This document shows positions 1-64,000 of a DNA stretch of 64,000 nucleotides, one piece after another. The DNA comes from a bacterium (GTDB taxonomy: Bacteria > Bdellovibrionota > Bacteriovoracia > Bacteriovoracales > Bacteriovoracaceae): positions 181,066-245,065 of the forward strand of contig JAUHVL010000002.1 of assembly GCA_030425045.1 (NCBI GenBank), written 5' to 3'. Under the pieces are notes generated by a model that did not search any database, was not told where the DNA came from, and worked only from the letters and a program-made list of their open reading frames with translations. The position numbers were made by a program, and so were the translations under genes. Position 1 is the stretch's first letter; each line of letters opens with the position of its first letter.

Positions 1-606
1 TATAAAAAGGCTTACCAAATACAAGATGAAACTGAGTTTACTTCTCAATATACTCAAAGGGCCCTAGCGCTAAGAGAGTCATTACATACAATGCTTCATA
101 AAGGCCAAAGTAGAGAATCTAACCCAAGTCAAGTATATGGGACTGAGTATAACCCTGAAAGAGAAGTCTCTTACCAAGCCGTTGTGGATTCTCCACTATT
201 TGAGAGAAGGCATCTCGACAATGGTAGAATATTTGAATCTGCTCAAGAAACCCATGGGACAGATTTCTTTTCTGATGGCGCAAGAGCTATTTCGATTGAA
301 GATCTAAATCCAAATGATTTACCAGAAGTTGAAAAAGTCATCTCTGCATTAGAAAATATTGGAATCAAAGATACTTCAGAGCTTCACTTCTATGATGCCG
401 AAAAGCTTATTGAGCTAACAAATATCTCGGAGCAAGATCTGTTTAAGTTTGCTTATGAGTTAGCACTAAATGGAACTTACTTAAGCTACTCACCTGCCTT
501 ATTTAGAACTATGCCTGCTGATATTCGAACGGCCATTAGACCTCCTCGAAATCAGAACTTTGTTTATGATCCACTCTTAAATGTTTATTTACCTAAAGAA
601 GATTAA
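1..606 (+). CDS. C-terminal part of an unrecognised protein, cut by the window edge
   Basis: The frame is open from base 1, so the gene begins outside the window; the ATG at 91 is an internal Met of a longer protein. The visible 201 residues are hydrophilic, with no membrane segment. The middle is rich in acidic residues and has a helical stretch resembling a small helix-hairpin-helix-like or SAM-like fold (around GIKDTSELHFYDAEKLIEL), but I do not assign a domain. The stop codon overlaps the end of the convergent CNNM gene by four bases. Function is unknown. Confidence is high that it is coding and low for any role. Confidence 0.7.
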   Translation, partial: YKKAYQIQDETEFTSQYTQRALALRESLHTMLHKGQSRESNPSQVYGTEYNPEREVSYQAVVDSPLFERRHLDNGRIFESAQETHGTDFFSDGARAISIEDLNPNDLPEVEKVISALENIGIKDTSELHFYDAEKLIELTNISEQDLFKFAYELALNGTYLSYSPALFRTMPADIRTAIRPPRNQNFVYDPLLNVYLPKED

Positions 607-1568
607 GACTCGTCATCTTCGTCATAGATGTTTTGACCTAATAAGTTTTCTATTAGGTCTTCTAGAGTGACAATTCCGATAAACTCACCATTTTCATTAA
701 TCACTGCCGCGATATGGGCCTTCATCGCAATTAACCTTTCAAACAAAACTTGACCACTGGTATGCTCAGATAAAATCAAAATTTTTCTTGATAGTTCATT
801 AACAGTGATATCTTTTTTATCAATATAAGCTTGGAGAATTTGTTTTCGTAACACATAGCCTTTGATGTCATTTTGATGAACACCAAAAACGATAAGCCTT
901 GAAAAAGTATTTGATGAAATGAGCTCATAAGCCTCATCAACTTTGACATCCCCTCTCACACCAGCAACTTTATCAGCAGACTTCAAAATTTGTTTAAGTT
1001 CAACTTTATTAAAGGCAATTAAGTTTTTAAGCGAAAGAAATTCTTCTTTTTTAAGTGCTCCCGACTTATAGGCCAGTTCCGCAATGGCAGGAATTTCATC
1101 ACGAGAAATTCCATCATCAGACTTCCCTTTTATAATATTTGAAAGCTGAGTTGAAATCCAAACAATGGGATAGGATAAGTAAATCATCGGTTTTAAAAAA
1201 TAATAACTCATAGGAAGAAACAACTTCCAATTTTTTGCACCGATAGACTTTGGAATAATTTCACTGAAAAATAAAATAATGAAGGTTAAAACGGCAGAAA
1301 AAATCGCTAGGTATTCATTTCCCCAAAGACTTTGTGCCTCCGCACCTGCTCCAGCAGCACCAATAGTGTGAGCAATGGTATTAAAAGTTAAAATTGAAGC
1401 AAGAGGTTTTTCGATATCATTTTTAAGATAACTTACTTTTTCATAGAGCCCGAGATTTTTTTGTTTGAGAGAGCTCAGGTAACTTGGGGTAACACTTAAA
1501 ATAATCGCCTCAAGCATAGAACAAATAAAGGAGACAAAAACCGATAACGAAATGTAGAAAACTAACAT
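603..1568 (-). CDS. CNNM (DUF21) transmembrane protein with CBS pair, CorB/HlyC-like ion transporter
   Basis: A protein of 321 aa. Residues 1-150 form the DUF21/CNNM membrane domain: about four hydrophobic segments with the typical small-residue stretch IAHTIGAAGAGAEAQ and the SEIIPKSIG motif of the family. Residues 190-315 form a CBS pair, ending in the characteristic GEFIGIVTLEDLIENLLG. The family is linked to Mg2+/Co2+ export or homeostasis, with the CBS pair binding nucleotides. The C-terminal CorC_HlyC domain found in many longer relatives is absent, so this is the short form. It lies 33 bp downstream of the voltage-gated channel on the same strand, so co-transcription is possible. Confidence 0.85.
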   Translation of the reverse strand: MLVFYISLSVFVSFICSMLEAIILSVTPSYLSSLKQKNLGLYEKVSYLKNDIEKPLASILTFNTIAHTIGAAGAGAEAQSLWGNEYLAIFSAVLTFIILFFSEIIPKSIGAKNWKLFLPMSYYFLKPMIYLSYPIVWISTQLSNIIKGKSDDGISRDEIPAIAELAYKSGALKKEEFLSLKNLIAFNKVELKQILKSADKVAGVRGDVKVDEAYELISSNTFSRLIVFGVHQNDIKGYVLRKQILQAYIDKKDITVNELSRKILILSEHTSGQVLFERLIAMKAHIAAVINENGEFIGIVTLEDLIENLLGQNIYDEDDES

Positions 1569-1601
1569 TAATACTGATCCATTAAATGATAAGAGACAAT
1601 T

Positions 1602-2432
1602 CTAATCCTTATTTTGCATTTGATCTATCTTCGTATTAATTTTTTTAAGTTCCTCAAATATCAGTTCTCGCTCTTTTATTCCCTGCTCTGCCCTCTCTGC
1701 CGCATTGGCGTCGGTTTCAGCCTGCATAGCATTAACAATGACAGCAATAAAGAGGTTTAGCATTGTAAAAGTTGTAATCAGGATAAAAGGCAAAAAGAAA
1801 AGCCACGCGTAGGGAAAACGGTCCATCACAGGTCTTACAATTCCCATTGACCAACTCTCTAATGTCATAATTTGAAATAAGCTATAGGCGCTGGCCCCAA
1901 TCGTTCCAAACCAAGCGGGAAAGTCCATACCAAAAAGTTTGGTGGCCATAACTGAGCCAACATAAAACAAAAGGCAAATGATAACAGTCACCGCACCAAG
2001 CCCTGGTATTGCTTCCATCAATCCGTTGACAACTTTCTTTAGTGAAGGAACGACACTAATCATGCGAAGGGTTCTTAATATTCGTAGAGATCTTAAAACG
2101 GAAAATGGTCCACTCGCCGGCACACATGCAATGAGGACAATAACAAAATCAAAAACTCTCCACGCATCTTTAAAATAAGATATTTGATAGACTCTAAACT
2201 TTAATAAGATTTCGACAACAAATATGCCTAAAAATATTGTGTCTAGGTATTCTAAAAAACGAAAAACTAAATGAGGAAGTGAGTGAATCGTTTCCAAACC
2301 TAACGTAATTGCATTTAAAATGATGATAAATGTTATGAATTTTTCAAACCTATCTGACTCTACCAACCTTTTCATTTGTTCAGCTGAAAGGGAAAGCCGT
2401 GAAGTGTGATCTATTGTACCTAAGTTTTTCAT
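1602..2432 (-). CDS. Voltage-gated sodium channel subunit, NaChBac type
   Basis: A single-domain six-TM ion channel of 276 aa. S4 carries the gating arginines at every third position (R114, R117, R120, R123 in VLRSLRILRTLR). The pore holds TLESW at residues 190-194, the Na+-selective filter signature of the NaChBac/NavBac family, in which Glu192 forms the high-field-strength site. S6 follows, and the C-terminal ~40 residues are charged and helical, like the tetramerising coiled coil of NavBac channels. It acts as an inner-membrane homotetramer. In marine and alkaliphilic bacteria such channels feed Na+ for motility, pH homeostasis or chemotaxis; which applies here is not shown. Confidence 0.92.
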   Translation of the reverse strand: MKNLGTIDHTSRLSLSAEQMKRLVESDRFEKFITFIIILNAITLGLETIHSLPHLVFRFLEYLDTIFLGIFVVEILLKFRVYQISYFKDAWRVFDFVIVLIACVPASGPFSVLRSLRILRTLRMISVVPSLKKVVNGLMEAIPGLGAVTVIICLLFYVGSVMATKLFGMDFPAWFGTIGASAYSLFQIMTLESWSMGIVRPVMDRFPYAWLFFLPFILITTFTMLNLFIAVIVNAMQAETDANAAERAEQGIKERELIFEELKKINTKIDQMQNKD

Positions 2433-2499
2433 CAGGGGATTCTAACGGGGAACGTCACTAGATAATATTTGAAAAAATCGAATACTCACTTCAGTTTTT

Positions 2500-3381
2500 T
2501 TAATAGATATTTTCCAGCATCTCTTCAAGAATTTCTTTTTTAGAAGAAACCTTAGGGTAATTCACGAAAAAACTTATTGGTTTAAAAAAAGGTAGTTTAA
2601 TCCTTCCCAGCCTTTTTTCTGAAATATCTTCCCACACTCCAATTTCGGGAATGAGCGCCACTCCAGCACCCGAGTTAGCGAAGAACCTTAATAGAGAGAT
2701 ATCATCTGATTCGAGTTTTATATTTAAATTGATATTAAGTTTTTTGGATAGTTTTTTTAAAAAGTCACTATCAAAATAAGGATACTTAAAAGTATAGAGG
2801 TCTATCTCAATAGGGTTGACTCTTTTTTTCTTTATTCTATTCAATACTTTTGGATTTCCCGTTAAACAGAAGTCACTTTTTTGAATCACCTTCGAATCGA
2901 GTAAAGAAAGATGGCTTCCCGTTGGTGGCATTAAGGAGACAAAAAAATCGATTTCATAATTTATGCAAGCTTCTGATAATTCATCAAAGCTTCCATTAAA
3001 CACTTCAAATTTCTTCATCGTTCCCTGATCGAGGGTATCTTTTAAGAGCCTAAAGATAAGGTTTCTTGAAACTCCACCAATAATGCCAACCTTGAGTTCA
3101 CCAAAAAGCTGAGAGTTTTCATCTCGAATCAAGAGATTGATTTCTTTACTTTTTTCAAAGATCGCATCGGCTATAAAAAATAATTGCTGTCCTGTTTCAG
3201 TTAGCTTAAGACCTCTGGTGTTTCTCTTAAAGACACTTTTTTGCAAATACTCTTCAAGTAAAGCGACCTGTTCACTCACCGTTGACTGAGAAACATTAAT
3301 TTGTTCTGCGGCAACTTTAAATCCACCAGCTTTTTTTACCACCCAAAAAGAATATAAATGTCTGAAATTTATCCATTCCAT
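2500..3381 (-). CDS. LysR-family transcriptional regulator (NhaR-like)
   Basis: A protein of 293 aa with the LysR winged helix-turn-helix at residues 3-62 (AAEQINVSQSTVSEQVALLE contains the recognition helix), followed by an effector-binding domain of two alpha/beta halves from about residue 90. The opening (WINFRHLYSFWVVKKAGG) resembles NhaR-type regulators that respond to Na+. It is transcribed divergently from the 3490-4835 operon, with a perfect palindrome between them (3394-3410), so it probably regulates that SbtA-like transporter operon and itself. The effector is unknown. Confidence 0.88.
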   Translation of the reverse strand: MEWINFRHLYSFWVVKKAGGFKVAAEQINVSQSTVSEQVALLEEYLQKSVFKRNTRGLKLTETGQQLFFIADAIFEKSKEINLLIRDENSQLFGELKVGIIGGVSRNLIFRLLKDTLDQGTMKKFEVFNGSFDELSEACINYEIDFFVSLMPPTGSHLSLLDSKVIQKSDFCLTGNPKVLNRIKKKRVNPIEIDLYTFKYPYFDSDFLKKLSKKLNINLNIKLESDDISLLRFFANSGAGVALIPEIGVWEDISEKRLGRIKLPFFKPISFFVNYPKVSSKKEILEEMLENIY

Positions 3382-3393
3382 AAAAATACTCTA

Positions 3394-3410
3394 TATCGGT
3401 AAAACCGATA
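3394..3410. promoter_or_regulatory. Candidate LysR operator, TATCGGT-AAA-ACCGATA
   Basis: A perfect 7-bp dyad with a 3-bp centre lies 13 bp upstream of the LysR gene start and 80 bp upstream of the divergent operon. It fits the interrupted T-N11-A dyad typical of LysR-type sites. Its place in the shared promoter region makes it the likely binding site of the adjacent regulator; binding itself is inferred. Confidence 0.6.
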
Positions 3411-3489
3411 AATCAAACCTGTATTATCTATTTTACTATTTTCTGTAATTTGATATTTAATAAATCTATACAGAGCATGAGGAGAAGTA

Positions 3490-3906
3490 ATGCATCCGTT
3501 TAAAAAATCTAAGTTTTCTTTGAAATGGGAAGGTCCGTTTCAAGAGGTGAATATTTTATTCACAACACCTGACTTTGAAGCCTTAACTCCTGAAGTTTGG
3601 GGCGACATTGGGCCAAATTATGGCTTTCAACTAACAGAAGCTGACCCTTTTAGGATACAGTATCAAACTCAATATGACATTAAGGAGTTTCACTTACTCC
3701 ATGTCACATTAGCGACACCCTTTTCTTTAGAAAAAAGAGAGAAGTATCCCTTTCAATTAAATATCGAAGACAATGATCATAATTTCTTTTCACAAGTCTT
3801 TTTTGATCAATCAGGAATCATCGTTGACGCTGCGACAACCTATCAATTTGATAGTTTTATGGTTCAGCCAAATATTACTCATGCACAAGAGAATTTAAGA
3901 TGTTAG
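3490..3906 (+). CDS. Small soluble protein of unknown function, first gene of the SbtA-like operon
   Basis: A protein of 138 aa with no signal peptide or membrane segment. It has alternating hydrophobic and polar stretches with many aromatic residues, suggesting a beta-rich fold. I do not recognise a family. An SD-like GAGGAG lies just before the ATG. Its end overlaps the start of the SbtA-like transporter by seven bases, so the two are translationally coupled. SbtA transporters often work with a small PII-like regulator (SbtB), but this protein lacks the visible PII features, so an accessory role is inference from coupling only. Confidence 0.7.
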   Translation: MHPFKKSKFSLKWEGPFQEVNILFTTPDFEALTPEVWGDIGPNYGFQLTEADPFRIQYQTQYDIKEFHLLHVTLATPFSLEKREKYPFQLNIEDNDHNFFSQVFFDQSGIIVDAATTYQFDSFMVQPNITHAQENLRC

Positions 3907-4835
3907 ATCCAACTATATTCTTTTTTATTGTCGGTGCTTTTATCAGCTTGTTGAAAGTGGATATCAAAATCCCAAAATCAATTTATGAAATGATTAGCAT
4001 CTTTTTATTAATCACAATCGGAATCAAAGGAGGGATGGAACTTGCGGCCCATTCATTTTCCGATCTTGCGCCAAAAATTTTACTCGTCTTTCTCTTGGGA
4101 CTTTTCCTGCCGATTCTAGCTTATCCTATCTTGAAAAAAGTAGGAAAGTTTGAAAACTCTGACGCTGCTTCTATTGCTGCTCATTACGGCTCTGTAAGTG
4201 TTGGAACTTATGCTGTCAGCATCAGTTTCCTCCAGCAGATGAATGTTCCCTTTGAATCATATATGACCCTCTTTCTTGTGATTTTAGAGTTCCCTGCCAT
4301 CATTGTTGGAATTTGCCTTGCTAAGGGGTTTAAGCTCAGTGCTCTTAAGCAAGATGATGTTATGAAAGAAATCTTTCTAGGCAAAAGCACATTTCTTCTA
4401 GGTATTGGTGTTTTAATGGGTCTTCTCTTTCACTCTAGTCATGAGGCTTTTTTACAAAAATACTTCATTTCAAACTTCAAAGGTGCTCTTGCCTTATTCT
4501 TACTTGAAATGGGAATAGTCGCGACTAAAGAGATCAGGCTTTTTATCTCTAAAAGTAAATTCCTCTTGTTTTTTGGTATAGCTGTGCCCATGCTCTTCGC
4601 ACTTATCGGTGCTAATATCGGACTACTTATGGGACTCTCTGTAGGTGGAGTGACGATTATGGCCACCTTGTCAGCGAGTGCTTCCTATATCGCTGTTCCT
4701 GCGGCCATGAGAACCTCAATACCAGAAGCAAACCCTGCCCTTTCTCTTGGAAGTTCCCTCGGTATTACTTTTCCTTTTAATATACTCATTGGAATTCCAC
4801 TTTATTACAAAGTGATCCAAATGATCTTAATGTAG
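3900..4835 (+). CDS. SbtA-like sodium-dependent bicarbonate transporter
   Basis: A 311-aa polytopic membrane protein with about ten TM segments. It matches the SbtA family (formerly DUF897) in its opening (KVDIKIPKSIYEMISIFLL, then IGIKGG), the AAHYGSVSVGTYAVS segment after the third or fourth helix, and the Ala/Ser-rich ATLSASASYIAVPAAMR motif near the end. SbtA proteins are inner-membrane Na+/HCO3- symporters. In heterotrophs they probably supply bicarbonate for carboxylases or respond to pH and Na+. Control by a NhaR-like regulator next door supports a Na+ link. The substrate remains inferred. Confidence 0.82.
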   Translation: MLDPTIFFFIVGAFISLLKVDIKIPKSIYEMISIFLLITIGIKGGMELAAHSFSDLAPKILLVFLLGLFLPILAYPILKKVGKFENSDAASIAAHYGSVSVGTYAVSISFLQQMNVPFESYMTLFLVILEFPAIIVGICLAKGFKLSALKQDDVMKEIFLGKSTFLLGIGVLMGLLFHSSHEAFLQKYFISNFKGALALFLLEMGIVATKEIRLFISKSKFLLFFGIAVPMLFALIGANIGLLMGLSVGGVTIMATLSASASYIAVPAAMRTSIPEANPALSLGSSLGITFPFNILIGIPLYYKVIQMILM

Positions 4836-4879
4836 ACGAGAATTCTCAAGAATATAAATTCTAAGACTATAAAAGTTAT

Positions 4880-4909
4880 TTCACGAGTAGCCGAAAAGCT
4901 ACTCGTGAA
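4880..4909 (+). promoter_or_regulatory. Perfect 12-bp hairpin overlapping the GTG start of the histidine kinase
   Basis: TTCACGAGTAGC (4880-4891) and GCTACTCGTGAA (4898-4909) pair perfectly around the six-base loop CGAAAA. The GTG start codon (4905-4907) lies in the right arm and the only purine-rich SD-like bases (GAAAAG, 4893-4898) lie mainly in the loop. It has no T-run behind it, so it does not look like a simple terminator of the sbtA operon. It may control translation of the kinase; alternatively it ends the upstream transcript. Confidence 0.6.
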
Positions 4910-6245
4910 TTCAAATAAAATCAGAGAAAAATACATTTATTTTGGTGCGGCCTTTACGGTTTTTTGTTTAATAGGAATTATCTTTCTTGTCTCAAGATTA
5001 GTTTCTATTACTGAAAAAAATAATCAGCTTATAGGGAAGCTCATTCACTATAAAGATCAAATTATTTATTTTGATGAAGTCTTAACGATGTCAGCAAGAA
5101 TGGGAGCCTTAACAGGTGAAAAAAGCTGGGAAGAACGCTATAACGAGTATGTTCCCCTTCTTGACAAAAGCATCAATGATGTCCTAGCAGAATCACCAGC
5201 TGCTTTTGATGGTAGTAATGCAAAAGAAACTCAAAAAGCAAATGAGCTCTTAATTCAATATGAAAAAGAAGCGTTTCAAGCTATCAATTTAGGAGATAAA
5301 AAAAAGGCTAAGAAAATACTCTTTTCTCCAGAATACCAAAAACAAAAAGATATATACTCAAACTCTATGAAGATGTTTGAAAAGAAAATATTTGCTCATG
5401 TAAGTTTAATTAACAATGAAACGAACAAGTATCAAAACTACATCATTTTGACAGCTATTGGACTTTTTCTTCTGACTTTATTTCACTGGTCTCTCATTTT
5501 TAGAAAAATTCAGCTCTTACGAAAATCTCTTGAGAAAAGTAAGGCTGAAATTGAAGATCGAACTAACCAACTCGCTCTAATGGGAGAAATGTCTCAAGGC
5601 CTAATTCATGATATTGCAAATCCTATTTCAATTATTCAACTGGGAATTCAAGCCTATGAAAGTGGTATATCCCCTGAAAAGCAATTTTCTCGAATAAAGG
5701 ATGCCTCACAGATGGCCACTAATATTATTAAAAATATTAGAAGTTTATCGACTAATGAGAGCAATCGAGAAAAAGAACTTTGTAATCTTAATGAAATCGT
5801 CGATGATTCCATCTTATTTTCAAAGAAAAGATTAAAGGCCAATAATATAAACGATATTGAAAAATGTTTTTCATGTGATGTCACTATTTTATGTAAGCCT
5901 AGTCAGCTAAAACAAATCATGATTAATCTTTTAATTAATTCTTCTGACGCAATCAAAGATCATGAAAAAAGATGGATCAAAATTAATTCTTTTAACTTAA
6001 AAGGGCATCACTATATCACCGTTACAGATTCAGGATCAGGCATTCCAGATAATATCGCGGATCATCTTTTTGATCCTACTTTCACCACAAAAGAAAGAGG
6101 TGAAGGAACAGGCTTAGGGCTGAGCCTTAGTAAACGATTAATCACATCTATGGGTGGAAAGATTGAAATAGATCACAAAGCTAAAAATACAACATTCGTC
6201 ATTTCTCTTCCCATGGAACTTATAAAAGAAACAAAGGCCGCATAA
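4905..6245 (+). CDS. Membrane sensor histidine kinase (orphan)
   Basis: A protein of 446 aa. It has a TM helix at about residues 11-32, a helical periplasmic sensor region (33-175) and a second TM (about 178-198). A short coiled coil leads to the H box (LIHDIANPISII, His235). The ATPase domain has an N box (INLLINSSDAI), G1 (VTDSGSGIPD), F box (LFDPTFTTK) and G2 (GTGLGLSLSKRL). GTG is used as start; no ATG is available before the first TM. No response regulator is adjacent, so the partner is elsewhere (one candidate lies at 30138). The start codon sits in a strong hairpin. Confidence 0.88.
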   Translation: MNSNKIREKYIYFGAAFTVFCLIGIIFLVSRLVSITEKNNQLIGKLIHYKDQIIYFDEVLTMSARMGALTGEKSWEERYNEYVPLLDKSINDVLAESPAAFDGSNAKETQKANELLIQYEKEAFQAINLGDKKKAKKILFSPEYQKQKDIYSNSMKMFEKKIFAHVSLINNETNKYQNYIILTAIGLFLLTLFHWSLIFRKIQLLRKSLEKSKAEIEDRTNQLALMGEMSQGLIHDIANPISIIQLGIQAYESGISPEKQFSRIKDASQMATNIIKNIRSLSTNESNREKELCNLNEIVDDSILFSKKRLKANNINDIEKCFSCDVTILCKPSQLKQIMINLLINSSDAIKDHEKRWIKINSFNLKGHHYITVTDSGSGIPDNIADHLFDPTFTTKERGEGTGLGLSLSKRLITSMGGKIEIDHKAKNTTFVISLPMELIKETKAA

Positions 6246-6475
6246 TGGAAGAAGCTGTTCCCGTATCATCTATTTTTCTTATGTATATCCCCTTTTTTAT
6301 CATAGGATTTATTATGGGCTTGATCTCACGAGATGGCGGTAGCGGTAGTAGCTCGAGCTGGTCGTCTAGCTCTAGAAGATCCAGTTTTAGCTCAAGCAGC
6401 AGTTCAAGTTCAAGTTCAAGTTGGTCTGGTGGAGGAGGAGGATTCTCAGGAGGAGGCTCTAGTGGAAGCTGGTAG
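6245..6475 (+). CDS. Small membrane protein with Ser/Gly-rich tail, detached tail of a YgcG-type TPM protein
   Basis: A protein of 76 aa: one TM segment (about residues 8-27), then an almost pure Ser run (about 33-60) and a Gly-rich end closing with GSSGSW. This matches the C-terminal tail that normally follows the TPM domain and TM helix of YgcG-like proteins, here as a free-standing gene. Its ATG follows the kinase stop almost directly. Its last codons contain the SD and GTG start of the next gene, so translation is coupled. The repetitive stretch also leaves the +1 frame and the opposite strand open, which creates spurious ORFs. Confidence 0.72.
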   Translation: MEEAVPVSSIFLMYIPFFIIGFIMGLISRDGGSGSSSSWSSSSRRSSFSSSSSSSSSSSWSGGGGGFSGGGSSGSW

Positions 6476-7085
6476 TTATACATTTAATCCAGATAGTATT
6501 AAATCATTGATACAAAATATAGAAAGTAAAACTTCTCTTGAAGTCGTTGCTAAAGTCGTTAAACAATCAGATGACTACCCCGCTGTGTTTCCGAGGTTAT
6601 CACTCTTTCTTTTTTTCTCAGCTTTTCTTGCTTTATCTATTTTTGGACTTCATTACTTTTTAAACACGCTAGCTGTTGTATCAATACTCATCATTTGTCT
6701 TTTGGTCTCATTTTTACTTAGTAAAGTGTCTCTTTTTAAACTCGCTTTTATTTTATCGCAAGAATCAAGTGAAGAAGTTCGTCAAAAAGCTCTCGAAAGT
6801 TTTTTCGAACACAACCTTCATAGTGTAAAAACAGGAAGTATCCTGGTCTTCTTTTCACTATTAGAAAGAAAAGTAGAAATTATTTATAATCATCAAGTTG
6901 AAGAAAAATCATCGCCAGAAGATTGGAGTAAAATCATATCGAATATATCTTCTCATTTAAAAAGTAAAAATATTAATACGGCCCTCGAGTCTGCTTTTTT
7001 AGATGTCGAAACTTTATTAAAAGAAGATTTTCCTCCTCATCAAAGTAGAAAAAACGCTCTTTCAGATGAGGTCATCGTTGAATAA
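6462..7085 (+). CDS. TPM-domain membrane protein
   Basis: A protein of 207 aa from the GTG at 6462, which has an excellent AGGAGG 6-8 bases upstream supplied by the Gly codons of the preceding gene. An earlier ATG at 6333 would only translate the Ser/Gly repeat out of frame and is rejected. Residues 1-45 are soluble, two TM helices follow (about 46-90), then a TPM-like fold (LSQESSEEVRQKALESFFEHNLH and VKTGSILVFFSLLERKVEII). Related proteins are usually encoded beside YgcG-type TPM proteins. The biochemical role of the pair is not settled. It overlaps the next gene by 20 bp. Confidence 0.75.
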   Translation: MEAGSYTFNPDSIKSLIQNIESKTSLEVVAKVVKQSDDYPAVFPRLSLFLFFSAFLALSIFGLHYFLNTLAVVSILIICLLVSFLLSKVSLFKLAFILSQESSEEVRQKALESFFEHNLHSVKTGSILVFFSLLERKVEIIYNHQVEEKSSPEDWSKIISNISSHLKSKNINTALESAFLDVETLLKEDFPPHQSRKNALSDEVIVE

Positions 7086-7701
7086 GCTACTTTTTATCAT
7101 ATTCTTTACTTTATCTTTCTCACTAATTGCCAATACTGATATTCCTGAATTGACAGGGCCAGTTGTCGATCAAGCGAACGTCCTCTCTTCACAAGGCAAA
7201 AGTAAGATTGAAGCATTTATTAGAAGAGTCTATAAAAAGCATGGAGTACAACTACAGGTCCTTATCATCAATACCTTAAATCGTGAGAGTATTGAAGGAT
7301 ACTCAATGAGAGTCGTAGAAAAATGGCAACTCGGTAGTGCAAAAGAAGATAACGGAGCTTTATTTTTGCTTGTTATCAATGATCGAAAAATGCGTATTGA
7401 AGTTGGTCAAGGTCTTGAAGGAAGCCTCACTGATGCCAGAGCCGGACGAATACTTGACGATCTTAAGCCCTTTTTAAGAAGTCAAAATTATGATGACGCT
7501 ACCCTCTTTGCCATTGAAAGTATGGCCAATATAACTCATGATGAAAACGTTAGTATCGTAGTCAATAACTCCCCTAAAGTTTATGTAGCTCCTGATGCAA
7601 AAGCTGACCTCATTCATTTTGCAAAAGTTTTTATTGCCATAGGGTTTACCTCTGTTGTTTTTATGTCTGGCTGGATGCTTGGAAGAAGCTTAAGAAGTTG
7701 A
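7066..7701 (+). CDS. Secreted/membrane-anchored TPM-domain protein (YgcG family)
   Basis: A protein of 211 aa with a signal peptide at residues 1-22, then a TPM domain (about 28-150) with the family features VVDQANVLSSQGK, a NGALFLLVINDRKMRIEVGQGLEG core and DARAGRILDD. A C-terminal TM helix lies at about 183-205. The usual Gly/Ser tail after this helix is missing: the protein stops at GRSLRS, and the tail is encoded two genes upstream. TPM domains occur in the Psb32 and MOLO-1 families and have been linked to phosphatase activity or membrane-protein assembly. The domain probably faces the periplasm. Confidence 0.85.
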   Translation: MRSSLNKLLFIIFFTLSFSLIANTDIPELTGPVVDQANVLSSQGKSKIEAFIRRVYKKHGVQLQVLIINTLNRESIEGYSMRVVEKWQLGSAKEDNGALFLLVINDRKMRIEVGQGLEGSLTDARAGRILDDLKPFLRSQNYDDATLFAIESMANITHDENVSIVVNNSPKVYVAPDAKADLIHFAKVFIAIGFTSVVFMSGWMLGRSLRS

Positions 7702-7733
7702 AGCAAAACTAAATTTGTTGTAATATTTTTTTC

Positions 7734-8198
7734 ATGAGAAAGCGTAATATTTCATGGGAAGAGAAAATTAATGAAGTTAATAATTCTTTTGAGAGAATAA
7801 AAGATCATCGCCGTTTTCCCAGAGAGTTCTACCGACAAATGTTTAAAATAAAGCCCGAGATTGAAGAGTACTTCAAAGACATTGATCTTGAACACCAAGA
7901 AAAGTTACTTCTCGATGGAATCAAATTTTGCCTGGACTCAATTCAGGGGGACAAGTTAGCAAAAATTCAACTGATCCAAATTTCTCAAACTCACTCACAA
8001 GTCAATTTAAACATCAATCCTAAGTACTATTATTATTTTATAGAAAGCTTTATTCGTTGTGTGAATAAATACGATCCTGAATGGTATGACGATATGGAGT
8101 ATTACTGGCATGAAATTTTAATGGGCCCAATCTCTTTTATGATATCTCAATATTATCGTTACACAGAAATAGGTCAGCAAGATAAACTAAAAGCTTAA
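7734..8198 (+). CDS. Globin-like protein
   Basis: A protein of 154 aa, all-helical. The pattern fits single-domain bacterial globins: FYRQMFKIKPEIEEYF at the B/C helices, LLLDGIKFCLDSI at E, then ISQTHSQVNLNINPKYY with the likely proximal His of helix F, and FIRCVNKYDPEWYDDMEYYW / MISQYYRY at G and H. Such proteins bind heme and O2 or NO, or act as sensors. No reductase domain is attached. No clear SD precedes the ATG. It has its own short spacer after the TPM operon and need not share its function. Confidence 0.68.
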   Translation: MRKRNISWEEKINEVNNSFERIKDHRRFPREFYRQMFKIKPEIEEYFKDIDLEHQEKLLLDGIKFCLDSIQGDKLAKIQLIQISQTHSQVNLNINPKYYYYFIESFIRCVNKYDPEWYDDMEYYWHEILMGPISFMISQYYRYTEIGQQDKLKA

Positions 8199-8249
8199 AT
8201 AAATGATCGAAATAAACTAAATAATAAGATTAAGAAAAAAATTCGTTTT

Positions 8250-10793
8250 TTAGGGTATTGTTTTTAATCTTATCCTTTGATCACTCATCTGTACTTTATT
8301 AAGCTTTTCGATATTTACTGAGCTGGGATTGTGATTTCTTGAGCGAAACATTATCTTCCAGGGAATTTTTTCATTTACGTGGCTTGGTTTTATTTTACCT
8401 TCAATAGTGAGGTAATAAACTCCACTATCTATAGTTCTTTCAAAATGTTTATTCCAGCTATATCCACTATGGATAGCCTCTAAGCAATTAAAACCATCAG
8501 AACAATTAGAGGAGTCATAATTTGAAAAAGTAAAATGAGATTCTTTTAAGCCCTCAAGGTCTTTTTGAAAATAAACTGTCATAGGATTATCTATTTCTAT
8601 CTTATAAATTTGAAAATGCATGTCTTTTTGCTTGAAACCAATAGGATGGTTTTGAGTTAAGTTTTCGTTTTGATATTTTTTTTCAATAAGGGGAAAAAGC
8701 TTTAGCTTACGAAGCTCAACCTTATCTAACTCTTTAAAATGAGCAGTAGGGCCTTTCACATCAGAGCGAAAGTGTTTAAGACCTGAAGAAAAACCAAAAG
8801 AATTGACGAAGCTTTTTGTCATTACGTAGGCAAAGTAATGCTTTTCATCTGATTGAATTTGAATTTCCGCTTTATGAATATAGGACTGCATAGTCTTAAC
8901 TTTTTCAATTTTTCCAGTGTTTGTTATTTTTAAGAAATAGGAAACGCCAGGCACTCTTTTTTGAGGAAGGTTTACTATCTCAATCCTGTCACCTTTTTTT
9001 GTATCCAACTCAAAGACTTTCATTGGAAAGAAGTCGTGGTGATCAAAGCTTTGCACATCACTTCTCCATTCAACGTAAAAATCAATCGTGTTTGTCTGAG
9101 GTGTATGAAAGCCAATACTTTTTAAATCATTTTCAGACAAACTGACGAATTCTTCTTTATCAGGTGAACTCGTTCCATTTCTAGATAACTCAAAATCAAT
9201 CCTAAAAAAACGATTATTGATAAGCCTACTGTCTCTATTGAGAATAATATAATAAAGACCATCATCTTTTATAAATATATCTTTAGCATCATGCCAATTA
9301 TGCATTCGGGAGACATTTTCAATATTATAGGTTTGTTTATTCGTTACCTCTGGACCTACTTTATATAGAGTAATTGTTCTTCTTTCCTCTTTAACAAGTG
9401 GTGACTTAATTCTTAAGAAGTCTCCTTTTTTAAGCCTTACCTTCACACCGTTTGCAGGGGACCAGTAATAACTATCGTCACGAGCACTATATTTATGAAA
9501 AGGTATAGACTTTGTTTTAAAAGAGACAGGGTAATAACCAAACTCCCACTGCATATGAGGAGGAACTTCTTTTGCGTCTATAAATGTTTCAAAGGAGTTT
9601 CCTTCTTCATCATACCATTTTCTAGAAAACCTAATACTTAGAGAGCTAGGAAAAGAGTTTTCTGCACTTTCAGAAACAATTATATAAATACTTTGTGTCG
9701 CTTTTTCAAAGTAGGTATTACTCTCCTTTACCCAAGGTTGAAGAGTGCTCAGCTTGTTAAACGGAATAGGATATTGCCCTGGAAAAAATGTTCCAAGTGT
9801 CGCAACATCAATTTTAACTTTTGCTTTCTCAGTTTTTTTATCTACTTTTAAAATTCTTAGGTAGTTTTTTGCGGGCAACGATTTTATTTTATAAATTCTT
9901 TGTCTATATCGTGGTCCATAATGGCCGATAGGTAAATCATAAGTAGGGACAATAGCTTTTTGTGCTGCGATCAAACAAGACTTTGGGGGATTCTTTTGAG
10001 CTGGTAAATGATAACGAACAGCTAGATCAAAAGCTTTAAAGTTATCTAGATAAGATTTATTATCTTCAAAGTTTGTTGCTAATTCACTGTAATATTTTGC
10101 CAGCTCATTTCTCTTCAAGCTCTTTTTCACACAACCGTTATGACGAAAATAAGGTTGATAAGCTTTAACAATTTCACCGTACTTACCGTTTTTATAAATG
10201 CTAAATTCATGGGCAAGTAGTGAAGCAAACTTTCTAAACATCGAAAGCCACTTTTGTTCATCAGGGTGCTTATGCATAACATGCCATTGATAAGCCAAGA
10301 ACATTTCCTGAAACAATTTATTGTAATGATCAAAGCTTTTTTGATAAACAGGTCTTTCAGTTGAAAAAACGACATTATTCTTATAATCGATCAAGTGGTA
10401 GTACTCGTGAATATAAATAAAAGCAAGTTTTACCACTTGAGAGAAATGATCTTTTGATTTTAAAAAGTCTAAGCGTTTTCCATGAGCTAAAAACTCTTCA
10501 TTAATTGAAATACTTTTCCAGGCTTTATGAGTATAACCTTCAGCCGCGACAGGTTTATTCCATACATCTTTATTTTTAATTGAATAAAACTGTTCTCGTT
10601 GAAAGAGTTTATCAATTTCATTGGCGGTATCTATGTCATTTAAACGAATGAGAAATTCTTTTACTTGAAGCAAGTTGTGATGGGCATTACTTCCCTCTTC
10701 TACTTTGTCATAGTACCATTTTGTGAGCTCTGGTCCCTCTCCGGCGAAACAAACAAAATGAAAAAAAAGGTATATCAAAAGTTTTAAATTCAT
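8250..10793 (-). CDS. Large secreted protein with a HEYYH zinc-site motif, function unknown
   Basis: 847 aa from the ATG at 10793, which gives a clean signal peptide (MNLKLLIYLFFHFVCFAGEG); a GTG five codons earlier is possible. The N-terminal ~230 residues are helical and contain IYIHEYYHLIDY (HEYYH at about 129-133), an HExxH-type zinc-binding motif in a helix, so a peptidase-like domain is plausible. From about residue 290 to the end it is rich in aromatics and beta-type alternation, likely several beta-sandwich domains. No family recognised. A predator's secreted hydrolase would fit, but this is inference. Confidence 0.75.
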   Translation of the reverse strand: MNLKLLIYLFFHFVCFAGEGPELTKWYYDKVEEGSNAHHNLLQVKEFLIRLNDIDTANEIDKLFQREQFYSIKNKDVWNKPVAAEGYTHKAWKSISINEEFLAHGKRLDFLKSKDHFSQVVKLAFIYIHEYYHLIDYKNNVVFSTERPVYQKSFDHYNKLFQEMFLAYQWHVMHKHPDEQKWLSMFRKFASLLAHEFSIYKNGKYGEIVKAYQPYFRHNGCVKKSLKRNELAKYYSELATNFEDNKSYLDNFKAFDLAVRYHLPAQKNPPKSCLIAAQKAIVPTYDLPIGHYGPRYRQRIYKIKSLPAKNYLRILKVDKKTEKAKVKIDVATLGTFFPGQYPIPFNKLSTLQPWVKESNTYFEKATQSIYIIVSESAENSFPSSLSIRFSRKWYDEEGNSFETFIDAKEVPPHMQWEFGYYPVSFKTKSIPFHKYSARDDSYYWSPANGVKVRLKKGDFLRIKSPLVKEERRTITLYKVGPEVTNKQTYNIENVSRMHNWHDAKDIFIKDDGLYYIILNRDSRLINNRFFRIDFELSRNGTSSPDKEEFVSLSENDLKSIGFHTPQTNTIDFYVEWRSDVQSFDHHDFFPMKVFELDTKKGDRIEIVNLPQKRVPGVSYFLKITNTGKIEKVKTMQSYIHKAEIQIQSDEKHYFAYVMTKSFVNSFGFSSGLKHFRSDVKGPTAHFKELDKVELRKLKLFPLIEKKYQNENLTQNHPIGFKQKDMHFQIYKIEIDNPMTVYFQKDLEGLKESHFTFSNYDSSNCSDGFNCLEAIHSGYSWNKHFERTIDSGVYYLTIEGKIKPSHVNEKIPWKIMFRSRNHNPSSVNIEKLNKVQMSDQRIRLKTIP

Positions 10794-10852
10794 GATTTTT
10801 GATACCACGAATCAACTAAATTTCCAAAAGTTAGTCTTATAGATCTTAAGAG

Positions 10853-10884
10853 AGTCGCCTCAATACTATTAGATTAAGGCGACT
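10853..10884 (-). terminator. Strong hairpin after the frameshifted secreted-protein gene
   Basis: On the minus strand AGTCGCCTTAAT pairs with ATTGAGGCGACT (12 pairs, one G-T) around an eight-base loop. It begins nine bases after the stop at 10893. No T-run follows, so it is either a weak terminator or an RNA-processing or stability element between this gene and the downstream one starting at 10793. Confidence 0.45.
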
Positions 10885-10892
10885 TAAGGGCT

Positions 10893-12327
10893 TTAAATTG
10901 TTTCTAATGCATACTTAATAGCATTTGCAAAAGTAACCGGGTTTCCACAGAGATATTTCCAAAAAACACCTTCTGGGTATCGTTTTTCAAGAAGCTCAAT
11001 CATGGCCTGCTCGCCAGTAACAGCTTTTGGTGTTTCACCCTCAAGAGTAATAATCGGATCTGTTGCAAAGTAAATTGGCCACCAAGGTTGTCCTGCACAC
11101 CACTGCACATTCTGTAGGACGAAGAGTTTTTTCCCCTGTCACAAGTGATCCGACATAATCAGCGTTGGCATAAACCTTATCAATGGTACGTTTACTTTCC
11201 TCAACCATTTCTTCAGTTAGTAACCCAGAGTTTGTAGCTTTATAAAACTGAACCGTTACACGAATAGGAAACCTTTCATCTCTTTCTATAGCAAGGCCAT
11301 CCATTTCGGTGAAAGGACCTTCAACAGTACCGTGTCCAATAACAGCATCATCTACATCAACGGCCTTTGCGGTTGTCATCATCATTGCAGATTCAAGCAT
11401 GATTCCTCCACCAAGAAAACCTCGACTTTTATGTTTAAGTGGAACTTGAATTAAAAGAACCATATTTAAACCTGACTCTCTATTGGCCGATATTGTTGGA
11501 GCACTTGAAGGGCTCTCATTTTGTTCAAGGAATTCAGATTTTCTCACAGCTGTTAACGACGCTCTTCCACCGTTATCATTAAAAAATAATCTTTGTCCCA
11601 TACGATATGATTTGGATTCGAAAGCATCTCTTGTGTTATCAATGATGGTAGCACTGGTCCCCTCTCTTGTTGCTAAAATCGTGAGAACTGCTGGGCTTTC
11701 TTTTGCAGACTGGTAGTTAAAGATAACGGGATTAAATTCAGCCTTACCATTTTTAGGAACAGGAAGGTAGGCAACTTGAGCAGAAACAAGCACATGAGAA
11801 TCTCTTGCAGCAAGTAAGTTTCTTTCGATTTTTCTTGTCACCATATTTCCATCTTCATCTTCTTCTTCAACAGTTGTCACCCAACTCTTAACGTCTGTGA
11901 GGTACTGATCAAGATCAGCAAGGTATTCTGTCAATGTAACTTGCTTAAGAGGTAGGCCTTTTTCATTTCCAACACTCACATAAAACTTATCAGGACTAAT
12001 ATCAGCTGATTTATCATCAAAGTTTGGATAACGAACGATGGGCATCGAAACGGGAGTAATTTCTCCAGCTTGATTTACGGAATGGGCCTGAATCGTTACG
12101 TCAGAAATATTAGGACCGAGTGAAGAATTTTTTCCTCTTCCTGTATCTTCCCAACCAACATTTACTAAACTTAGGCCATATTGCTGAGCTAAATTTCTAT
12201 TTTCAGCATTAGCTGTCATCGATTCCACGGTACGAACAGTTTTTTGATACCTAGCAAAGTCTGATACATTTGCCTGTGCTGACATCGCACCAAGTATTAT
12301 TAGTATTGATAAAAATTTTGATTTCAT
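10893..12327 (-). pseudogene. Secreted protein of unknown function, reading frame broken by a +1 shift near 11127-11132
   Basis: Translation starts at 12327 (GGAGG before an ATG giving signal peptide MKSKFLSILIILGAMSAQA). The frame runs about 400 codons to an A6 run (11127-11132, seen as T6 on +) following a G4 run, after which it makes an out-of-frame Cys-rich end and stops at 11041. Removing one A joins it to the other frame (VTGEKLFVLQNVQW, then CAGQPWWPIYFATDPIITLE), which continues naturally to 10893. The combined product is about 477 aa. The family is not recognised. The break may be a sequencing error, a recent mutation, or slippage at the homopolymer. Confidence 0.7.
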
Positions 12328-12464
12328 GACTTCCTCCATTTTTGCCACAAGTCGTGGCATATTTAAAACAAGCATTGAATACCCAAACTTTTTTGAAAAA
12401 GGTAGCTCTCTTTTAAAGTCTGTAAATAAAACGTGGCAAGGCCGCCACATTGAAAAGATTAGAA

Positions 12465-13019
12465 TTAGTACTTATTTGATTTCTGCCAATCAGGTTTTAG
12501 TATGGCCATAACCCACTCATCTAACCATTGGCCTCTTTTTTTAACAATCCCTCTTAATGTTCCTTCAAATGAAAAATCAAGTTTCTCAAACATTTTTCGT
12601 GATGCAAGATTTCCCACAAAGACTTTGCCAAAAACACGATAGGCTTGTCTGTTTTGAAATGCTTCATTCACAATGGCCCTAATGGCCTGTGTGCCGTAAC
12701 TTTTCCCTTGAAAACGAGGGGCAATGGCAATTCCGACATCAATTATATTTGGGTCCCCGCCAACAGGTCTTAAACTACAACCACCAACATAATGAGAGTT
12801 TTCTTTATCGATCATAGCAAAATCAACAGCCTCTTCTAACGTACCAGAAGATTTTCTATTTCTATCCCAAAAGTCATATAAGTCTTGAACTGACTCCGGC
12901 CCTTCCCAAATAATAGTATCAAACATATTGGTACCAATAATATCGTTATAATATTGTTCAATTTGATTTTCATTTGGTCTTGTTAAAACGAGATCTTTTG
13001 TTTCTAACTTTAGGTTCAT
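12465..13019 (-). CDS. GNAT N-acetyltransferase, RimJ/RimL type
   Basis: A protein of 184 aa. It starts LKLETKDLVLTRPNENQIEQYY as in RimJ/RimL-type acetyltransferases. It contains the acetyl-CoA-binding motif A (IAIAPRFQGKSYGTQAIRAI, with the Q/RxxGxG/A-like QGKSYG) and the motif B segment VFVGNLASRKMFEKLDF. The C-terminal REGxxRGxW-like end appears as FEGTLRGIVKKRGQWLD. It transfers acetyl from acetyl-CoA to an N-terminal or amino group of an unknown substrate in the cytoplasm. It is followed on the same strand by the secreted-protein gene 137 bp away. Confidence 0.85.
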   Translation of the reverse strand: MNLKLETKDLVLTRPNENQIEQYYNDIIGTNMFDTIIWEGPESVQDLYDFWDRNRKSSGTLEEAVDFAMIDKENSHYVGGCSLRPVGGDPNIIDVGIAIAPRFQGKSYGTQAIRAIVNEAFQNRQAYRVFGKVFVGNLASRKMFEKLDFSFEGTLRGIVKKRGQWLDEWVMAILKPDWQKSNKY

Positions 13020-13028
13020 TTTTTTCTT

Positions 13029-13526
13029 TTATTTTAAGTTGTCACTGATAACAGCGGCAAAAACGGTTGGAAAGCCGATGATCAAAACTCTTTTTATAGC
13101 AATATAGGGAGTTTCAAAAACTGGAAATTTATCAATGAGAGACAAAATTAAAATAATGCTTGAGAGAGAAATCAAATAAGTTGCAAACACTCTTTTTATA
13201 TACTCAATCACATTCCCTTTTATTTTATAACGATAAGTATTGAAATAAATAAAAAGTGCGGAGGTGATAAATGAGATGGCACCTAAAGCAAAGGCATTAA
13301 TTTTTTTCAAGGAAATACTCAGCTGCCAGATTTCTTCAGTGAACGCTAGCGGTGAAGCAACCAGAAAAGCACCAACAAAAATTTGAAGAATATCTCTGGG
13401 CTTTAACTCAGTCATTAATGGATTTATAATCTGAGAGACGGGCTTCCCTGAAGAATCTATAAAAGTAACGACCTCTTTTAAATAACCATTAATTCTTTTA
13501 ACTTCAGTTTCAATCTTTGTTTTCAT
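13029..13526 (-). CDS. DUF2391 (TIGR02587-like) integral membrane protein
   Basis: A protein of 165 aa. A soluble N-terminal ~45 residues is followed by four TM segments. The segment ILQIFVGAFLVASPLAFTEEIW is typical of the DUF2391 family of bacterial membrane proteins of unknown function. It ends ten bases upstream of the GNAT gene start and so probably shares its transcript. No enzymatic motif is visible. Confidence 0.65.
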   Translation of the reverse strand: MKTKIETEVKRINGYLKEVVTFIDSSGKPVSQIINPLMTELKPRDILQIFVGAFLVASPLAFTEEIWQLSISLKKINAFALGAISFITSALFIYFNTYRYKIKGNVIEYIKRVFATYLISLSSIILILSLIDKFPVFETPYIAIKRVLIIGFPTVFAAVISDNLK

Positions 13527-13571
13527 AAAAAAAGGATAAACTTAATGAGGAACTACGGCAATGAGAAATAG

Positions 13572-15674
13572 TTAAGCTGACTTTTTTAAGTTTTGAGAAT
13601 ATTTATTGACCACATCTTCTAATTCTTCAAACTTTATTGGTTTGGCAACAAAATCAACCATACCAACACTCTTGCATTGCTCACGATCTTCTTTGAATAC
13701 ATTTGCCGTCATTGCGATAATAGGTGGATGATCTTCTCCGTGTAGACGCTTGATCTCTTTAGTGGCTTCAATACCATCCATGACTGGCATTTGAATATCC
13801 ATAAAGATCAAATCAAAGCTTTGTTTATGTAAAAGATCTAAAGCTTCCTGACCTGTTCCCGCTATCATTATTTTAATGCCAAGCTTTTCAAACAATAACT
13901 TCACTAACATTTGATTTACGCTATTATCTTCAGCCACGAGTACTTTGAGGTGAGAAAGGTTTGAAACCTTTTGTCGAGAAATAGGTTCATTAACTGATTC
14001 CGCTTCACCTACTTTTAATGGAATTGAGAAACTAAATGTTGAACCAACACCGTAACGACTTTCAACATTAATCTCACCTTTCATACCTTCAACAAGTCTT
14101 TTACAAATATAAAGTCCAAGACCAGTTCCCCCAAACTTTCTCGTCGTTGAGGCATCAGCTTGAGAAAAAGCATTAAAGATTTTATTTAATTGCTCAGCAT
14201 TTAAACCTATCCCTGTATCTTTTACTTTTATCGTAACGAGTCCTTTTAGACTTTCTATTTGTACTGATACTGATCCTTTTTCCGTAAACTTAACAGCGTT
14301 TGTGATGAGGTTTACTAAAACTTGTCTAATCCGCGTAACATCACCTCTAAACCAGAAGTCATTACTTTTTTTATTTTCAAATATAAGATTAATTCCATTT
14401 TGAGATGCCCTATAACTTGAAAGATGAATTGACTCCTCAACACATCGATATAAATCAAAATTCAGGTCTTCAAACTCCATATTACCTGATTCAATTTTAG
14501 AAATATCGAGTACATCATTTAAAATTGTTAATAAGCTATCGCCACATGAATCTATGGTTTCGATTAGTTTTAATTGCTTCTCATCTAATTGAGAGTCTTT
14601 TAAAACTTGGGCCATCCCCATAATTCCATTGAGCGGAGTTCTAATCTCATGAGACATATTGGCAAGAAACTCTGACTTAGACCTTTCTGCCATAATAGCC
14701 TTATCTCTTGCCTCAATCAATTCTACTTTGCTTCTATGAGCGATAATAATACTAGAAAAAATTTCAGAGCATGCTTCCAAAAACAAGACTTCTTGCTCTT
14801 TTCTTTGATGGCCATGAGGCAGATAGAGAACTATGACACCAATGACATTGTCTTGATATTTAATGGGAACATTATAGTGACCATGAGCTGAGATACCATC
14901 AAATGTAACTTCATGCCTCTCATCCACACAGCTAGCATGAATCGTTTCACTTTGCTCAAAAGCTCGACCACAAAGACAGCTTCCTTTTTCAACTTTATCA
15001 CAGAGATTTTCTATTTTCTCACCAAGCTTATTTGATACGGTAAGTTTCAAATAATTTCCCTCAACAAGAAAAACTCCTCCTTTGTTTAGTAACTTTAACC
15101 AAGGAGTTTCAAATAATATATTTAGAGAATCTTTTAACTTTAAATTTAAATCTCGATTGTCAGAGTGATCGAGAAGAAGAAGCTTGTTTAGAACTTCAGT
15201 TTCCGTTTTTTGCTGAAGAATTATTTCTTGCTGATGCTTTCTTTCGGTGACTTCGTATCGAATAGAGATAAAGCCGATAATTTCTTTTTTCTCATTAAGT
15301 TTAGGAAAAATAGTTGAATCAACCCAATAAAACGAACCATCTTTCGCTTTATTTTTTATTTCACCACGCCAAATATTTCCCTTCTTTAACGTTTCCCACA
15401 TTTCTTGAAAGAATGACTTCTCATGCTCACCAGAGTTTAATATTCGATGATCATTTCCAATTAATTCCTCTGAGCTATATTTAGATACTTTTTCAAAGAT
15501 CTCATTAACGGACGTAATTTTTCCACTCACGTCCGTTTCAGAAATCAAAGCAGAAGAATAAAGAGCATTCTTTATTCCTAAAAGTTGAATTAGTTGACCA
15601 TGATTTTTCTTATCGTCCATCAAGTACTTATCGGTACTTAGCGGTGAATATCTTAGACTAACCATTTCAGACAA
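13572..15674 (-). CDS. Hybrid sensor histidine kinase with PAS, GAF and receiver domains
   Basis: A 700-aa cytoplasmic protein with no TM. Domain order: PAS-PAC (about 35-150; [32 protein letters not shown]), GAF (about 160-315, with Cys-rich [17 protein letters not shown] and [13 protein letters not shown]), HisKA ([18 protein letters not shown]), HATPase_c (N box [10 protein letters not shown]1 VKDTGIGL, G2 [12 protein letters not shown]), and a C-terminal receiver ([13 protein letters not shown], phospho-Asp in DIQMPVMDG). The GAF cysteines resemble those in kinases of this GAF/hybrid class and may bind a cofactor. The output partner is not nearby. Confidence 0.92.
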
Positions 15675-15704
15675 AAATAGTTTTTTTATTTTAATTTTAG
15701 ATAC

Positions 15705-16571
15705 TTAGTGACTATTTTCTGTCATCTCATTCCATATTTCTCTAGAAGTCGGACCAAGAGGCCTCTCAGAATGTTTCATAATATGAATATCAAACGATAT
15801 GGGTTCAACGATTTCACGAGGTACTTCGACTATATCTTTTTGCTTTTCAAACTGGAGTCTTGACAAACGCCCCCAACCAAAGCCAAGTAAAATAAGTTCC
15901 GTCTTTCGTGCATGACTATCCACATACCACTTTAAACCAGGAGTACTCGAAGTGTTGTCATCACTTTCTTGCTTCGTCTTAACAATAATATTCGGTAACC
16001 TTTGAAATAAACTTTTATCAACTTTTGATTTTGATATTAAGCTTTTATGAGCAACAGGAATTAATTCAAGATTACAGATTTTATGACTTTCCAATTGGGA
16101 GTTATCAATTTGAGGGTAATGTCCGATAGCAAGATCAACTTCTCCAGACATTAAACTATGAGCATTATCAAACAATACGCCTGAAGTTATAGAGAGAGCT
16201 GTTTTATATTCATGCTTTTTTAAAATGTTTAAAAGAGAAGAAAAACGATTTGCCATAACGATAGGGTCGATCGAAATATTGATCTCAGGTTCAATTCCTG
16301 TGCCCAACTCCGTCGCCAATTTATGAAGCTGACGATAGGAACTAAGAGTCGACTTTGCACTCTCATAAAAACGACGACCAATATCTGTAAGTACTGGTCT
16401 ATAACCCGCTCTTGAAAAAAGTTGAATCGAGTAATACTCTTCAATTTTTTTAATCCCCATGCTTAAAGAGGGCTGGCTTTTATTGATTTTTTTGGCGGCT
16501 GCTTGATAGCTTCCCTCCTGGATAACGGCTTCAAGCATTTCAAGCTGATCTAAGGTCATGATTTCACTCAT
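15705..16571 (-). CDS. LysR-family transcriptional regulator, divergent from the pirin cluster
   Basis: A protein of 288 aa. The winged HTH lies at about residues 5-64 (AVIQEGSYQAAAKKINKSQPSLSMGIKKIEE region), followed by a LysR substrate-binding domain. It is transcribed away from the pirin gene 77 bp upstream. That AT-rich spacer contains imperfect dyads but no operator as clean as at 3394. The position suggests it controls the pirin-pirin-TauE-cupin-Dps run; this is inference. ATGs at codons 1 and 5 are both possible starts. Confidence 0.88.
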   Translation of the reverse strand: MSEIMTLDQLEMLEAVIQEGSYQAAAKKINKSQPSLSMGIKKIEEYYSIQLFSRAGYRPVLTDIGRRFYESAKSTLSSYRQLHKLATELGTGIEPEINISIDPIVMANRFSSLLNILKKHEYKTALSITSGVLFDNAHSLMSGEVDLAIGHYPQIDNSQLESHKICNLELIPVAHKSLISKSKVDKSLFQRLPNIIVKTKQESDDNTSSTPGLKWYVDSHARKTELILLGFGWGRLSRLQFEKQKDIVEVPREIVEPISFDIHIMKHSERPLGPTSREIWNEMTENSH

Positions 16572-16648
16572 TTTTAATAATTTAAAACTATTAAGATTAT
16601 CATAACTTAATATTATTAAATTATCAAAGAATAGCCGATTATAGGGTC

Positions 16649-17467
16649 ATGAAAAGTAAAAACATAACAAGAAGAAAAATTATTGGTGGCATTCTTACTT
16701 TACTAACAACCCCTTTTATTAAAAGTGGCCACGCTAAAAAAGGAGAAACAAAAATGGAAACAGTCCTTCATACTTCAGATTCAAGAGGCGCAGCTGATCA
16801 CGGTTGGCTAAAATCAAAACATAGTTTTAGTTTTGCTTCATACTATAACCCAAGCAGAATGGGCTTTGGTGTTCTTAGAGTTATTAATGACGATCAAATT
16901 GCTCCTTCATCGGGCTTTGGAACTCACCCTCACCAAAATATGGAAATCATCTCCATTCCCATTAGCGGTGCCTTAAAGCATAAGGACAGCGAAGGCAACG
17001 AAGCTGTTATTTCTCATGGCGAAGTACAGCTCATGTCTGCGGGAACAGGTGTCTATCATTCGGAGTACAATGCTTCTAACACTGAAGATGCTAACTTCTT
17101 ACAAATATGGGTCATGCCAGAAAAAGAAAACATTACTCCAAGATACGATCAAAAAAAGTTCGATGTCGCTGCAAGAAAAAATAAATGGCAAACTGTTGTT
17201 AGCCCACTTGATAAAAATGATGAAGGAGTAAAGATTAATCAACAGGCTTGGTTTAACCTTGCAGACTTAGATGGCGGTCAAGGGCTTCACTATAAAATGA
17301 ATAATGAGAAAAATGGAGTCTATTTCTTTTTACTCGAAGGAGAACTTGAAGTTGGTGAGCAAACATTAAATGCGAGAGATGCCATTGGAATTGTTGGCCC
17401 AACTGAAATAAATATAAAAGCAAAAACAAATGCAAAAATACTCGCAATGGAAGTACCACTTACCTAA
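16649..17467 (+). CDS. Pirin-family bicupin protein with a Tat-like leader
   Basis: 272 aa from the first ATG. Residues 36-272 are a YhhW-type pirin: HGWLKSKHSFSFASYYNP, metal-site motif THPHQNMEIISIP and the second-half QLMSAGTGVYHSEYN. Known relatives are Fe-binding cytoplasmic proteins, some with quercetin dioxygenase activity. Ahead of it lie 35 residues resembling a twin-arginine signal (NITRRKIIGGILTLL ... SGHA). The Met36 codon at 16754 has a better SD (AAAGGAG, about nine bases upstream) than the first ATG, so an exported and a cytoplasmic form could both be made. First gene of a five-gene run. Confidence 0.88.
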   Translation: MKSKNITRRKIIGGILTLLTTPFIKSGHAKKGETKMETVLHTSDSRGAADHGWLKSKHSFSFASYYNPSRMGFGVLRVINDDQIAPSSGFGTHPHQNMEIISIPISGALKHKDSEGNEAVISHGEVQLMSAGTGVYHSEYNASNTEDANFLQIWVMPEKENITPRYDQKKFDVAARKNKWQTVVSPLDKNDEGVKINQQAWFNLADLDGGQGLHYKMNNEKNGVYFFLLEGELEVGEQTLNARDAIGIVGPTEINIKAKTNAKILAMEVPLT

Positions 17468-17476
17468 GGAGATCGT

Positions 17477-18346
17477 ATGAGTTCAATCGATTTAGTCATC
17501 AGACCTGAGAAAAAAGATCTCGGTGACAATTTTGTTGTTAGAAGAACACTTCCTGATGCAAAGAAAAGATCAGTTGGTCCCTTTATATTTTGGGACCATA
17601 TGGGTCCAGCTCAAGTAACTCCCGAAAGCGGTATGAAAGTGCGGGCCCATCCTCATATTGGTCTTGCTACAATTACATGGTTGTTTAGCGGTGAAATTAT
17701 GCATCGAGATAGCCTCGGCAACGAACAAGCTATCCGCCCTGGAGAAGTTAATTGGATGACAGCTGGTAAGGGTATCACGCATTCCGAAAGAAGTGAGCCT
17801 GTTGATCGAAGCTATGAATTAGAAGGAATTCAGCTTTGGTTGGCCCTTCCTAAAGAGCATGAAGAAGTTGATGCCAGCTTTTATCATTGTAAAGAAGCAG
17901 ATGTTCCTCTTATAGAAAAAGAAAAGGTAAAGTTAAGACTTATCGCGGGCGAAGCCTTTGATAAAAAATCTCCCGTCCCCGTTTATTCAGACCTTTTTTA
18001 TCTTAATGGCGAAGCGAAAAAAGATGCATCTTTAACCTTCCCTGTTCAGTCTCACCACGAGCTTGCTGTTTATATCATTCAAGGCTCGGTAGAAATTGAT
18101 GGAGAGAACTTTAATCGATTTGATCTCATAACCCTTAAGAAAGGATCTGATTTAAAATTAACAGCTACTGAAGACTCTCATTTTATGATCTTTGGAGGAG
18201 AACCTTTCCCTGAAAAAAGATATTTGTGGTGGAATTTTGTTGCGACCTCTTCTGAAAAAATAGAGGAAGCAAAACGCCGCTGGCGTGAAGGACGTTTTCC
18301 AGAAGTCATCAACGAAAACGAAATCATTCCTCTTCCGGAGAATTAA
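17477..18346 (+). CDS. Pirin family protein
   Basis: A 289-aa canonical bicupin pirin: VRRTLPDAKKRSVGPFIFWDHMGP, the metal-binding HPHIGLATITWLF, and VNWMTAGKGITHSERS. The C-terminal pirin domain has FIIGG-like FMIFGGEPFPEKRYLWWNFV. It differs clearly from the preceding YhhW-type pirin, so the pair are two pirin subfamilies and not a recent duplication. It starts ten bases after its neighbour with an AAGGAG SD. Pirins bind Fe(II) and respond to oxidative stress in several bacteria. The substrate is unknown. Confidence 0.93.
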   Translation: MSSIDLVIRPEKKDLGDNFVVRRTLPDAKKRSVGPFIFWDHMGPAQVTPESGMKVRAHPHIGLATITWLFSGEIMHRDSLGNEQAIRPGEVNWMTAGKGITHSERSEPVDRSYELEGIQLWLALPKEHEEVDASFYHCKEADVPLIEKEKVKLRLIAGEAFDKKSPVPVYSDLFYLNGEAKKDASLTFPVQSHHELAVYIIQGSVEIDGENFNRFDLITLKKGSDLKLTATEDSHFMIFGGEPFPEKRYLWWNFVATSSEKIEEAKRRWREGRFPEVINENEIIPLPEN

Positions 18347-18347
18347 A

Positions 18348-19094
18348 TTGACACTACTTGCAACTATTTTACTTGGCTCACTTGTAGGTATATCCTCAGC
18401 ATTACTAGGCTTGGGTGGTAATATCCTGATTGTTCCCATTTTGCCTTTAATAAGCGAACTCCCTCTTCAATCAGTTATTGCCACTGGTATTTTTACAGTA
18501 TTTATTGTGACGCTAACGAATGTAATTAACTTTTATCGTCAAGGCTTACTAGACTTTAAAATTATCTTTTATCTTTTTATCCCCACATCTGTTTCAAGTT
18601 ATATAAGTTCTCACTACGCGACCTTTGTGCCAGAAAATATTATCAAGATACTTTTTCTCTTTGTGATGATAGCGATGCTGATAAAACTATTCCTGCCAAA
18701 AAGAGAAAACAAAAAGCCGCAATCATTCAAACTTCTTCTTTTGATTGTAGGTTTTTTCAGTGGTTCGCTGGCCGGACTCACCGGAGTTGGTACCGGAATC
18801 CTTCTCGCTCCGTTATTGCTGTCGATGGGAATAACTGACGAAAAAAAAGTAAGTCCTACTATAAATTTTCTGATCATGGTTTCTTGTTTTTTCTCAAGTC
18901 TCAACTATTTATCTTTTGAAAATCTTCACTATCCAAACTCAGGACTGGTTAGAATTGACTATGCTTTGGCGATAGCACTCCCTGCTATTTTAAGTAGTAT
19001 ATTAGGTAGAAAAATGAATTCAAATATTTCTCCTAAGAAAAGAAGAATTATCGTAGGGTTAACACTCATTGCTTTAATTCTTAAAACAATCTAA
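18348..19094 (+). CDS. TauE/SafE-family membrane permease
   Basis: About 248 aa from a TTG at 18348, placed right after the pirin stop and preceded by CGGAG. An ATG at 18285 lies in frame inside the pirin gene but would add a charged 21-residue extension before the first TM. It has seven to eight TM helices in two related halves (SALLGLGGNILIVP and GLTGVGTGILLAPLLL, the duplicated Gly-rich motif of the family). Members export sulfite, sulfoacetate or other organosulfur anions, or import tauropine-like compounds. The substrate is not determined. It is coupled to the pirin operon. Confidence 0.85.
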   Translation: MTLLATILLGSLVGISSALLGLGGNILIVPILPLISELPLQSVIATGIFTVFIVTLTNVINFYRQGLLDFKIIFYLFIPTSVSSYISSHYATFVPENIIKILFLFVMIAMLIKLFLPKRENKKPQSFKLLLLIVGFFSGSLAGLTGVGTGILLAPLLLSMGITDEKKVSPTINFLIMVSCFFSSLNYLSFENLHYPNSGLVRIDYALAIALPAILSSILGRKMNSNISPKKRRIIVGLTLIALILKTI

Positions 19095-19103
19095 AGGAAT
19101 CTT

Positions 19104-19760
19104 ATGCAAGAAAATTACAATATGGACTTTAATCAAAATATTACCATCAATACGACGGAAGAATCTTGGATCACATCACCTTCGAAAAATGTATTACGAA
19201 TCCCTCTTGAAAGAGAGGCAAAAGAATCTGGTCACACTACATCAGTAGTAAAGTATAGTGAAGGAGCAAGCTTCCCTCATCACCCTCACCCAAAAGGAGA
19301 AGAAATTCTTGTGCTTGAAGGTGTTTTTTCAGATGAATCCGGTGATTATCCTGCTGGAACTTACCTTAGAAATCCTCCAGGAAGTGGACACTCTCCCTTT
19401 AGCAAAGAGGGTTGTAAAATATTTGTTAAACTCAATCAGTTTGACCACAATGATTTAGAAAAAGTCGTTATCGATACAAAGTCTACTCCCTGGCTGCAAG
19501 GTCAGGGAAACTTAAAGGTGATGCCACTTCATAGCTATGGAGCTGTATCGACAGCTCTTGTTAAGTGGCCCGCAGGTGAAAAGTTTCTTCCTCATAGACA
19601 TTACGGAGGAGAAGAAATCTACGTCATGAGTGGAGAATTTAAAGATGAACATGGGAGCTACCCCGCTGGCACTTGGATTCGTAATAAGCATCTCTCAACG
19701 CACCACCCATTTGTAGAAGAAGAGACCATTATCCTCGTTAAAACCGGCCACCTGATATAG
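19104..19760 (+). CDS. Tandem ChrR-type cupin protein
   Basis: 218 aa made of two cupin domains (about 25-110 and 130-218) with matching motifs: FPHHPHPKGEEILVLEGVFSDESGDYPAG and LPHRHYGGEEIYVMSGEFKDEHGSYPAG (each split here by small differences). His and Glu residues in HxHxxGEE form the metal site. These resemble the C-terminal cupin of the anti-sigma factor ChrR, but the zinc-binding anti-sigma domain is absent, so it is probably a stand-alone metal-dependent enzyme or sensor linked to oxidative stress. SD AAAGGA precedes the ATG; it lies nine bases after the permease. Confidence 0.85.
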   Translation: MQENYNMDFNQNITINTTEESWITSPSKNVLRIPLEREAKESGHTTSVVKYSEGASFPHHPHPKGEEILVLEGVFSDESGDYPAGTYLRNPPGSGHSPFSKEGCKIFVKLNQFDHNDLEKVVIDTKSTPWLQGQGNLKVMPLHSYGAVSTALVKWPAGEKFLPHRHYGGEEIYVMSGEFKDEHGSYPAGTWIRNKHLSTHHPFVEEETIILVKTGHLI

Positions 19761-19771
19761 CTTTTTGCTAT
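19757..19771 (+). promoter_or_regulatory. Candidate regulatory dyad ATAG-N7-CTAT upstream of dps
   Basis: ATAGCTTTTTGCTAT overlaps the cupin stop and lies about 60 bases upstream of dps. It resembles one half-site of OxyR-type boxes (ATAG-N7-CTAT), which often control dps. A second half-site at the usual spacing is not present, so this is only a weak candidate. Confidence 0.25.
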
Positions 19772-19832
19772 TATGAGACAAATCATATTCAATAGATCAC
19801 TGAAAAGATAATTTAGAGAAAAAGGAGTCAAT

Positions 19833-20303
19833 ATGAGCTTAAATACAGGAATTGAAGAGAGTAAAAAAACAGAGATTGCCCAAACACTATCGAAGTTATT
19901 GGCAGAGACCTATACTCTCTATTTAAAAACCCACAAATACCATTGGAACGTAACAGGTCCTATGTTTCAAACTCTCCACTTAATGTTCGAGCAACACTAT
20001 AACGATTTAGCTCTTGCCGTTGATGAAATTGCTGAAAGAATTAGAGTACTTGGAGTCAAAGCTCCAGGATCATATACAGAGTTTTCACAGCTTAGTAGCG
20101 TAAAAGATGACGCCTCAATGGATGCATCAGCTGAAGCAATGATCAAAAATCTTTTAAATGATCACGAGCAAGTGGCAAGAACGGCAAAAGACGTGCTTCC
20201 TCTTCTCGATGGAGCCAACGATGAAGGCACTAATAGCCTCCTCGGAGCACGAATTGAATATCATGAAAAAACAGCTTGGATGCTCAATAGTTTAATTGGA
20301 TAA
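19833..20303 (+). CDS. dps: Dps-type DNA-protecting ferritin-like protein
   Basis: A 156-aa four-helix ferritin-like protein with the Dps signature: THKYHWNVTGPMFQTLHLMF followed by EQHYNDLALAVDEIAERIRVLG, giving the His and Asp/Glu ligands of the inter-subunit ferroxidase site. It forms a dodecamer that stores iron and uses peroxide to oxidise Fe(II). SD AAAGGAG precedes the ATG. It ends the pirin-TauE-cupin run and is convergent with rhomboid. Its placement supports an oxidative-stress role for the group. The lysine-rich DNA-binding N-terminus is short here (EESKKTE). Confidence 0.95.
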   Translation: MSLNTGIEESKKTEIAQTLSKLLAETYTLYLKTHKYHWNVTGPMFQTLHLMFEQHYNDLALAVDEIAERIRVLGVKAPGSYTEFSQLSSVKDDASMDASAEAMIKNLLNDHEQVARTAKDVLPLLDGANDEGTNSLLGARIEYHEKTAWMLNSLIG

Positions 20304-20310
20304 AATGAAA

Positions 20311-20340
20311 GGCACTACTTTTTTTAATGAAGGTAGTGCC
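20311..20340 (-). terminator. Hairpin between dps and the rhomboid gene
   Basis: GGCACTAC and GTAGTGCC (8 bp) bracket a T-rich loop. On the minus strand the stem is followed by TTTCATTTTA, so it may terminate the rhomboid transcript. It overlaps that gene's last codons. On the plus strand the following bases are not T-rich, so it is less likely to work for dps. Confidence 0.4.
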
Positions 20341-21016
20341 ATCCTTCTTCGTATTCTTCCTCGTCATCATCTTCTTCAACAACCTCTTCCCAGACTTCAA
20401 AAGAGCTTATTTTTTTATAATTCACGAGATAGTAGATAAACCCACAGAGAACTCCCAAAGCTAAGCCAACTCCATGAGCATAATAACTCACTTGAGGTTT
20501 AAACTCTGTTGGTACGAGAATAAAAATGCCCACAGCTGTTGCCTTCATAAACCTTCTACCAAGAGGAATATGTTTTTGAATAAAGATATAAAGAACTAGC
20601 CAAAAACCCCAAAGGTAATGAACAACACCTGATGCTCCTACTAAGCTCGCACGAGCGGGATAATCCCATATAACGATAAGATTGATAAAAATGCCCACAA
20701 TAAAACCAAGAAGTGGATACATCGATGCTCCATAATGAGAGCACACAAAATAGCCCATAATAGAAAGCATCACTGAATTTGATAAAAGATGGGCCAAATC
20801 ACCATGGATAAAAGATGATGTAAATAATCGCCAATACTGCTTCTTTTCAAAAACCATTTCCGGTGAAGCTGCTAAGTACTCACCAAAGGAGTGATTCCAG
20901 TATACCTGACTCATTCCTAAACATATCAAAAGAGTCATAAGACTCCACAACAGGGCATTATTGCTCAGTTTATGGTTAAGAAAGTTACGTACGAATCTTT
21001 TATTTACACGTTTCAT
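20324..21016 (-). CDS. Rhomboid-family intramembrane serine protease
   Basis: A protein of 230 aa with six to seven TM segments. The catalytic Ser motif is GASGVVH (about residue 130). The catalytic His is in SYYAHGVGLALGVLCG in the last helix, matching AHxxGxxxG. The loop-1 region before the second helix has WRLFTSSFIHGDLAHLLSN, in which FIHGDLAHLLSN is the typical HxxxHxxxN stretch. It cleaves substrates within the inner membrane. The C-terminal ~20 residues are strongly acidic (EEVVEEDDDEEEYEEG), an unusual tail of unknown role. It is convergent with dps. Confidence 0.88.
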   Translation of the reverse strand: MKRVNKRFVRNFLNHKLSNNALLWSLMTLLICLGMSQVYWNHSFGEYLAASPEMVFEKKQYWRLFTSSFIHGDLAHLLSNSVMLSIMGYFVCSHYGASMYPLLGFIVGIFINLIVIWDYPARASLVGASGVVHYLWGFWLVLYIFIQKHIPLGRRFMKATAVGIFILVPTEFKPQVSYYAHGVGLALGVLCGFIYYLVNYKKISSFEVWEEVVEEDDDEEEYEEGWHYLH

Positions 21017-21210
21017 TCGATCAAGATGGGAGTAAAAGTATTGATGTCAAGGTGCTTACATTTCCTTACTCTTTTGAAAGTTTTACTAACTTTTTAAATT
21101 ATACTTGAAAAAAATTTCTCGAACTAAAAAAAACTTAAATCACTAAATTTTTAAGATAGAGATTTTTAATTTTTATGATAGATAAAGCACAACAATAGCG
21201 AGGAGGTCTT

Positions 21211-21591
21211 CTGAAACTATTTACTTTTTTTATTCTTCTTACTCTCTGTCACTCTTCTTTTTCTTTTAATCCTCACCTTCTTCCCTTTAATAATATCGAT
21301 GAATATTTTAACCAACACAGAGTTGGTGATGAACTAAGAACTCATTCTCAGTTTGTCAGAAAATGTCGAGGTGGGAAAATGTTTGTAGCAAATCATAAAA
21401 ATGTAAAACGAATCGCCGGCGGTATGAAAAAAGGTTATTACTATTATTTAGATGAATTACATAAAGATCATCTCGAAGTATTTGATGGTCGTGGTAACTT
21501 TTCTCATGTGCTTGATTTTGATGGCTACATTAACGAGAGGAAGTCAGAGCAAGCTTACAATCAAGGTAGAAATATAAAGAACTGCTTATAA
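21211..21591 (+). CDS. Small secreted protein of unknown function, apparent CTG start
   Basis: The first ATG in this frame is at 21379, but the frame is open upstream and encodes a convincing signal peptide (KLFTFFILLTLCHSSFSF) directly after an AGGAGG at 21201-21206. The only start-like codon in that place is CTG at 21211, four bases after the SD. That gives 126 aa. The mature protein is hydrophilic with Tyr- and Gly-rich stretches (GGMKKGYYYYLDEL). No family recognised. If CTG is not used, the gene would lose its export signal. It is convergent with yghU, two bases apart. Confidence 0.6.
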   Translation: MKLFTFFILLTLCHSSFSFNPHLLPFNNIDEYFNQHRVGDELRTHSQFVRKCRGGKMFVANHKNVKRIAGGMKKGYYYYLDELHKDHLEVFDGRGNFSHVLDFDGYINERKSEQAYNQGRNIKNCL

Positions 21592-21593
21592 AA

Positions 21594-22433
21594 CTACTTA
21601 TTAAAGTCTTCTTTGGAGTGACGTTCTTTCATTTGCTGGTCTTCTTCACCCCAGGTTTTATTTACTCGTCTTCCTCTTTGAACTGCTGGACGATCACATA
21701 ACATCTTTGCCCAGCGGTTAACGTTTTTGTAGGTTTCTACTTCTAAAAACTCTGCAGCATTATAAAGTTCCCCAAGAACTAAAACTCCGTACCAAGGCCA
21801 TATTGCCATATCGGCGATTGTATAATCATCACCGGCGACAAACTGATTCTTTTCTAGCTGCTTATCTAATACATCAAGCTGCCTTTTGGCCTCCATGGTA
21901 AAACGATCAATCGCATATTGTATCTTAACCGGAGCATAGGCATAGAAATGACCAAATCCTCCACCGAGATAGGGAGCACTACCCATCTGCCAAAAAAGCC
22001 AATTCATGGTCTCCGTTCTCTTTGCTAAATCGGTCGGTAAAAACTCATTAAACTTTTCCGCTAAATAATGAAGTATCGATGCTGACTCAAAGACTCTTAT
22101 TGGTTGATCTCCACTGTAGTCAATCAACGCAGGAATTTTAGAGTTTGGATTGATATCAACAAATCCACTTGAAAACTGATCTCCTTCAAGGATGCTAATA
22201 GTCCAAGCATCGTACTCTGCATCTTCAAGACCTTTTTCAAGTAACTCTTCAAGCATAATTGTTACCTTAACTCCATTGGGAGTCGCTAATGAATGCAACT
22301 GAAGTGGGTGCTCGCCTCTAGGTAATTCTCTCTCAAAAGTTGATCCACTGATCGGTCTATTAATATTGGCAAACTTACCACCGCTATTTTGTTCCCATTT
22401 CCAAACTTTTGGAGGTGTATATTCAGTTGTCAT
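21594..22433 (-). CDS. yghU: Glutathione S-transferase, YghU type (disulfide-bond oxidoreductase)
   Basis: A protein of 279 aa. It has the extended N-terminus of YghU/YfcG-type Nu-class GSTs (YTPPKVWKWEQNSGGKFANINRP), then a thioredoxin-like fold (PLQLHSLATPNGVKVTIMLEEL) with the Asn-Gly-x-Lys segment in place of a catalytic Tyr, and FESASILHYLAEKF for glutathione gamma-Glu binding. The helical C-terminal domain includes FVAGDDYTIADMAIWPWYG. Family members reduce small disulfides using two glutathiones. Cytoplasmic. It is divergent from the SulP gene and fits the redox theme of the region. Confidence 0.93.
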   Translation of the reverse strand: MTTEYTPPKVWKWEQNSGGKFANINRPISGSTFERELPRGEHPLQLHSLATPNGVKVTIMLEELLEKGLEDAEYDAWTISILEGDQFSSGFVDINPNSKIPALIDYSGDQPIRVFESASILHYLAEKFNEFLPTDLAKRTETMNWLFWQMGSAPYLGGGFGHFYAYAPVKIQYAIDRFTMEAKRQLDVLDKQLEKNQFVAGDDYTIADMAIWPWYGVLVLGELYNAAEFLEVETYKNVNRWAKMLCDRPAVQRGRRVNKTWGEEDQQMKERHSKEDFNK

Positions 22434-22577
22434 GACTTCTCCCTTATCTTAACAAAAGATAATTTATTTAAATTTGTCTGTTTATTAAATAAAAAAACAC
22501 ATTTCATCTTAATATTGGGGCCTTATCCTGTCATGTAGGTTACAAGTGTCCAAGTTTATTAATAAGGATTACTCTTC

Positions 22578-24104
22578 ATGCCAGTGTTTCAACGTTTCAT
22601 GCATTCTGATTTAAAAATAGAGCTGCTATCAGGTCTAACCGTGGCCCTTGCTCTTGTTCCTGAAGCTGTGGCCTTTGCCTTTGTCGCTGGAGTTGAACCA
22701 CTCGTTGGTCTCTATGCCGCCTTTATGGTTTGTCTCATCACTTCAATTTTTGGAGGAAGACCAGGTATGATCTCTGGGGCAACGGGAGCACTTGCCGTCG
22801 TTATGGTGAGCCTCGTCTCTGCTCATGGTGTTGAGTACCTTTTCAGTACCGTCATCCTAATGGGTATCTTACAAGTTCTTATGGGTGCATTAAAACTCGG
22901 TAAATTTATTAGGCTTGTTCCAGAACCCGTCATTCTAGGTTTTGTAAATGGTCTCGCTATCGTTATTTTTCTAGCTCAACTTGGTCAATTTAAATCATCA
23001 GAAACAGGAACATGGATTGATACGATTCCGCTTCTTTATATGCTTGGTTTAATCGCCTTAACGATGTTAATTATTTATTTTTTACCAAAGTTAACAAAAG
23101 CATTTCCCTCATCACTAGCTGCAATTTTAATTGTCTCTGCTATTGCGATACTTTTTAATATTCCAACAAAGTCTGTTGGAGATCTCGCTAGCATCAAAGG
23201 TGGGCTCCCTATCTTTTCTATTCCAAATGTCCCCTTCACAATGGAGACGTTAAAAATCATATTTCCTTATTCTCTCATTCTAGCGGGTATTGGTCTCATA
23301 GAGTCTCTTTTAACACTCACACTTGTGGATGAACTCACAGAAACGAGAGGCAATAGTAATAAGGAATGTATTGCTCAAGGCGCGGCCAATATTACCACAG
23401 GCTTTTTTGGTGGCATGGGCGGTTGTGCAATGATCGGTCAAAGTATTATCAATGTTACCAGTGGAGCTAGAGGTCGTGCATCAGGAATAACAGCTGGTAT
23501 CTGTCTTCTTTCATTTATTCTTTTTGGATCAACCTTAATTGAGATGATTCCTGTAGCGGCCCTGGTAGGGGTTATGTTTATGGTCTGTATCGGTACATTT
23601 GAATGGACGAGTTTTAAATACCTCACAAGAATGCCTCTATCTGATTCAATTGTTTTAGTACTCGTCTCCGGCTTAACTGTCGTTTTTGATTTAGCGATAG
23701 CCGTTATTATTGGTGTGATTGTTTCCGCCCTCGTTTTTGCTTGGCAAAGCGCTACAAGAATTCGTGCTAGAAAATCAAATCTAGAAGATGGCTCAAAGCT
23801 TTACGAAATTTGGGGTCCCTTATTTTTTGCTTCTACTTCTGCTTTTCAAGAAAAGTTCACACCAGCAGATGACCCTAATGAAATTATTGTCGACTTTGCT
23901 GAATCAAGAATTGCCGACCATAGTGGAATTCAAGCCGTTCAAAAACTTACTCAACGTTATGCTAAACTTGGTAAACGAGTCAGATTAAGACACCTCAGTC
24001 CAGACTGCCGACGTTTATTAAAGAGAGCGGAAGCAATGATTGAAGTTAATATTCAAGAAGATCCGCACTATGGCGTAGCAACTGATCAAATTGAAACTAC
24101 ATAG
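22578..24104 (+). CDS. SulP-family anion transporter with STAS domain
   Basis: A protein of 508 aa with ten to twelve TM segments, starting with [35 protein letters not shown] (SLC26/SulP N-terminal motif, given in parts of the first two helices), and [23 protein letters not shown] in the middle. A cytoplasmic STAS domain occupies about 405-500 ([21 protein letters not shown]). Members carry sulfate, bicarbonate or other anions. Its substrate could be HCO3- or SO4(2-). Stop codons overlap the convergent alcohol dehydrogenase by eight bases. Confidence 0.9.
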
Positions 24105-25254
24105 CACTAATAAGAATTTTCTTTACAGTATCGAGTCCTAAATCTTGAGTTTCTGAAAGCGCAGTGAGACCCATTTTCTCCATATTTGATACAACATTAT
24201 CGATACCTTTTTCATCAATATTATAATGAGAAAGCTTGGTAACGATTCCTAGAGAATTAAAAAAGCTCTCTGTCTTATCGATCGCCTGATCTATTCTTTC
24301 CTCTTCACTACCTTCAGTGATATCCCAAACTCTATGAGCGTATTGAAGTAACTTTTCTCGTTTTTGATTTTTTCTCTCACGAAGTAGATAAGGAAGAATA
24401 ATCGCAAGAGTTCTTCCGTGTGCAATACCATATGAAGCCGTTAACTCGTGACCAATCATATGAGTTGCCCAGTCATGAGGAACACCAGCACCAATCAACC
24501 CATTCAGAGCTGTGGTTGCAGACCACATAAAGTTTTTTCGAGCGGCCATGTCTTCATTGTCTTGATAAGTAGTAGGTCCCACTTCCAATAAAGTTCTCAT
24601 CACTCCTTCACTCATTCTATCTTGAACTCTAGCATCGACAGGATAAGTTAGATACTGCTCAACCACGTGAACAAAAGCATCTGCCACTCCATTCGCAACC
24701 TGCTCCTGTGGAAGTGTTTTTGTGAACTCTGGATCTAAAAAGGAAAACTGCGGAAAAGTTAGTGGAGATACCACAGGATATTTTTGATTATTATAGGTAA
24801 CAACTCCAAACATATTTGACTCTGATCCGGTTGCCGGAAGAGTTACAACACAACCGAGAGGTGTTGCTTTTGTTGCCGGGACACCTTCAAAACCAAAAAA
24901 TAAAATCTCGTGGGCCTCTTTTTCATAATGCATGGCCAATGAAATAAACTTTGTCCCATCCATGACAGAGCCACCACCGACAGCAAGGAGAAAATCGACA
25001 TTCTCATTCTTAGCCATTTCAGTTGCTTTCATTAATGTATCAAACTGAGGATTCGGCTCAACACCAGAAAACTCTACCTTCGCTCTTTTTCCAAGTGATT
25101 CTTGAACTCTCCCAATTGTTCCGTACTTCTTAGCACTGCCACCACCATAAATAATCATCACTTTTGAATCTTGAGGAATCATTTGATCTAATTCGCTAAG
25201 TCTGTTTTGACCAAAGACAATTTGTGTTGGGTTATAAAAATTAAAATCTAACAT
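24097..25254 (-). CDS. Iron-containing alcohol dehydrogenase, YqhD/butanol dehydrogenase type
   Basis: A protein of 385 aa. N-terminal NAD(P)-binding domain with the GGGS motif ([15 protein letters not shown]), followed by the all-helical metal domain with ligands in [20 protein letters not shown] and [21 protein letters not shown] (the conserved Asp and three His). Such enzymes reduce aldehydes with NADPH and protect against lipid-peroxidation aldehydes. SD GAGGAG precedes the ATG. The His-rich lipoprotein gene lies 25 bases upstream on the same strand and may share a transcript. Confidence 0.92.
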
Positions 25255-25279
25255 TAATGACTCCTCTTAATTTAAGATA

Positions 25280-25567
25280 TTATTTCTTTTTTGGTCCCTC
25301 ACAATCGTGAGTATGACCTTCGGCTTGATGGTGGTTATGACCATTGTGTGCGTAGTCTATGTGATCACCATGTTTGGTAGCTTTGTGACCACACCCAGTC
25401 TTATGAACATGTTTATGACCATCATGGTGCTTATGGTGATGGCCGTGATGATCATGTGATGCATGGGTATTATGTGAGTTCTCATCATTATGGGTATGTG
25501 AGCTCTTCTTGTTCGAAGTCATTGAACAAGAAGAAATTAATAAAACTAGAACAAATAATGTTTTCAT
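25280..25567 (-). CDS. Histidine-rich lipoprotein, probable metal-binding
   Basis: 95 aa with an N-terminal signal and lipobox (LVLLISSC, acylated Cys about residue 14), so it is anchored in an envelope membrane. About a third of the remainder is His. The C-terminal part (CGHKATKHGDHIDYAHNGHNHH, cited here in part, with HGDHIDY and the final CEG) resembles the short HGDHxDYxHxGHxHH repeat that accompanies zinc transporters and Fur-type regulators. It probably binds zinc, copper or nickel. SD AAAGGGG is clear. It sits just downstream of structured repeat copy 1. Confidence 0.8.
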   Translation of the reverse strand: MKTLFVLVLLISSCSMTSNKKSSHTHNDENSHNTHASHDHHGHHHKHHDGHKHVHKTGCGHKATKHGDHIDYAHNGHNHHQAEGHTHDCEGPKKK

Positions 25568-25711
25568 AGAAACCCCTTTAAATAATTGAAATATTTTTAC
25601 ATTTTTTATGCTCGTTGGGAAACTAAGCGCATCAATACAAAACGAAAAAAAGTGATGTACTTAAATGGATATGCTTCATTTTTGAAATAAAAACTATTTT
25701 TTAAAAACCTT

Positions 25712-25884
25712 AAAAAAACATCCTTGTTTTTCGACATTTAAAATGCTCCCGTCGTGGTCGCACCCACTTCGTGGGCCAGTTTTAAATATCTATCAACTTT
25801 AATCGTAGAGATGGCCAATACTTGCCCGTTAGGGTGAGGCCATGGATGGCCGAATATTGGTTATCACAAAACATGGAAGTTTTA
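25712..25884 (-). repeat. Structured dispersed repeat, copy 1 of 4
   Basis: Reading on the minus strand: end arm, module I (outer stem GATAACCAATA/TATTGGCCATC, hairpin GGCCATCCATGGCC, small hairpin CCCTAACGGG), spacer, module II (outer stem TTTAAAA/TTTTAAA, hairpin CCCACGAAGTGGG, conserved GCGACCACGACGGGAGCAT), end arm AAAACATCC-type. It occupies most of the 411-bp gap between the PNP gene stop and the His-rich lipoprotein start. Nothing else was recognised in the rest of that gap. Orientation matches the PNP gene upstream of it. Confidence 0.85.
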
Positions 25885-25978
25885 ATTTATATTTTGTAAG
25901 TAATTGGAACTTTGTAAATGTTACGAGTTTACGTTGAAAACTTATCTCCAATTAAAGGCATCAGCTTAAAAAGAATAA

Positions 25979-26791
25979 TTAGATTTTACTGACAATTTTT
26001 TCAACGAGAGTAGAGAAAGTCTCAGTCACTTTCTTTGCTTGTTCTTTGACATCATCATGAGCAAGCACTTCATCTTTAATTCCTGCCGCCATATTGGTAA
26101 CGCAAGAGATACCACCAACAATAAGTCCACAGTGATGAGCGGCGATGGCCTCAGGGACCGTACTCATGCCAACAAGATCTGCCCCAATTGTTTTAAACAT
26201 ACGGATTTCAGCTGGGGTTTCATAAGTTGGCCCGAGCACACCGACATAGACTCCCGATTTAATTTTAATTTCACATTCAGAAGCAGCAGAATTAATAATT
26301 TCTCTGAAGTCTTTATTATAAGCATTACTCATATCGGGAAAGCGAGGACCAAGTTCTTCAAGGTTTTCGCCAACGAGAGGGTTTTTTCCTGTCATATTGA
26401 TATGATCTTTAATCACCACAAGATCACCCGGATTATAGTCGGTATTGATTCCACCAGCGGCGTTGGTTAATAATAAATATTTTACACCTAAGAACTTCAT
26501 CACTCGTGCAGGAAAGACGATTTGATCTTGGTCATGACCTTCATAGGCATGATAACGTCCACTTAAACAAATCACAGGTGTCGATCCTATTTTTCCAAAA
26601 ATAAGTTCTCCCGTATGACCGGCAACACTGGTTCTTTTAAACCCAATAATATTTTCATAGGGAATAGCTTTAATATCAGCCAGTCTCTTTTTAAATTCAC
26701 CGAGACCGGAGCCCAAGGTAATGGCCATCTTGGGAGTTTCTGGTAATTCACTTTTAATAAAGTCGGCACTTTGTTTAATAAGATCTAACAT
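25979..26791 (-). CDS. punA: Purine-nucleoside phosphorylase (trimeric family)
   Basis: A protein of 270 aa. Family motifs: phosphate-binding GSGLG near residue 28 and SGRYHAYEGHD about residue 78, LLTNAAGGIN (base/ribose pocket), and GVLGPTYETPAEIRMFKTIGADLVGMSTVPE with the purine-binding Glu and Asn region. It cleaves purine nucleosides with phosphate to base and ribose-1-phosphate. The length is as expected for the low-molecular-mass trimeric type. It overlaps deoA by seven bases, so the two are coupled in a salvage operon. It is followed by structured repeat copy 1. Confidence 0.94.
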   Translation of the reverse strand: MLDLIKQSADFIKSELPETPKMAITLGSGLGEFKKRLADIKAIPYENIIGFKRTSVAGHTGELIFGKIGSTPVICLSGRYHAYEGHDQDQIVFPARVMKFLGVKYLLLTNAAGGINTDYNPGDLVVIKDHINMTGKNPLVGENLEELGPRFPDMSNAYNKDFREIINSAASECEIKIKSGVYVGVLGPTYETPAEIRMFKTIGADLVGMSTVPEAIAAHHCGLIVGGISCVTNMAAGIKDEVLAHDDVKEQAKKVTETFSTLVEKIVSKI

Positions 26792-28131
26792 GACATTTCT
26801 CCAGCTACTAAACTGATTTTGGTTTCTTCAATAAGAGACGGATAACTCGTTTTATTTTTATTCTTTATTATAATATCTTTTTGTAAAATCTGTGATTCAA
26901 TTTCTGAAACAATTTCTTTTTGATTGTCGTTGAAATAAATCGTCGTCAAGACGTCACCTTTTTTGACTTTATCTCCTCTTTTTTTATGAAGATAGAGTCC
27001 GGTACCAAAATCAATTTTATCACTTGTTTTAACTCGACCGCCACCTAAGGCAACACAATGAAGACCAAAGTTTTTACATTCGATATGAGTGAGGTAACCT
27101 GATTTTGGCGCGAGGATTTCTTTTTTATTTTTTGCTAGAGGGAGTAAATCATACTGATCGACAACTTTTGCATCTCCCTTTTGATGAGCTATAAGCTTTT
27201 TTAGGCAGGCAAGTCCAGAGCCATCTTTAAGAGCTGCTTTGGCCTTTTTGATTCCGCCTTTATGGGTTTTACTTTTTCCTGCTAAATGGATCATGCCACC
27301 AGCAAGGTGTACGGAAAGCTCTTCTAAATCTTTAGGACCTTTTCCTTTTAGCGTTTCAAAACATTCGATTAATTCAAGAGAGTTTCCAATGGCATTCCCT
27401 AGAGGTTGGTTCATGTCGGTAATAGAAACCATCATATGACGATTAAAACTAAGCCCTGTTTGCACAATACTACGGGCCAGTTTTTTTGCTTGGCCTTTGG
27501 TCTCCATAAAAGCGCCATTACCCCATTTAATGTCCATCACAATTCCAGCAGCACCTTCTGCCAGTTTTTTACTCATTATAGAAGCGGTAATAAGGGGGAT
27601 GCTTGAAATGGTGGCCGTCACATCTCTTAGAGCATAAAGTTTTTTATCGGCAGGGGCGAGATCTCCAGTTTGTCCCATCAAGACAACACCTTCTTTGATA
27701 AGGTGATCTTGAAAATCTTCTAGTGTTAATTGAGTTTGAAAACCTTTGATCGCTTCGATCTTATCAACTGTTCCGCCAGTGTGACCAAGTCCTCTTCCGG
27801 CAACCATGGGAACCTTTACTCCACATGCAGCGGCAAGGGGAGCGATAATAAAACTCGTTTTATCTCCCACTCCGCCAGTTGAATGCTTATCGATCACAGT
27901 CGGGTCATTAAAATTCATGGTCGCGCCAGAGAACATCATGGCCTTCGTGAGGGCAGCTGTTTCTTTTTTATTTAGCCCGTTGATATAAATCGCCATCAGA
28001 AGAGCGGCCGATTGATAATCTGTAATACTTCCGTCTGTAATTCCTTTTACAAACTGGGTGATTTGATTTTCTGAAAGTGTTCCACCATCTCTTTTTATCG
28101 CGATGATTTCTGGAGGATAAAACATGCTCAC
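26785..28131 (-). CDS. deoA: Thymidine/pyrimidine-nucleoside phosphorylase
   Basis: A protein of 448 aa. Starts IIAIKRDGGTLSENQI as in DeoA. The glycosyltransferase-3 signature appears in DKHSTGGVGDKTSFIIAPLAAACG, with the phosphate-binding Lys/Ser, and RGLGHTGGTVDKIEAIKG follows. The C-terminal PYNP domain closes the cleft. It converts thymidine and phosphate to thymine and deoxyribose-1-phosphate. Together with PNP and the nearby nucleoside transporter it forms a nucleoside-scavenging set, useful for a cell that consumes host or environmental DNA. Confidence 0.95.
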   Translation of the reverse strand: MSMFYPPEIIAIKRDGGTLSENQITQFVKGITDGSITDYQSAALLMAIYINGLNKKETAALTKAMMFSGATMNFNDPTVIDKHSTGGVGDKTSFIIAPLAAACGVKVPMVAGRGLGHTGGTVDKIEAIKGFQTQLTLEDFQDHLIKEGVVLMGQTGDLAPADKKLYALRDVTATISSIPLITASIMSKKLAEGAAGIVMDIKWGNGAFMETKGQAKKLARSIVQTGLSFNRHMMVSITDMNQPLGNAIGNSLELIECFETLKGKGPKDLEELSVHLAGGMIHLAGKSKTHKGGIKKAKAALKDGSGLACLKKLIAHQKGDAKVVDQYDLLPLAKNKKEILAPKSGYLTHIECKNFGLHCVALGGGRVKTSDKIDFGTGLYLHKKRGDKVKKGDVLTTIYFNDNQKEIVSEIESQILQKDIIIKNKNKTSYPSLIEETKISLVAGEMSC

Positions 28132-28286
28132 TTCCTTTACCCGACTGTATTCATCTCTTTATGAAATCTTGACTCATGCACTGTTATGATTCATTGTATA
28201 AGTAAGGCAAATGTCGAGAGTGCTGATCATAGTTTTTTTTTGGCATTTCGACAATCTGATGAGAATCAAGGATGTGTTTAAGGCCT

Positions 28287-28736
28287 ATGAAAAGTTTTTT
28301 AAGATCATTAATCATTTCCGTATTTTTAATTACTTCTTCTAGCAATACTTTCGCCCAAAATGATGATCCTCTTTTGGATACCTCAATGCGAGACGCGTTA
28401 ACGGTTGTAGCGATGGGTACAGTTGGGGCCGTCTTGGGTTTATCGACTCTCTCTTTTGTCGAAGAACCTAAAGAACATCTAAAAAATATCGTTGTTGGTG
28501 GTGCCATCGGTATCATTATCGGGGTTGGGATTGTTGCGTGGGGTCAGGCATCTAAAAGTCGTGATTCTTACCAGCAGACTTTTGATGATGGTGGCGAGGC
28601 CAGTCTTACTCCCAGTGAATACCCAACATATGCAAGAAGAATCTGGCATCACGAGGCCCATTCAGGGCAAGTTCACAGCTTAAGAATTAATAAACAATTG
28701 ACCGGACAGCTTGGCAGTTATACGTTTTCTTTCTAA
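28287..28736 (+). CDS. Small membrane protein of unknown function
   Basis: 149 aa from the ATG at 28287, chosen because it gives a proper signal peptide (MKSFLRSLIISVFLITSSSN then TFA); an ATG 15 bases upstream is in frame. Two further hydrophobic segments (about 40-60 and 70-90) are rich in Gly, Val and Ile. The C-terminal half is polar and ends YTFSF with aromatic alternation. It is divergent from deoA and 18 bases ahead of the nucleoside transporter, so it may be co-transcribed with it. No family assigned. Confidence 0.65.
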   Translation: MKSFLRSLIISVFLITSSSNTFAQNDDPLLDTSMRDALTVVAMGTVGAVLGLSTLSFVEEPKEHLKNIVVGGAIGIIIGVGIVAWGQASKSRDSYQQTFDDGGEASLTPSEYPTYARRIWHHEAHSGQVHSLRINKQLTGQLGSYTFSF

Positions 28737-28754
28737 TTTTTAATTGGAAAGTTT

Positions 28755-29972
28755 ATGATGGAACGACTCATGTCTGTAGTGGGCCTATTTTCTATGTTGG
28801 CCTTGGCCTATACCTTTAGTACTCACCGTAAAAAAATAAATTGGAAAATGGTTGGTAAAGGAGTGGGGATACAAATTATCTTTGCCCTTCTTATTTTAAA
28901 AACAGATGCCGGGATGTCTGTTTTTGAAGGAGCTCGTTTCTTTTTCAATGAACTTTTAAATTTTTCAAATGAAGGATCAAAATTTATTTTTGGTGAACTG
29001 GCCAACGATAAACGTTTTGGTTTTATTTTTGTCACCATGGTTCTTCCGACCATTATTTTTATGTCTTCTCTGATGAGTGTTTTATATCACCTAGGTGTTG
29101 CTCAATACCTTATTAAAGGTGTGGCCGTTGTGATGGTTAAAGTTTTAGGAACATCAGGAGCAGAATCTCTTTCAGCTGCGGCCAATATTTTTGTGGGGCA
29201 AACTGAAGCTCCATTGGTGATTAAACCTTATATTGATAAGATGACCAGATCAGAAGTCATGGCCTTAATGACTGGAGGAATGGCAACTGTTGCTGGAGGT
29301 GTCTTTGCCGCTTATGTTGGTATGGGAATTAATGCTGGACATTTACTTGCCGCTTCTGTGATGTCCGCACCTGCAGCATTGATTATCGGAAAAATTCTTG
29401 TGCCTGAAACAGAAGTGTCATCAACTTATGGTGAAGTAAAAATGAAAGTCGAAAAGACGACGGTGAATATTATCGATGCCGCTGCCGGAGGAGCTGCTGA
29501 AGGTTTAAAGTTATCACTGAATGTTGCGGGAATGTTATTGGCCTTTATCGCTTTGATTGCACTGTTAAATGGAATGCTCTCTATTGTGGGAGGCTGGATA
29601 GGTTATCCTAGCCTTTCTCTTGAGTTGATTACCGGGTATCTATTTGCCCCTTTTGCTCTTTTATTAGGTGTCCCTTTTTCTGATGCTATGGCCGTGGGAA
29701 CGTTACTTGGAAAAAAAATTATCATCAATGAGTTTGTGGCCTATCTCGATCTTCAAACTCTTAAATCAACACTATCTGAAAGAAGTGTTGTCATCTCAAC
29801 ATATGCTCTTTGTGGCTTTGCTAACTTTAGCTCGATAGCCATTCAAATTGGTGGGATTGGAACTCTCGCTCCGGGGCGAAGATCTGAGCTTGCTGAGCTT
29901 GGAATCAAGTCTTTGATCGGGGGAACTCTGGCCTGTTTTATGACGGCTTGTATTGCGGGAATACTTCTCTAA
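28755..29972 (+). CDS. Concentrative nucleoside transporter, NupC family
   Basis: A protein of 405 aa with about eight TM helices plus re-entrant hairpins. It has the CNT signature regions: VLGTSGAESLSAAANIFVGQTEAPLVIKPY (cited as its two halves GTSGAESLSAAANIF and VGQTEAPLVIKPY), MTGGMATVAGGVFAAY and CGFANFSSIAIQIGGIGTLAP. These include the nucleoside- and cation-coordinating residues. It imports nucleosides with H+ or Na+ across the inner membrane. It lies beside deoA and PNP on the other strand, consistent with uptake followed by phosphorolysis. Confidence 0.94.
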   Translation: MMERLMSVVGLFSMLALAYTFSTHRKKINWKMVGKGVGIQIIFALLILKTDAGMSVFEGARFFFNELLNFSNEGSKFIFGELANDKRFGFIFVTMVLPTIIFMSSLMSVLYHLGVAQYLIKGVAVVMVKVLGTSGAESLSAAANIFVGQTEAPLVIKPYIDKMTRSEVMALMTGGMATVAGGVFAAYVGMGINAGHLLAASVMSAPAALIIGKILVPETEVSSTYGEVKMKVEKTTVNIIDAAAGGAAEGLKLSLNVAGMLLAFIALIALLNGMLSIVGGWIGYPSLSLELITGYLFAPFALLLGVPFSDAMAVGTLLGKKIIINEFVAYLDLQTLKSTLSERSVVISTYALCGFANFSSIAIQIGGIGTLAPGRRSELAELGIKSLIGGTLACFMTACIAGILL

Positions 29973-30004
29973 TTGACCATAAAACTGGTCAAAAAGGCTT
30001 TTTT
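29973..30004 (+). terminator. Candidate terminator after the nucleoside transporter
   Basis: TTGACCA (29973-29979) and TGGTCAA (29986-29992) pair perfectly around TAAAAC, directly after the stop codon, and a T6 run follows at 29999-30004. The gap between stem and T-run is longer than ideal, so termination efficiency is uncertain. Confidence 0.5.
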
Positions 30005-30137
30005 CGATAGATTTTACACCTCTGAAACTTGTAAGTCCCCGAACTTATAAAGAGCTGACCTCCGCCACGTTCTGAAATTTATCAAGTGATAGAATAGTTT
30101 ATTGTTTTTAAATCACCTCGTGGGTGGAGAAACAAAG

Positions 30138-30764
30138 ATGCTAGATAAACAAATAAATATTCTTCTGGTCGACGATGAGCTCGAGATTCGAACCATCCTT
30201 TATGAGATGCTTCAATTGGAAGGATTCAATAATATCATTCGTGCTAAAGACGGCGAAGAAGCGATAGAAAAAATTAAAGATAATAATATCGATTTGGTGA
30301 TTTCAGATATCAAAATGCCTCGTATGGATGGGATTGAACTTTTAAATTATGTTCATGATCATTTAGAAAAAATTCCTTTTATTTTTATCTCAGGCTTTTG
30401 TGAAATGATCGATCCAAAAGAAGCATTTAGTAAAGGTGTCGTCGCCTTTATTAAAAAACCTTTTAGCCTTGGTGTTGTTCTCGAAGAGATGGATAAGGTC
30501 TATGCAAAAATTGAAGGAAAAAGGGAAGAGCAGATTGAGCTTCATCCTTTTCCTCTCGATGAAATTCATGTCCTAAGACATTTTGATATCGCGATCTTTT
30601 TAAAACTTGAAAATGATAAAATTATAGAATTTGCTGATAACGCTTCGTTAATAAATGAAGAAAAAATTCAAACATTACAAGAGAAGGGAATTGATCATCT
30701 TTTTATCGAGACTGATGACTATCATATGGTGTTAAAGTCTCTGAATGCGCAGAAGGCAAACTAA
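30138..30764 (+). CDS. Response regulator with receiver domain and uncharacterised C-terminal domain
   Basis: 208 aa from the ATG at 30138, which has GGTGGAG upstream; an in-frame ATG 36 bases earlier has no SD. Receiver domain at residues 1-120: acidic pocket LLVDDELE, phospho-Asp in DLVISDIKMPRMDG, the conserved Ser in FIFISGF and Lys in FIKKPF. The C-terminal ~85 residues are not a recognised DNA-binding domain. The end (IDHLFIETDDYHMVLKSL) resembles the start of a DUF3391-like region found before HD-GYP domains, but no HD-GYP follows. No kinase is adjacent. Confidence 0.85.
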   Translation: MLDKQINILLVDDELEIRTILYEMLQLEGFNNIIRAKDGEEAIEKIKDNNIDLVISDIKMPRMDGIELLNYVHDHLEKIPFIFISGFCEMIDPKEAFSKGVVAFIKKPFSLGVVLEEMDKVYAKIEGKREEQIELHPFPLDEIHVLRHFDIAIFLKLENDKIIEFADNASLINEEKIQTLQEKGIDHLFIETDDYHMVLKSLNAQKAN

Positions 30765-30766
30765 TT

Positions 30767-30937
30767 TTAAAACATCCATGTTTTATGATAACCAATATCG
30801 GGTCATCCTTGACCCGACCCTCCGGGCAAGTATTGGCCATCTTTCTATTAACTTTAAAAGATATTTTAAAATAGCCCACGAAGTGGGGGCGACCAGGATG
30901 GGAGCATTTTAAATATCAAAAAACATGGACGTTTTTA
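30767..30937 (+). repeat. Structured dispersed repeat, copy 2 of 4
   Basis: End arm AAAACATCCATGTTTT, module I (GATAACCAATA/TATTGGCCATC, hairpin GGGTCATCCTTGACCC, CCCTCCGGG), a spacer, and module II (TTAAAAT/ATTTTAA, hairpin CCCACGAAGTGGG, conserved GCGACCAGGATGGGAGCAT), closing with AAAACATGGACGTTTT. It starts three bases after the response-regulator stop and precedes the RNase G gene by 111 bp. Confidence 0.87.
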
Positions 30938-31048
30938 AAGAAGGACCAATTTAAAAATTAAAGTAGTTGACCGTTTTAAATACTCAGATAAATTTTTCCA
31001 CTAAAGAAACTTAAGACTAAGTTATCTAAAAAATGTTAAAATTCCCCC

Positions 31049-32626
31049 ATGACAAAGAAAATTTATATCAATCAAACAGTGAATGAATGTCGAGCAGCGC
31101 TCGTCGAAAATGAAGAAATATTAGACTTCTTAATGGAGAGAAGTGCGGGGCAAAAGGGAAACCACCCTTCCGTTGGTAATATTTATAAAGGGAAGGTCCT
31201 TCGTGTTCTCCCTGGTATGCAATCTGCTTTTGTCGATATCGGTTATGAGAAAGCCGCTTTTTTATATGTTGATGATGCGTATATTCCTACGATCGAAGAG
31301 CAACGAGAAATTGCTGAGCGGACTAAAAAAGAAATGGAAAAACAGCAAAAAGCTGGAGAGGTCATTCCCGATGAACTTTCAACTCTCTCAGATCAAATCA
31401 ATATGCGCTTTCGTCCTGAAGTTGGAATTGAAGACTTTCTCAAAGAGGGTCAAGAAATTCTCGTACAAGTGGCAAAAGAACCGATCTCAACTAAAGGTCC
31501 TCGGATAACAAGACATATTACTCTGGCAGGACGTCATGTGGTCTTTATGCCTTTCATTGAACACTCTGGTGTTTCTAGAAGAATTGAAAATGAACAAGAA
31601 CGTGATCGTTTAAAAGATATTCTCTATTCCATCCGCTCCGAAGGTCGAGGAATAATTGCGAGAACTGTTGCCGAAGGGCAGTCCTATAAAGTTCTAAAAA
31701 ACGACTACAATATGATGGTCAAAATTTGGAAAGACGTTGAGAAAAAAGGGGAGAAAGCAAAAGCACCTTCACTTTGTTATCAGGATCTCAATTTCGTTCA
31801 GCGAGTTCTTAGAGATATTACTGATGAAGATATCGATACTATTTATATTGACGATAAAGATAATCAAAAAGAAGCTGAAAAATTTATCAGTAAATATCTT
31901 CCCAACATAAAAGGTAAAGTTGAATTTTACGAGGATGATATCCCGCTCTTTGAAAAACATGGCATCGACATGGAGATTGAAAGAGGGATTGATAATAAAG
32001 TTTTTCTTCGCTCAGGCGGGTCATTAAATATAGATCAAACGGAAGCGTTGGTTTCAATTGATGTGAACACCGGTAAGTTTGTCGGAAGAAAAACTCTTGA
32101 AGAAACAATTTTAAGAACGAATCTCGAAGCCGTTAAAGAAATTGCTTATCAATTGAGACTAAGAAACTGTGGTGGAATTATTATTGTTGATTTTATCGAC
32201 ATGGAAAAAGAAGAGCACCGTGAACAAGTTTATACCGCTTTTGTCGAGGCCTTAAAAAAAGACCGCGCCAAAACAAATGTGCTTCCCATTTCTGGACTTG
32301 GCCTGGTTGAAATGACTCGTAAGAGAACCAGAGACACCCTCACTCGAATCATGTGTCGAAGCTGTCCATACTGTGAAGGCACAGGAAAAGTGAAGTCTAC
32401 ACTAACAGTTTGTTATGAGCTGGTAAGAGAGCTCACAAAAACGCTTAAGAAAAGTAAAGGCGCTAAAGTTTATATTTACGCTCATCCCGAAGTGACGGAT
32501 CATTTGTGCAGTGAAGATCTCGACATGATTGAAATGCTCGAGGAAACCTTTGGCCGCTCTCTCATTATTCGCTCTGAAAATAATTATCATGTAGAGCAAT
32601 ACGAGATTTTACCTCAAGAGTATTAA
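31049..32626 (+). CDS. rng: Ribonuclease G (RNase E/G family)
   Basis: A protein of 525 aa, the short RNase G length without the long degradosome-binding tail of RNase E. S1 domain at about 35-125 (GNIYKGKVLRVLPGMQSAFVD), then the RNase H-like and DNase I-like catalytic core with Mg2+ ligands in SIDVNTGKFVG and GGIIIVDFIDM, and the zinc link CRSCPYCEGTG. It is an endonuclease that cuts single-stranded AU-rich RNA and matures rRNA and mRNA. No SD is seen before the ATG, which follows a C5 run. Structured repeat copy 2 lies in its leader region. Confidence 0.95.
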   Translation: MTKKIYINQTVNECRAALVENEEILDFLMERSAGQKGNHPSVGNIYKGKVLRVLPGMQSAFVDIGYEKAAFLYVDDAYIPTIEEQREIAERTKKEMEKQQKAGEVIPDELSTLSDQINMRFRPEVGIEDFLKEGQEILVQVAKEPISTKGPRITRHITLAGRHVVFMPFIEHSGVSRRIENEQERDRLKDILYSIRSEGRGIIARTVAEGQSYKVLKNDYNMMVKIWKDVEKKGEKAKAPSLCYQDLNFVQRVLRDITDEDIDTIYIDDKDNQKEAEKFISKYLPNIKGKVEFYEDDIPLFEKHGIDMEIERGIDNKVFLRSGGSLNIDQTEALVSIDVNTGKFVGRKTLEETILRTNLEAVKEIAYQLRLRNCGGIIIVDFIDMEKEEHREQVYTAFVEALKKDRAKTNVLPISGLGLVEMTRKRTRDTLTRIMCRSCPYCEGTGKVKSTLTVCYELVRELTKTLKKSKGAKVYIYAHPEVTDHLCSEDLDMIEMLEETFGRSLIIRSENNYHVEQYEILPQEY

Positions 32627-32642
32627 TTCCTCGTTTAGCCTT

Positions 32643-32828
32643 ATGAGTGAAAACAAGTCACAACAGTTTGCCAAAAAACTCTTATCGATTCTTGGTGAAA
32701 ATAAATGGAGACAAGAGGCGCGCTGGGTTCTTCTCATTATTATTTTAGTTGCGTTTATTTTTTTGATTAAACCAGAGTTGATTAGTCGTAAGCCGAGTAT
32801 AAAGAACTTTCAACAGCAATCAAATTAG
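32643..32828 (+). CDS. Small single-pass membrane protein
   Basis: 61 aa: a charged N-terminus (1-27), one TM segment (about 28-44, VLLIIILVAFIFLIKP) and a short basic tail. The start lies 16 bases after the rng stop and the stop codon overlaps the convergent DAHP synthase end by four bases. No SD is strong. It is similar in arrangement to unannotated small inner-membrane proteins. Function unknown. Confidence 0.55.
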   Translation: MSENKSQQFAKKLLSILGENKWRQEARWVLLIIILVAFIFLIKPELISRKPSIKNFQQQSN

Positions 32829-33880
32829 TGATTCATAATTTCAATTTGTTTTTTGACGGAAGTTTCATGAATGAGGTTATAGATATCGTGGGCCAAGTCT
32901 TCTGAGAGTCCCATCTCTTTAGCCTGATAAACTCTTTCTTTTAACATTTGATCGAGCCTTTGCAGTTGAAGTGCTGTAATTCCAATTCTCTTTTTTTCAA
33001 GTCCAATCTTCTCGACAATTTTCATCCTAGCGGCAAGGGCATCCAAAATTTCTTTGTCGATAATATCGATAGAGTTTCTCCACTTTTCAATCTCATTATC
33101 AAATTGAACATTTTTAATATGTTCTTTTGAGTAAGTTAAATTATTTACAATTTCAGAGAGACTTTCCGGGGTAATCTGTTGAGCGGCATCACTCCAAGCC
33201 TGTTCGGGAGTAGGGTGAACTTCCATCATCAGACCATCAAAATTTAAATTCACAGCTTTTTGGCAAAGTTCACTCACAAGTTTTCTATTGCCAGAGATAT
33301 GGCTAGGATCACAAATTAAAGGGAGCTCTTGTCTTCTTCTTTTGAGTTCAACAGGAATTCTCCAAATCGGTTTATTTCTAAACCGAGAATCAGTTTCGTA
33401 AGTACTAAAACCTCTGAAGATAGCACTAACATTTTTAATCCCTACCATCTCAAGACGTTCAATCGCCCCTAACCATAGTGCCAAATCTGGGTTGGTTGGG
33501 TTCTTAACCATAACGGGAATATCGACACCTTTTAAAGCATCACAAATTTCTTGTACGGAAAAAGGATTGGCCGTGGTTCTTGCTCCAATCCAAAGGACAT
33601 CGACATCATATTTTAAAACTTCTTCTACGTGGCTTGCTCTCGCGACTTCAGTACAAGTTTTTAAACGTGTTTTTTCTTTAACTTCTTTTAACCAAGGAAG
33701 ACCAATTGGCCCAATACCTTCAAACGACCCCGGTCGTGTTCGAGGTTTCCAGATACCAGAACGAAAGAGATGAACTTCCGGAATTTTTTCCAGCGCTAAC
33801 GCTGTTGATAAGACCTGCTCTCGTGACTCTGCACTACAAGGACCTGCAATTATAAATGGACTTTTTTCACCCATGCTCAT
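32825..33880 (-). CDS. Bifunctional 3-deoxy-7-phosphoheptulonate synthase / chorismate mutase
   Basis: A protein of 351 aa. Residues 1-255 are a type-I beta DAHP synthase, compact and without an ACT domain: FIIAGPCSAES, LFRSGIWKPRTRPGSFEG, and the metal-binding PLICDPSHISG. Residues 265-351 are a helical AroQ-type chorismate mutase (WRNSIDIIDKEILDALAARMKIVEKIG). It condenses PEP and erythrose-4-phosphate, and rearranges chorismate to prephenate. The mutase at the C-terminus often provides feedback control. It is a stand-alone gene; no other shikimate genes lie nearby. Confidence 0.93.
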   Translation of the reverse strand: MSMGEKSPFIIAGPCSAESREQVLSTALALEKIPEVHLFRSGIWKPRTRPGSFEGIGPIGLPWLKEVKEKTRLKTCTEVARASHVEEVLKYDVDVLWIGARTTANPFSVQEICDALKGVDIPVMVKNPTNPDLALWLGAIERLEMVGIKNVSAIFRGFSTYETDSRFRNKPIWRIPVELKRRRQELPLICDPSHISGNRKLVSELCQKAVNLNFDGLMMEVHPTPEQAWSDAAQQITPESLSEIVNNLTYSKEHIKNVQFDNEIEKWRNSIDIIDKEILDALAARMKIVEKIGLEKKRIGITALQLQRLDQMLKERVYQAKEMGLSEDLAHDIYNLIHETSVKKQIEIMNH

Positions 33881-33933
33881 ATTGCGACATGTTATACATG
33901 AATTCGCTTTTTGAAAAGAGAATTTTTAAGCGT

Positions 33934-34752
33934 TTATCGAGATTCTCGACGTTTAAACCAGCACTTAGGTCGTTGTCCAAGACCATCATAACAAGATTGG
34001 GCCATCGCCTCTTGCTCTGCCGCTTTTGAGCTTTGACCTTTTGGATGAGCAAGACCTGGGATCTCAAGTCCCGTTCTGCTAGTGTTACAAAGTGAACCAG
34101 CAAAGAAAGTGTCGAGACGACATTGTGTTTTTGGGTAGGCCCAATTGATGGTGTAATTTGAAACATGAGGATCGGGAGTTTCGAGCGCCACTTGTGTTTG
34201 ACTGATTTCACTTAATAAATCTTTTAAATTATCAAGAGCAACAGCAATTCGATAACAAAGTTCCTTTTCGTTATCATTTTCCCAAGCTTGATCACATTTT
34301 GTTTTAGCATACGTTAAAACTTGATTTTTATACTCACGATTATCTTCATTTTGCCAAAGTTCTCGCGCGCATACTTGAGTGGCGTAATAATCGGCTTGTC
34401 CTTCTGAGGCACTGGGGAACTCTCTCTCCGCCATCATATCATCGAAAAAGGGGTAGCCCCCTAGGAAGTGACCCATTTCATGACAAATGAGAAGTGTCAC
34501 AGCATCTTCACTTAATGAAACGGTATTTTGTAAAAGCCCCGCGGAGAGTTTCATTTTCCATGACTTCGACGAAATAGTTGTATTGGTTTGAGTGATATCG
34601 TGTTCATTTGATAAATAATCAATAGTGAGGTTTTTTTGGTGATAGTGAGCGTGTTGATCGAAGTGAGTGAGAAAGTGCTCAATTAAATGAGAGTAACCCC
34701 AAGAGTTCCAATAGATGAGAGAAAATATCAATACTTTTAAAGTCGTCTTCAC
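33934..34752 (-). CDS. Secreted zinc metalloprotease-like protein
   Basis: A protein of 272 aa with a signal peptide (LKVLIFSLIYWNSWGYS). The zinc motif is LLICHEMGHFLGG (HEMGH, about residue 90), with a downstream ASEGQADYYATQVC that supplies the third ligand Glu in an ExxAD arrangement, as in M48-like gluzincins. The region between is about 25 residues. Cysteines later in the chain suggest disulfides, fitting an exported enzyme. The ORF at 33867-34211 in another frame is a shadow. It is divergent from polB. Substrate unknown. Confidence 0.8.
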   Translation of the reverse strand: MKTTLKVLIFSLIYWNSWGYSHLIEHFLTHFDQHAHYHQKNLTIDYLSNEHDITQTNTTISSKSWKMKLSAGLLQNTVSLSEDAVTLLICHEMGHFLGGYPFFDDMMAEREFPSASEGQADYYATQVCARELWQNEDNREYKNQVLTYAKTKCDQAWENDNEKELCYRIAVALDNLKDLLSEISQTQVALETPDPHVSNYTINWAYPKTQCRLDTFFAGSLCNTSRTGLEIPGLAHPKGQSSKAAEQEAMAQSCYDGLGQRPKCWFKRRESR

Positions 34753-34848
34753 ACGGTCTTAATATCCCAAAGAGATAACCTGACGCAATTATAAAAATAT
34801 AACAGTCCATGACATTTAATAGTGTAATGAATCTGATACGTTAGGCTT

Positions 34849-37152
34849 ATGAATGTCGGATTTATCTTAACATCTCATACTTACGACGGAACTCAGGGCC
34901 TAAATATAAGTTTCATGGGGACTTCTGATGAGGGAGCTTTTGAATTACGGTTTGAACAAGAAAAAGCCGTTTTCTTTGTCAACTCAGATAGTGAATTTAA
35001 TCTTCCCGTAAAACATGAAAGAAAACCACTCGCTCTAAGTGATTTTAATCGTAAAAATGTTGATGCCCTTTATTTTTCTCGCTTGAGTGATCTCTATGAT
35101 GCTCGCGAATTTCTCAATGAAAAAGGAGTTCGAACTTTTGAAGCGGATGTAAGGCCTGCGGAACGTTTTTTAATGGAACGTTTTATTAAGGGCTCTGTTG
35201 AGTTTCAAAGCGAACAAGTTATCGTGGAAAAGGGCGTGCGTGTTTTTAAAAATCCTCAGATAAGACCGACGTTTTATAACCCATCTCTTTCAACGTTATC
35301 TGTCGATATCGAAACTTCCCGAGGTAATGATCTTTATTCTATTGGCCTACATTATCGTGACCGTCATAGAGAAGTTAAGCAGATTTTTATGGTGGGAGAA
35401 AACCAAGGCCCTCTTGAACAAGGAGAGTTAAGTTATTATCCCGATGAAAAATCTTGTTATCTTGCTTTCGAACAATCGTTTAAAAAGCTAGATCCCGATT
35501 TAGTCTTAGGTTGGCATGTGGTCGGATTTGATTTGTTATTTTTAGAGAGAAAATGCCGAAGCTGGGGAATGAGATTAAATTTAGGTAGAAAGGGTAGAGA
35601 GGTTTATCTAAGAGAAAATTCAAATAATCGTGGATGGAATGCTGATATCTATGGACGTTGTGTACTTGATGGACCTCCTGTTTTAAGGGGAGCTTTTTTT
35701 AGTTTTGAGAATTTTAAACTCGATACTGTCGCAGCGGAAGTTTTGGGGCGAAAAAAAATAATCAATCAAACGGGCATGGAAAAAGTTAAAGAAATTGAAC
35801 ATCGCTTTCGTGAAGATAAGGTGGCGCTGGCCCACTATAATTTAGAAGACTGTGTTCTGGTGACAGATATTTTAAAAGAAACAGATCTCATCAATCTCAT
35901 CACTCAAAGAGTTTTTCTAACAGGGCTTCTTATCGATCGTGTTGGTTTTTCAACATCAGCATTTGATTATTTCATGTTACCTCTTATTCATCGAAAGGGA
36001 ATGGTCGCTCCCAATATACTAGATATGAATAGAACGGAGCAAACAGCTGGAGGTTTGGTGTTAGAGCCTGACGCCGGAATGCATGAGGGGGTTTTCGTTC
36101 TCGATTTTAAAAGTCTTTATCCCACTATTATTAGAACATTTAAAATTGATCCCTATTCAAGGCTTAATGCCGACATCGATACGGTAACGACCCCAACGAA
36201 TCATCAGTTTTCAGGTAGTGAACATTTACTTCCCGAGTTTTTAAAAGAATTAATGGAAAGAAGAGCAGAGGCAAAGAAAAATGATAATGGTCCTTTGTCT
36301 CAGGCGATTAAAATATTAATGAACAGTTTGTATGGAGTGATGGGAACCACGCGAAGTCGTTTTTATCATGCTGACTTACCAAGTGCGATTACGGGAACTG
36401 GTCAGTGGCTTTTAAAAGAGACGATAAGTTTTTTAAACGCTGAAGGACATCAGGTGGTTTATGGTGATACGGATTCTGTTTTTGTAAAGGCCAATCTTTT
36501 AAAGAGTGAAGGCCGTGCGCTCGCTGAAAATATAAATCAAAAAATTAATCAAATGATTCGTGAGAAGTTTAAAGTGGAATCATTTTTAGAATTGGAGTTT
36601 GAAAAATATTTTAATCGAATTTATCTTCCCAAACTTCGAGGCTCAGATGTGGGAGCGAAGAAAAAATATGTCGGTCTTTTAGAAAATAGAGATGGCGAAC
36701 TTGAAGTCTACTTCTCTGGAATGGAATACGTCAGAAGTGATTGGACTAAGCTGGCTAAAAATTTTCAATTGAAGTTGTATCAGAAGTTTATGAAAGGAGA
36801 AGATGTCGAAGAGTTTATCAAGGAAACGATAAATGATTTAGGCTCGGGTATCTATGACTCTGATCTCGTTTATCAAAAAAGAATGAGTAAAAAACTTGAG
36901 GAATACACAAAATCTAAGCCTCCCCATGTTCGAGCGGCGCAAATACTCAAAGAAAACCAAATGGAAGTTCCTGGCACCATTGAATATGTTGTAACTCAAA
37001 ATGGTCCGATGCCAATTGAGCTAAACCCAACCCAATATGATTACGAACATTATCGAGAAAAACAAATCCGTCCGCTAGCGGAAGTGGTTTTAGAGCATCT
37101 AGGCGTGAAATTTGATGATCTCTTTGGTGGAGGTCAGCTCGATCTTTTCTAA
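34849..37152 (+). CDS. polB: DNA polymerase II, family B
   Basis: A protein of 767 aa, the expected size. 3'-5' exonuclease motifs: Exo I LSVDIETSRG, Exo II LGWHVVGFDLLFLERKC, Exo III HYNLEDCVLV. Polymerase motifs: A VFVLDFKSLYPTIIRTFKIDP (split here at its core DFKSLYPTIIR), B IKILMNSLYGVMG, C VVYGDTDSVFVK. It is a SOS-linked high-fidelity repair polymerase in enterobacteria. No LexA-like box was identified upstream. It is monocistronic or followed by the beta-barrel gene 55 bp later. Confidence 0.96.
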   Translation: MNVGFILTSHTYDGTQGLNISFMGTSDEGAFELRFEQEKAVFFVNSDSEFNLPVKHERKPLALSDFNRKNVDALYFSRLSDLYDAREFLNEKGVRTFEADVRPAERFLMERFIKGSVEFQSEQVIVEKGVRVFKNPQIRPTFYNPSLSTLSVDIETSRGNDLYSIGLHYRDRHREVKQIFMVGENQGPLEQGELSYYPDEKSCYLAFEQSFKKLDPDLVLGWHVVGFDLLFLERKCRSWGMRLNLGRKGREVYLRENSNNRGWNADIYGRCVLDGPPVLRGAFFSFENFKLDTVAAEVLGRKKIINQTGMEKVKEIEHRFREDKVALAHYNLEDCVLVTDILKETDLINLITQRVFLTGLLIDRVGFSTSAFDYFMLPLIHRKGMVAPNILDMNRTEQTAGGLVLEPDAGMHEGVFVLDFKSLYPTIIRTFKIDPYSRLNADIDTVTTPTNHQFSGSEHLLPEFLKELMERRAEAKKNDNGPLSQAIKILMNSLYGVMGTTRSRFYHADLPSAITGTGQWLLKETISFLNAEGHQVVYGDTDSVFVKANLLKSEGRALAENINQKINQMIREKFKVESFLELEFEKYFNRIYLPKLRGSDVGAKKKYVGLLENRDGELEVYFSGMEYVRSDWTKLAKNFQLKLYQKFMKGEDVEEFIKETINDLGSGIYDSDLVYQKRMSKKLEEYTKSKPPHVRAAQILKENQMEVPGTIEYVVTQNGPMPIELNPTQYDYEHYREKQIRPLAEVVLEHLGVKFDDLFGGGQLDLF

Positions 37153-37206
37153 GACTATCGCTGCAAAGCATAATGTCACCAAGTCAGAGTCAGGTAAAAT
37201 AGTCTT

Positions 37207-37734
37207 GTGAAAAAAATAATTCTTTTTATTTTATTTTCGACCAAGGTTATGGCGACGGACATCATCGTTGAGCCTTATTTTGGTTACCAATTGGGAAAAC
37301 TAACCACAGGCGATTCATCAGACTCACAAGATGTTTCAGGTATGGGCCTTGGGGCGCGTTTTGTATATTTTTCTCATGGAATTTATGGCGGCCTTGATAT
37401 TCATCACTCATCTTTAAATGTCAGTGGTGGTGGCGATTTAAATCAAAAGCAAAATCAAATTGGAATCACCGGAGGCTTTTCTTTTGCCATTATTCCAATA
37501 CGGGCCTGGATGACTTATGTACCTTCCGATAGTTTAAAAGAAGAGGGAGGCAACAAATATACCGGAAATGGCGTTAAATTGGCCGTGGGTTTTGACCCTG
37601 TTCCACTTCTTAGCTTTAACGTTGAATTCAAAACATCTACCTATGATGAAAAAGATGATCTTCCTATCAATGACAAACGAAAAGTAAGCTCAATCTTTTT
37701 TAATATCGGACTACTCTTTGGTACAGACCTTTAA
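37207..37734 (+). CDS. Outer-membrane beta-barrel-like protein
   Basis: 175 aa from a GTG start with a signal peptide (MKKIILFILFSTKVMA, GTG as Met). The mature protein has eight or so alternating strands ending with an aromatic-hydrophobic C-terminus (SIFFNIGLLFGTDL), typical of a small outer-membrane barrel with Gly-rich turns (VSGGGDLNQK). No specific family is recognised. The end overlaps the BrkB/YihY gene start by 17 bp, so translation is coupled. Confidence 0.7.
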   Translation: MKKIILFILFSTKVMATDIIVEPYFGYQLGKLTTGDSSDSQDVSGMGLGARFVYFSHGIYGGLDIHHSSLNVSGGGDLNQKQNQIGITGGFSFAIIPIRAWMTYVPSDSLKEEGGNKYTGNGVKLAVGFDPVPLLSFNVEFKTSTYDEKDDLPINDKRKVSSIFFNIGLLFGTDL

Positions 37735-38659
37735 ATCGCTTCTCAATTGGCCTTGGCTTGCTTTTAAACTCTACTCAAGCAGAAAGGTGAGTACACTCGC
37801 TGCTGCGGCAAGTTTTTATCTTATTTTAACAATTGTTCCTACGTCCTTATTACTCATCACCATTTTAGGTGAGGCGATGGGAGATCTTTTAGAAATAAAA
37901 AAATGGGTATTTTCTTTTGGTGCTAATTTTATCCCTGAAGCAGGAAAGATCTTTTTTGATCGTCTTCAAGCCTTTTTAGATGGACCACTTTTAAATAATT
38001 CAAAATTTACGATGGTGAATATTTTATTTCTCTCTTTTTCAGGGATTTCTTTTATAAATACGATTCATAACGGTCTCTTTCTCATTAGTAATGATCGAAC
38101 TCATATCTCATGGACACGTTACTTAAGAGGAATGGTTCTCATTGGCTCTTCTATTCTATTTTTAATTATCCTTTTAAGTCTCGATCCTTTAATTGTTTTC
38201 GCCCTTGGTATTTTAAAAAATAACTTTCTTACCAACTTACTCCTTTCATTGTTTGAAGGTCTTAAGCCGCTGGTTGATATTTTGACTCAAATTGAAAATA
38301 GTCGAGGCTTTCTTTTAAAATCTAGCGCATTCTACTTCTTGGGACTAGGGCTCTACTTTGCTTTTGTCTACCGTTGGTTTTTTAACTGGAAAATTTCTTT
38401 AAAAAGAACGCTCATGGCTTCAAGTGTTTTTGTCTTTTTACTTCTTATTGGAAAAAATCTTTTCTGGGTTTATATGGCCTATGGTAGGCAGTCTTTGATG
38501 AAAAGTTATGGTGACTTTTACACCGTGATTATCGTTTTTCTATGGCTGTATCTCTTGATGAGTTTCTTTTATTTTGGGGCCTGTCTTTGTGTAATTGATC
38601 CAAAAGGAGCAGAGAAAGAACTGACAGAAGTTAAGGAAAAAGGTATAAAAGAACAATGA
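37718..38659 (+). CDS. YihY/BrkB-family membrane protein
   Basis: 313 aa from a TTG start inside the previous gene, with CGGA a few bases upstream. It has six TM segments of the BrkB family (ARKVSTLAAAASFYLILTIVPTSLLL-type first helix, cited in part as AAAASFYLILTIVP; NWKISLKRTLMASSVFVFLL; MKSYGDFYTVIIVFLWLYLL near the end). Members are inner-membrane proteins of unsettled function; they are not RNase BN. The ATGA overlap with the downstream YggT gene shows coupling. Confidence 0.85.
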   Translation: MVQTFKSLLNWPWLAFKLYSSRKVSTLAAAASFYLILTIVPTSLLLITILGEAMGDLLEIKKWVFSFGANFIPEAGKIFFDRLQAFLDGPLLNNSKFTMVNILFLSFSGISFINTIHNGLFLISNDRTHISWTRYLRGMVLIGSSILFLIILLSLDPLIVFALGILKNNFLTNLLLSLFEGLKPLVDILTQIENSRGFLLKSSAFYFLGLGLYFAFVYRWFFNWKISLKRTLMASSVFVFLLLIGKNLFWVYMAYGRQSLMKSYGDFYTVIIVFLWLYLLMSFFYFGACLCVIDPKGAEKELTEVKEKGIKEQ

Positions 38660-38877
38660 TACGTACAATATTAGATTTATATATTTTAGTTTTAATCGTA
38701 GACGTTATTATTAGTTATATTCCCTCTGTGAAATATCAACCTTGGGCTAAAACAATACACAAGGTAAGTGAGTTTACTTGTAAACCTGTCAGACAAATTC
38801 TTCCTCCCGATCTTCCGATGGATCCTTCACCCATGATTGTGATCATTGGAATAAATCTGCTGAAACTTCTTTGGTAA
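38656..38877 (+). CDS. yggT: YggT-family membrane protein
   Basis: 73 aa, a single YggT repeat with two TM helices (IRTILDLYILVLIVDVIIS and MIVIIGINLLKLLW) and the signature PVRQILPP between. Two-repeat forms (about 190 aa) are common in proteobacteria; this is the short one-repeat type. The family is linked to cell division, osmotic stress and membrane-protein topology. The start ATG overlaps the stop of the preceding gene (ATGA). Confidence 0.88.
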   Translation: MIRTILDLYILVLIVDVIISYIPSVKYQPWAKTIHKVSEFTCKPVRQILPPDLPMDPSPMIVIIGINLLKLLW

Positions 38878-38949
38878 CTTGCCATAGTGTGTAAGTATCT
38901 TTAGCATAATTAATGAGTCCCTTTTCAAGGATGAAAAAAGGAAACGCTC

Positions 38950-39783
38950 ATGGATTTGAACTTAGATATTCTCGCACAAGAAACAATTGATCTTTCTAAA
39001 ACATTAGATGAAAAATTTCCTCGTCAGTTTGATGGCCTTCAATTAGACCTACTTGATTTAGATCATCACGAACAAGAAGAGGGAGAGCTCATTGATGAAC
39101 GGGAATACCATGAGCCGCAAGGACCTGGGCTTGCTTTTCGAATCGAAAAAGGTGCTCAAACCTTTTGTATTAGAGCGGCTTTGGTCGATCAAATAGAATA
39201 CTTGCCAAACGATTTAGAGCAAGGTGATAGAAGGCTTTATCAGGCCCTAAGAATTGATGAATTAAAGCAATTGCGAGATGTTTATACTTTTGAAACCGAG
39301 ACCATTGAGTTAGCGGAAGTTATTATCGATCAATTTTGTAATCGAAGATTTCCTTATCACGAAGAAGACCTTTTTAATATTAGCGATCCTGGTTTTAGTT
39401 GGTGGTTAGATGAAAAGCCTGGTGCCTTTCAAATAATTTTTCAGTCTCCTGGAATGAATGGTCGTTATCAAACACTTGGCCCTCTCGGTGATAGCACAAT
39501 TGCAGCGAGAAGATTTCAAACTGTTTTTCAAAACCTTGCGGAAAGGGAAACTCTAGAGGAAATGGTCGCGACAAATCGTTTGATTAGTTTAAAGCACGGA
39601 GCGAATAAACACGATGGTTATACTCAGCTATTGAGACTTATCAAAGAAGGTTTAGATATTTCGAGTCATCTTAAATTTAATGAAAGCTTTAAAGAGACCC
39701 GTGAGCATAAAACTATTCTCTTTTTTCTCAAAGAATTTTCTTATCTCCGACAGTTTTGGTTGTCTATGGAAGAGCGTCTTTAA
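38950..39783 (+). CDS. Acidic cytoplasmic protein of unknown function
   Basis: 277 aa, no signal peptide or TM. Strongly acidic N-terminus (DLLDLDHHEQEEGELIDEREY) followed by a mixed alpha/beta region with FRIEKGAQTFCIRAALVDQ. GGAAAC precedes the ATG. I do not recognise a family. It lies between yggT and the FtsB-like gene on the same strand; a cell-envelope or division link is only positional. Confidence 0.7.
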   Translation: MDLNLDILAQETIDLSKTLDEKFPRQFDGLQLDLLDLDHHEQEEGELIDEREYHEPQGPGLAFRIEKGAQTFCIRAALVDQIEYLPNDLEQGDRRLYQALRIDELKQLRDVYTFETETIELAEVIIDQFCNRRFPYHEEDLFNISDPGFSWWLDEKPGAFQIIFQSPGMNGRYQTLGPLGDSTIAARRFQTVFQNLAERETLEEMVATNRLISLKHGANKHDGYTQLLRLIKEGLDISSHLKFNESFKETREHKTILFFLKEFSYLRQFWLSMEERL

Positions 39784-39870
39784 GACTTTTTCAATTTAAT
39801 GATTGAAAAGTTACATCTTTGTTCTAAACTCTGATAAAATAAAATTACCCAAGAAAAACAGGAAGTTAGA

Positions 39871-40449
39871 TTGGAATATCAACCACACTCCATTGGAAGC
39901 GATAGATTAAGAAAGGCCATTGAGAGAAATCGGGCCAAGCAAGTCAAAAGAAGCCAGAGAACATCGCCACCACCAAGACCAACAATTACCAGAAATACCA
40001 GAAGTACAAGAACAGCGACGAGTGCTGTTTCGCGAAGAACGGTGGCGAAGCCAGAAACAGTTGAGTTTGGTCCCATCAATAGATCGAAAACAAGTAAGGC
40101 GCTAACAAGTGTTACTTATAGAAAAACTCCAACCAAAAGAGCGAGAAAAGCTCCGGTTAAAATCACGGTTTCCGAGAAGTGGCAAAGTATCTTCACCAAA
40201 GTAATGTGGGCCATTTGTGGGGTGTTGCTGGTGAGGCTCATTTTTTCAAATGGGGGAGTCATGGACTATTACTCAAGAGTGAGCTCGTTTGAACAAAAAC
40301 AAAGTGAATATAATAAAATCATCAGCCAGAACAAAGCAATTATTGCAGAGATAAAAAAAATTAAAACCAATAAGAGTTATCAAAAAAAGCTTGTTAGGGA
40401 TAACTTAGGTTTGATTGCTACTGACGAGTACCTCGTAGTATTTCCGTAA
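39871..40449 (+). CDS. FtsB/DivIC-like septum-formation protein with long basic N-terminus
   Basis: 192 aa from a TTG with AGGAAG seven bases upstream. Residues 1-110 are Arg/Lys/Thr/Pro-rich and cytoplasmic. One TM follows (about 111-132, IFTKVMWAICGVLLVRLIF), then a coiled coil (EQKQSEYNKIISQNKAIIAEI) ending in VRDNLGLIATDEYLVVFP, where the family usually reads R-x-x-L-G-x-x-x-x-x-E. FtsB proteins act in the FtsQLB divisome complex. The basic arm is far longer than in classical FtsB (about 100 aa total). The end overlaps the convergent DUF192 gene by 32 bp. Confidence 0.72.
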   Translation: MEYQPHSIGSDRLRKAIERNRAKQVKRSQRTSPPPRPTITRNTRSTRTATSAVSRRTVAKPETVEFGPINRSKTSKALTSVTYRKTPTKRARKAPVKITVSEKWQSIFTKVMWAICGVLLVRLIFSNGGVMDYYSRVSSFEQKQSEYNKIISQNKAIIAEIKKIKTNKSYQKKLVRDNLGLIATDEYLVVFP

Positions 40450-40903
40450 CAGACTTTTTTCCCATCCATTTAAACTGAGTTCCAACTTTAATCTGCTTAC
40501 TTAATTCAGAGTTTGCATGAATTTCAAGTACGTGATGAGCGAATGTTGGAGAGAGCCTGGGGACAGGTTCATTATAACTGGGGTGATGTTGGGCATTGCG
40601 ATCGATTTTTAAAACTTTGAAGTTTTGATCGAGGTAAATAATATCGAGATTAAAAAAAGTATTGGGCATCCAAAAGCTTCTGATTCCATGATTTTTGTAG
40701 AGAAATAACATCCCTTGATCTTGAGCGAGTTGTGTTGGTTTCCAACCGGAGAGACCGTCATTTTGCTCTTTATCAGTTACCGCCAAAAAGACAGAAATCA
40801 TCCGTCCGTTCATCATGGCCAGCTTAGATTTTTGAAGTTTGTCTGGAGTGACAGTCCAAGTTTCAAAACAAAGAAAAAATATCAGTAAAAAACCTTTTAA
40901 CAT
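40418..40903 (-). CDS. DUF192 family exported protein
   Basis: 161 aa with an N-terminal signal (LKGFLLIFFLCFETWTV). The DUF192 core is visible as VFLAVTDKEQNDGLSGW, GMLFLYKNHGIRSFWMPNTFFNLDIIYLD and VLEIHANSELSKQIKVG. The family is small, beta-rich and of unknown function, often exported. The first residues of the mature protein show no lipobox. It is convergent and overlapping with the FtsB-like gene, and divergent from aspS. Confidence 0.82.
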   Translation of the reverse strand: MLKGFLLIFFLCFETWTVTPDKLQKSKLAMMNGRMISVFLAVTDKEQNDGLSGWKPTQLAQDQGMLFLYKNHGIRSFWMPNTFFNLDIIYLDQNFKVLKIDRNAQHHPSYNEPVPRLSPTFAHHVLEIHANSELSKQIKVGTQFKWMGKKSVTEILRGTRQ

Positions 40904-40971
40904 GCAACAGTATTTTACATAAATCGTACGCCTAGGTATATACTTTCTAGGAAAAAGAATTGGGAGGATTC

Positions 40972-42726
40972 ATGGCGTTACCTGGATTAATGCGAACTCA
41001 TCATTGTGGAGAATTAAGAAAAGAGCACGTAGGAAGTGAAGTTATTCTATGTGGATGGGTAAATAAGTATCGCGATCTTGGAGGACTTCATTTTATTGAT
41101 CTTCGTGACAAGTTTGGTCTCACTCAACTTAGTTTTGTTTCCTTTGAAGGAAATATTGGTCTTCTCAAAAAATGCCATCTAGAATCAACCATTATGGCAA
41201 AAGGAATGGTTAAAGAGAGACCAAGTGAAGCAACAAATGCGGATATGCTTACTGGTGAAGTTGAAGTTCATGTAACTCAATTAACAATTCTCTCTGAAAA
41301 TAATATCGACTCGATTCCTTTTTTACCTTATGGGGCAACTGAGGCTTCAGAAGAATTAAAACTTAAATATCGTTACCTCGATTTAAGAACAAAAAGACTA
41401 CAGGATATTTTATCTCTTCGCTCTAAAACAACCTTTAAGGCGAGAGAAGTTCTAAATGGTGAAGGTTTTATTGAAGTTGAAACACCCATTCTTTATAAAT
41501 CAACACCAGAAGGAGCAAGAGATTATTTAGTTCCTAGTCGTAATTATCCCGGATCTGTATACGCTCTTCCTCAATCACCTCAGACATTAAAACAATTATT
41601 AATGATTGGGGGGACTGATAAATATTTTCAAATTTGTCGATGTTTTCGAGACGAAGACTTTAGGGCCGATCGGCAACCAGAGTTTTCACAAATAGATATT
41701 GAAGTATCCTTCGCTACCCAAGACTATATTAAAAAGCTAGCAGAAAAATTGGTGATTAACCTCTTTGGTTTTGATGATGACTTTGAAGTGCCAAGGATGA
41801 GTTTTGATGAGGCCATGAGAAGGTATGGAAGTGATAAGCCTGATGTTCGTTTTGGTCTTGAACATCAAATTGTAACGGAATACTTTAAAGAAAGTGACTT
41901 CAAGGTCTTTAGTGGGCCCGCAAATAATGATGGCATGATCAAAGCAATTTTTGTCGAAGAGAAATGTGGAGATATGTCACGTAAAGAGCTCGATGCTCTA
42001 ACGGAAGTCGTAAAACCGCACGGTGGAAAAGGTGTCGCCTTTTTCAAAGTAAAAGATGGCACCCCCTCGGGCGGTGTCTCTAAATTTATCAACGAAGATA
42101 TTCTAACGAAACTCGGTCGTGAAAACGGAATATGGCTATTTTGTGCCGACAACGATCAAGATGTGGTTCACTCGAGTGCCGATGCTTTAAGACGGCACCT
42201 CGGTCAACACTTCAATTTGATTGAAGATGCTTATAAATTTCTTTGGGTTTATGATTTTCCTCTTCTTGAATGGAGTGCCGAAGAAAAAAGGTATGCGGCC
42301 AGACACCATCCTTTTACTAGCCCTAAATTAAATTGTGTTGCCGATTTTTTAAATGGCGAAAATCTCGCCACTATGCCGGCCGAAGCTTACGACCTTGTTT
42401 GTAATGGTTATGAAATTGGTGGTGGATCGATTCGAATCTATCAAAACCATGTTCAATCCAAAATGTTTGAAGTCCTTGGGATGAGTGAAGAGGAAGCAAA
42501 ATATCAATTTGGCTTTTTCCTTGAGGCCTTAAAATATGGTGTTCCTCCCCATGGGGGAATAGCCTTTGGTCTTGATCGAATTATCATGCTGCTCGCGGGA
42601 ACTGATTCCATTAGAGATGTGATTGCCTTTCCTAAAACGACTTCAGCAGCTGACGTTATGGCCGGTTGCCCTTCTAAGCCGGCAACTCATCAGCTTGATG
42701 ATCTCAATATGAGATTTAAAGATTAG
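40972..42726 (+). CDS. aspS: Aspartate--tRNA ligase
   Basis: 584 aa from the ATG at 40972, preceded by GGGAGG; an ATG 12 bases earlier lies at the SD and is not the start. N-terminal OB-fold anticodon-binding domain (ILCGWVNKYRDLGGLHFIDLRD), class II core with motif 1-3 (FIEVETPILYKSTPEGARDYLVPSR in parts; FQICRCFRDEDFRADRQPEF; GIAFGLDRIIMLL), and the GAD insertion domain of bacterial AspRS. It charges tRNA-Asp (a non-discriminating version would also charge tRNA-Asn). It is followed by structured repeat copy 3. Confidence 0.97.
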   Translation: MALPGLMRTHHCGELRKEHVGSEVILCGWVNKYRDLGGLHFIDLRDKFGLTQLSFVSFEGNIGLLKKCHLESTIMAKGMVKERPSEATNADMLTGEVEVHVTQLTILSENNIDSIPFLPYGATEASEELKLKYRYLDLRTKRLQDILSLRSKTTFKAREVLNGEGFIEVETPILYKSTPEGARDYLVPSRNYPGSVYALPQSPQTLKQLLMIGGTDKYFQICRCFRDEDFRADRQPEFSQIDIEVSFATQDYIKKLAEKLVINLFGFDDDFEVPRMSFDEAMRRYGSDKPDVRFGLEHQIVTEYFKESDFKVFSGPANNDGMIKAIFVEEKCGDMSRKELDALTEVVKPHGGKGVAFFKVKDGTPSGGVSKFINEDILTKLGRENGIWLFCADNDQDVVHSSADALRRHLGQHFNLIEDAYKFLWVYDFPLLEWSAEEKRYAARHHPFTSPKLNCVADFLNGENLATMPAEAYDLVCNGYEIGGGSIRIYQNHVQSKMFEVLGMSEEEAKYQFGFFLEALKYGVPPHGGIAFGLDRIIMLLAGTDSIRDVIAFPKTTSAADVMAGCPSKPATHQLDDLNMRFKD

Positions 42727-42789
42727 TTACTGTTGAGCTTAATTGTTTAGTTATATTAAGTAATTCTTAATAGCTTCAAAGTTCAAATC

Positions 42790-42972
42790 AAAACATCCTT
42801 GTTTTGAGATAACCAATATCGGTCCATCCTTGGACCGACCCTGAGGGCAAGTATTGGTCATCTTTTGATTTTTAACGTCGTTTAATAGTTTATGGATGCT
42901 CTGAACTAGCCCACGTAGTGGGTGCGACCAGGATGGGAGCATTCTGAGTATCAAAAAACATGGATGTTTTTT
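42790..42972 (+). repeat. Structured dispersed repeat, copy 3 of 4
   Basis: End arm AAAACATCCTTGTTTT, module I (GATAACCAATA/TATTGGTCATC, hairpin GGTCCATCCTTGGACC, CCCTGAGGG), spacer, module II (CTCTGAA/TTCTGAG, hairpin CCCACGTAGTGGG, conserved GCGACCAGGATGGGAGCAT), end arm AAAACATGGATGTTTT. It lies 64 bases after the aspS stop in the same orientation. It fills most of the gap before the convergent small membrane gene. Confidence 0.88.
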
Positions 42973-42985
42973 AGCCCATCATTCT

Positions 42986-43168
42986 TTAAGAATGGATACG
43001 CTTTTTTAGTCGAAATAAAATAAGGCTCACAACAAAAATAATAACTAGTGAAAGAGCATAGTAGTACTCACTTCTCATCTCACACTCAATAAACGAGCGT
43101 AGATAACCAAACCCAGATTCTTTCATCGAGTCCATACATGTTATACTCTTTGGTGAACCCTGAATCAT
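42986..43168 (-). CDS. Small membrane protein, coupled to the ompA-like gene
   Basis: 60 aa. Its ATG overlaps the TGA of the upstream OmpA-like gene (ATGA on the minus strand). A polar N-terminus with two Cys is followed by one TM segment (about 36-54, YYALSLVIIFVVSLILF) and a basic tail. This is a plausible small coupled gene, but no family is recognised, and the length is short enough that chance cannot be excluded. Confidence 0.45.
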   Translation of the reverse strand: MIQGSPKSITCMDSMKESGFGYLRSFIECEMRSEYYYALSLVIIFVVSLILFRLKKRIHS

Positions 43169-44184
43169 TGGATGATCGATAGCCCTTGAAAGAATGACTT
43201 CATATTCTGAACTCCTTCAAAAACAATTTCGACACGTCTATTTTTAGCACGGGCCTGTGCTGTTTTCTCGTTGATGAGTGGCTTCTTTGGTCCGAACCAA
43301 CGAATACGAGTTCTTTTTTTATCGAGACCTTTTTCTACCATAAGGCTACGAATCTTTTCCGCCCTTCTTTTAGAAAGTTGCATATTATAAGAAAGTTTAC
43401 CGACATCATCCGTATGTCCTTGAACTTCGACTTTTTCCCATTCTTTTGAATACTTATTGAGATAGAAAACCAGTCGGTCTAGGTACTCAACCATTTCTTT
43501 ATTTGGTTCATCACTTCCTGTCGCAAAGTAAAATCCACTATCTTGATCGAAGGTGGCCTTCATACGGTTTTCACTTAATTTAATAAGCCTAGGAATATAT
43601 TTACGTTTAACGATGACTTTTTCTACGACTTTCGTTTTCTTTTCACTATCCCAAAAAGGAATACCAAACTGAAGTCCCACAAGCACGAGAGTGACGTCTC
43701 TTTCTGAAATCGTCATATCGCGATAGGCGGTGAGGTTTAATCTTAATTTGTTAGTTTGAAAAACATCTGGCTCGTAATCAAGCCTAAGTCCGACAAAAGT
43801 TTCAGTACTGTTTACCCCAACATTGGCCTCAAAAGTATTATCATTATCAACTGCTGTCATGAGGATAGGACCGAAATTCCATTTTGGATTAAAGCGATAA
43901 CGAAGTGATCCTTCAAAAAACGTTGACTCGGTAAAGGTATTCACTCTTTCGTTATCCACTTCGTTATAAAACCAACCAATACCAAGATCAAAAATAAAAG
44001 AACTTTTATAATAGGAAACGTCGGCCTTGATCTCAGCATGGATTCCCTGACGATCAAGAGAGGTGTTATCCTCGGCCACATCAGCATAACCAAAACCAAC
44101 ACCACCAAAAGCGTAGAGCCCCTCGTCACTGGCGAAGCTAAGAGTTGGAAAATAAAGAAGTGATAATAATACGATGATCCTCAT
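43165..44184 (-). CDS. OmpA-family outer-membrane protein with peptidoglycan-binding domain
   Basis: 339 aa from the ATG at 44184, chosen for its SD (GGAGAG) and signal peptide (MRIIVLLSLLYFPTLSFA); the longer open frame upstream has no SD. Residues 20-200 are a beta-barrel-like region with aromatic strands. The C-terminal OmpA domain (about 235-335) has the peptidoglycan motif VEVQGHTDDVGKLSYNMQLSKRRAEKIRSLMVEKG (in pieces: QGHTDDVG and LSKRRAEKI) and RRVEIVF. It anchors the outer membrane to the cell wall. Confidence 0.9.
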   Translation of the reverse strand: MRIIVLLSLLYFPTLSFASDEGLYAFGGVGFGYADVAEDNTSLDRQGIHAEIKADVSYYKSSFIFDLGIGWFYNEVDNERVNTFTESTFFEGSLRYRFNPKWNFGPILMTAVDNDNTFEANVGVNSTETFVGLRLDYEPDVFQTNKLRLNLTAYRDMTISERDVTLVLVGLQFGIPFWDSEKKTKVVEKVIVKRKYIPRLIKLSENRMKATFDQDSGFYFATGSDEPNKEMVEYLDRLVFYLNKYSKEWEKVEVQGHTDDVGKLSYNMQLSKRRAEKIRSLMVEKGLDKKRTRIRWFGPKKPLINEKTAQARAKNRRVEIVFEGVQNMKSFFQGLSIIQ

Positions 44185-44202
44185 GATCTCTCCAAAATAT
44201 GT

Positions 44203-44226
44203 AATTTCCTCTATTGTTAGGAAATT
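44203..44226. promoter_or_regulatory. Inverted repeat between the ompA-like and esterase genes
   Basis: AATTTCCT (44203-44210) and AGGAAATT (44219-44226) form a perfect 8-bp dyad with an eight-base centre. It lies 19 bases upstream of the ompA-like start and about 110 bases upstream of the divergent esterase. The geometry suits a regulator site or a leader hairpin of the ompA-like mRNA. No regulator gene is adjacent. Confidence 0.4.
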
Positions 44227-44333
44227 TAACGACTCTGTAAATAATCGTAAGTATTTGAATCTATTGGTTTTTGTCAATGTCTACACTTAAGTCTTATCAC
44301 CCGTCAAAGATTATAAGAAGAGAAGGAGGACGT

Positions 44334-46406
44334 ATGAAAAATTTATTTAAAATCTCTCTTGCATTACTTTTAAGTGACGCTAGTCAAGCTTTTACAACAG
44401 ACGGAAAAGAAAAAATTGTTTTAACTTATCCAGCTTATCGTTGCCAGGATGTAAAAATCGAAAAAACGATTTATCTTGATGAGTTGATTGAGAAAAAAGT
44501 AGGCTTTCGAACAATTAAAAAGATAGTTAAAGTTCCCAAGACGATTATGGTAGATCAATCACTTTGGTATCTAAAGGAAAGTGGTAAAAAATCTGCCAGA
44601 CTATTTGATAAAACTTGTAGATCCTATGGTCCAATCGCAGAGAGATTTGGTGTTGTCCCAAGTATCGCTCACTACGGTTGGGTTTGTGTTGGTTCTCAAG
44701 ATCTAAAGAACCAATCCTATTGGTATACTAAGCAAGAAGGTATTGAAAATGGTAAAATTTACGATAGTAACTGTTTTGAGTGGGCAAATAAATATGGTGA
44801 TGAGTATTACACTTTGGAAAACTACGAAAAAGCCATACGAGTTAAGACGTCAGAGGGTTCTTCTTTAAAAGGTATCTACGATAAGACGGATAAAGGTGCC
44901 CCTTCAGTTGCTTTTAAAGGAGTTCCTTTTGCAAAAGCACCAGTTGGGAAACTAAGGTGGAAACTACCAAAACCAATTGATAACCTTGGACAATTTAATG
45001 CAGATAAGTTTGGGCCTGCATGTCCGCAACCTCTAGGAAAAGATGAGTATATTAAACAAGTTGGAGTGAGTGAAGATTGCCTTCACTTGAATGTTTGGAA
45101 GCCCGTTGTAACAAATGCTAGTAGCAATCTACCTGTTATCGTTTGGATTCATGGTGGTGGTTTAAACTCTGGTGTTAGTCATAAAACATCATATAGAGGA
45201 GCAAGTATGGCTGCTAAAGGCTCTATTTTTGTCAGTATGAATTATCGACTTGGACATTTAGGTTTTTTTGCACACTCTGCTCAAAATAAAAATGAGCCAA
45301 GAGGAAACTATGGCCTATATGACCAAATTGAAGCTTTACGTTGGGTAAAACGAAATATTAAGAACTTTGGAGGTAATCCAAATAATATTACAATTATAGG
45401 AGAGTCAGCTGGTGCTAGTAGTGTTCTCTATCATTTAACTTCAGATAAAACAAAAGGTCTTTTTCACAAAGCGATCATGCAAAGTACTCCTGTCTTGATA
45501 AATCACCCACCTGTCGATGGAAAAAATGAAAGTTCTCCTTATGCATTAACTGCCGTTCAGACTTCGAGCCTCTTGGCCAATAAGCTTGGGTGTAAGAATA
45601 ATGACTCTAAAGTAGAGTTAGATTGTTTAAAAAAATTTCCGGCAAGAAAACTACCTGAACTTGGTAAAACTTTACGTGCAGGGTTTTTTATAGATGATTA
45701 TCTCCATAAAAAGACACCTAGAATTATTGCAACAGAAGAAGGGGGACTCAGACAAATTCCTATTATGATCGGATCAAATGAGGACGAATATACTTTCTTT
45801 GGTAAAGTTCCTCATAAAAGTACAAATGAGTTTCAAAAGTTCTTTATTGACAGTTTTGGTTACGAACTGGCACAAGATCTCCTTGATTTGTATCCCTCAA
45901 GAAATATGACTGAAATGCGAGAGTCTTATATCGATTTTCATACAGACTATATGTTTGGTGTGGATGCAATGTATACGGCATCAACAAATGTAATGATGGG
46001 TAATAAAAATATCTATCATTACCATTTTTCAAGAGTTGCTCCTGGAGCAGAAAGAATCGGTTTAGATGCAGCTCATGGTTTGGAAATACCTTATTTCTTT
46101 GACAATATTCCTGTCGATGATGTTCACGATTTTTATAGTCAAATTGATCATGATATCGCCAGTGATATGTCTCTAAGAATCTTAAATTTTTCCAAAACTG
46201 GAAGCCCAAATACTTTTAAAAGAAGAGATATAAAATGGAACGCTTATACTCCACTTGGAGAAAGTCTCAAGATCGGAGATGATATTACAACCATGTCAGG
46301 ACACTTAGATAAAGAAGCAAGAACACTAATTGAGGCTAAGAAAGTAACCTTGCCGCTTAATGTTCCCCCAATACTGGATAGGTTATTTGAAAGGACTTCA
46401 AAATAA
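44334..46406 (+). CDS. Secreted carboxylesterase (type B) with N-terminal four-Cys domain
   Basis: 690 aa from the ATG at 44334 with AAGGAGG upstream and a signal peptide (residues 1-19). Residues 36-150 form a Cys-containing domain (C37, C95, C118, C147) also found at the end of the beta-helix protein at 48373. Residues 165-680 are a type-B carboxylesterase: oxyanion IHGGGLNSG, EDCLHLNVWKP, nucleophile GESAGASS, and the later acidic and His residues (HGLEIPYFF). It is an exported ester hydrolase. The Cys domain probably binds a surface or polysaccharide (inference). A strong terminator follows. Confidence 0.92.
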   Translation: MKNLFKISLALLLSDASQAFTTDGKEKIVLTYPAYRCQDVKIEKTIYLDELIEKKVGFRTIKKIVKVPKTIMVDQSLWYLKESGKKSARLFDKTCRSYGPIAERFGVVPSIAHYGWVCVGSQDLKNQSYWYTKQEGIENGKIYDSNCFEWANKYGDEYYTLENYEKAIRVKTSEGSSLKGIYDKTDKGAPSVAFKGVPFAKAPVGKLRWKLPKPIDNLGQFNADKFGPACPQPLGKDEYIKQVGVSEDCLHLNVWKPVVTNASSNLPVIVWIHGGGLNSGVSHKTSYRGASMAAKGSIFVSMNYRLGHLGFFAHSAQNKNEPRGNYGLYDQIEALRWVKRNIKNFGGNPNNITIIGESAGASSVLYHLTSDKTKGLFHKAIMQSTPVLINHPPVDGKNESSPYALTAVQTSSLLANKLGCKNNDSKVELDCLKKFPARKLPELGKTLRAGFFIDDYLHKKTPRIIATEEGGLRQIPIMIGSNEDEYTFFGKVPHKSTNEFQKFFIDSFGYELAQDLLDLYPSRNMTEMRESYIDFHTDYMFGVDAMYTASTNVMMGNKNIYHYHFSRVAPGAERIGLDAAHGLEIPYFFDNIPVDDVHDFYSQIDHDIASDMSLRILNFSKTGSPNTFKRRDIKWNAYTPLGESLKIGDDITTMSGHLDKEARTLIEAKKVTLPLNVPPILDRLFERTSK

Positions 46407-46468
46407 TCGGCATTTAATAGAAGCTTTAAGAGATTAATAAAGTTCTTTAATAACCGATTAATAAAAGG

Positions 46469-46498
46469 AGAGTTCCCCAAAAAGGGAACTCTTTTTTT
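46469..46498 (+). terminator. Rho-independent terminator after the carboxylesterase
   Basis: AGAGTTCCC (46469-46477) pairs with GGGAACTCT (46484-46492) around CAAAAA, followed by a T7 run. This is the textbook intrinsic terminator shape, 62 bases after the esterase stop. Confidence 0.9.
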
Positions 46499-46596
46499 AT
46501 GAGTATAAGAGCTAAGAGTTTATAATTTATATGCTTTTAACTTCGTCTTTATACTTTGCTCAAGAGTTCTATTATAAGAAAAATAATCTTTCTTAG

Positions 46597-46734
46597 CTTA
46601 ATTCTCAAAACTACACTGGAATCAGTGAATATTGTCCAAAAAAAGGTGATGGAAAAATCGATTATGAGGATTTCAATAAGAGTAGAAAGACTGATTTAAG
46701 TCTCTTAATAATAGAACATAGCATAGCTTATTAA
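46597..46734 (+). pseudogene. Possible remnant of a gene with an EF-hand-like end
   Basis: This 341-base gap (46407-46747) contains, beyond the terminator, a 45-codon open stretch without a start codon reading ...GISEYCPKKGDGKIDYEDF..., which resembles an EF-hand calcium loop (GDGKIDYEDF), then KSRKTDLSLL and a stop. A stop lies just upstream in the same frame. It may be the decayed tail of a calcium-binding secreted protein, or coincidence. The rest of the gap shows nothing recognisable. Confidence 0.25.
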
Positions 46735-46747
46735 GAGTAATTCTGAA

Positions 46748-48046
46748 TTAAAGTTGGTTCGAAAATAAAAAGTTCAACATTAATTGCTCTTGCTCTTTGG
46801 GCCAAATTAAATGATTTAATTTGGCTCTTTGTTGGTCACAAATAAAATCATTTTTTTCTCCCATTAAAGCTTTTCTTCCTTGAAACGCACCAATTTTCTT
46901 TGAAAAACCTTGATTACTCGATTGTCCATTTTGCTGCATTCTTTGAAATATTTTTCTTCGATTTTTAAATTCTTCATTATGCTGCATTCTTTGAAACATT
47001 TTCATTTTGTTGTCATCTTTATCAGACTTGCCCATTTTTTCTCTCATTTTTCTAAAACGTTGAAATCGTTCCATGCGATTTTGTTTTGTTTGGTCACCTT
47101 GAGTGGCTATAAAACTGGGTTTTTTGTTTGTTTGAGTAGTCTCCATACAATGTTGAGTAATTTGATTTCCCTGAACGATGAGTCTTTTAACTGATCTATT
47201 AGAAAGCTGATTTTTTAAAATATTTTCCCAGCGTTCAATTGAAATAGTATCGGATTTTAGATTGAAATGAGAGGATTGTTGCTCATTGCATGCGAGAATG
47301 TCACAACTATGTCCGACAAGCATGATGGGTAAATTCGATCTAAAATTTAATGTTGGTTTACATGCTTGGCCATTCTCATAGCTACGATGGAAAGGACTAC
47401 TTGCACTAAAAGAAACGACTCCAGCAATTCGATGGCCTGCAGGAGAGGGATATTTTTCTCTAATCATCCCATAAAGTTGAGAGAAGAAACCTCCTTCAGA
47501 CCAACCCATCATATAGATCCTTTTAGTATCAACTGAACCTTTGGCAACAATAGTTTGAATTAATTTATCCATATCAGCGATATCTGGATTACTGGAATGA
47601 ATATTAAAATCCCACCAGTAGGAATCAATATGTCGTCCATCATGATAACCACCAAAAGGCATTTTTACGTTCCTTGCCTGCAAGGCAATTAAATGAAACC
47701 TTTGTGATCTCGCTTTTGTTGCTAATGAAGTACTACGATAAAGATTTTTAACGTCGCCACCCCCCCCATGTAACCAAATGACAAGCGGAAGTTTATCAGT
47801 GTTACCAACTGGTGGATTGTATTCACAATAATAACGTTTTTCAGCTTTAGAGTTTAAAAAAAATTTTGCTTCTCCGTCTTGATAACAAGACTCTGGTTTA
47901 TCAGAAGGTTCATGGATTTTGGACCCGTTTCTATCGTGGCATTGAATTGAGGGGCCGCAGCTTGCCAGTGGAACAGAAGCACAAATTTTATCTACTTCTT
48001 TAGCTTGCAGGGAAATTATTAAAATCAAGTTGAATAAAAAAATCAT
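46748..48046 (-). CDS. Secreted alpha/beta hydrolase, PHB-depolymerase/feruloyl-esterase-like, with a charged repeat insertion
   Basis: 432 aa with a signal peptide (MIFLFNLILIISLQA). Residues 60-300 are an alpha/beta hydrolase: oxyanion WLHGGGGDVK, nucleophile GWSEGGFF, as in LpqC-like esterases, with late VGHSCDI. Around residues 310-390 is a Met/Arg/Gln/Phe-rich insertion built on FQRM/FQRF repeats (MERFQRFRKMREKMG, MKMFQRMQHNEEF, KIFQRMQQNG), unlike the catalytic domain. The final ~35 residues close the fold. It would act outside the cytoplasm. It faces away from the beta-helix gene. Confidence 0.78.
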   Translation of the reverse strand: MIFLFNLILIISLQAKEVDKICASVPLASCGPSIQCHDRNGSKIHEPSDKPESCYQDGEAKFFLNSKAEKRYYCEYNPPVGNTDKLPLVIWLHGGGGDVKNLYRSTSLATKARSQRFHLIALQARNVKMPFGGYHDGRHIDSYWWDFNIHSSNPDIADMDKLIQTIVAKGSVDTKRIYMMGWSEGGFFSQLYGMIREKYPSPAGHRIAGVVSFSASSPFHRSYENGQACKPTLNFRSNLPIMLVGHSCDILACNEQQSSHFNLKSDTISIERWENILKNQLSNRSVKRLIVQGNQITQHCMETTQTNKKPSFIATQGDQTKQNRMERFQRFRKMREKMGKSDKDDNKMKMFQRMQHNEEFKNRRKIFQRMQQNGQSSNQGFSKKIGAFQGRKALMGEKNDFICDQQRAKLNHLIWPKEQEQLMLNFLFSNQL

Positions 48047-48372
48047 AAAGTCATCTCCAAATTAATTTTATTTTAACCTAATTTATTAATTAACTTAATT
48101 GTGGCAGGAGTTGTTTTATAATTTAATTATAATAAAGCTAAAAACCGACTTATAAGTTCTAGTAGGTAATCTCATTATTATTTTATTCTACGAGCAGAAA
48201 TATCCTCTAGTTCCCTTTTCGTTTCTTTAAAAAACGAAAATACTCTTGAAATTATGCGTATTTCCTTTAAAAAACAGTTACTTACAATCATACAAAAATA
48301 AACTTTTTTGCCTACAAGTCAGATGTTTAAAACGTCAAAGAAGTATGAAAGTTCACTCAAAAGGGAGGGATA
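48047..48372. other. 326-bp intergenic region between two divergent secreted-protein genes
   Basis: AT-rich, with no ORF of note. It holds a hairpin TTTTCGTTT...AAACGAAAA (48216-48240) and, near the right end, an AAGGGAGGG ribosome-binding site for the gene at 48373. It presumably holds the two divergent promoters; no specific boxes were assigned. Confidence 0.5.
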
Positions 48373-49935
48373 ATGAAAAAGCTATTTTGGTTAATTTTCT
48401 TATTGTTTAATATTGATAGTATGGCGCTTCCGGCATTGTGTAATGATCCTAGCATTGTTTGTAAAGATGCCAATCATTGGAATTCTGATCCAACTACTCC
48501 TATAACTTCTGCAGATGTAAAAAGAGCGATTATAGATGCAAGAGATGGTTTTGCTAACGTTGCTAACATAGATAACAACGTTAGTTTTGATTATCTGTAT
48601 TTTCCAGCTCCTTCAGGTCCAATAAATTATCCATTAGATGAAAGGGTTAGATTTACAGGCCAATTGAAAATGATAGGTGACCCCGATGTTACCTTGTGGG
48701 CAAGTCCTGTTAACCATACTGAATCTGATGAGTTGAAAAAATATATTGATGTTAAAGCACCAAATAATGAAATTGATATTCGTAATTTAAGGTTTGAAAA
48801 CTTATCATTACGAATTGATGGACGCATAGACGAAGAAGATACAACTCGTGTCACATCAATCCATTTTGAAAATAATCATTTTAAGAATCAAGAAACTAGA
48901 GCTTTGATACCTCAAAGTTCATATAGTTCGGGTATATGGGATCATCATGTCACGATATACCATGCCTCAAAAGTAACGATTAGAAATAATGAGTTTGTTA
49001 GAGATATAAGCTCTTTTGGTCGAGGAGTCTTCTTACAAAGTGTATATAATGTCGATATTTCTAATAATGACTTTAAAGGCTACTATGTTACTGCAATGAA
49101 TATAATTGGTATATATGACAATGGTTTATACTCCTCCCAAAATATTAATATAGTAAATAATAATATTCACCGTCATGACGGGGCTAGTTTCCCCGAAGAC
49201 CATGGATTGTACGCTTGGGGATATTATAATCTTTTAGTAGAAAATAATAATTTCTCTGGGTGGAGTAGTACGGCTTGTGGAATGGCAATTAACGCTAAAA
49301 ATGCCAAAAGAACAATTATAAAAAATAATAAAATTACAGACTCTGGGATTTTGGTTGCGGTTGATGCTTCTAAAGAACCACAATTACTAGAAAATACATA
49401 TATTCATGGAAATATAATTGGTTTGAATGGCAGAACTATTCTTCATGATCTTAGCTATTGTGGAGATAATTACCAAAATTTATCTATTTATTATTCTTCA
49501 GACTCAGGTGTTCAAGCTAATAACCTTTATGTCTACGACAATATTATTTCAGATAGAATTGTTGATACTGCAAACAATAATAGTATTACTCAATGGAATA
49601 ATCTAAAGTATGTTATCGTTGACACTAGTCCTGATTGGAGGTGTGCGACTATATCAGCCACACAGAGTATATGGTATCAAGTCGATGCCGGTATCTCTAC
49701 AGCTAGTATATTTAATGGTACATGCCAAAACTATGGTAAGGTTATTGGCCCTAGACTCTATAGTCGTCCTAGTTATCCCGGTTGGGCGTGCTTTAATTAT
49801 TTAAATGAAAATAAAAGTTTTTGGTTTCAGAGTTCTTCACTTCCTCTTTTAAGTAATCATGAAGGTGATGTGAACTTTCCAGGCAGTGATTATTTAAATG
49901 GTTCAAGTTTTAATGGTAAATGTACAGATTATTGA
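48373..49935 (+). CDS. Secreted right-handed parallel beta-helix protein with C-terminal four-Cys domain
   Basis: 520 aa with a signal peptide (MKKLFWLIFLLFNIDSMA). Residues 80-410 show the repeated Asn-rich turns of a parallel beta-helix (NNEFVRD, ISNNDFKG, IVNNNIHRH, VENNNFSG, IIKNNKITD), as in polysaccharide lyases and Pec-like surface proteins. Residues 417-520 carry C424, C451, C473 and C517 in a domain matching the esterase at 44334. No catalytic residues for a lyase can be assigned with confidence. Likely polysaccharide binding or cleavage at the cell surface. It ends overlapping the TetR gene by seven bases. Confidence 0.82.
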   Translation: MKKLFWLIFLLFNIDSMALPALCNDPSIVCKDANHWNSDPTTPITSADVKRAIIDARDGFANVANIDNNVSFDYLYFPAPSGPINYPLDERVRFTGQLKMIGDPDVTLWASPVNHTESDELKKYIDVKAPNNEIDIRNLRFENLSLRIDGRIDEEDTTRVTSIHFENNHFKNQETRALIPQSSYSSGIWDHHVTIYHASKVTIRNNEFVRDISSFGRGVFLQSVYNVDISNNDFKGYYVTAMNIIGIYDNGLYSSQNINIVNNNIHRHDGASFPEDHGLYAWGYYNLLVENNNFSGWSSTACGMAINAKNAKRTIIKNNKITDSGILVAVDASKEPQLLENTYIHGNIIGLNGRTILHDLSYCGDNYQNLSIYYSSDSGVQANNLYVYDNIISDRIVDTANNNSITQWNNLKYVIVDTSPDWRCATISATQSIWYQVDAGISTASIFNGTCQNYGKVIGPRLYSRPSYPGWACFNYLNENKSFWFQSSSLPLLSNHEGDVNFPGSDYLNGSSFNGKCTDY

Positions 49936-50582
49936 TTTAAAAAATCTTGTGGACGATTTTGAATAAAGCTAATAATAGCCCTTGTATGCATACACAGGGC
50001 CTTTTTTATATGCTCGGTAGATAAATGTGGTTGATTTTTACATTTCTCTTTCATTGTAGGAGTACAAGAACAAAGCCCAAGATGAACAATATTGGAAAAA
50101 ATCATACGCACGGCCCAGTCTCTCGCCTCTAGTGGGATCGATTCACCAACCGTTTGAGTAATCTTTTTCATAAAAGCTTTGTGACCAGGAGGGCCCATTT
50201 CTTCTTCCTCTTGGCACATCATCTCAGGTGGAATAGTAACCTCGTCACTTAGAAAGATCTTAAAGGTATTCATCATGGCCGGACCATTTTCTATAAAAAA
50301 CTGAAAGACTTTCGCCGTTAGCTCTTCAAGAGAAAGGGATTCTTCTTTGGCCAGGGCTTCAATATTAGATGCCAACCAGTCGTGATTGTGAGCGAAGACT
50401 TGGAGGTAAAGATTATCTTTATTATCAAAATGGTAATTAATGGCTGAGAGGTTTACTTCGGCTTGCCTAGCTATTTCTCTAACAGAAGTACCACTAAAAC
50501 CGTGACGTGCAAAAAGTCTTGCGGCCACTTCGATAATTTTTTCTTTTGTATCTTTTTGTTCTCTCATTTCTTTAGGAGACAT
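49929..50582 (-). CDS. TetR/AcrR-family transcriptional repressor
   Basis: 217 aa. N-terminal HTH (IIEVAARLFARHGFSGTSVREIARQAEVNLSAINYHFDNKD in the usual TetR order, cited here by its core GTSVREIARQAEV). The C-terminal ligand domain resembles CecR/YbiH-type regulators (GPAMMNTFKIFLSDEV). Two ATGs are close; the later one fits the coupling to the RND gene. It is the last gene of the tolC-RND operon, and a palindrome before tolC (55163-55182) is its probable operator, giving autoregulation by the drug or metabolite it binds. Confidence 0.9.
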   Translation of the reverse strand: MSPKEMREQKDTKEKIIEVAARLFARHGFSGTSVREIARQAEVNLSAINYHFDNKDNLYLQVFAHNHDWLASNIEALAKEESLSLEELTAKVFQFFIENGPAMMNTFKIFLSDEVTIPPEMMCQEEEEMGPPGHKAFMKKITQTVGESIPLEARDWAVRMIFSNIVHLGLCSCTPTMKEKCKNQPHLSTEHIKKALCMHTRAIISFIQNRPQDFLNQ

Positions 50583-53500
50583 GACTTTTCTCCTTTAAGT
50601 TAATATTATTTTTTGATTTTAAAAACAATCTTTCAGTTAAACTACTGACATCTTCTAATATCGCATAGGCACAAGGGACCCAAACAAGGGTAAGAATTGT
50701 TCCACTCGTTAAACCCCAGGCCATGGCCAACGTCATAGGAATTAAAATGGCATCACTTCCGCCAATTCCATAGGCCGTTGGAATAAGACCAGAAATGGTC
50801 GTTAATGAGGTAACCATAACAGCACGTAGTCTTAAACCTGAAGCGCGAGCAAGAATCTGGTTAAAGGGAAGTTTTCCTTCCTCTCGCATCTGGTCGATAA
50901 AACTAATGAGTACAATTCCAGAGTTTACAATAATACCACCAAGACCGATGATTCCAATCAGCGCCATAAAACTAATAGGTCTGCCGTGAAAGAAAAAGGC
51001 GACACTAAAACCTAAGAGCCCTAAGGGAATTGTCGTCATGATAATCATTGGACGAATAAAACTTTTAAAAAGAAAAACAAGCAGGGCAAAAATGCCAATT
51101 AATGATAAAACTAAGGCCTGATAGAGACTATCCATCGATTCTTTCGTACTCTCAGCGGCCCCTCCAAAAACTAAACTCACCCCGGGAAACTCTGATCGAT
51201 ACTGATTATAGAGATCACTCAACTTAGCGTTAACGACTACGGGAGTGGTAATATCCTCATTCACATCTCCCGTGAGCGTTTTTGAGCGTTTGAAATCAAA
51301 TCTTTTAATTTGAGGGCTTCCTTCATTAATAGAAAAGGTGGCAAAGCTATTGAGTGGAACGAGGTTTCCTCTCCCATCAAGAATGGAAATACTTCCTAGA
51401 TCATCGAGATTTTTTCTTTGTCCTTCTTTAAAGCGAACGATGAGATCCACATCTTTGTTATTGAGAGTGACTGTAGAAATTCTTCGACCACTAATCGCGG
51501 CCCTTACTGTCGAGCCAATATTATTAATATCGAGACCGAGGCGATCTGCTTTTTGGTAGTCAATATTGACAAATATTTCATCATCTCCAATCACATCATC
51601 AATTCTTAAATCACTTACCCCATTTATTTTTGAAAGCTCAGCGCTAATTTTATTAATCAGTCCATAGAGTTTTGACTTATCATTTGATCTAAAGGTCGCT
51701 TCGATATCATTTCCAACGGGAGGGCCATTTACCATGGCCTCAAAAGAAAGTGAGGTGACTTCTTGTGGGGGAGTGATGGTTCTGAGTTTTTCAATCATCT
51801 CAGTATGGGGAATATTAAATTTAGCATAATCATTAACATAAATTGAAATCATGCCAACATTATTACCTTCTTTTCCTTTGGGATCATTCATATCCATTCT
51901 GGCGACACCGGCCCTGGCGACAAGGTGAGTAACTTGATCACCAAGTAGAGTTTTGATATCTTGACTGATTTTTTCAATTGTTTGATCGGAGCTTTTAAGA
52001 CGATAGCCTTTTTTCATTTCCACTCTCGCCACATACATTTCTGTTTGATCAGGGGGAAATAAAATGAACTTATTAGCAAAGCCCATCATATAAAAACTAA
52101 AAACAATGATGCCACTAAAAACTATAGTGATCCAATAACGTTTTTGCACAATAAAAGACATGAACTTTTCAAAACGCGCTTCAAAGTGAGAAAACCAATC
52201 AGACTTTCCATCTTCTTTTACCGCTTTTACATTTCCACCAGCAAGTTTCAATCTCATGGGAAGAAAAAAGAAACTTTCAAAGAGAGAAAGTACCAGAGAT
52301 AGGGAAACCACAATGGGAATCCATTTAATAAATTTACCCATCACTCCTTTTGTTACAAGCATAGGCATAAAGGCAGCAATGGTTGTAAAAGCCGTGGCGG
52401 TAATGGGGAGCCAAAGTTGAGCAATCGATGTTCTGGCCGCTTCCATGGGATCCATTCCCTCTCGCCTTAAGCGAGTGAAATTTTCACTAATGACAACGGA
52501 GTTATCGACGAGCATCCCAAGGGCAATCACCAAGGCCAAAATGGTAATGGTATCAATATTCATACCGTAATAGGGCATCAACCCTAATGTTCCAAAAATG
52601 GCAATCGGTAAGGACATGGAGGCCACAAGACCAATTTTTCCCGGAAGAAAAATGAAAAGAAAAAGAATAACCAGAAGAAGTCCACTTATAGCATTACTAA
52701 AAAGCACATCAACACGATTTTTAACTTTTAAACTTTCATTATTATAAATTTTAAAAGCATATTCTGGATATTCACTTCGAAAATACTCGAGTTTTTGATC
52801 GACCTCATCAACCATGGCAATCGTATCGGCACCTGCTTTTTTGGTGACCACGAGAAGAGTTGCCTCATTTCCATTATGACGAGCGAGAGTGGTGATTTCT
52901 TCTTCGTCATCTTTTACCTCGGCAATATCTTTCAAAAGAACCGTTTGACCAGAGAAGTTTGAACGTATAACCACGTTGTCGAGTTCTTCTTTATTCTTAA
53001 TTTTCCCTTCAACACGCACAAGCCTTTGAGTTTCAGGCTCACGAACGGCACCACCTGGAGTGTTGGTATTTCGAGAATTGATTTTTCTTAACACTTCGTC
53101 CATGGAAATATGCTGTGTTTGCATTTTTTTTAGATCGAGCTCTATTTGAAAGGCCCGTTCAGCATAACCGACAAGCCTTACTTCTTTTATTCGTTTATCG
53201 TCTTCTAATTCTTCTTTTAAAAGATCTGAAATAAGATCTCTTTTTCTGTTTGTATTAACGCCCTCTACGGCAATTTCAATAACAGGAAATTCTTCACTTT
53301 TCATTTCCGTAAATTTTGGAGGATCAACGAGATCAGCGGGAAGATCATTGGTTCGATCTACGGCCTTTTGAATTTCATCCATGGTATCTTTAACGATGAC
53401 TTTAGGATCATCAATATCAACTCTGACAATAATAGTAGAAAGGCCAGCTTGAGAAATCGATCTTGTATCTTTTAGGCCAGTCACACCTCTTATTTCATCT

Positions 53501-53706
53501 TCGATTGGCTTGGTGATTTTTGTTTCAATATCTTCAGCTGTGGCGCCATCATAAGAAGTGACGATGGTGGCGACACCCATCTCAACGGCAGGGAAGCTTT
53601 CCACATTCATTCTCTTAAGGCCCATAAACCCCATGATCACCACACCAATGGTAAGAACGAGAGTGAACTTATAATTCTTTATAAAAAATTCGCTAAGAGC
53701 TTGCAT
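50572..53706 (-). CDS. RND efflux transporter (AcrB/MdtB-like inner-membrane pump)
   Basis: 1044 aa, the expected length. Twelve TM helices with two large periplasmic loops. TM4 reads GMLVDNSVVISENF, so the Asp pair of AcrB-type proton relays is Asp-Asn here; the TM11 equivalent is GGIIVNSGIVLIS. It takes substrates from the periplasm or inner membrane. It follows tolC and precedes tetR in an operon, and its stop overlaps the tetR start. No membrane-fusion (adaptor) gene lies with it. Confidence 0.94.
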   Translation of the reverse strand: MQALSEFFIKNYKFTLVLTIGVVIMGFMGLKRMNVESFPAVEMGVATIVTSYDGATAEDIETKITKPIEDEIRGVTGLKDTRSISQAGLSTIIVRVDIDDPKVIVKDTMDEIQKAVDRTNDLPADLVDPPKFTEMKSEEFPVIEIAVEGVNTNRKRDLISDLLKEELEDDKRIKEVRLVGYAERAFQIELDLKKMQTQHISMDEVLRKINSRNTNTPGGAVREPETQRLVRVEGKIKNKEELDNVVIRSNFSGQTVLLKDIAEVKDDEEEITTLARHNGNEATLLVVTKKAGADTIAMVDEVDQKLEYFRSEYPEYAFKIYNNESLKVKNRVDVLFSNAISGLLLVILFLFIFLPGKIGLVASMSLPIAIFGTLGLMPYYGMNIDTITILALVIALGMLVDNSVVISENFTRLRREGMDPMEAARTSIAQLWLPITATAFTTIAAFMPMLVTKGVMGKFIKWIPIVVSLSLVLSLFESFFFLPMRLKLAGGNVKAVKEDGKSDWFSHFEARFEKFMSFIVQKRYWITIVFSGIIVFSFYMMGFANKFILFPPDQTEMYVARVEMKKGYRLKSSDQTIEKISQDIKTLLGDQVTHLVARAGVARMDMNDPKGKEGNNVGMISIYVNDYAKFNIPHTEMIEKLRTITPPQEVTSLSFEAMVNGPPVGNDIEATFRSNDKSKLYGLINKISAELSKINGVSDLRIDDVIGDDEIFVNIDYQKADRLGLDINNIGSTVRAAISGRRISTVTLNNKDVDLIVRFKEGQRKNLDDLGSISILDGRGNLVPLNSFATFSINEGSPQIKRFDFKRSKTLTGDVNEDITTPVVVNAKLSDLYNQYRSEFPGVSLVFGGAAESTKESMDSLYQALVLSLIGIFALLVFLFKSFIRPMIIMTTIPLGLLGFSVAFFFHGRPISFMALIGIIGLGGIIVNSGIVLISFIDQMREEGKLPFNQILARASGLRLRAVMVTSLTTISGLIPTAYGIGGSDAILIPMTLAMAWGLTSGTILTLVWVPCAYAILEDVSSLTERLFLKSKNNINLKEKSHVS

Positions 53707-53708
53707 AA

Positions 53709-55151
53709 TTAAATCCTATTGATGTCACAAGGGGTTTTTTGATAAACGCTAAAATAATCTAAAAGAGTATGCATCGCCGTTAGATTAGTTTGAATTTCAT
53801 CGAGTTTACTTTGAAAATAACTTTCTTCTTCTTGAATAATATCAGTCGCCGAAAGTCTCGCTTGGCGATATTTCTTACGGCTAACTTTTAAAGATTTTTC
53901 TAAAAAACTGGAGTTAAGTTTTTGTGTTTTAAGAGCCTCAAAAAGATGTCCTATCGTATACTTAATTTGATGATGATAAGTTTTAATCTTTGCCATTTGT
54001 TCTTTTCTGGTGGCCTCAGACATAATCCGATTTATTTCACCTTGAATTTTTTCATTTTTCTTTTTTTGACTACCGAGCGGAATGTTGAGTTGGAGACCAA
54101 CAGTATAACGACGTTGACGATTATCTTGAAAATCATCAAAGGCAGGTGAGCTTCCCCCAACACCTCTTCCTAATGCTTCATAACTTCCCACGAGTTTAAC
54201 ATCAGCTCCGCTATGGGCCCCAATGATTCGGTTTCTAAGGGATTCTTCTTTATTGATAGCAGCGATCATTTCATCATAATAAGTGTTTTCAAAAGGGGAC
54301 TCTTTGGTTTGATTGATGACCAAACTACAGGCGTAGACTTTTTGAATCGTTTTATCGATATCATAGGGAGCGAGAGTTAAGTTCTCTTCAGCAAGACTGG
54401 GGACTAATTCCTTTAGTGACGTATAAAGAGCATCTTTTCGATACTCTAAACTAATAAGAGATGACTTTCGACTGGCCACCAAGGCTTGGTAACGAGCAAC
54501 TTCACCGCTATCGGCAACTTTATTTTTAAAGCGACGATTCACTTCGGCCAGTGACTTTTTCGCTGACTCTAAAAGTATGTTGGTAATATTGCGAGACTCA
54601 TTATTGGCCACTAGACTCCAATAAAGTTTACGAAGAGTATTTCTAAAACTAGCAACGTGAATTTTCTTTTGATAATTAGCTCGATCAGAAGTGGACTCAC
54701 TTAATTTAAGTTGATTGTGATCAATCCTTCCCAAAAAATTTCGATTAAGATCCATACTTAAATTAAAACCAGCTCCTTGTGTGGTGGCACTATCTAAAAA
54801 ATCGTTGGTAAAATTCTCCATAAAAACTTCACCTCCTAACTCAATACCTTTAGATAGTGCTTTTTTCACACCGAGCTTGTAGGCGTTTGCTCTTTGAGTA
54901 GTGGGCATAAAACTGATAAACGATTTTTCGTCAGAATTGGTATGAGTTCCTTGTCCATAAAGAGTGGGAATAAACTTTTCTTTGTAAGACTCATACTCCA
55001 AGCGAGATTGTAGTTGCGAGGCCTCAATTTTTTGCAAACCAGGTAATTGCTCTACTTTGAGCTGAATCAGCGACTCCTCAGTTATTTCAAGAGAATAGAC
55101 CATACTCGAAAAGAGAAATAACGCTAAGGTGTTGATAATATTAGTTTTCAT
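53709..55151 (-). CDS. TolC-like outer-membrane efflux channel
   Basis: 480 aa with a signal peptide (MKTNIINTLALFLFSSMVYS). Two TolC repeats, each with long helical segments (LPGLQKIEASQLQSRLEYESYKEKF and RKKYRQARLSATDIIQEEESYFQSKL, shown in part), ending in a helical tail. It forms the trimeric outer-membrane exit duct of RND pumps. It is first in the operon and is separated by only two bases from the RND gene. Note that the usual adaptor is missing from this operon. Confidence 0.9.
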   Translation of the reverse strand: MKTNIINTLALFLFSSMVYSLEITEESLIQLKVEQLPGLQKIEASQLQSRLEYESYKEKFIPTLYGQGTHTNSDEKSFISFMPTTQRANAYKLGVKKALSKGIELGGEVFMENFTNDFLDSATTQGAGFNLSMDLNRNFLGRIDHNQLKLSESTSDRANYQKKIHVASFRNTLRKLYWSLVANNESRNITNILLESAKKSLAEVNRRFKNKVADSGEVARYQALVASRKSSLISLEYRKDALYTSLKELVPSLAEENLTLAPYDIDKTIQKVYACSLVINQTKESPFENTYYDEMIAAINKEESLRNRIIGAHSGADVKLVGSYEALGRGVGGSSPAFDDFQDNRQRRYTVGLQLNIPLGSQKKKNEKIQGEINRIMSEATRKEQMAKIKTYHHQIKYTIGHLFEALKTQKLNSSFLEKSLKVSRKKYRQARLSATDIIQEEESYFQSKLDEIQTNLTAMHTLLDYFSVYQKTPCDINRI

Positions 55152-55162
55152 ACGATTGTCCT

Positions 55163-55182
55163 ATTCAAACGTTTGTTTGAAT
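55163..55182. promoter_or_regulatory. TetR-type operator, ATTCAAAC-GTTT-GTTTGAAT
   Basis: A perfect 8+8 palindrome with a four-base centre, 12 bases upstream of the tolC start codon, overlapping the leader or promoter. Its size and symmetry are typical of TetR-family operators. The tetR gene at the end of the operon would repress transcription by binding here. Confidence 0.72.
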
Positions 55183-55244
55183 TTAGACTAGACTTTGAAT
55201 GATTACAAGTAATTTTTGAAAATTTCTTTTTGTCTAAGTCAATG

Positions 55245-55427
55245 AAAAAACATCCCTGTTTTTAGACTCTCAGAATGCTCCCATCGTGGTCGCACCCACT
55301 GCGTGGGCAAGTTCTGAGTATCGATCAATCTTTAAACATTAATAGAAGTCTGAGATGGCCAAAACTTGCCCGTAGGGTCGGTCCAAGGATGGACCGATAT
55401 TGGTTATCTCAAAACATGGATGTTTTA
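55245..55427 (-). repeat. Structured dispersed repeat, copy 4 of 4
   Basis: On the minus strand: end arm AAAACATCCATGTTTT, module I (GATAACCAATA/TTTTGGCCATC, hairpin GGTCCATCCTTGGACC, CCCTACGGG), spacer, module II (CTCAGAA/TTCTGAG, hairpin CCCACGCAGTGGG, conserved GCGACCACGATGGGAGCAT), end arm AAAACAGGGATGTTTTT-like. It lies between the RDD-gene stop (55438) and the tolC start (55151), in the orientation of the RDD gene. Confidence 0.88.
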
Positions 55428-55437
55428 TTTTTTTTGA

Positions 55438-55953
55438 TTAAGCGCTTAACTTTTGATCTTCACTCGATTCAACAGGTCTATGATACTTCTCTTTCGAGTC
55501 ACTAAAGTGAAGAACCACCGTTTGTGAAATCATATCCGCGAGACTTTTTCTTTCGGTATTAAAAAGGGGAAAGGACATGGGAAGAATCAATAAATAGCTT
55601 ACCGTCGAAACAGTTGCTCTGGTAATACTTTGCCAAATGCAAGGAGCTCCCTCATCACTAGGAGAATATACCTCAAGGCCCATGACCATCTTGCCAAGTG
55701 TTTTTCCTGAAGTCGCATAAATACTAATAAAAAAATATGACCAAAAACTGAGTAGCATCAGAGGTAGTTCCACGGAGCGAATATTAGATTTCAACATAAA
55801 TTGCGCGCTATCAGACAGCGAAAATAAATAGGCATTCACAAAACCTAGGTAGCTTATAATAAGTGCTTTTTGAATGAGAGCGATAGCAAAGAGGTCGATG
55901 CCAAAGGCATAAAACCTCGCGCGAAGTTGATTAATCTTTAAGCTTAATTTCAT
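55438..55953 (-). CDS. RDD-family membrane protein
   Basis: 171 aa. The RDD domain is recognisable: Arg in INQLRARFYAFGIDLFAIALIQ, then TM segments with the conserved GKTLGKMVMGLEVYS and a TM near IWQSITRATVSTVSYLLILP. Two to four TM helices. The C-terminal tail is polar. RDD proteins are of unclear function, with some linked to Na+/H+ exchange or compatible-solute adaptation. The gene starts 23 bases inside the end of the lipoprotein gene. Confidence 0.85.
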   Translation of the reverse strand: MKLSLKINQLRARFYAFGIDLFAIALIQKALIISYLGFVNAYLFSLSDSAQFMLKSNIRSVELPLMLLSFWSYFFISIYATSGKTLGKMVMGLEVYSPSDEGAPCIWQSITRATVSTVSYLLILPMSFPLFNTERKSLADMISQTVVLHFSDSKEKYHRPVESSEDQKLSA

Positions 55954-56377
55954 CGAGATCCACTTCCTCTTCTAGTGTGACAGGAAGAATATTAGTGATA
56001 TGGCATGGACCTTTCTTTTTTTCTTCAACAAGGTAAGCATAAAGATAGGGGTCACCATTTTTTCTAGTTTTAACGAGGTAAACATAAACGGGTTTTTTAT
56101 GATTACTCCAAACCATAGAATTTAAAATCATTTTATCTTTACCGTTTATAAGTGCTTCAGGAATTCTTTTGATCTTTTCAACGTCGTGATAGATATGTCC
56201 TTTTTTGGCCACCATATCCACATGCTGCTGGCATTTGGCATTCGACTTAACGGAAGCGAGTGATCGCTCAGATTTTTTTCTTGCATAGGGAGAACTTTCA
56301 GGGCGAGAGCAAGAATTACCTAGTAAAAGCGTGCAAACACCTGAAATCATCACAATTAATTTTGTATAATCACTCAT
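55931..56377 (-). CDS. Putative lipoprotein
   Basis: 148 aa with a signal and lipobox-like LLLGNSC (Cys about residue 23). The mature part is basic then acidic (EEEVDLDEIKLKD at the end) and contains a beta-like stretch MVWSNHKKPVYVYLVKTR. No family recognised. Its stop lies within the RDD gene start region (overlap of 23 bases), suggesting coupled translation. A periplasmic or outer-membrane location is inferred. Confidence 0.68.
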   Translation of the reverse strand: MSDYTKLIVMISGVCTLLLGNSCSRPESSPYARKKSERSLASVKSNAKCQQHVDMVAKKGHIYHDVEKIKRIPEALINGKDKMILNSMVWSNHKKPVYVYLVKTRKNGDPYLYAYLVEEKKKGPCHITNILPVTLEEEVDLDEIKLKD

Positions 56378-56618
56378 GCTGATCCTATCGGCAGTGGACC
56401 AAAGACTTTTAGCACTTTATTTAACTCCTTGAAATAATGGCACTTGACTGAAAAACAGGGCAGTGGACTCAAGTATGAAAAAGACTAATTTGGGATGTTT
56501 GAGTGCATTTTCAGTGATTTGAATGATTTTTATTTGCTTCACTTAATATAAGACACCTACCTGACGAGAAGTAGAGGTATAATATTAGCTAAGTAATTAG
56601 TTGTACGTTGGAGGAATT

Positions 56619-58760
56619 GTGAAAACGTCAAACCGTCTCTTTAAGAGACTTCGAAACTCACATGGTTTTTCAATGGCCGAGGTCATGGTCGCTGCCGGTA
56701 TGCTCGGTATCGTCTCTTTAGGTCTGATGAAAATGACAGAACAATCGACACAACAGCAAAAGAAAATCAAAACTGATTTTAATGTGACTTCTGTTTTTTA
56801 TCGATTAAACCAGGTGAATAAAAGTACTGACTCCTGTGAAAACACCTTAGGTGGTTTAAATATTACAGGGCTCGATGCAACTCCAACTCCAATCAATATT
56901 GTTCTTCGAGATAAAGACAATAATCCACTGATCTCTAACGGTGATACCGTTGGTTCGGGAAGTGGTGGTGCTGTTACCATTACCAATGTTCAAATCGTCG
57001 ACTCAAATCCAGACGTGGTGACCAGTGGGGGAGTTAATCCTTACGAACTAACCATTAGAGTTTTTATGACCTATGGAAAAGGCGCCAACTTAAAAAATCT
57101 CAATAAAGATTTAACAATGAACGTTTACGATAACGACGGAAACGGTATTATCAACTTCGCAACTGATAGTTGTGAAACCACGGCCGTAAATAAAGCCGCC
57201 AGTTGTGATATCTTAGGTGGTCGTTTAGAAACAGATCCGTTTGGAGTTGAACGTTGTACTAATATTGACGTCGCCAACGTGATCGGTGGTGTCGGTGTCG
57301 GTGAAAACCGTCATTTTGGTATCATGTCTCGTGGTGGAATTGGGATCACTGAAGATGCGGCCAACCACTACGATACTCCGGCCATCTATTGGAGTATGAC
57401 TCCGACCAATGCGTCTCCTTCAATTTTACAGGTGAAGGTTGACGATGATCGAAATCCTAATTCGAATGCCACAACAATAATGGAGATCGGTGCAAATCCT
57501 TCAGATGGGTCTAACTCAACCTTTACAACTTATGCCGACACTCAAACTTTTGCTAACAATGCAGGTGCGACTCGTTTAACAATTGATAGCAGTGGAAACA
57601 TAGGGGTTGGGACGTCGACACCGACCGAGCCGATTCACCTATTGGGAACCAGTGGTAATACCAGAGTATTATTTTCTGACTTGCAAGCTAATTCTATAGT
57701 TGCAACCCATTATCAAAATGATGCTAGGCAGTGGACAACAGGTGTTAGGGGTGATCTTAGTGATGCTTACTCAATTACAGACAGTACTTTGTCACAGCAC
57801 CGCCTTGTTATAAATAGCAGTGGGAATGTTGGTATTGGTACAACAAATCCGAATCGAAAGCTTTATGTGGATCAAGATGCTTCAGGATCAAATATCGCGA
57901 TGTTCTCTGGCGATGCTACATGGGGCTCTACAATTCAACTACATAACTCAACATCTGCATCAACTTGGAATATTATTACAGGGGGATCTGGATATCCAAA
58001 CTCAGGTGGACTAAACTTTCATAATGGAGCGAATAGGGTATCGATCACCCCAAGTGGGAGTGTCGGTATCGGAACAACTTCTCCTAATGGCGCTTTAGAA
58101 ATTATTGGTGGTCATGCTTTTCTTGTAAGAACAGCTGATCAAATTGGACGTGCGACTACTGCAGATTGTACAGCTGCTGGGCAAGGTGCTTGTCGGTTAG
58201 TAAATAGAGCTTGGGTCTATCGTACTCTTGCAGGAGCTATGAGTGATCAGTTAAATGCGGCACAAAGACAAAATATTGTAGAACATATCTTAAATACAAC
58301 AACTACTGGTGACTGGGCCAGTTTAAAAACTGATGTCAAAAATGATTTTTCTGTAACTCATAGCCCAGGTGAAGCCGGCTATACAGCTCCAGGTGGAACT
58401 ACAAGGTGTCCTTCAGGCCAGTTTGTCGATAGAATATTATATAATGGTTCAGGTCAGATTATTTATAGTTGTACAGCTCCAGCAACTTGTGACTCTAAAG
58501 AAAGCTGTGCCAACGTTTACGCAGGCTCTGGTGGACTCGGGAAGTTATGTGCAAGAACTGCTGCTGGGGTTTGGAAATGTGTTTCGGCTAACCAGAATAC
58601 GTGGCCTACCAGTTGTACAACAATTGTTTCTTCGGGAAGTGTGGCAACAGGTTGGAATTCTCTTTGTGATGGAAACCGAATGGTTCGTGGGGTGAATACG
58701 TACTCAAATGGACGAATTGAAATTCGTTGTTGTGTAAACAGAATTATGACCAACGAATAA
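56619..58760 (+). CDS. Prepilin-type protein with tail-fibre-like repeats
   Basis: 713 aa from the GTG at 56619, which has GGAGG four bases upstream. N-terminal prepilin signal (GFSMAEVMVAAGMLGIVSLG: Gly before Phe, Glu at +5, hydrophobic helix). The middle and end carry repeats with the GIGT motif as in phage or S74-type fibre proteins: GNIGVGTSTPTEPIHLLG, GNVGIGTTNPNRKLYVDQ and GSVGIGTTSPNGALEIIGG. The last ~120 residues are Cys-rich (CDSKESCANVY, CRLVNRAW, IRCCVN). A pilus-tip adhesin built on a pseudopilin is plausible. Confidence 0.82.
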   Translation: MKTSNRLFKRLRNSHGFSMAEVMVAAGMLGIVSLGLMKMTEQSTQQQKKIKTDFNVTSVFYRLNQVNKSTDSCENTLGGLNITGLDATPTPINIVLRDKDNNPLISNGDTVGSGSGGAVTITNVQIVDSNPDVVTSGGVNPYELTIRVFMTYGKGANLKNLNKDLTMNVYDNDGNGIINFATDSCETTAVNKAASCDILGGRLETDPFGVERCTNIDVANVIGGVGVGENRHFGIMSRGGIGITEDAANHYDTPAIYWSMTPTNASPSILQVKVDDDRNPNSNATTIMEIGANPSDGSNSTFTTYADTQTFANNAGATRLTIDSSGNIGVGTSTPTEPIHLLGTSGNTRVLFSDLQANSIVATHYQNDARQWTTGVRGDLSDAYSITDSTLSQHRLVINSSGNVGIGTTNPNRKLYVDQDASGSNIAMFSGDATWGSTIQLHNSTSASTWNIITGGSGYPNSGGLNFHNGANRVSITPSGSVGIGTTSPNGALEIIGGHAFLVRTADQIGRATTADCTAAGQGACRLVNRAWVYRTLAGAMSDQLNAAQRQNIVEHILNTTTTGDWASLKTDVKNDFSVTHSPGEAGYTAPGGTTRCPSGQFVDRILYNGSGQIIYSCTAPATCDSKESCANVYAGSGGLGKLCARTAAGVWKCVSANQNTWPTSCTTIVSSGSVATGWNSLCDGNRMVRGVNTYSNGRIEIRCCVNRIMTNE

Positions 58761-58785
58761 GACGATTTTTTAAAATTAAAGTATC

Positions 58786-60609
58786 ATGGATGATAGACTG
58801 ATAAAAATATTAAAAGAGGGGTCGCTTTCAGCGGCCCTTTCTAAAATTCTTACCTGCCTTTTTCTACTTTATATTCTTTTGACAACCTTTTCTTATTTTG
58901 AGCCGCAGCTATTTCAAGATTGGTATACTAAAAGCCTCAAATCTTTTGGGCTCATGAACCTCTCTGTAGAAAATGCCTATCTCTATAGTGTTGATCCTGT
59001 GAGAAATGTGGTGATGAGAATGTTTAAGCTCGATTGGGTTTACGGTATGTGGAGTTTTAATATTTCACTTTATCTGTTGGTGGGCATTCTCGTCTTTTTC
59101 ATTTTTAGAAGAAAAGTACTATCTCATCAAAGTATATTAGATCAATTCACATTCACGTTTCTCATTCTATTAAATATTAGTTTTATTCGTTTAAACCATG
59201 GCAGCCAAAATGTCTCGGTATTGCTAGGAGTGGCGTTTTTTTTAGCTTGGCAAACTCTAGTGCTTTATTTTCCGAATTATAAAAAAATCTTTTCAGCTCT
59301 TTTAATTATGCCCTCTCTTTGTAATCTCTTACTTTTTCCCCTGTCTCTTTATGGCGCTCTTACTTATTATAAAAGAGAAGGAAGTCTTTTAGATAAAGCT
59401 CTTTCTGGGTTACTGATTTTAGGTTCTTTATTTCTTCCTTTTTGGCATAAAAGCTTTCTTCTCTCAAAAGACTATTTTTATTTTCTCGGTAATCCGGTAG
59501 AGCTAAGCTCTTATTTGAATTTTTCTGAATCTGCATTAAGTTTAAAATATAATGTGATTGGTCTTATTGGTGCTATGGGAAAAGTGGTCTTTCCTGTTGG
59601 GATGAGACAATTTTATCTCAATTTATCGACACCCGATATTTTAGGTTTATGTTTTGTTCTGATATTGATTTTTTATCCTTGTTATAAATTATACCGAGAT
59701 AAGGAAACTCAAAAGTCTCAAATTATTTTGCTTTTATTTTTGATAGTCACCAGTTTGATTTGGCCTCTCGTTTATCGAAATATTTATGTTCATGATAAAA
59801 TCTCTAGTTTTCATACCACGGCAACCGTTTTTTATCAGGGGATGAATAGTGATGATCTTATCGCTTTTTATATTCTTTCTTTTTTTCCGCTATTTTTTTA
59901 TGCTTCCAAGTTAAAGACACTGTCGAGATTGATCACTCTATTCTTTCTGGTGGCTCAAGTTTATTTTGTCGGTTCTATGGCCCCCCATCTTTTTAAAACA
60001 GAGTCTTATCTAAAATCACAGCTGACTTATGAACGTGATCATGAAGTTTTAAACTTGGCTTATCTTTTTTATGCCAATGAAAGTAAAGATAGTGAGCGAA
60101 TTAATCAAAATAGAACTTATAAATACAAAGTGATAACGGATCGAAGTAAAAATGAAAAAATCAGAATGCTAGGCATTTTTCTTTTTGGCAGCCTTCTTCC
60201 TAAAGATCATCCGCTTAATCATTACCAACTTGAGGTGAAATACTTAGAGGATGCCGGTTTTCATCCCTGGCTGATGTTAGATATCTATTTATATTATCAG
60301 CATTATACCAAGCTAAAAGATGCTGAGTACCGCTTTATTAATAATGAAAAAATGAGCAGTTTTTTAAGAACAAAAGCCAAAGATTTTGCGTTAATTAAAA
60401 AAAATCATACCTATTGGGAGTCTCTTTTCTTTTTAGGTGAGGAGAGTATGCTGAAAAAAGAAAAAGACGATGCGATCAATTTCTTTATTTTATCGTTTTA
60501 TTACGCTCAAAATAAAAAGCAGAAAAACAAGTCTCTTAGAAGTTTAGCATTATTAACGGAGATTCCCATTGAAGATCTGGTGAAAAGTAAACTGGGGAAT
60601 AATGAATAA
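58786..60609 (+). CDS. Polytopic membrane protein, possible GT-C-like or envelope assembly protein
   Basis: 607 aa with about ten to eleven TM segments in the first two thirds and a soluble helical C-terminus with TPR-like helices (DAINFFILSFYYAQNKKQ). It has no clear catalytic motif. It overlaps the next gene by eight bases, so the two are coupled. The pair is of the same layout (membrane domain plus helical repeats at the C-terminus) and follows the prepilin gene by 26 bases, which suggests a shared transcript for pilin glycosylation or assembly; this is inference. Confidence 0.7.
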   Translation: MDDRLIKILKEGSLSAALSKILTCLFLLYILLTTFSYFEPQLFQDWYTKSLKSFGLMNLSVENAYLYSVDPVRNVVMRMFKLDWVYGMWSFNISLYLLVGILVFFIFRRKVLSHQSILDQFTFTFLILLNISFIRLNHGSQNVSVLLGVAFFLAWQTLVLYFPNYKKIFSALLIMPSLCNLLLFPLSLYGALTYYKREGSLLDKALSGLLILGSLFLPFWHKSFLLSKDYFYFLGNPVELSSYLNFSESALSLKYNVIGLIGAMGKVVFPVGMRQFYLNLSTPDILGLCFVLILIFYPCYKLYRDKETQKSQIILLLFLIVTSLIWPLVYRNIYVHDKISSFHTTATVFYQGMNSDDLIAFYILSFFPLFFYASKLKTLSRLITLFFLVAQVYFVGSMAPHLFKTESYLKSQLTYERDHEVLNLAYLFYANESKDSERINQNRTYKYKVITDRSKNEKIRMLGIFLFGSLLPKDHPLNHYQLEVKYLEDAGFHPWLMLDIYLYYQHYTKLKDAEYRFINNEKMSSFLRTKAKDFALIKKNHTYWESLFFLGEESMLKKEKDDAINFFILSFYYAQNKKQKNKSLRSLALLTEIPIEDLVKSKLGNNE

Positions 60610-62500
60610 GTTTTTTAAATTAAAAAATATTCAACTAAAAAGTCAGTTTTATGATTATATTACCTTTATTATAGTGTTAGGCTTTTCTCTTTATGCGATG
60701 ACCATTCATTACGACTGGTTTATTTTTGATGATTCTCTTCATATCTTAGATAACGATAATATTAAAGATATAAGTTTCTCAGGCTTTCTTCATTTTTGGA
60801 CAGACGCCTCTTCAAAAATCCCTATTACGTATCACGTGTGGCAAATCCTGACGGCCATTTTTGGTCACGCCGATCCCGCTCCTTTTCGTTTTGTTAATAT
60901 CTTATTTCATTGTTTTAATACTATTTTACTTTATTATTTTATTCAAAAGCTTTGGAGTATTCTTAAAAAGGAAAACTCACTTGAGAAAATTTACCTTCCA
61001 GCTTTTTTTGGTTCTCTATTTTTTTTGATTCATCCGGTTCAGGTTGAAAGTGTCGTTTGGATATCATCTCTTAAAGGTGTACTGAGCACTTTCTTTTCTC
61101 TGGTCTCCCTTTGTCTCTATCTCAAAACAATTGAAAGACCCAAAAGGCTTATTCTTTATTTATCATTGATAACATTGTCTTTAGGGCTTGCCGTTTTAAG
61201 TAAACCTTCAGCGGTAACCTTACCGCTCCTTTATATCCTTTTGGATCTCTATTTATTTAAGGTGCCTTTGAAGTTCTCACTACTTAAAAATACTCATCTC
61301 GCTTTTATTGGGCTGATCTTTGCTGTACTGCAAATTGTTGAATACACCTCAGGACGCTCTGGTATTGACCATGCTTGGTATAAACAGCTTGTGATGATTC
61401 CTTCAAGTATTTCAAAATATCTTCAGTTGGTCTTTTATCCTGTGAATTTAAAATTTAATTATGGTTATAACTACGATTGGATTACAGAGATTTTAAAAAC
61501 AGATCACTTTACTCTTCGAGTTCATCTTATCTTTGCTCTTCTTTTTTTCTGGCTGATTATTTTGTTTACCTTTTTGAAAAAGGGCAGGTTTAAACTTATT
61601 GGTTTCTCGCTTCTCTTTTTTATTATTTCGATTTCTGTTAATGTTGGTTTTGTCTATTACGGTTTTATGAATATCTCAACTGTGGCCGATCGTTATTTAT
61701 ACTTTCCCATCATTGGCTTTTCAATTCTAGTTGCCTTCATGGTTGATTATATAAAGCCTCTTTTTCATAAGTACTATTATATGTTGATGAGTGGTCTTTT
61801 TGCCGTTTTAGTATTTTTTACCATAAACCAAAACAAGAGCTGGAATAAGCAAGAGAGAATTAGTAATGCCACGATTCAAGAATTTGGTAATGTTCATATT
61901 TCACTAGTGGAGCCTCTGATTGGTGATTTGATAAATAATAATGAAATAAAAAAAGCGTTTGAGCTCTTTGTTTCTTCTCATAAAAAATTACCTGACCAAG
62001 GTGAAAACTTTGCTCGAGAATTACTCGATGTTTTTGCTGAAAAAAAATTAGTAGAAATGGGAGATGCTCTTATCGATATTGCAGGCATTAATTTCATTAA
62101 ATTAGAGAGTCGAGATATCGTCGATTTCTATATCGAGTCGGGGCAGTTTTTAAAGGCCAGACATTATATTGAAAAAAATAAAGAGGACTTTGCTAGAATC
62201 GATTATAAGAATTTTAATGATCGATTAAAACATCAATGGTTCGAGACTCGTTTTATGGCCGCAAAAACCTATATTCAAATCTTGAGTGAGTATAATCAAT
62301 TAGAGATCGCCTTGAAATTTTTGGAAAAAGAAGAGCTCTTTTATCTCGATCATCATTTTAATGAATGGTCGTTAGGGCAACTGCGTCAACTTAAAGATGA
62401 GACCATTAAAAAAGAAAAACTCCGTTCTGCCCTGAAAGAAGCGCTGAAAAACCCCAGTAAAGTTGACAAGGTTGAGGCGTTACTGAAATCCTATCAATAG
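60602..62500 (+). CDS. GT-C-type membrane glycosyltransferase-like protein with helical repeats
   Basis: 632 aa. The N-terminus has FIFDDSLHILDNDNI, and the first luminal loop holds the acidic pair of GT-C enzymes (DD). It also carries HPVQVESVVWISSLKG, typical of the TMTC/PMT-like membrane proteins with TPR ends. About eleven TM segments are followed by a helical repeat region (residues 430-632). Members transfer mannose or other sugars to exported proteins from lipid-linked donors. Start overlaps the preceding gene by eight bases. A role in glycosylating the adjacent pilin is a reasonable but unproven guess. Confidence 0.78.
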   Translation: MNKFFKLKNIQLKSQFYDYITFIIVLGFSLYAMTIHYDWFIFDDSLHILDNDNIKDISFSGFLHFWTDASSKIPITYHVWQILTAIFGHADPAPFRFVNILFHCFNTILLYYFIQKLWSILKKENSLEKIYLPAFFGSLFFLIHPVQVESVVWISSLKGVLSTFFSLVSLCLYLKTIERPKRLILYLSLITLSLGLAVLSKPSAVTLPLLYILLDLYLFKVPLKFSLLKNTHLAFIGLIFAVLQIVEYTSGRSGIDHAWYKQLVMIPSSISKYLQLVFYPVNLKFNYGYNYDWITEILKTDHFTLRVHLIFALLFFWLIILFTFLKKGRFKLIGFSLLFFIISISVNVGFVYYGFMNISTVADRYLYFPIIGFSILVAFMVDYIKPLFHKYYYMLMSGLFAVLVFFTINQNKSWNKQERISNATIQEFGNVHISLVEPLIGDLINNNEIKKAFELFVSSHKKLPDQGENFARELLDVFAEKKLVEMGDALIDIAGINFIKLESRDIVDFYIESGQFLKARHYIEKNKEDFARIDYKNFNDRLKHQWFETRFMAAKTYIQILSEYNQLEIALKFLEKEELFYLDHHFNEWSLGQLRQLKDETIKKEKLRSALKEALKNPSKVDKVEALLKSYQ

Positions 62501-62523
62501 AAAATCCTCTTTAGTGATGCATT

Positions 62524-63750
62524 ATGGACTCAGTCAAATCTTATCTTTTTACCAGAGAAAATCCTTCTGATTGGGTTAGCTGTCAAAGTATCACCAAAAA
62601 CCTCGTCGAGGCTTATCAGAAAAACCTTTCATCACTATCTCTAAAGAATTTACCGAATGAACTCGATCCCTATTTTATTGAACAATGTGTCCAAGAAATA
62701 AATGAAAAGCAAATTAAAAGGATCATTTTTGTCGACCACTTTCCCTGCCCAGGACCTATCATTGCAAAACTAGATCATGATTTAGAAATTATCGTGCATC
62801 TTTTTGGCGATTTTATGCTTCAACTTGAAAAATGGCGCAGCGTTGGTGAAAAGTCGAATTTAAAATTTATTGCCGCTTCTCATAAGCAAGCAAAACTCGT
62901 CAAAAACTTTATCAAAGACGAGTGTCGAGTTGATGTCTTGGCGTTTCCTCTTGAAGAAGAGTTTTTTTCTTTTGAAAGTGAGACTCATGAAAAAAATCTC
63001 GTGAACTTTATTTATGCGGGAAGACTGAATCACCAAAAAAATGTGCTTGAATTGATAGAAGGTTTTATCAATTTTAAACAAAATTTCAACTCAGCAGCGA
63101 AACTAAAAATAGTAGGACTAAGTGATAATTTAGGCATTCCTTATCTGGGAAAAGAAATATTACCGGGAACGTTTGCCCATCAGTATCATCAACTGATCAA
63201 TACAACTCATGTTAAAGACGATATTGAATATATTGGCCCTCTTGAAAGAGACCAGCTAAGAAATCTTTACTTACAATCCGACTGCTTTATTTCCATGAGT
63301 ACCTATAACGATGAAGATTATGGTATGGCCGTGGCGGAAGCTCTCGCTTGTGGATTAACATGCTTATTAAGTGATTGGGGTGGGTATTCCAATTTCAAAA
63401 CGATTGCTCCAGAGTACGTAGAACTTATCAAAATTGATGAGCAATCACTTAAGCCTGACCTTACTCAATTATGTAAGACTCTTTTTAAGATGGAGCAAAA
63501 TCTCTCAAAAGGAGTTGATCGCCAAAAAATCTCTCAGCAGGCGTACCGAGAATTATCTGTTTCTGCTATTAGTGAAAAAATTAAAAGTGAAGTTTTAAGT
63601 CGTGAAAGTTTATTTACAGGGTGGAACTCAACTCTCGACGAAGTCATAGGACAATTTGCCCTTATGCCAAGAGCACCTTTTAGTAATGGAAAAGGTGAGT
63701 ATTCAAAACTTTACCGTCAGTTATATCGCTGTTACTGGGAGCAGACATGA
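62524..63750 (+). CDS. Glycosyltransferase, GT-B fold (family 4-like)
   Basis: 408 aa. The C-terminal half has a Rossmann-like donor domain: LVNFIYAGRLNHQKNVLELIEGF (start of the GT1/GT4 domain) and the E-x7-E-like nucleotide-sugar site DEDYGMAVAEALACGLTCLLSDWGG. The N-terminal domain is less typical, as usual for acceptor domains. It is cytoplasmic and would use a nucleotide sugar. ATGA overlap with the next gene. It belongs to the same run as the prepilin and the GT-C-type proteins. Confidence 0.85.
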   Translation: MDSVKSYLFTRENPSDWVSCQSITKNLVEAYQKNLSSLSLKNLPNELDPYFIEQCVQEINEKQIKRIIFVDHFPCPGPIIAKLDHDLEIIVHLFGDFMLQLEKWRSVGEKSNLKFIAASHKQAKLVKNFIKDECRVDVLAFPLEEEFFSFESETHEKNLVNFIYAGRLNHQKNVLELIEGFINFKQNFNSAAKLKIVGLSDNLGIPYLGKEILPGTFAHQYHQLINTTHVKDDIEYIGPLERDQLRNLYLQSDCFISMSTYNDEDYGMAVAEALACGLTCLLSDWGGYSNFKTIAPEYVELIKIDEQSLKPDLTQLCKTLFKMEQNLSKGVDRQKISQQAYRELSVSAISEKIKSEVLSRESLFTGWNSTLDEVIGQFALMPRAPFSNGKGEYSKLYRQLYRCYWEQT

Positions 63751-64000
63751 GCTCTCTTTTGGAAAATATTCATAGTCATTTTATCAAAGGCTTAAAAAAC
63801 GATTCGGATACGGGTATGTTTTTTAAAAAGGCCCTTTGGAATAATGAAGATTATTTTGATATTAAATATAATCGTATTTTAGATCCTCATATTAAAGATT
63901 ATTTTGGCCCCCTAAATCCAGGCTTTCTCTACCAAATAAAAGATGCGGCCGTTTTAACGAATTTTAGTGTTTTTATGGCAAGAGATGGGTTAGCGGGACT
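63747..64000 (+). CDS. Start of an unrecognised gene cut by the window edge
   Basis: The ATG overlaps the stop of the glycosyltransferase gene (ATGA). The visible 84 residues are hydrophilic and mixed (MSSLLENIHSHFIKGLKNDS, then a Phe/Tyr-rich stretch including DYFDIKYNRILDPH), with no signal peptide. The frame stays open to the end. It probably belongs to the same operon. Function unknown. Confidence 0.75.
   Translation, partial: MSSLLENIHSHFIKGLKNDSDTGMFFKKALWNNEDYFDIKYNRILDPHIKDYFGPLNPGFLYQIKDAAVLTNFSVFMARDGLAG

Follow-up and report, generated by a model that had tools for sequence, protein, structure and literature searches.

Results

Structured repeats in the window

The window, i.e. 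the whole stretch of 64,000 nt that was analysed, contains four copies of a structured repeat, with the stems, loops and conserved strings that the earlier note had described. These four copies are the centre of something larger, and in copy 1 the complete element can be delimited. Columns refer to alignment A1, which, like the motif counts below, comprises the 42 copies of the first genome search, out of 60.

25648..25968, minus strand: complete element around copy 1, B type, core and both arms, 321 bp (locus L035, from arm location)
25712..25884, minus: core of copy 1
25810..25865, plus: copy 1 module I, three-way-junction unit, GGA strand plus (A1 columns 20-75)
25733..25790, minus: copy 1 module II, three-way-junction unit, GGA strand minus (A1 columns 108-165)
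25871..25880, plus: left-arm hairpin site of copy 1, ACATGGAAGT, in agreement with the RsmE/CsrA consensus (motif match)
25718..25727, minus: right-arm hairpin site of copy 1, ACAAGGATGT, in agreement with the RsmE/CsrA consensus (motif match)
30767..30937, plus: core of copy 2, starting 3 nt past a stop codon; B-type arms not recognisable
30787..30841, minus: copy 2 module I, with GGA-loop site TCAAGGATGA at 30803-30812 (minus)
30860..30917, plus: copy 2 module II, loop AGGATG retained
30772..30781, minus: copy 2 left-arm site ACATGGATGT
30923..30932, plus: copy 2 right-arm site ACATGGACGT
42790..42972, plus: 183-bp core of copy 3, A type, lacking recognisable B-type arms
42808..42862, minus: copy 3 module I, GGA loop at about 42824-42833 (minus)
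42895..42952, plus: copy 3 module II, loop AGGATG retained
42793..42802, minus: copy 3 left-arm site ACAAGGATGT
42958..42967, plus: copy 3 right-arm site ACATGGATGT
55245..55427, minus: core of copy 4, A type, 10 nt past a stop codon; B-type arms not recognisable
55354..55408, plus: copy 4 module I
55265..55322, minus: copy 4 module II
55414..55423, plus: copy 4 left-arm site ACATGGATGT
55250..55259, minus: copy 4 right-arm site ACAGGGATGT

When a single copy served as the query, 42 matches were obtained in the genome, the weakest with E=4.5e-24, well outside what chance would produce. The covariance-model search proposed in the earlier note recovered further copies in the same genome and reached other genera among the relatives. 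Collected locally, they amount to 60 distinct copies or contig-end pieces in the host genome, of which 52 are full cores. At the DNA level, the search of relatives gave a 31-nt match in G041 only, and phages, plasmids and viral contigs gave zero matches, in searches that possibly leave out records from the genome's own source. The sole match among genome contigs (L059) lies inside a long open reading frame and was dismissed as a chance match in coding sequence. The Rfam comparison, also suggested earlier, yielded no match in the window at gathering thresholds, TwoAYGGAY (RF01731) included, and weak chance-level matches only around copy 3 and at five loci. Folded as DNA, copy 3 had a z-score of -6.15, and none of 200 shuffles was equally stable.

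The element is a MITE

Of the 60 copies, 24 have two arms that run out to the tips and extend the core to about 317 bp (range 258-324 bp), with inverted tips TAAACTGAT. Perfect 9-bp target duplications flank 11 of these 24 armed copies. Allowing small shifts, the flanking 9-mers match at 8.04 of 9 positions on average, compared to 5.60 for 552 swapped pairs; at fixed ends, flank agreement is 0.856 at 9 bp and 0.31-0.43 at 5-8 and 10-12 bp, so that identity peaks at 9 bp only. The flanking 9-mers of the copy 1 element agree at only 6 of 9 positions at fixed ends, or 7 when shifted by one base, and its duplication has therefore decayed. Only 2 of 42 cores overlap an open reading frame of at least 80 aa, and these short elements carry no transposase of their own. 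The element is a MITE, and the earlier suggestion of a non-autonomous mobile element is borne out by the 9-bp target duplications. That the cores form part of a longer element, and that modules I and II are inverted homologues, had been overlooked in the first reading.

ERIC, REP/BIME and REPIN can be likened to this element by description, as palindromic intergenic repeats; the 9-bp duplication, by contrast, points to a DDE-type mover. One might read the element as a repeat of the REP/REPIN type, mobilised by the Y1 (RAYT-like) transposase of the host genome, for which there is a single Y1_Tnp match, and its two inverted hairpin units do resemble a REPIN. To our knowledge, 9-bp duplications and inverted tips are not expected from Y1 transposition, and both are present here; moreover, the 3.3 kb around the Y1_Tnp gene (L049) hold no unit match. 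We rejected Y1/RAYT as the mover on these grounds, the duplications telling against it for the arm-bearing copies, and consider the REPIN explanation highly improbable. IS110 was likewise rejected as the mover of this element, the host genome having no Transposase_20, and attC-like integron sites were dropped because the copies are dispersed and not arrayed.

Each half carries a structured unit with a strand preference

Modules I and II represent the same three-way-junction unit in opposite orientations. For covariation we used alignment A2, with 19 rows chosen from the 84 own-genome modules (42 copies) and three distant units, 22 rows in total. Double compensatory changes were found in 12 of 20 pairs; the mean in shuffles was 8.6, and 2 of 500 shuffles were as high. 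The covariation score of the unit was 0.408, compared to 0.149 in shuffles and 0.050-0.090 in slid controls, which supports the proposed selection on structure. A measure of further pair types showed no excess over shuffles (71 of 500 as high in one run, 498 of 500 in another). Structure and mobile element had been offered as alternatives; each is supported, by the covariation and by the target duplications respectively, and the choice between them falls away, as both hold. Much of the sequence variation tracks the splits between A and B types and between modules I and II.

An ordinary MITE might carry such hairpins as DNA sites for a transposase or a host DNA-binding protein, with no role for the RNA. 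The elements are clearly DNA transposons, with palindromic arms and a quasi-symmetric core, and the model therefore scores the opposite strand too. However, across 18 pairs in the 19 own-genome rows, the GGA strand shows 25 G·U against 0 A·C, and such G·U pairs on the GGA strand only are unexpected for a double-stranded site. The three distant rows hold 2 G·U and 3 A·C.

In predicted folds of full-length transcripts the arms are folded shut, and in minimum free energy folds of full-length cores a hairpin loop with such a GGA is absent from 40 of 42 copies on the plus strand and from 29 of 42 on the minus strand. When the outward halves are folded, minus halves place two GGA sites in hairpin loops in 24 copies, one in 17 and none in 1; for plus halves the respective counts are 3, 37 and 2.

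Predicted CsrA sites

Published work gives the RsmE/CsrA site forms as A/UCANGGANGU/A and CANGGANG (PMC6849547), and the CsrA site as RUACARGGAUGU with an ANGGAN hexaloop, two sites being bridged at 10-63 nt with an optimum above 18 nt (PMC7652899). On the GGA strand, the arms of the element read ACANGGANGT, the published RsmE/CsrA consensus, and have the form A/UCANGGANGU/A (WCANGGANGW) in 39 left and 38 right arms, out of 42 each; the opposite strand of these regions has 0 matches. Copies average 1.98 motif matches, compared to 0.0175 in 8,400 shuffles, one of which had at least two. In each arm, the two N positions belong to the nine columns that vary most outside the spacer. A looser form, CA(n)GGAnG, is found in 40 of 42 modules I but in only 3 of 42 modules II, and most plus strands therefore have one good site. 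The two GGA sites are spaced by 28 nt in 41 of 42 copies on the module I side and in 42 of 42 on the other, within the bridging range on one RNA. Beyond the elements, the window shows no enrichment of the motif: of 14 occurrences 9 lie in elements, and 6.83 were expected overall.

The host genome encodes CsrA (E=1.6e-25), next to an open reading frame that we take to be FliW. The csrA gene is near-universal, scoring over the cut-off in 116 of 126 genomes; none was found in G070, which has a doubtful unit, and G017 has only a contig-end fragment below the cut-off.

Genomic context

The earlier note placed all four copies directly behind a gene of the same strand. This is correct in the window, where they lie 3, 10, 63 and 94 nt past an open reading frame, but it does not extend to the genome: tandem gene gaps hold 7 copies on the strand of the genes and 10 on the opposite strand, which removes the argument from orientation and rules out a same-strand 3'-UTR rule. 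Instead, copies are located mainly between convergent genes. Considering the 47 element placements with an open reading frame on both sides, 27 gaps are convergent, compared to 7 of 113 other gaps (Fisher p=6e-12, with a background uncorrected for gap length).

This placement would suit a two-way terminator or a 3'-end stabiliser that insulates a mobile element and is kept between convergent genes. T runs close the right arm in nearly all aligned copies, and the terminator scan, performed on copy 3 alone, made a single call: the module I hairpin at 42818-42839, read on the minus strand, with 0.3 calls expected from shuffles. Yet the T runs are preceded by weak A/T hairpins only, nothing was called at the right arm of copy 3, avoidance of promoters would yield the convergent enrichment as well, and the ACANGGANGT pattern and the fixed spacing are left unexplained. 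We therefore judge a terminator role to be quite unlikely.

Units in other genomes

In G088, a relative from another genus, the unit is found at one end of an insertion sequence, and an IS1-like transposase starts at one of the opposite ends. When eight transposase-side ends were combined with eight unit-side ends (64 combinations), six pairs agreed at 9/9 and one at 8/9. A relative of the G114 transposase (40% over 42 aa, E=1.6e-5) starts at the paired end, L186. The G114 and G119 transposases match NF033558 at 43.3 and 37.5 bits and, since this is below the curated cut-off of 100 bits, the mover is called only IS1-like; Pfam gave nothing above cut-offs for this type of transposase. A related insertion sequence in G114 (L216, with its transposase at 1524-2417 on the minus strand) has such tips without a unit match.

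The GGA sites are 26-28 nt apart in five other genomes, with a distance between GGA starts of 31 in G088, G149 and G104, 30 in G017 and 29 in G063. The doubtful units of G070 (44 bits; unit loop without CAGGA) and G035 (32 bits; its other GGA hairpin lying upstream) were left out of this statement. The GGA strand lies antisense to an IS110 transposase in both G017 and G063; of the two G063 copies, L157 no longer has a GGA in its unit loop (CAGAGAGG). The second hairpin in G088 reads CTAGGATGG or CTAGGAAGG and departs from the CA(n)GGAnG pattern. Whether the second GGA is placed in a loop depends on the stretch folded: neither time in G088 and G017, once or twice in G149, G104 and G063. In G104 the unit lies between two genes.

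The insertion sequence of G088, with the unit near its tip, is what a DNA site would predict. By contrast, the G114 element has such tips yet no unit match, units occur away from such tips in IS110 elements and between the two G104 genes, and in G104 the arm sequence has changed while the GGA hairpin keeps its spacing. Taken with the one-sided G·U pairs, this makes hairpins acting purely as DNA sites unlikely.

Discussion

Our preferred reading, to which we assign a probability of roughly 0.55, is that of a mobile family of about 317 bp with inverted repeats and 9-bp duplications, probably moved by an IS1-like transposase, in which either inverted half encodes a structured RNA predicted to bind one CsrA/RsmA dimer via two GGA hairpin loops 28 nt apart. 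We infer a transposon-borne dual-site module for CsrA. Several observations weigh against this reading: module II mostly lacks the motif, full-length transcripts are predicted to close the arms, IS110 copies in two genomes have the unit antisense, the loop GGA is missing from L157, the second G088 hairpin departs from the pattern, further pair types show no excess over shuffles, the distant rows include A·C, and the motif is not enriched elsewhere in the window. Outward transcripts, in either orientation, would have the unit and the end hairpin on their 3' side, where CsrA could bind. In the IS1-like element, the unit may mark or regulate the 3' end of the transposase mRNA. In the MITE, mostly located between convergent genes, host mRNAs would gain a CsrA-binding 3' UTR, and the copies together might constitute a dispersed CsrA sink. 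Because its halves are homologous and inverted, the MITE looks like two right ends of an insertion sequence fused head to head. A broader proposal, which we put forward tentatively and at somewhat less than even odds, is that a dual-GGA RNA module has been captured, carried and dispersed by unrelated transposons (IS1-like and IS110), and acquired at a further locus, within one bacterial family, with 60 MITE copies or pieces in this genome, and that transposition would rewire or titrate CsrA regardless of orientation.

If this is true, the element would scatter ready-made CsrA-binding sites behind host genes, and every insertion would be functional in either orientation. Bacterial transposons would then disseminate the sites of a global RNA-binding regulator, much like the spread of transcription-factor sites by eukaryotic elements. 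CsrA and a DNA transposon would be linked at the RNA level, and a candidate antagonist RNA of CsrA would exist outside the Gammaproteobacteria. Among the open-access matches listed, titles and abstract openings linked no CsrA site to insertion sequences or MITEs, which is no proof of absence.

The predicted GGA hairpin loops of the element have their counterpart in the CsrA-sequestering RNAs CsrB, CsrC, RsmX, RsmY and RsmZ, with the form CAGGA(U/A/C)G or ANGGAN, as do its pairs of sites at bridging distance (PMC7652899). The element differs in consisting of 60 dispersed mobile copies or pieces instead of one gene, and in having at most two such predicted hairpins per half. In the accessible portion of PMC4333381, TwoAYGGAY RNA (RF01731) contains two such hairpins, has two tandem G-A within one of its stems and is predicted to bind CsrA; it is tied there to Clostridia, with transposons unmentioned. 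Tandem G-A occur in module II here too; scans for TwoAYGGAY itself, over five loci with a limit of E<=0.5 and around copy 3 with E<=5, found nothing. The 9-bp target duplications of the MITE and of G088 are shared with the IS1 family, from which the G114 and G119 transposases are set apart by their sub-threshold scores. Finally, the element resembles other MITEs in being short and multi-copy, with inverted tips, target duplications and an insertion sequence with related tips in the same class. It differs from them in that the centre, not the tips, is best conserved between the A and B types, and in that this centre pairs as RNA, one strand per half.

A mobile element with arms and tips

The earlier note had placed four copies of the repeat in the window, and all four were found there. 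A DNA search of the same genome (3.97 Mb, 91 contigs) with one copy as query returned 42 copies, from which the core alignment was built; a covariance model added more, and local collection gave 60 distinct copies or contig-end pieces, with 52 full cores. Among the first 42, 11 have A-type cores (178-182 bp, with a longer spacer) and 31 have B-type cores (166-170 bp by profile match, with the TTTAAAA stem). Copies of the B type share flanks of about 85 nt to the left of the core and about 65 nt to the right, and end in the tips TAAACTGAT...ATCAGTTTA. A B-type arm score above 50, the best on shuffled flanks being 35 and 42, was obtained on the left in 36/60, on the right in 35/60 and on both sides in 26/60. 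No such arm was found on either side of 15 copies, namely the 11 A types and four B cores:

L020, B core without arms
L036, B core without arms
L021, one B core without arms
L022, one B core without arms

Both arms reach the tips in 24 copies, giving total lengths of 258-324 bp (317 in 8, 315-319 in 19). The 9-mers flanking these 24 agree at 8.04 of 9 positions on average, compared with 5.60 for 552 swapped pairs (9/9 in 11 copies, 8 in 6, 7 in 4, 6 in 3), and with ends fixed the agreement is 0.856 at 9 bp against 0.31-0.43 at 5-8 and 10-12 bp. Such a 9-bp duplication is what a DDE-type transposon leaves at its target. The repeat is firmly established as a mobile element. Window copy 1 is complete, although its target duplication has decayed; B arms were not recognisable at window copies 2, 3 and 4. 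One A-type copy (L011) has, by eye, AATCATTAG on both sides. Tandem core pairs occur at two places (L021, 1784-2227; L022, 1837-2244), and in L021 the right flanks of both cores start alike, which suggests that a core inserted into an older copy or recombined with it.

Each half carries a structured RNA unit

Module II on the plus strand can be aligned with module I on the minus strand, and both with units of three other genomes of the class (G149, G104 and G017). The common unit consists of an outer stem of 11 pairs, a hairpin CCC-n-GGG and a second hairpin bearing a GGA loop. In an alignment of 22 units (19 chosen modules of this genome and three distant units), double changes were seen at 12 of 20 pairs, compared with 8.6 in shuffles (as high in 2/500), and the covariation score of 0.408 exceeded that of shuffled (0.149) and slid (0.050-0.090) controls. 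Further pair types showed no excess over shuffles (71/500). The core alignment alone (41 distinct rows) gave double changes at 9 of 56 pairs (9/500 shuffles as high) and a score of 0.091, compared with 0.065 for shuffled and 0.022-0.043 for slid controls, with further pair types below shuffles; a large share of its covariation tracks the A/B split. Over 18 pairs read on the GGA strand, there are 25 G·U and 0 A·C in the 19 own-genome rows, and 2 and 3 in the three distant rows. The own-genome counts show that module II pairs on the plus strand and module I on the minus, both directed outward from the spacer. The evidence is strong that each half is selected as a structured RNA, on one of its strands. 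The unit model matches 8/126 genomes of the class, this one included. In module II (window 30860-30917 and the other copies), tandem G-A / A-G stands where module I is mostly Watson-Crick; tandem G-A pairs are among the features reported for the TwoAYGGAY RNA too (PMC4333381).

CsrA as a candidate partner

The genome encodes CsrA, beside an ORF that we take to be FliW. In most copies the sequence of both arms, taken on the outward strands, is AACANGGANGTT. The pattern WCANGGANGW occurs in the left arm of 39/42 copies and the right arm of 38/42, and CA(n)GGAnG in module I of 40/42 and module II of 3/42, so that the motif is mostly lost from module II; on the opposite strands of the arm and module regions it was absent in all 42. 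Copies average 1.98 matches against 0.0175 in 8,400 shuffles; in the window outside the elements the motif is at chance level. The N positions are the ones that vary: columns 7, 11, 174 and 178 rank in the top nine for variability outside the spacer. Element sites match a degenerate consensus from the literature, 5'-A/UCANGGANGU/A (PMC6849547), and a SELEX site, RUACARGGAUGU with an ANGGAN hexaloop, from a source that also has CsrA bridging sites 10-63 nt apart (PMC7652899). The GGA-to-GGA distance is 28 nt on the module I side in 41/42 copies, and the module II side has the same 28 nt between matching positions in 42/42, the first of them usually a degenerate nGA. CsrA would be the best-supported partner of the element RNA, with a probability of roughly 55%.

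Besides the loss from module II, several results count against CsrA. In full-length transcripts the arms are predicted to fold onto each other and hide the sites; exposure would be predicted only in transcripts starting inside the element, or with co-transcriptional folding. The GGA strand runs antisense to the transposase in the IS110 elements of both G017 and G063, and no GGA is present in the unit loop of the second G063 copy (L157). The second hairpin of G088 is not a canonical CsrA site, and in other genomes the predicted loops shift with the stretch folded. Since csrA is above the cut-off in 116/126 genomes of the class, its presence is necessary, not telling; in that search G070 was without csrA, and G017 had a fragment.

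Units and tips in other genomes

GGA starts are 31 apart in G088, G149 and G104, 30 in G017 and 29 in one G063 copy (L156). In G104 the stem at this place differs and its loop is CAGGATG; the G104 unit (L111 1518-1578, minus strand) adjoins a long palindrome between divergent ORFs, presumably a KfrA-like one and one similar to a mobilisation protein. The IS110-family loci with a unit include:

L156, 1349-2356 and 2373-2428
L159

The IS110 units of G063 and G017 lie, in antisense, 16-26 nt after the transposase stop and precede a non-coding end of about 450 nt or more, into which, in one G063 copy, a second transposase-like ORF (2913-3959) is inserted. In G035 (L158, around 2343-2405), a unit-like sequence stands beside an apparent tRNA gene whose 3' end recurs after the gene, as in an integration scar.

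Tips like AAACTGAYYTACTTNNNTGG (at most one mismatch) occur in 26/126 genomes of the class; reversed tips match 15 genomes, once each, so single matches carry little meaning. At least seven matches each were found in G088, G087, G015 and the element's own genome. In G114 two such tips surround 1,039 bp containing a 297-aa ORF whose match to IS1 transposases is weak (43.3 bits against a cut-off of 100). G088 has a tip with the unit at 8 contig ends (L166 breaks off inside the unit) and the other tip at 8; among the 64 end combinations, flanking bases are 9/9 alike in six and 8/9 in one, leaving one unpaired end of each kind. L186, the end paired with L166, holds the start of a relative of the G114 transposase, with 40% identity across 42 aa (E=1.6e-5). 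From these two ends we infer that the G088 unit sits at the right-hand end of an element of IS1-like type, in the same direction as the transposase, with the middle unassembled. G088 also has a second inverted-repeat element of roughly 225 bp (L174, C14 near 1199719; L176, C31 near 349647), with similar tips and a different interior. The single Y1_Tnp (RAYT-like) match in the element's own genome (L049 1276-1869, minus strand; C65 near 17527-17784) has no unit in the surrounding 3.3 kb.

Gene context

By crude ORF calls (at least 80 aa), the 47 gaps containing elements are convergent in 27 cases, tandem in 17 and divergent in 3, compared with 7, 84 and 22 among 113 other gaps. This convergent excess (Fisher p=6e-12) is in part just room, since gap lengths were unmatched. 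The earlier note had all four window copies following a gene on the same strand, a pattern that does not extend to the genome: of the copies in tandem gaps, 7 share the strand of the genes and 10 are on the opposite one, and a previous count over 42 copies gave 6 and 6. The same-strand pattern is thus a small-sample effect. A gene for DNA polymerase II, of family B, lies at window 34849-37152 (NF004421, 844.9 bits).
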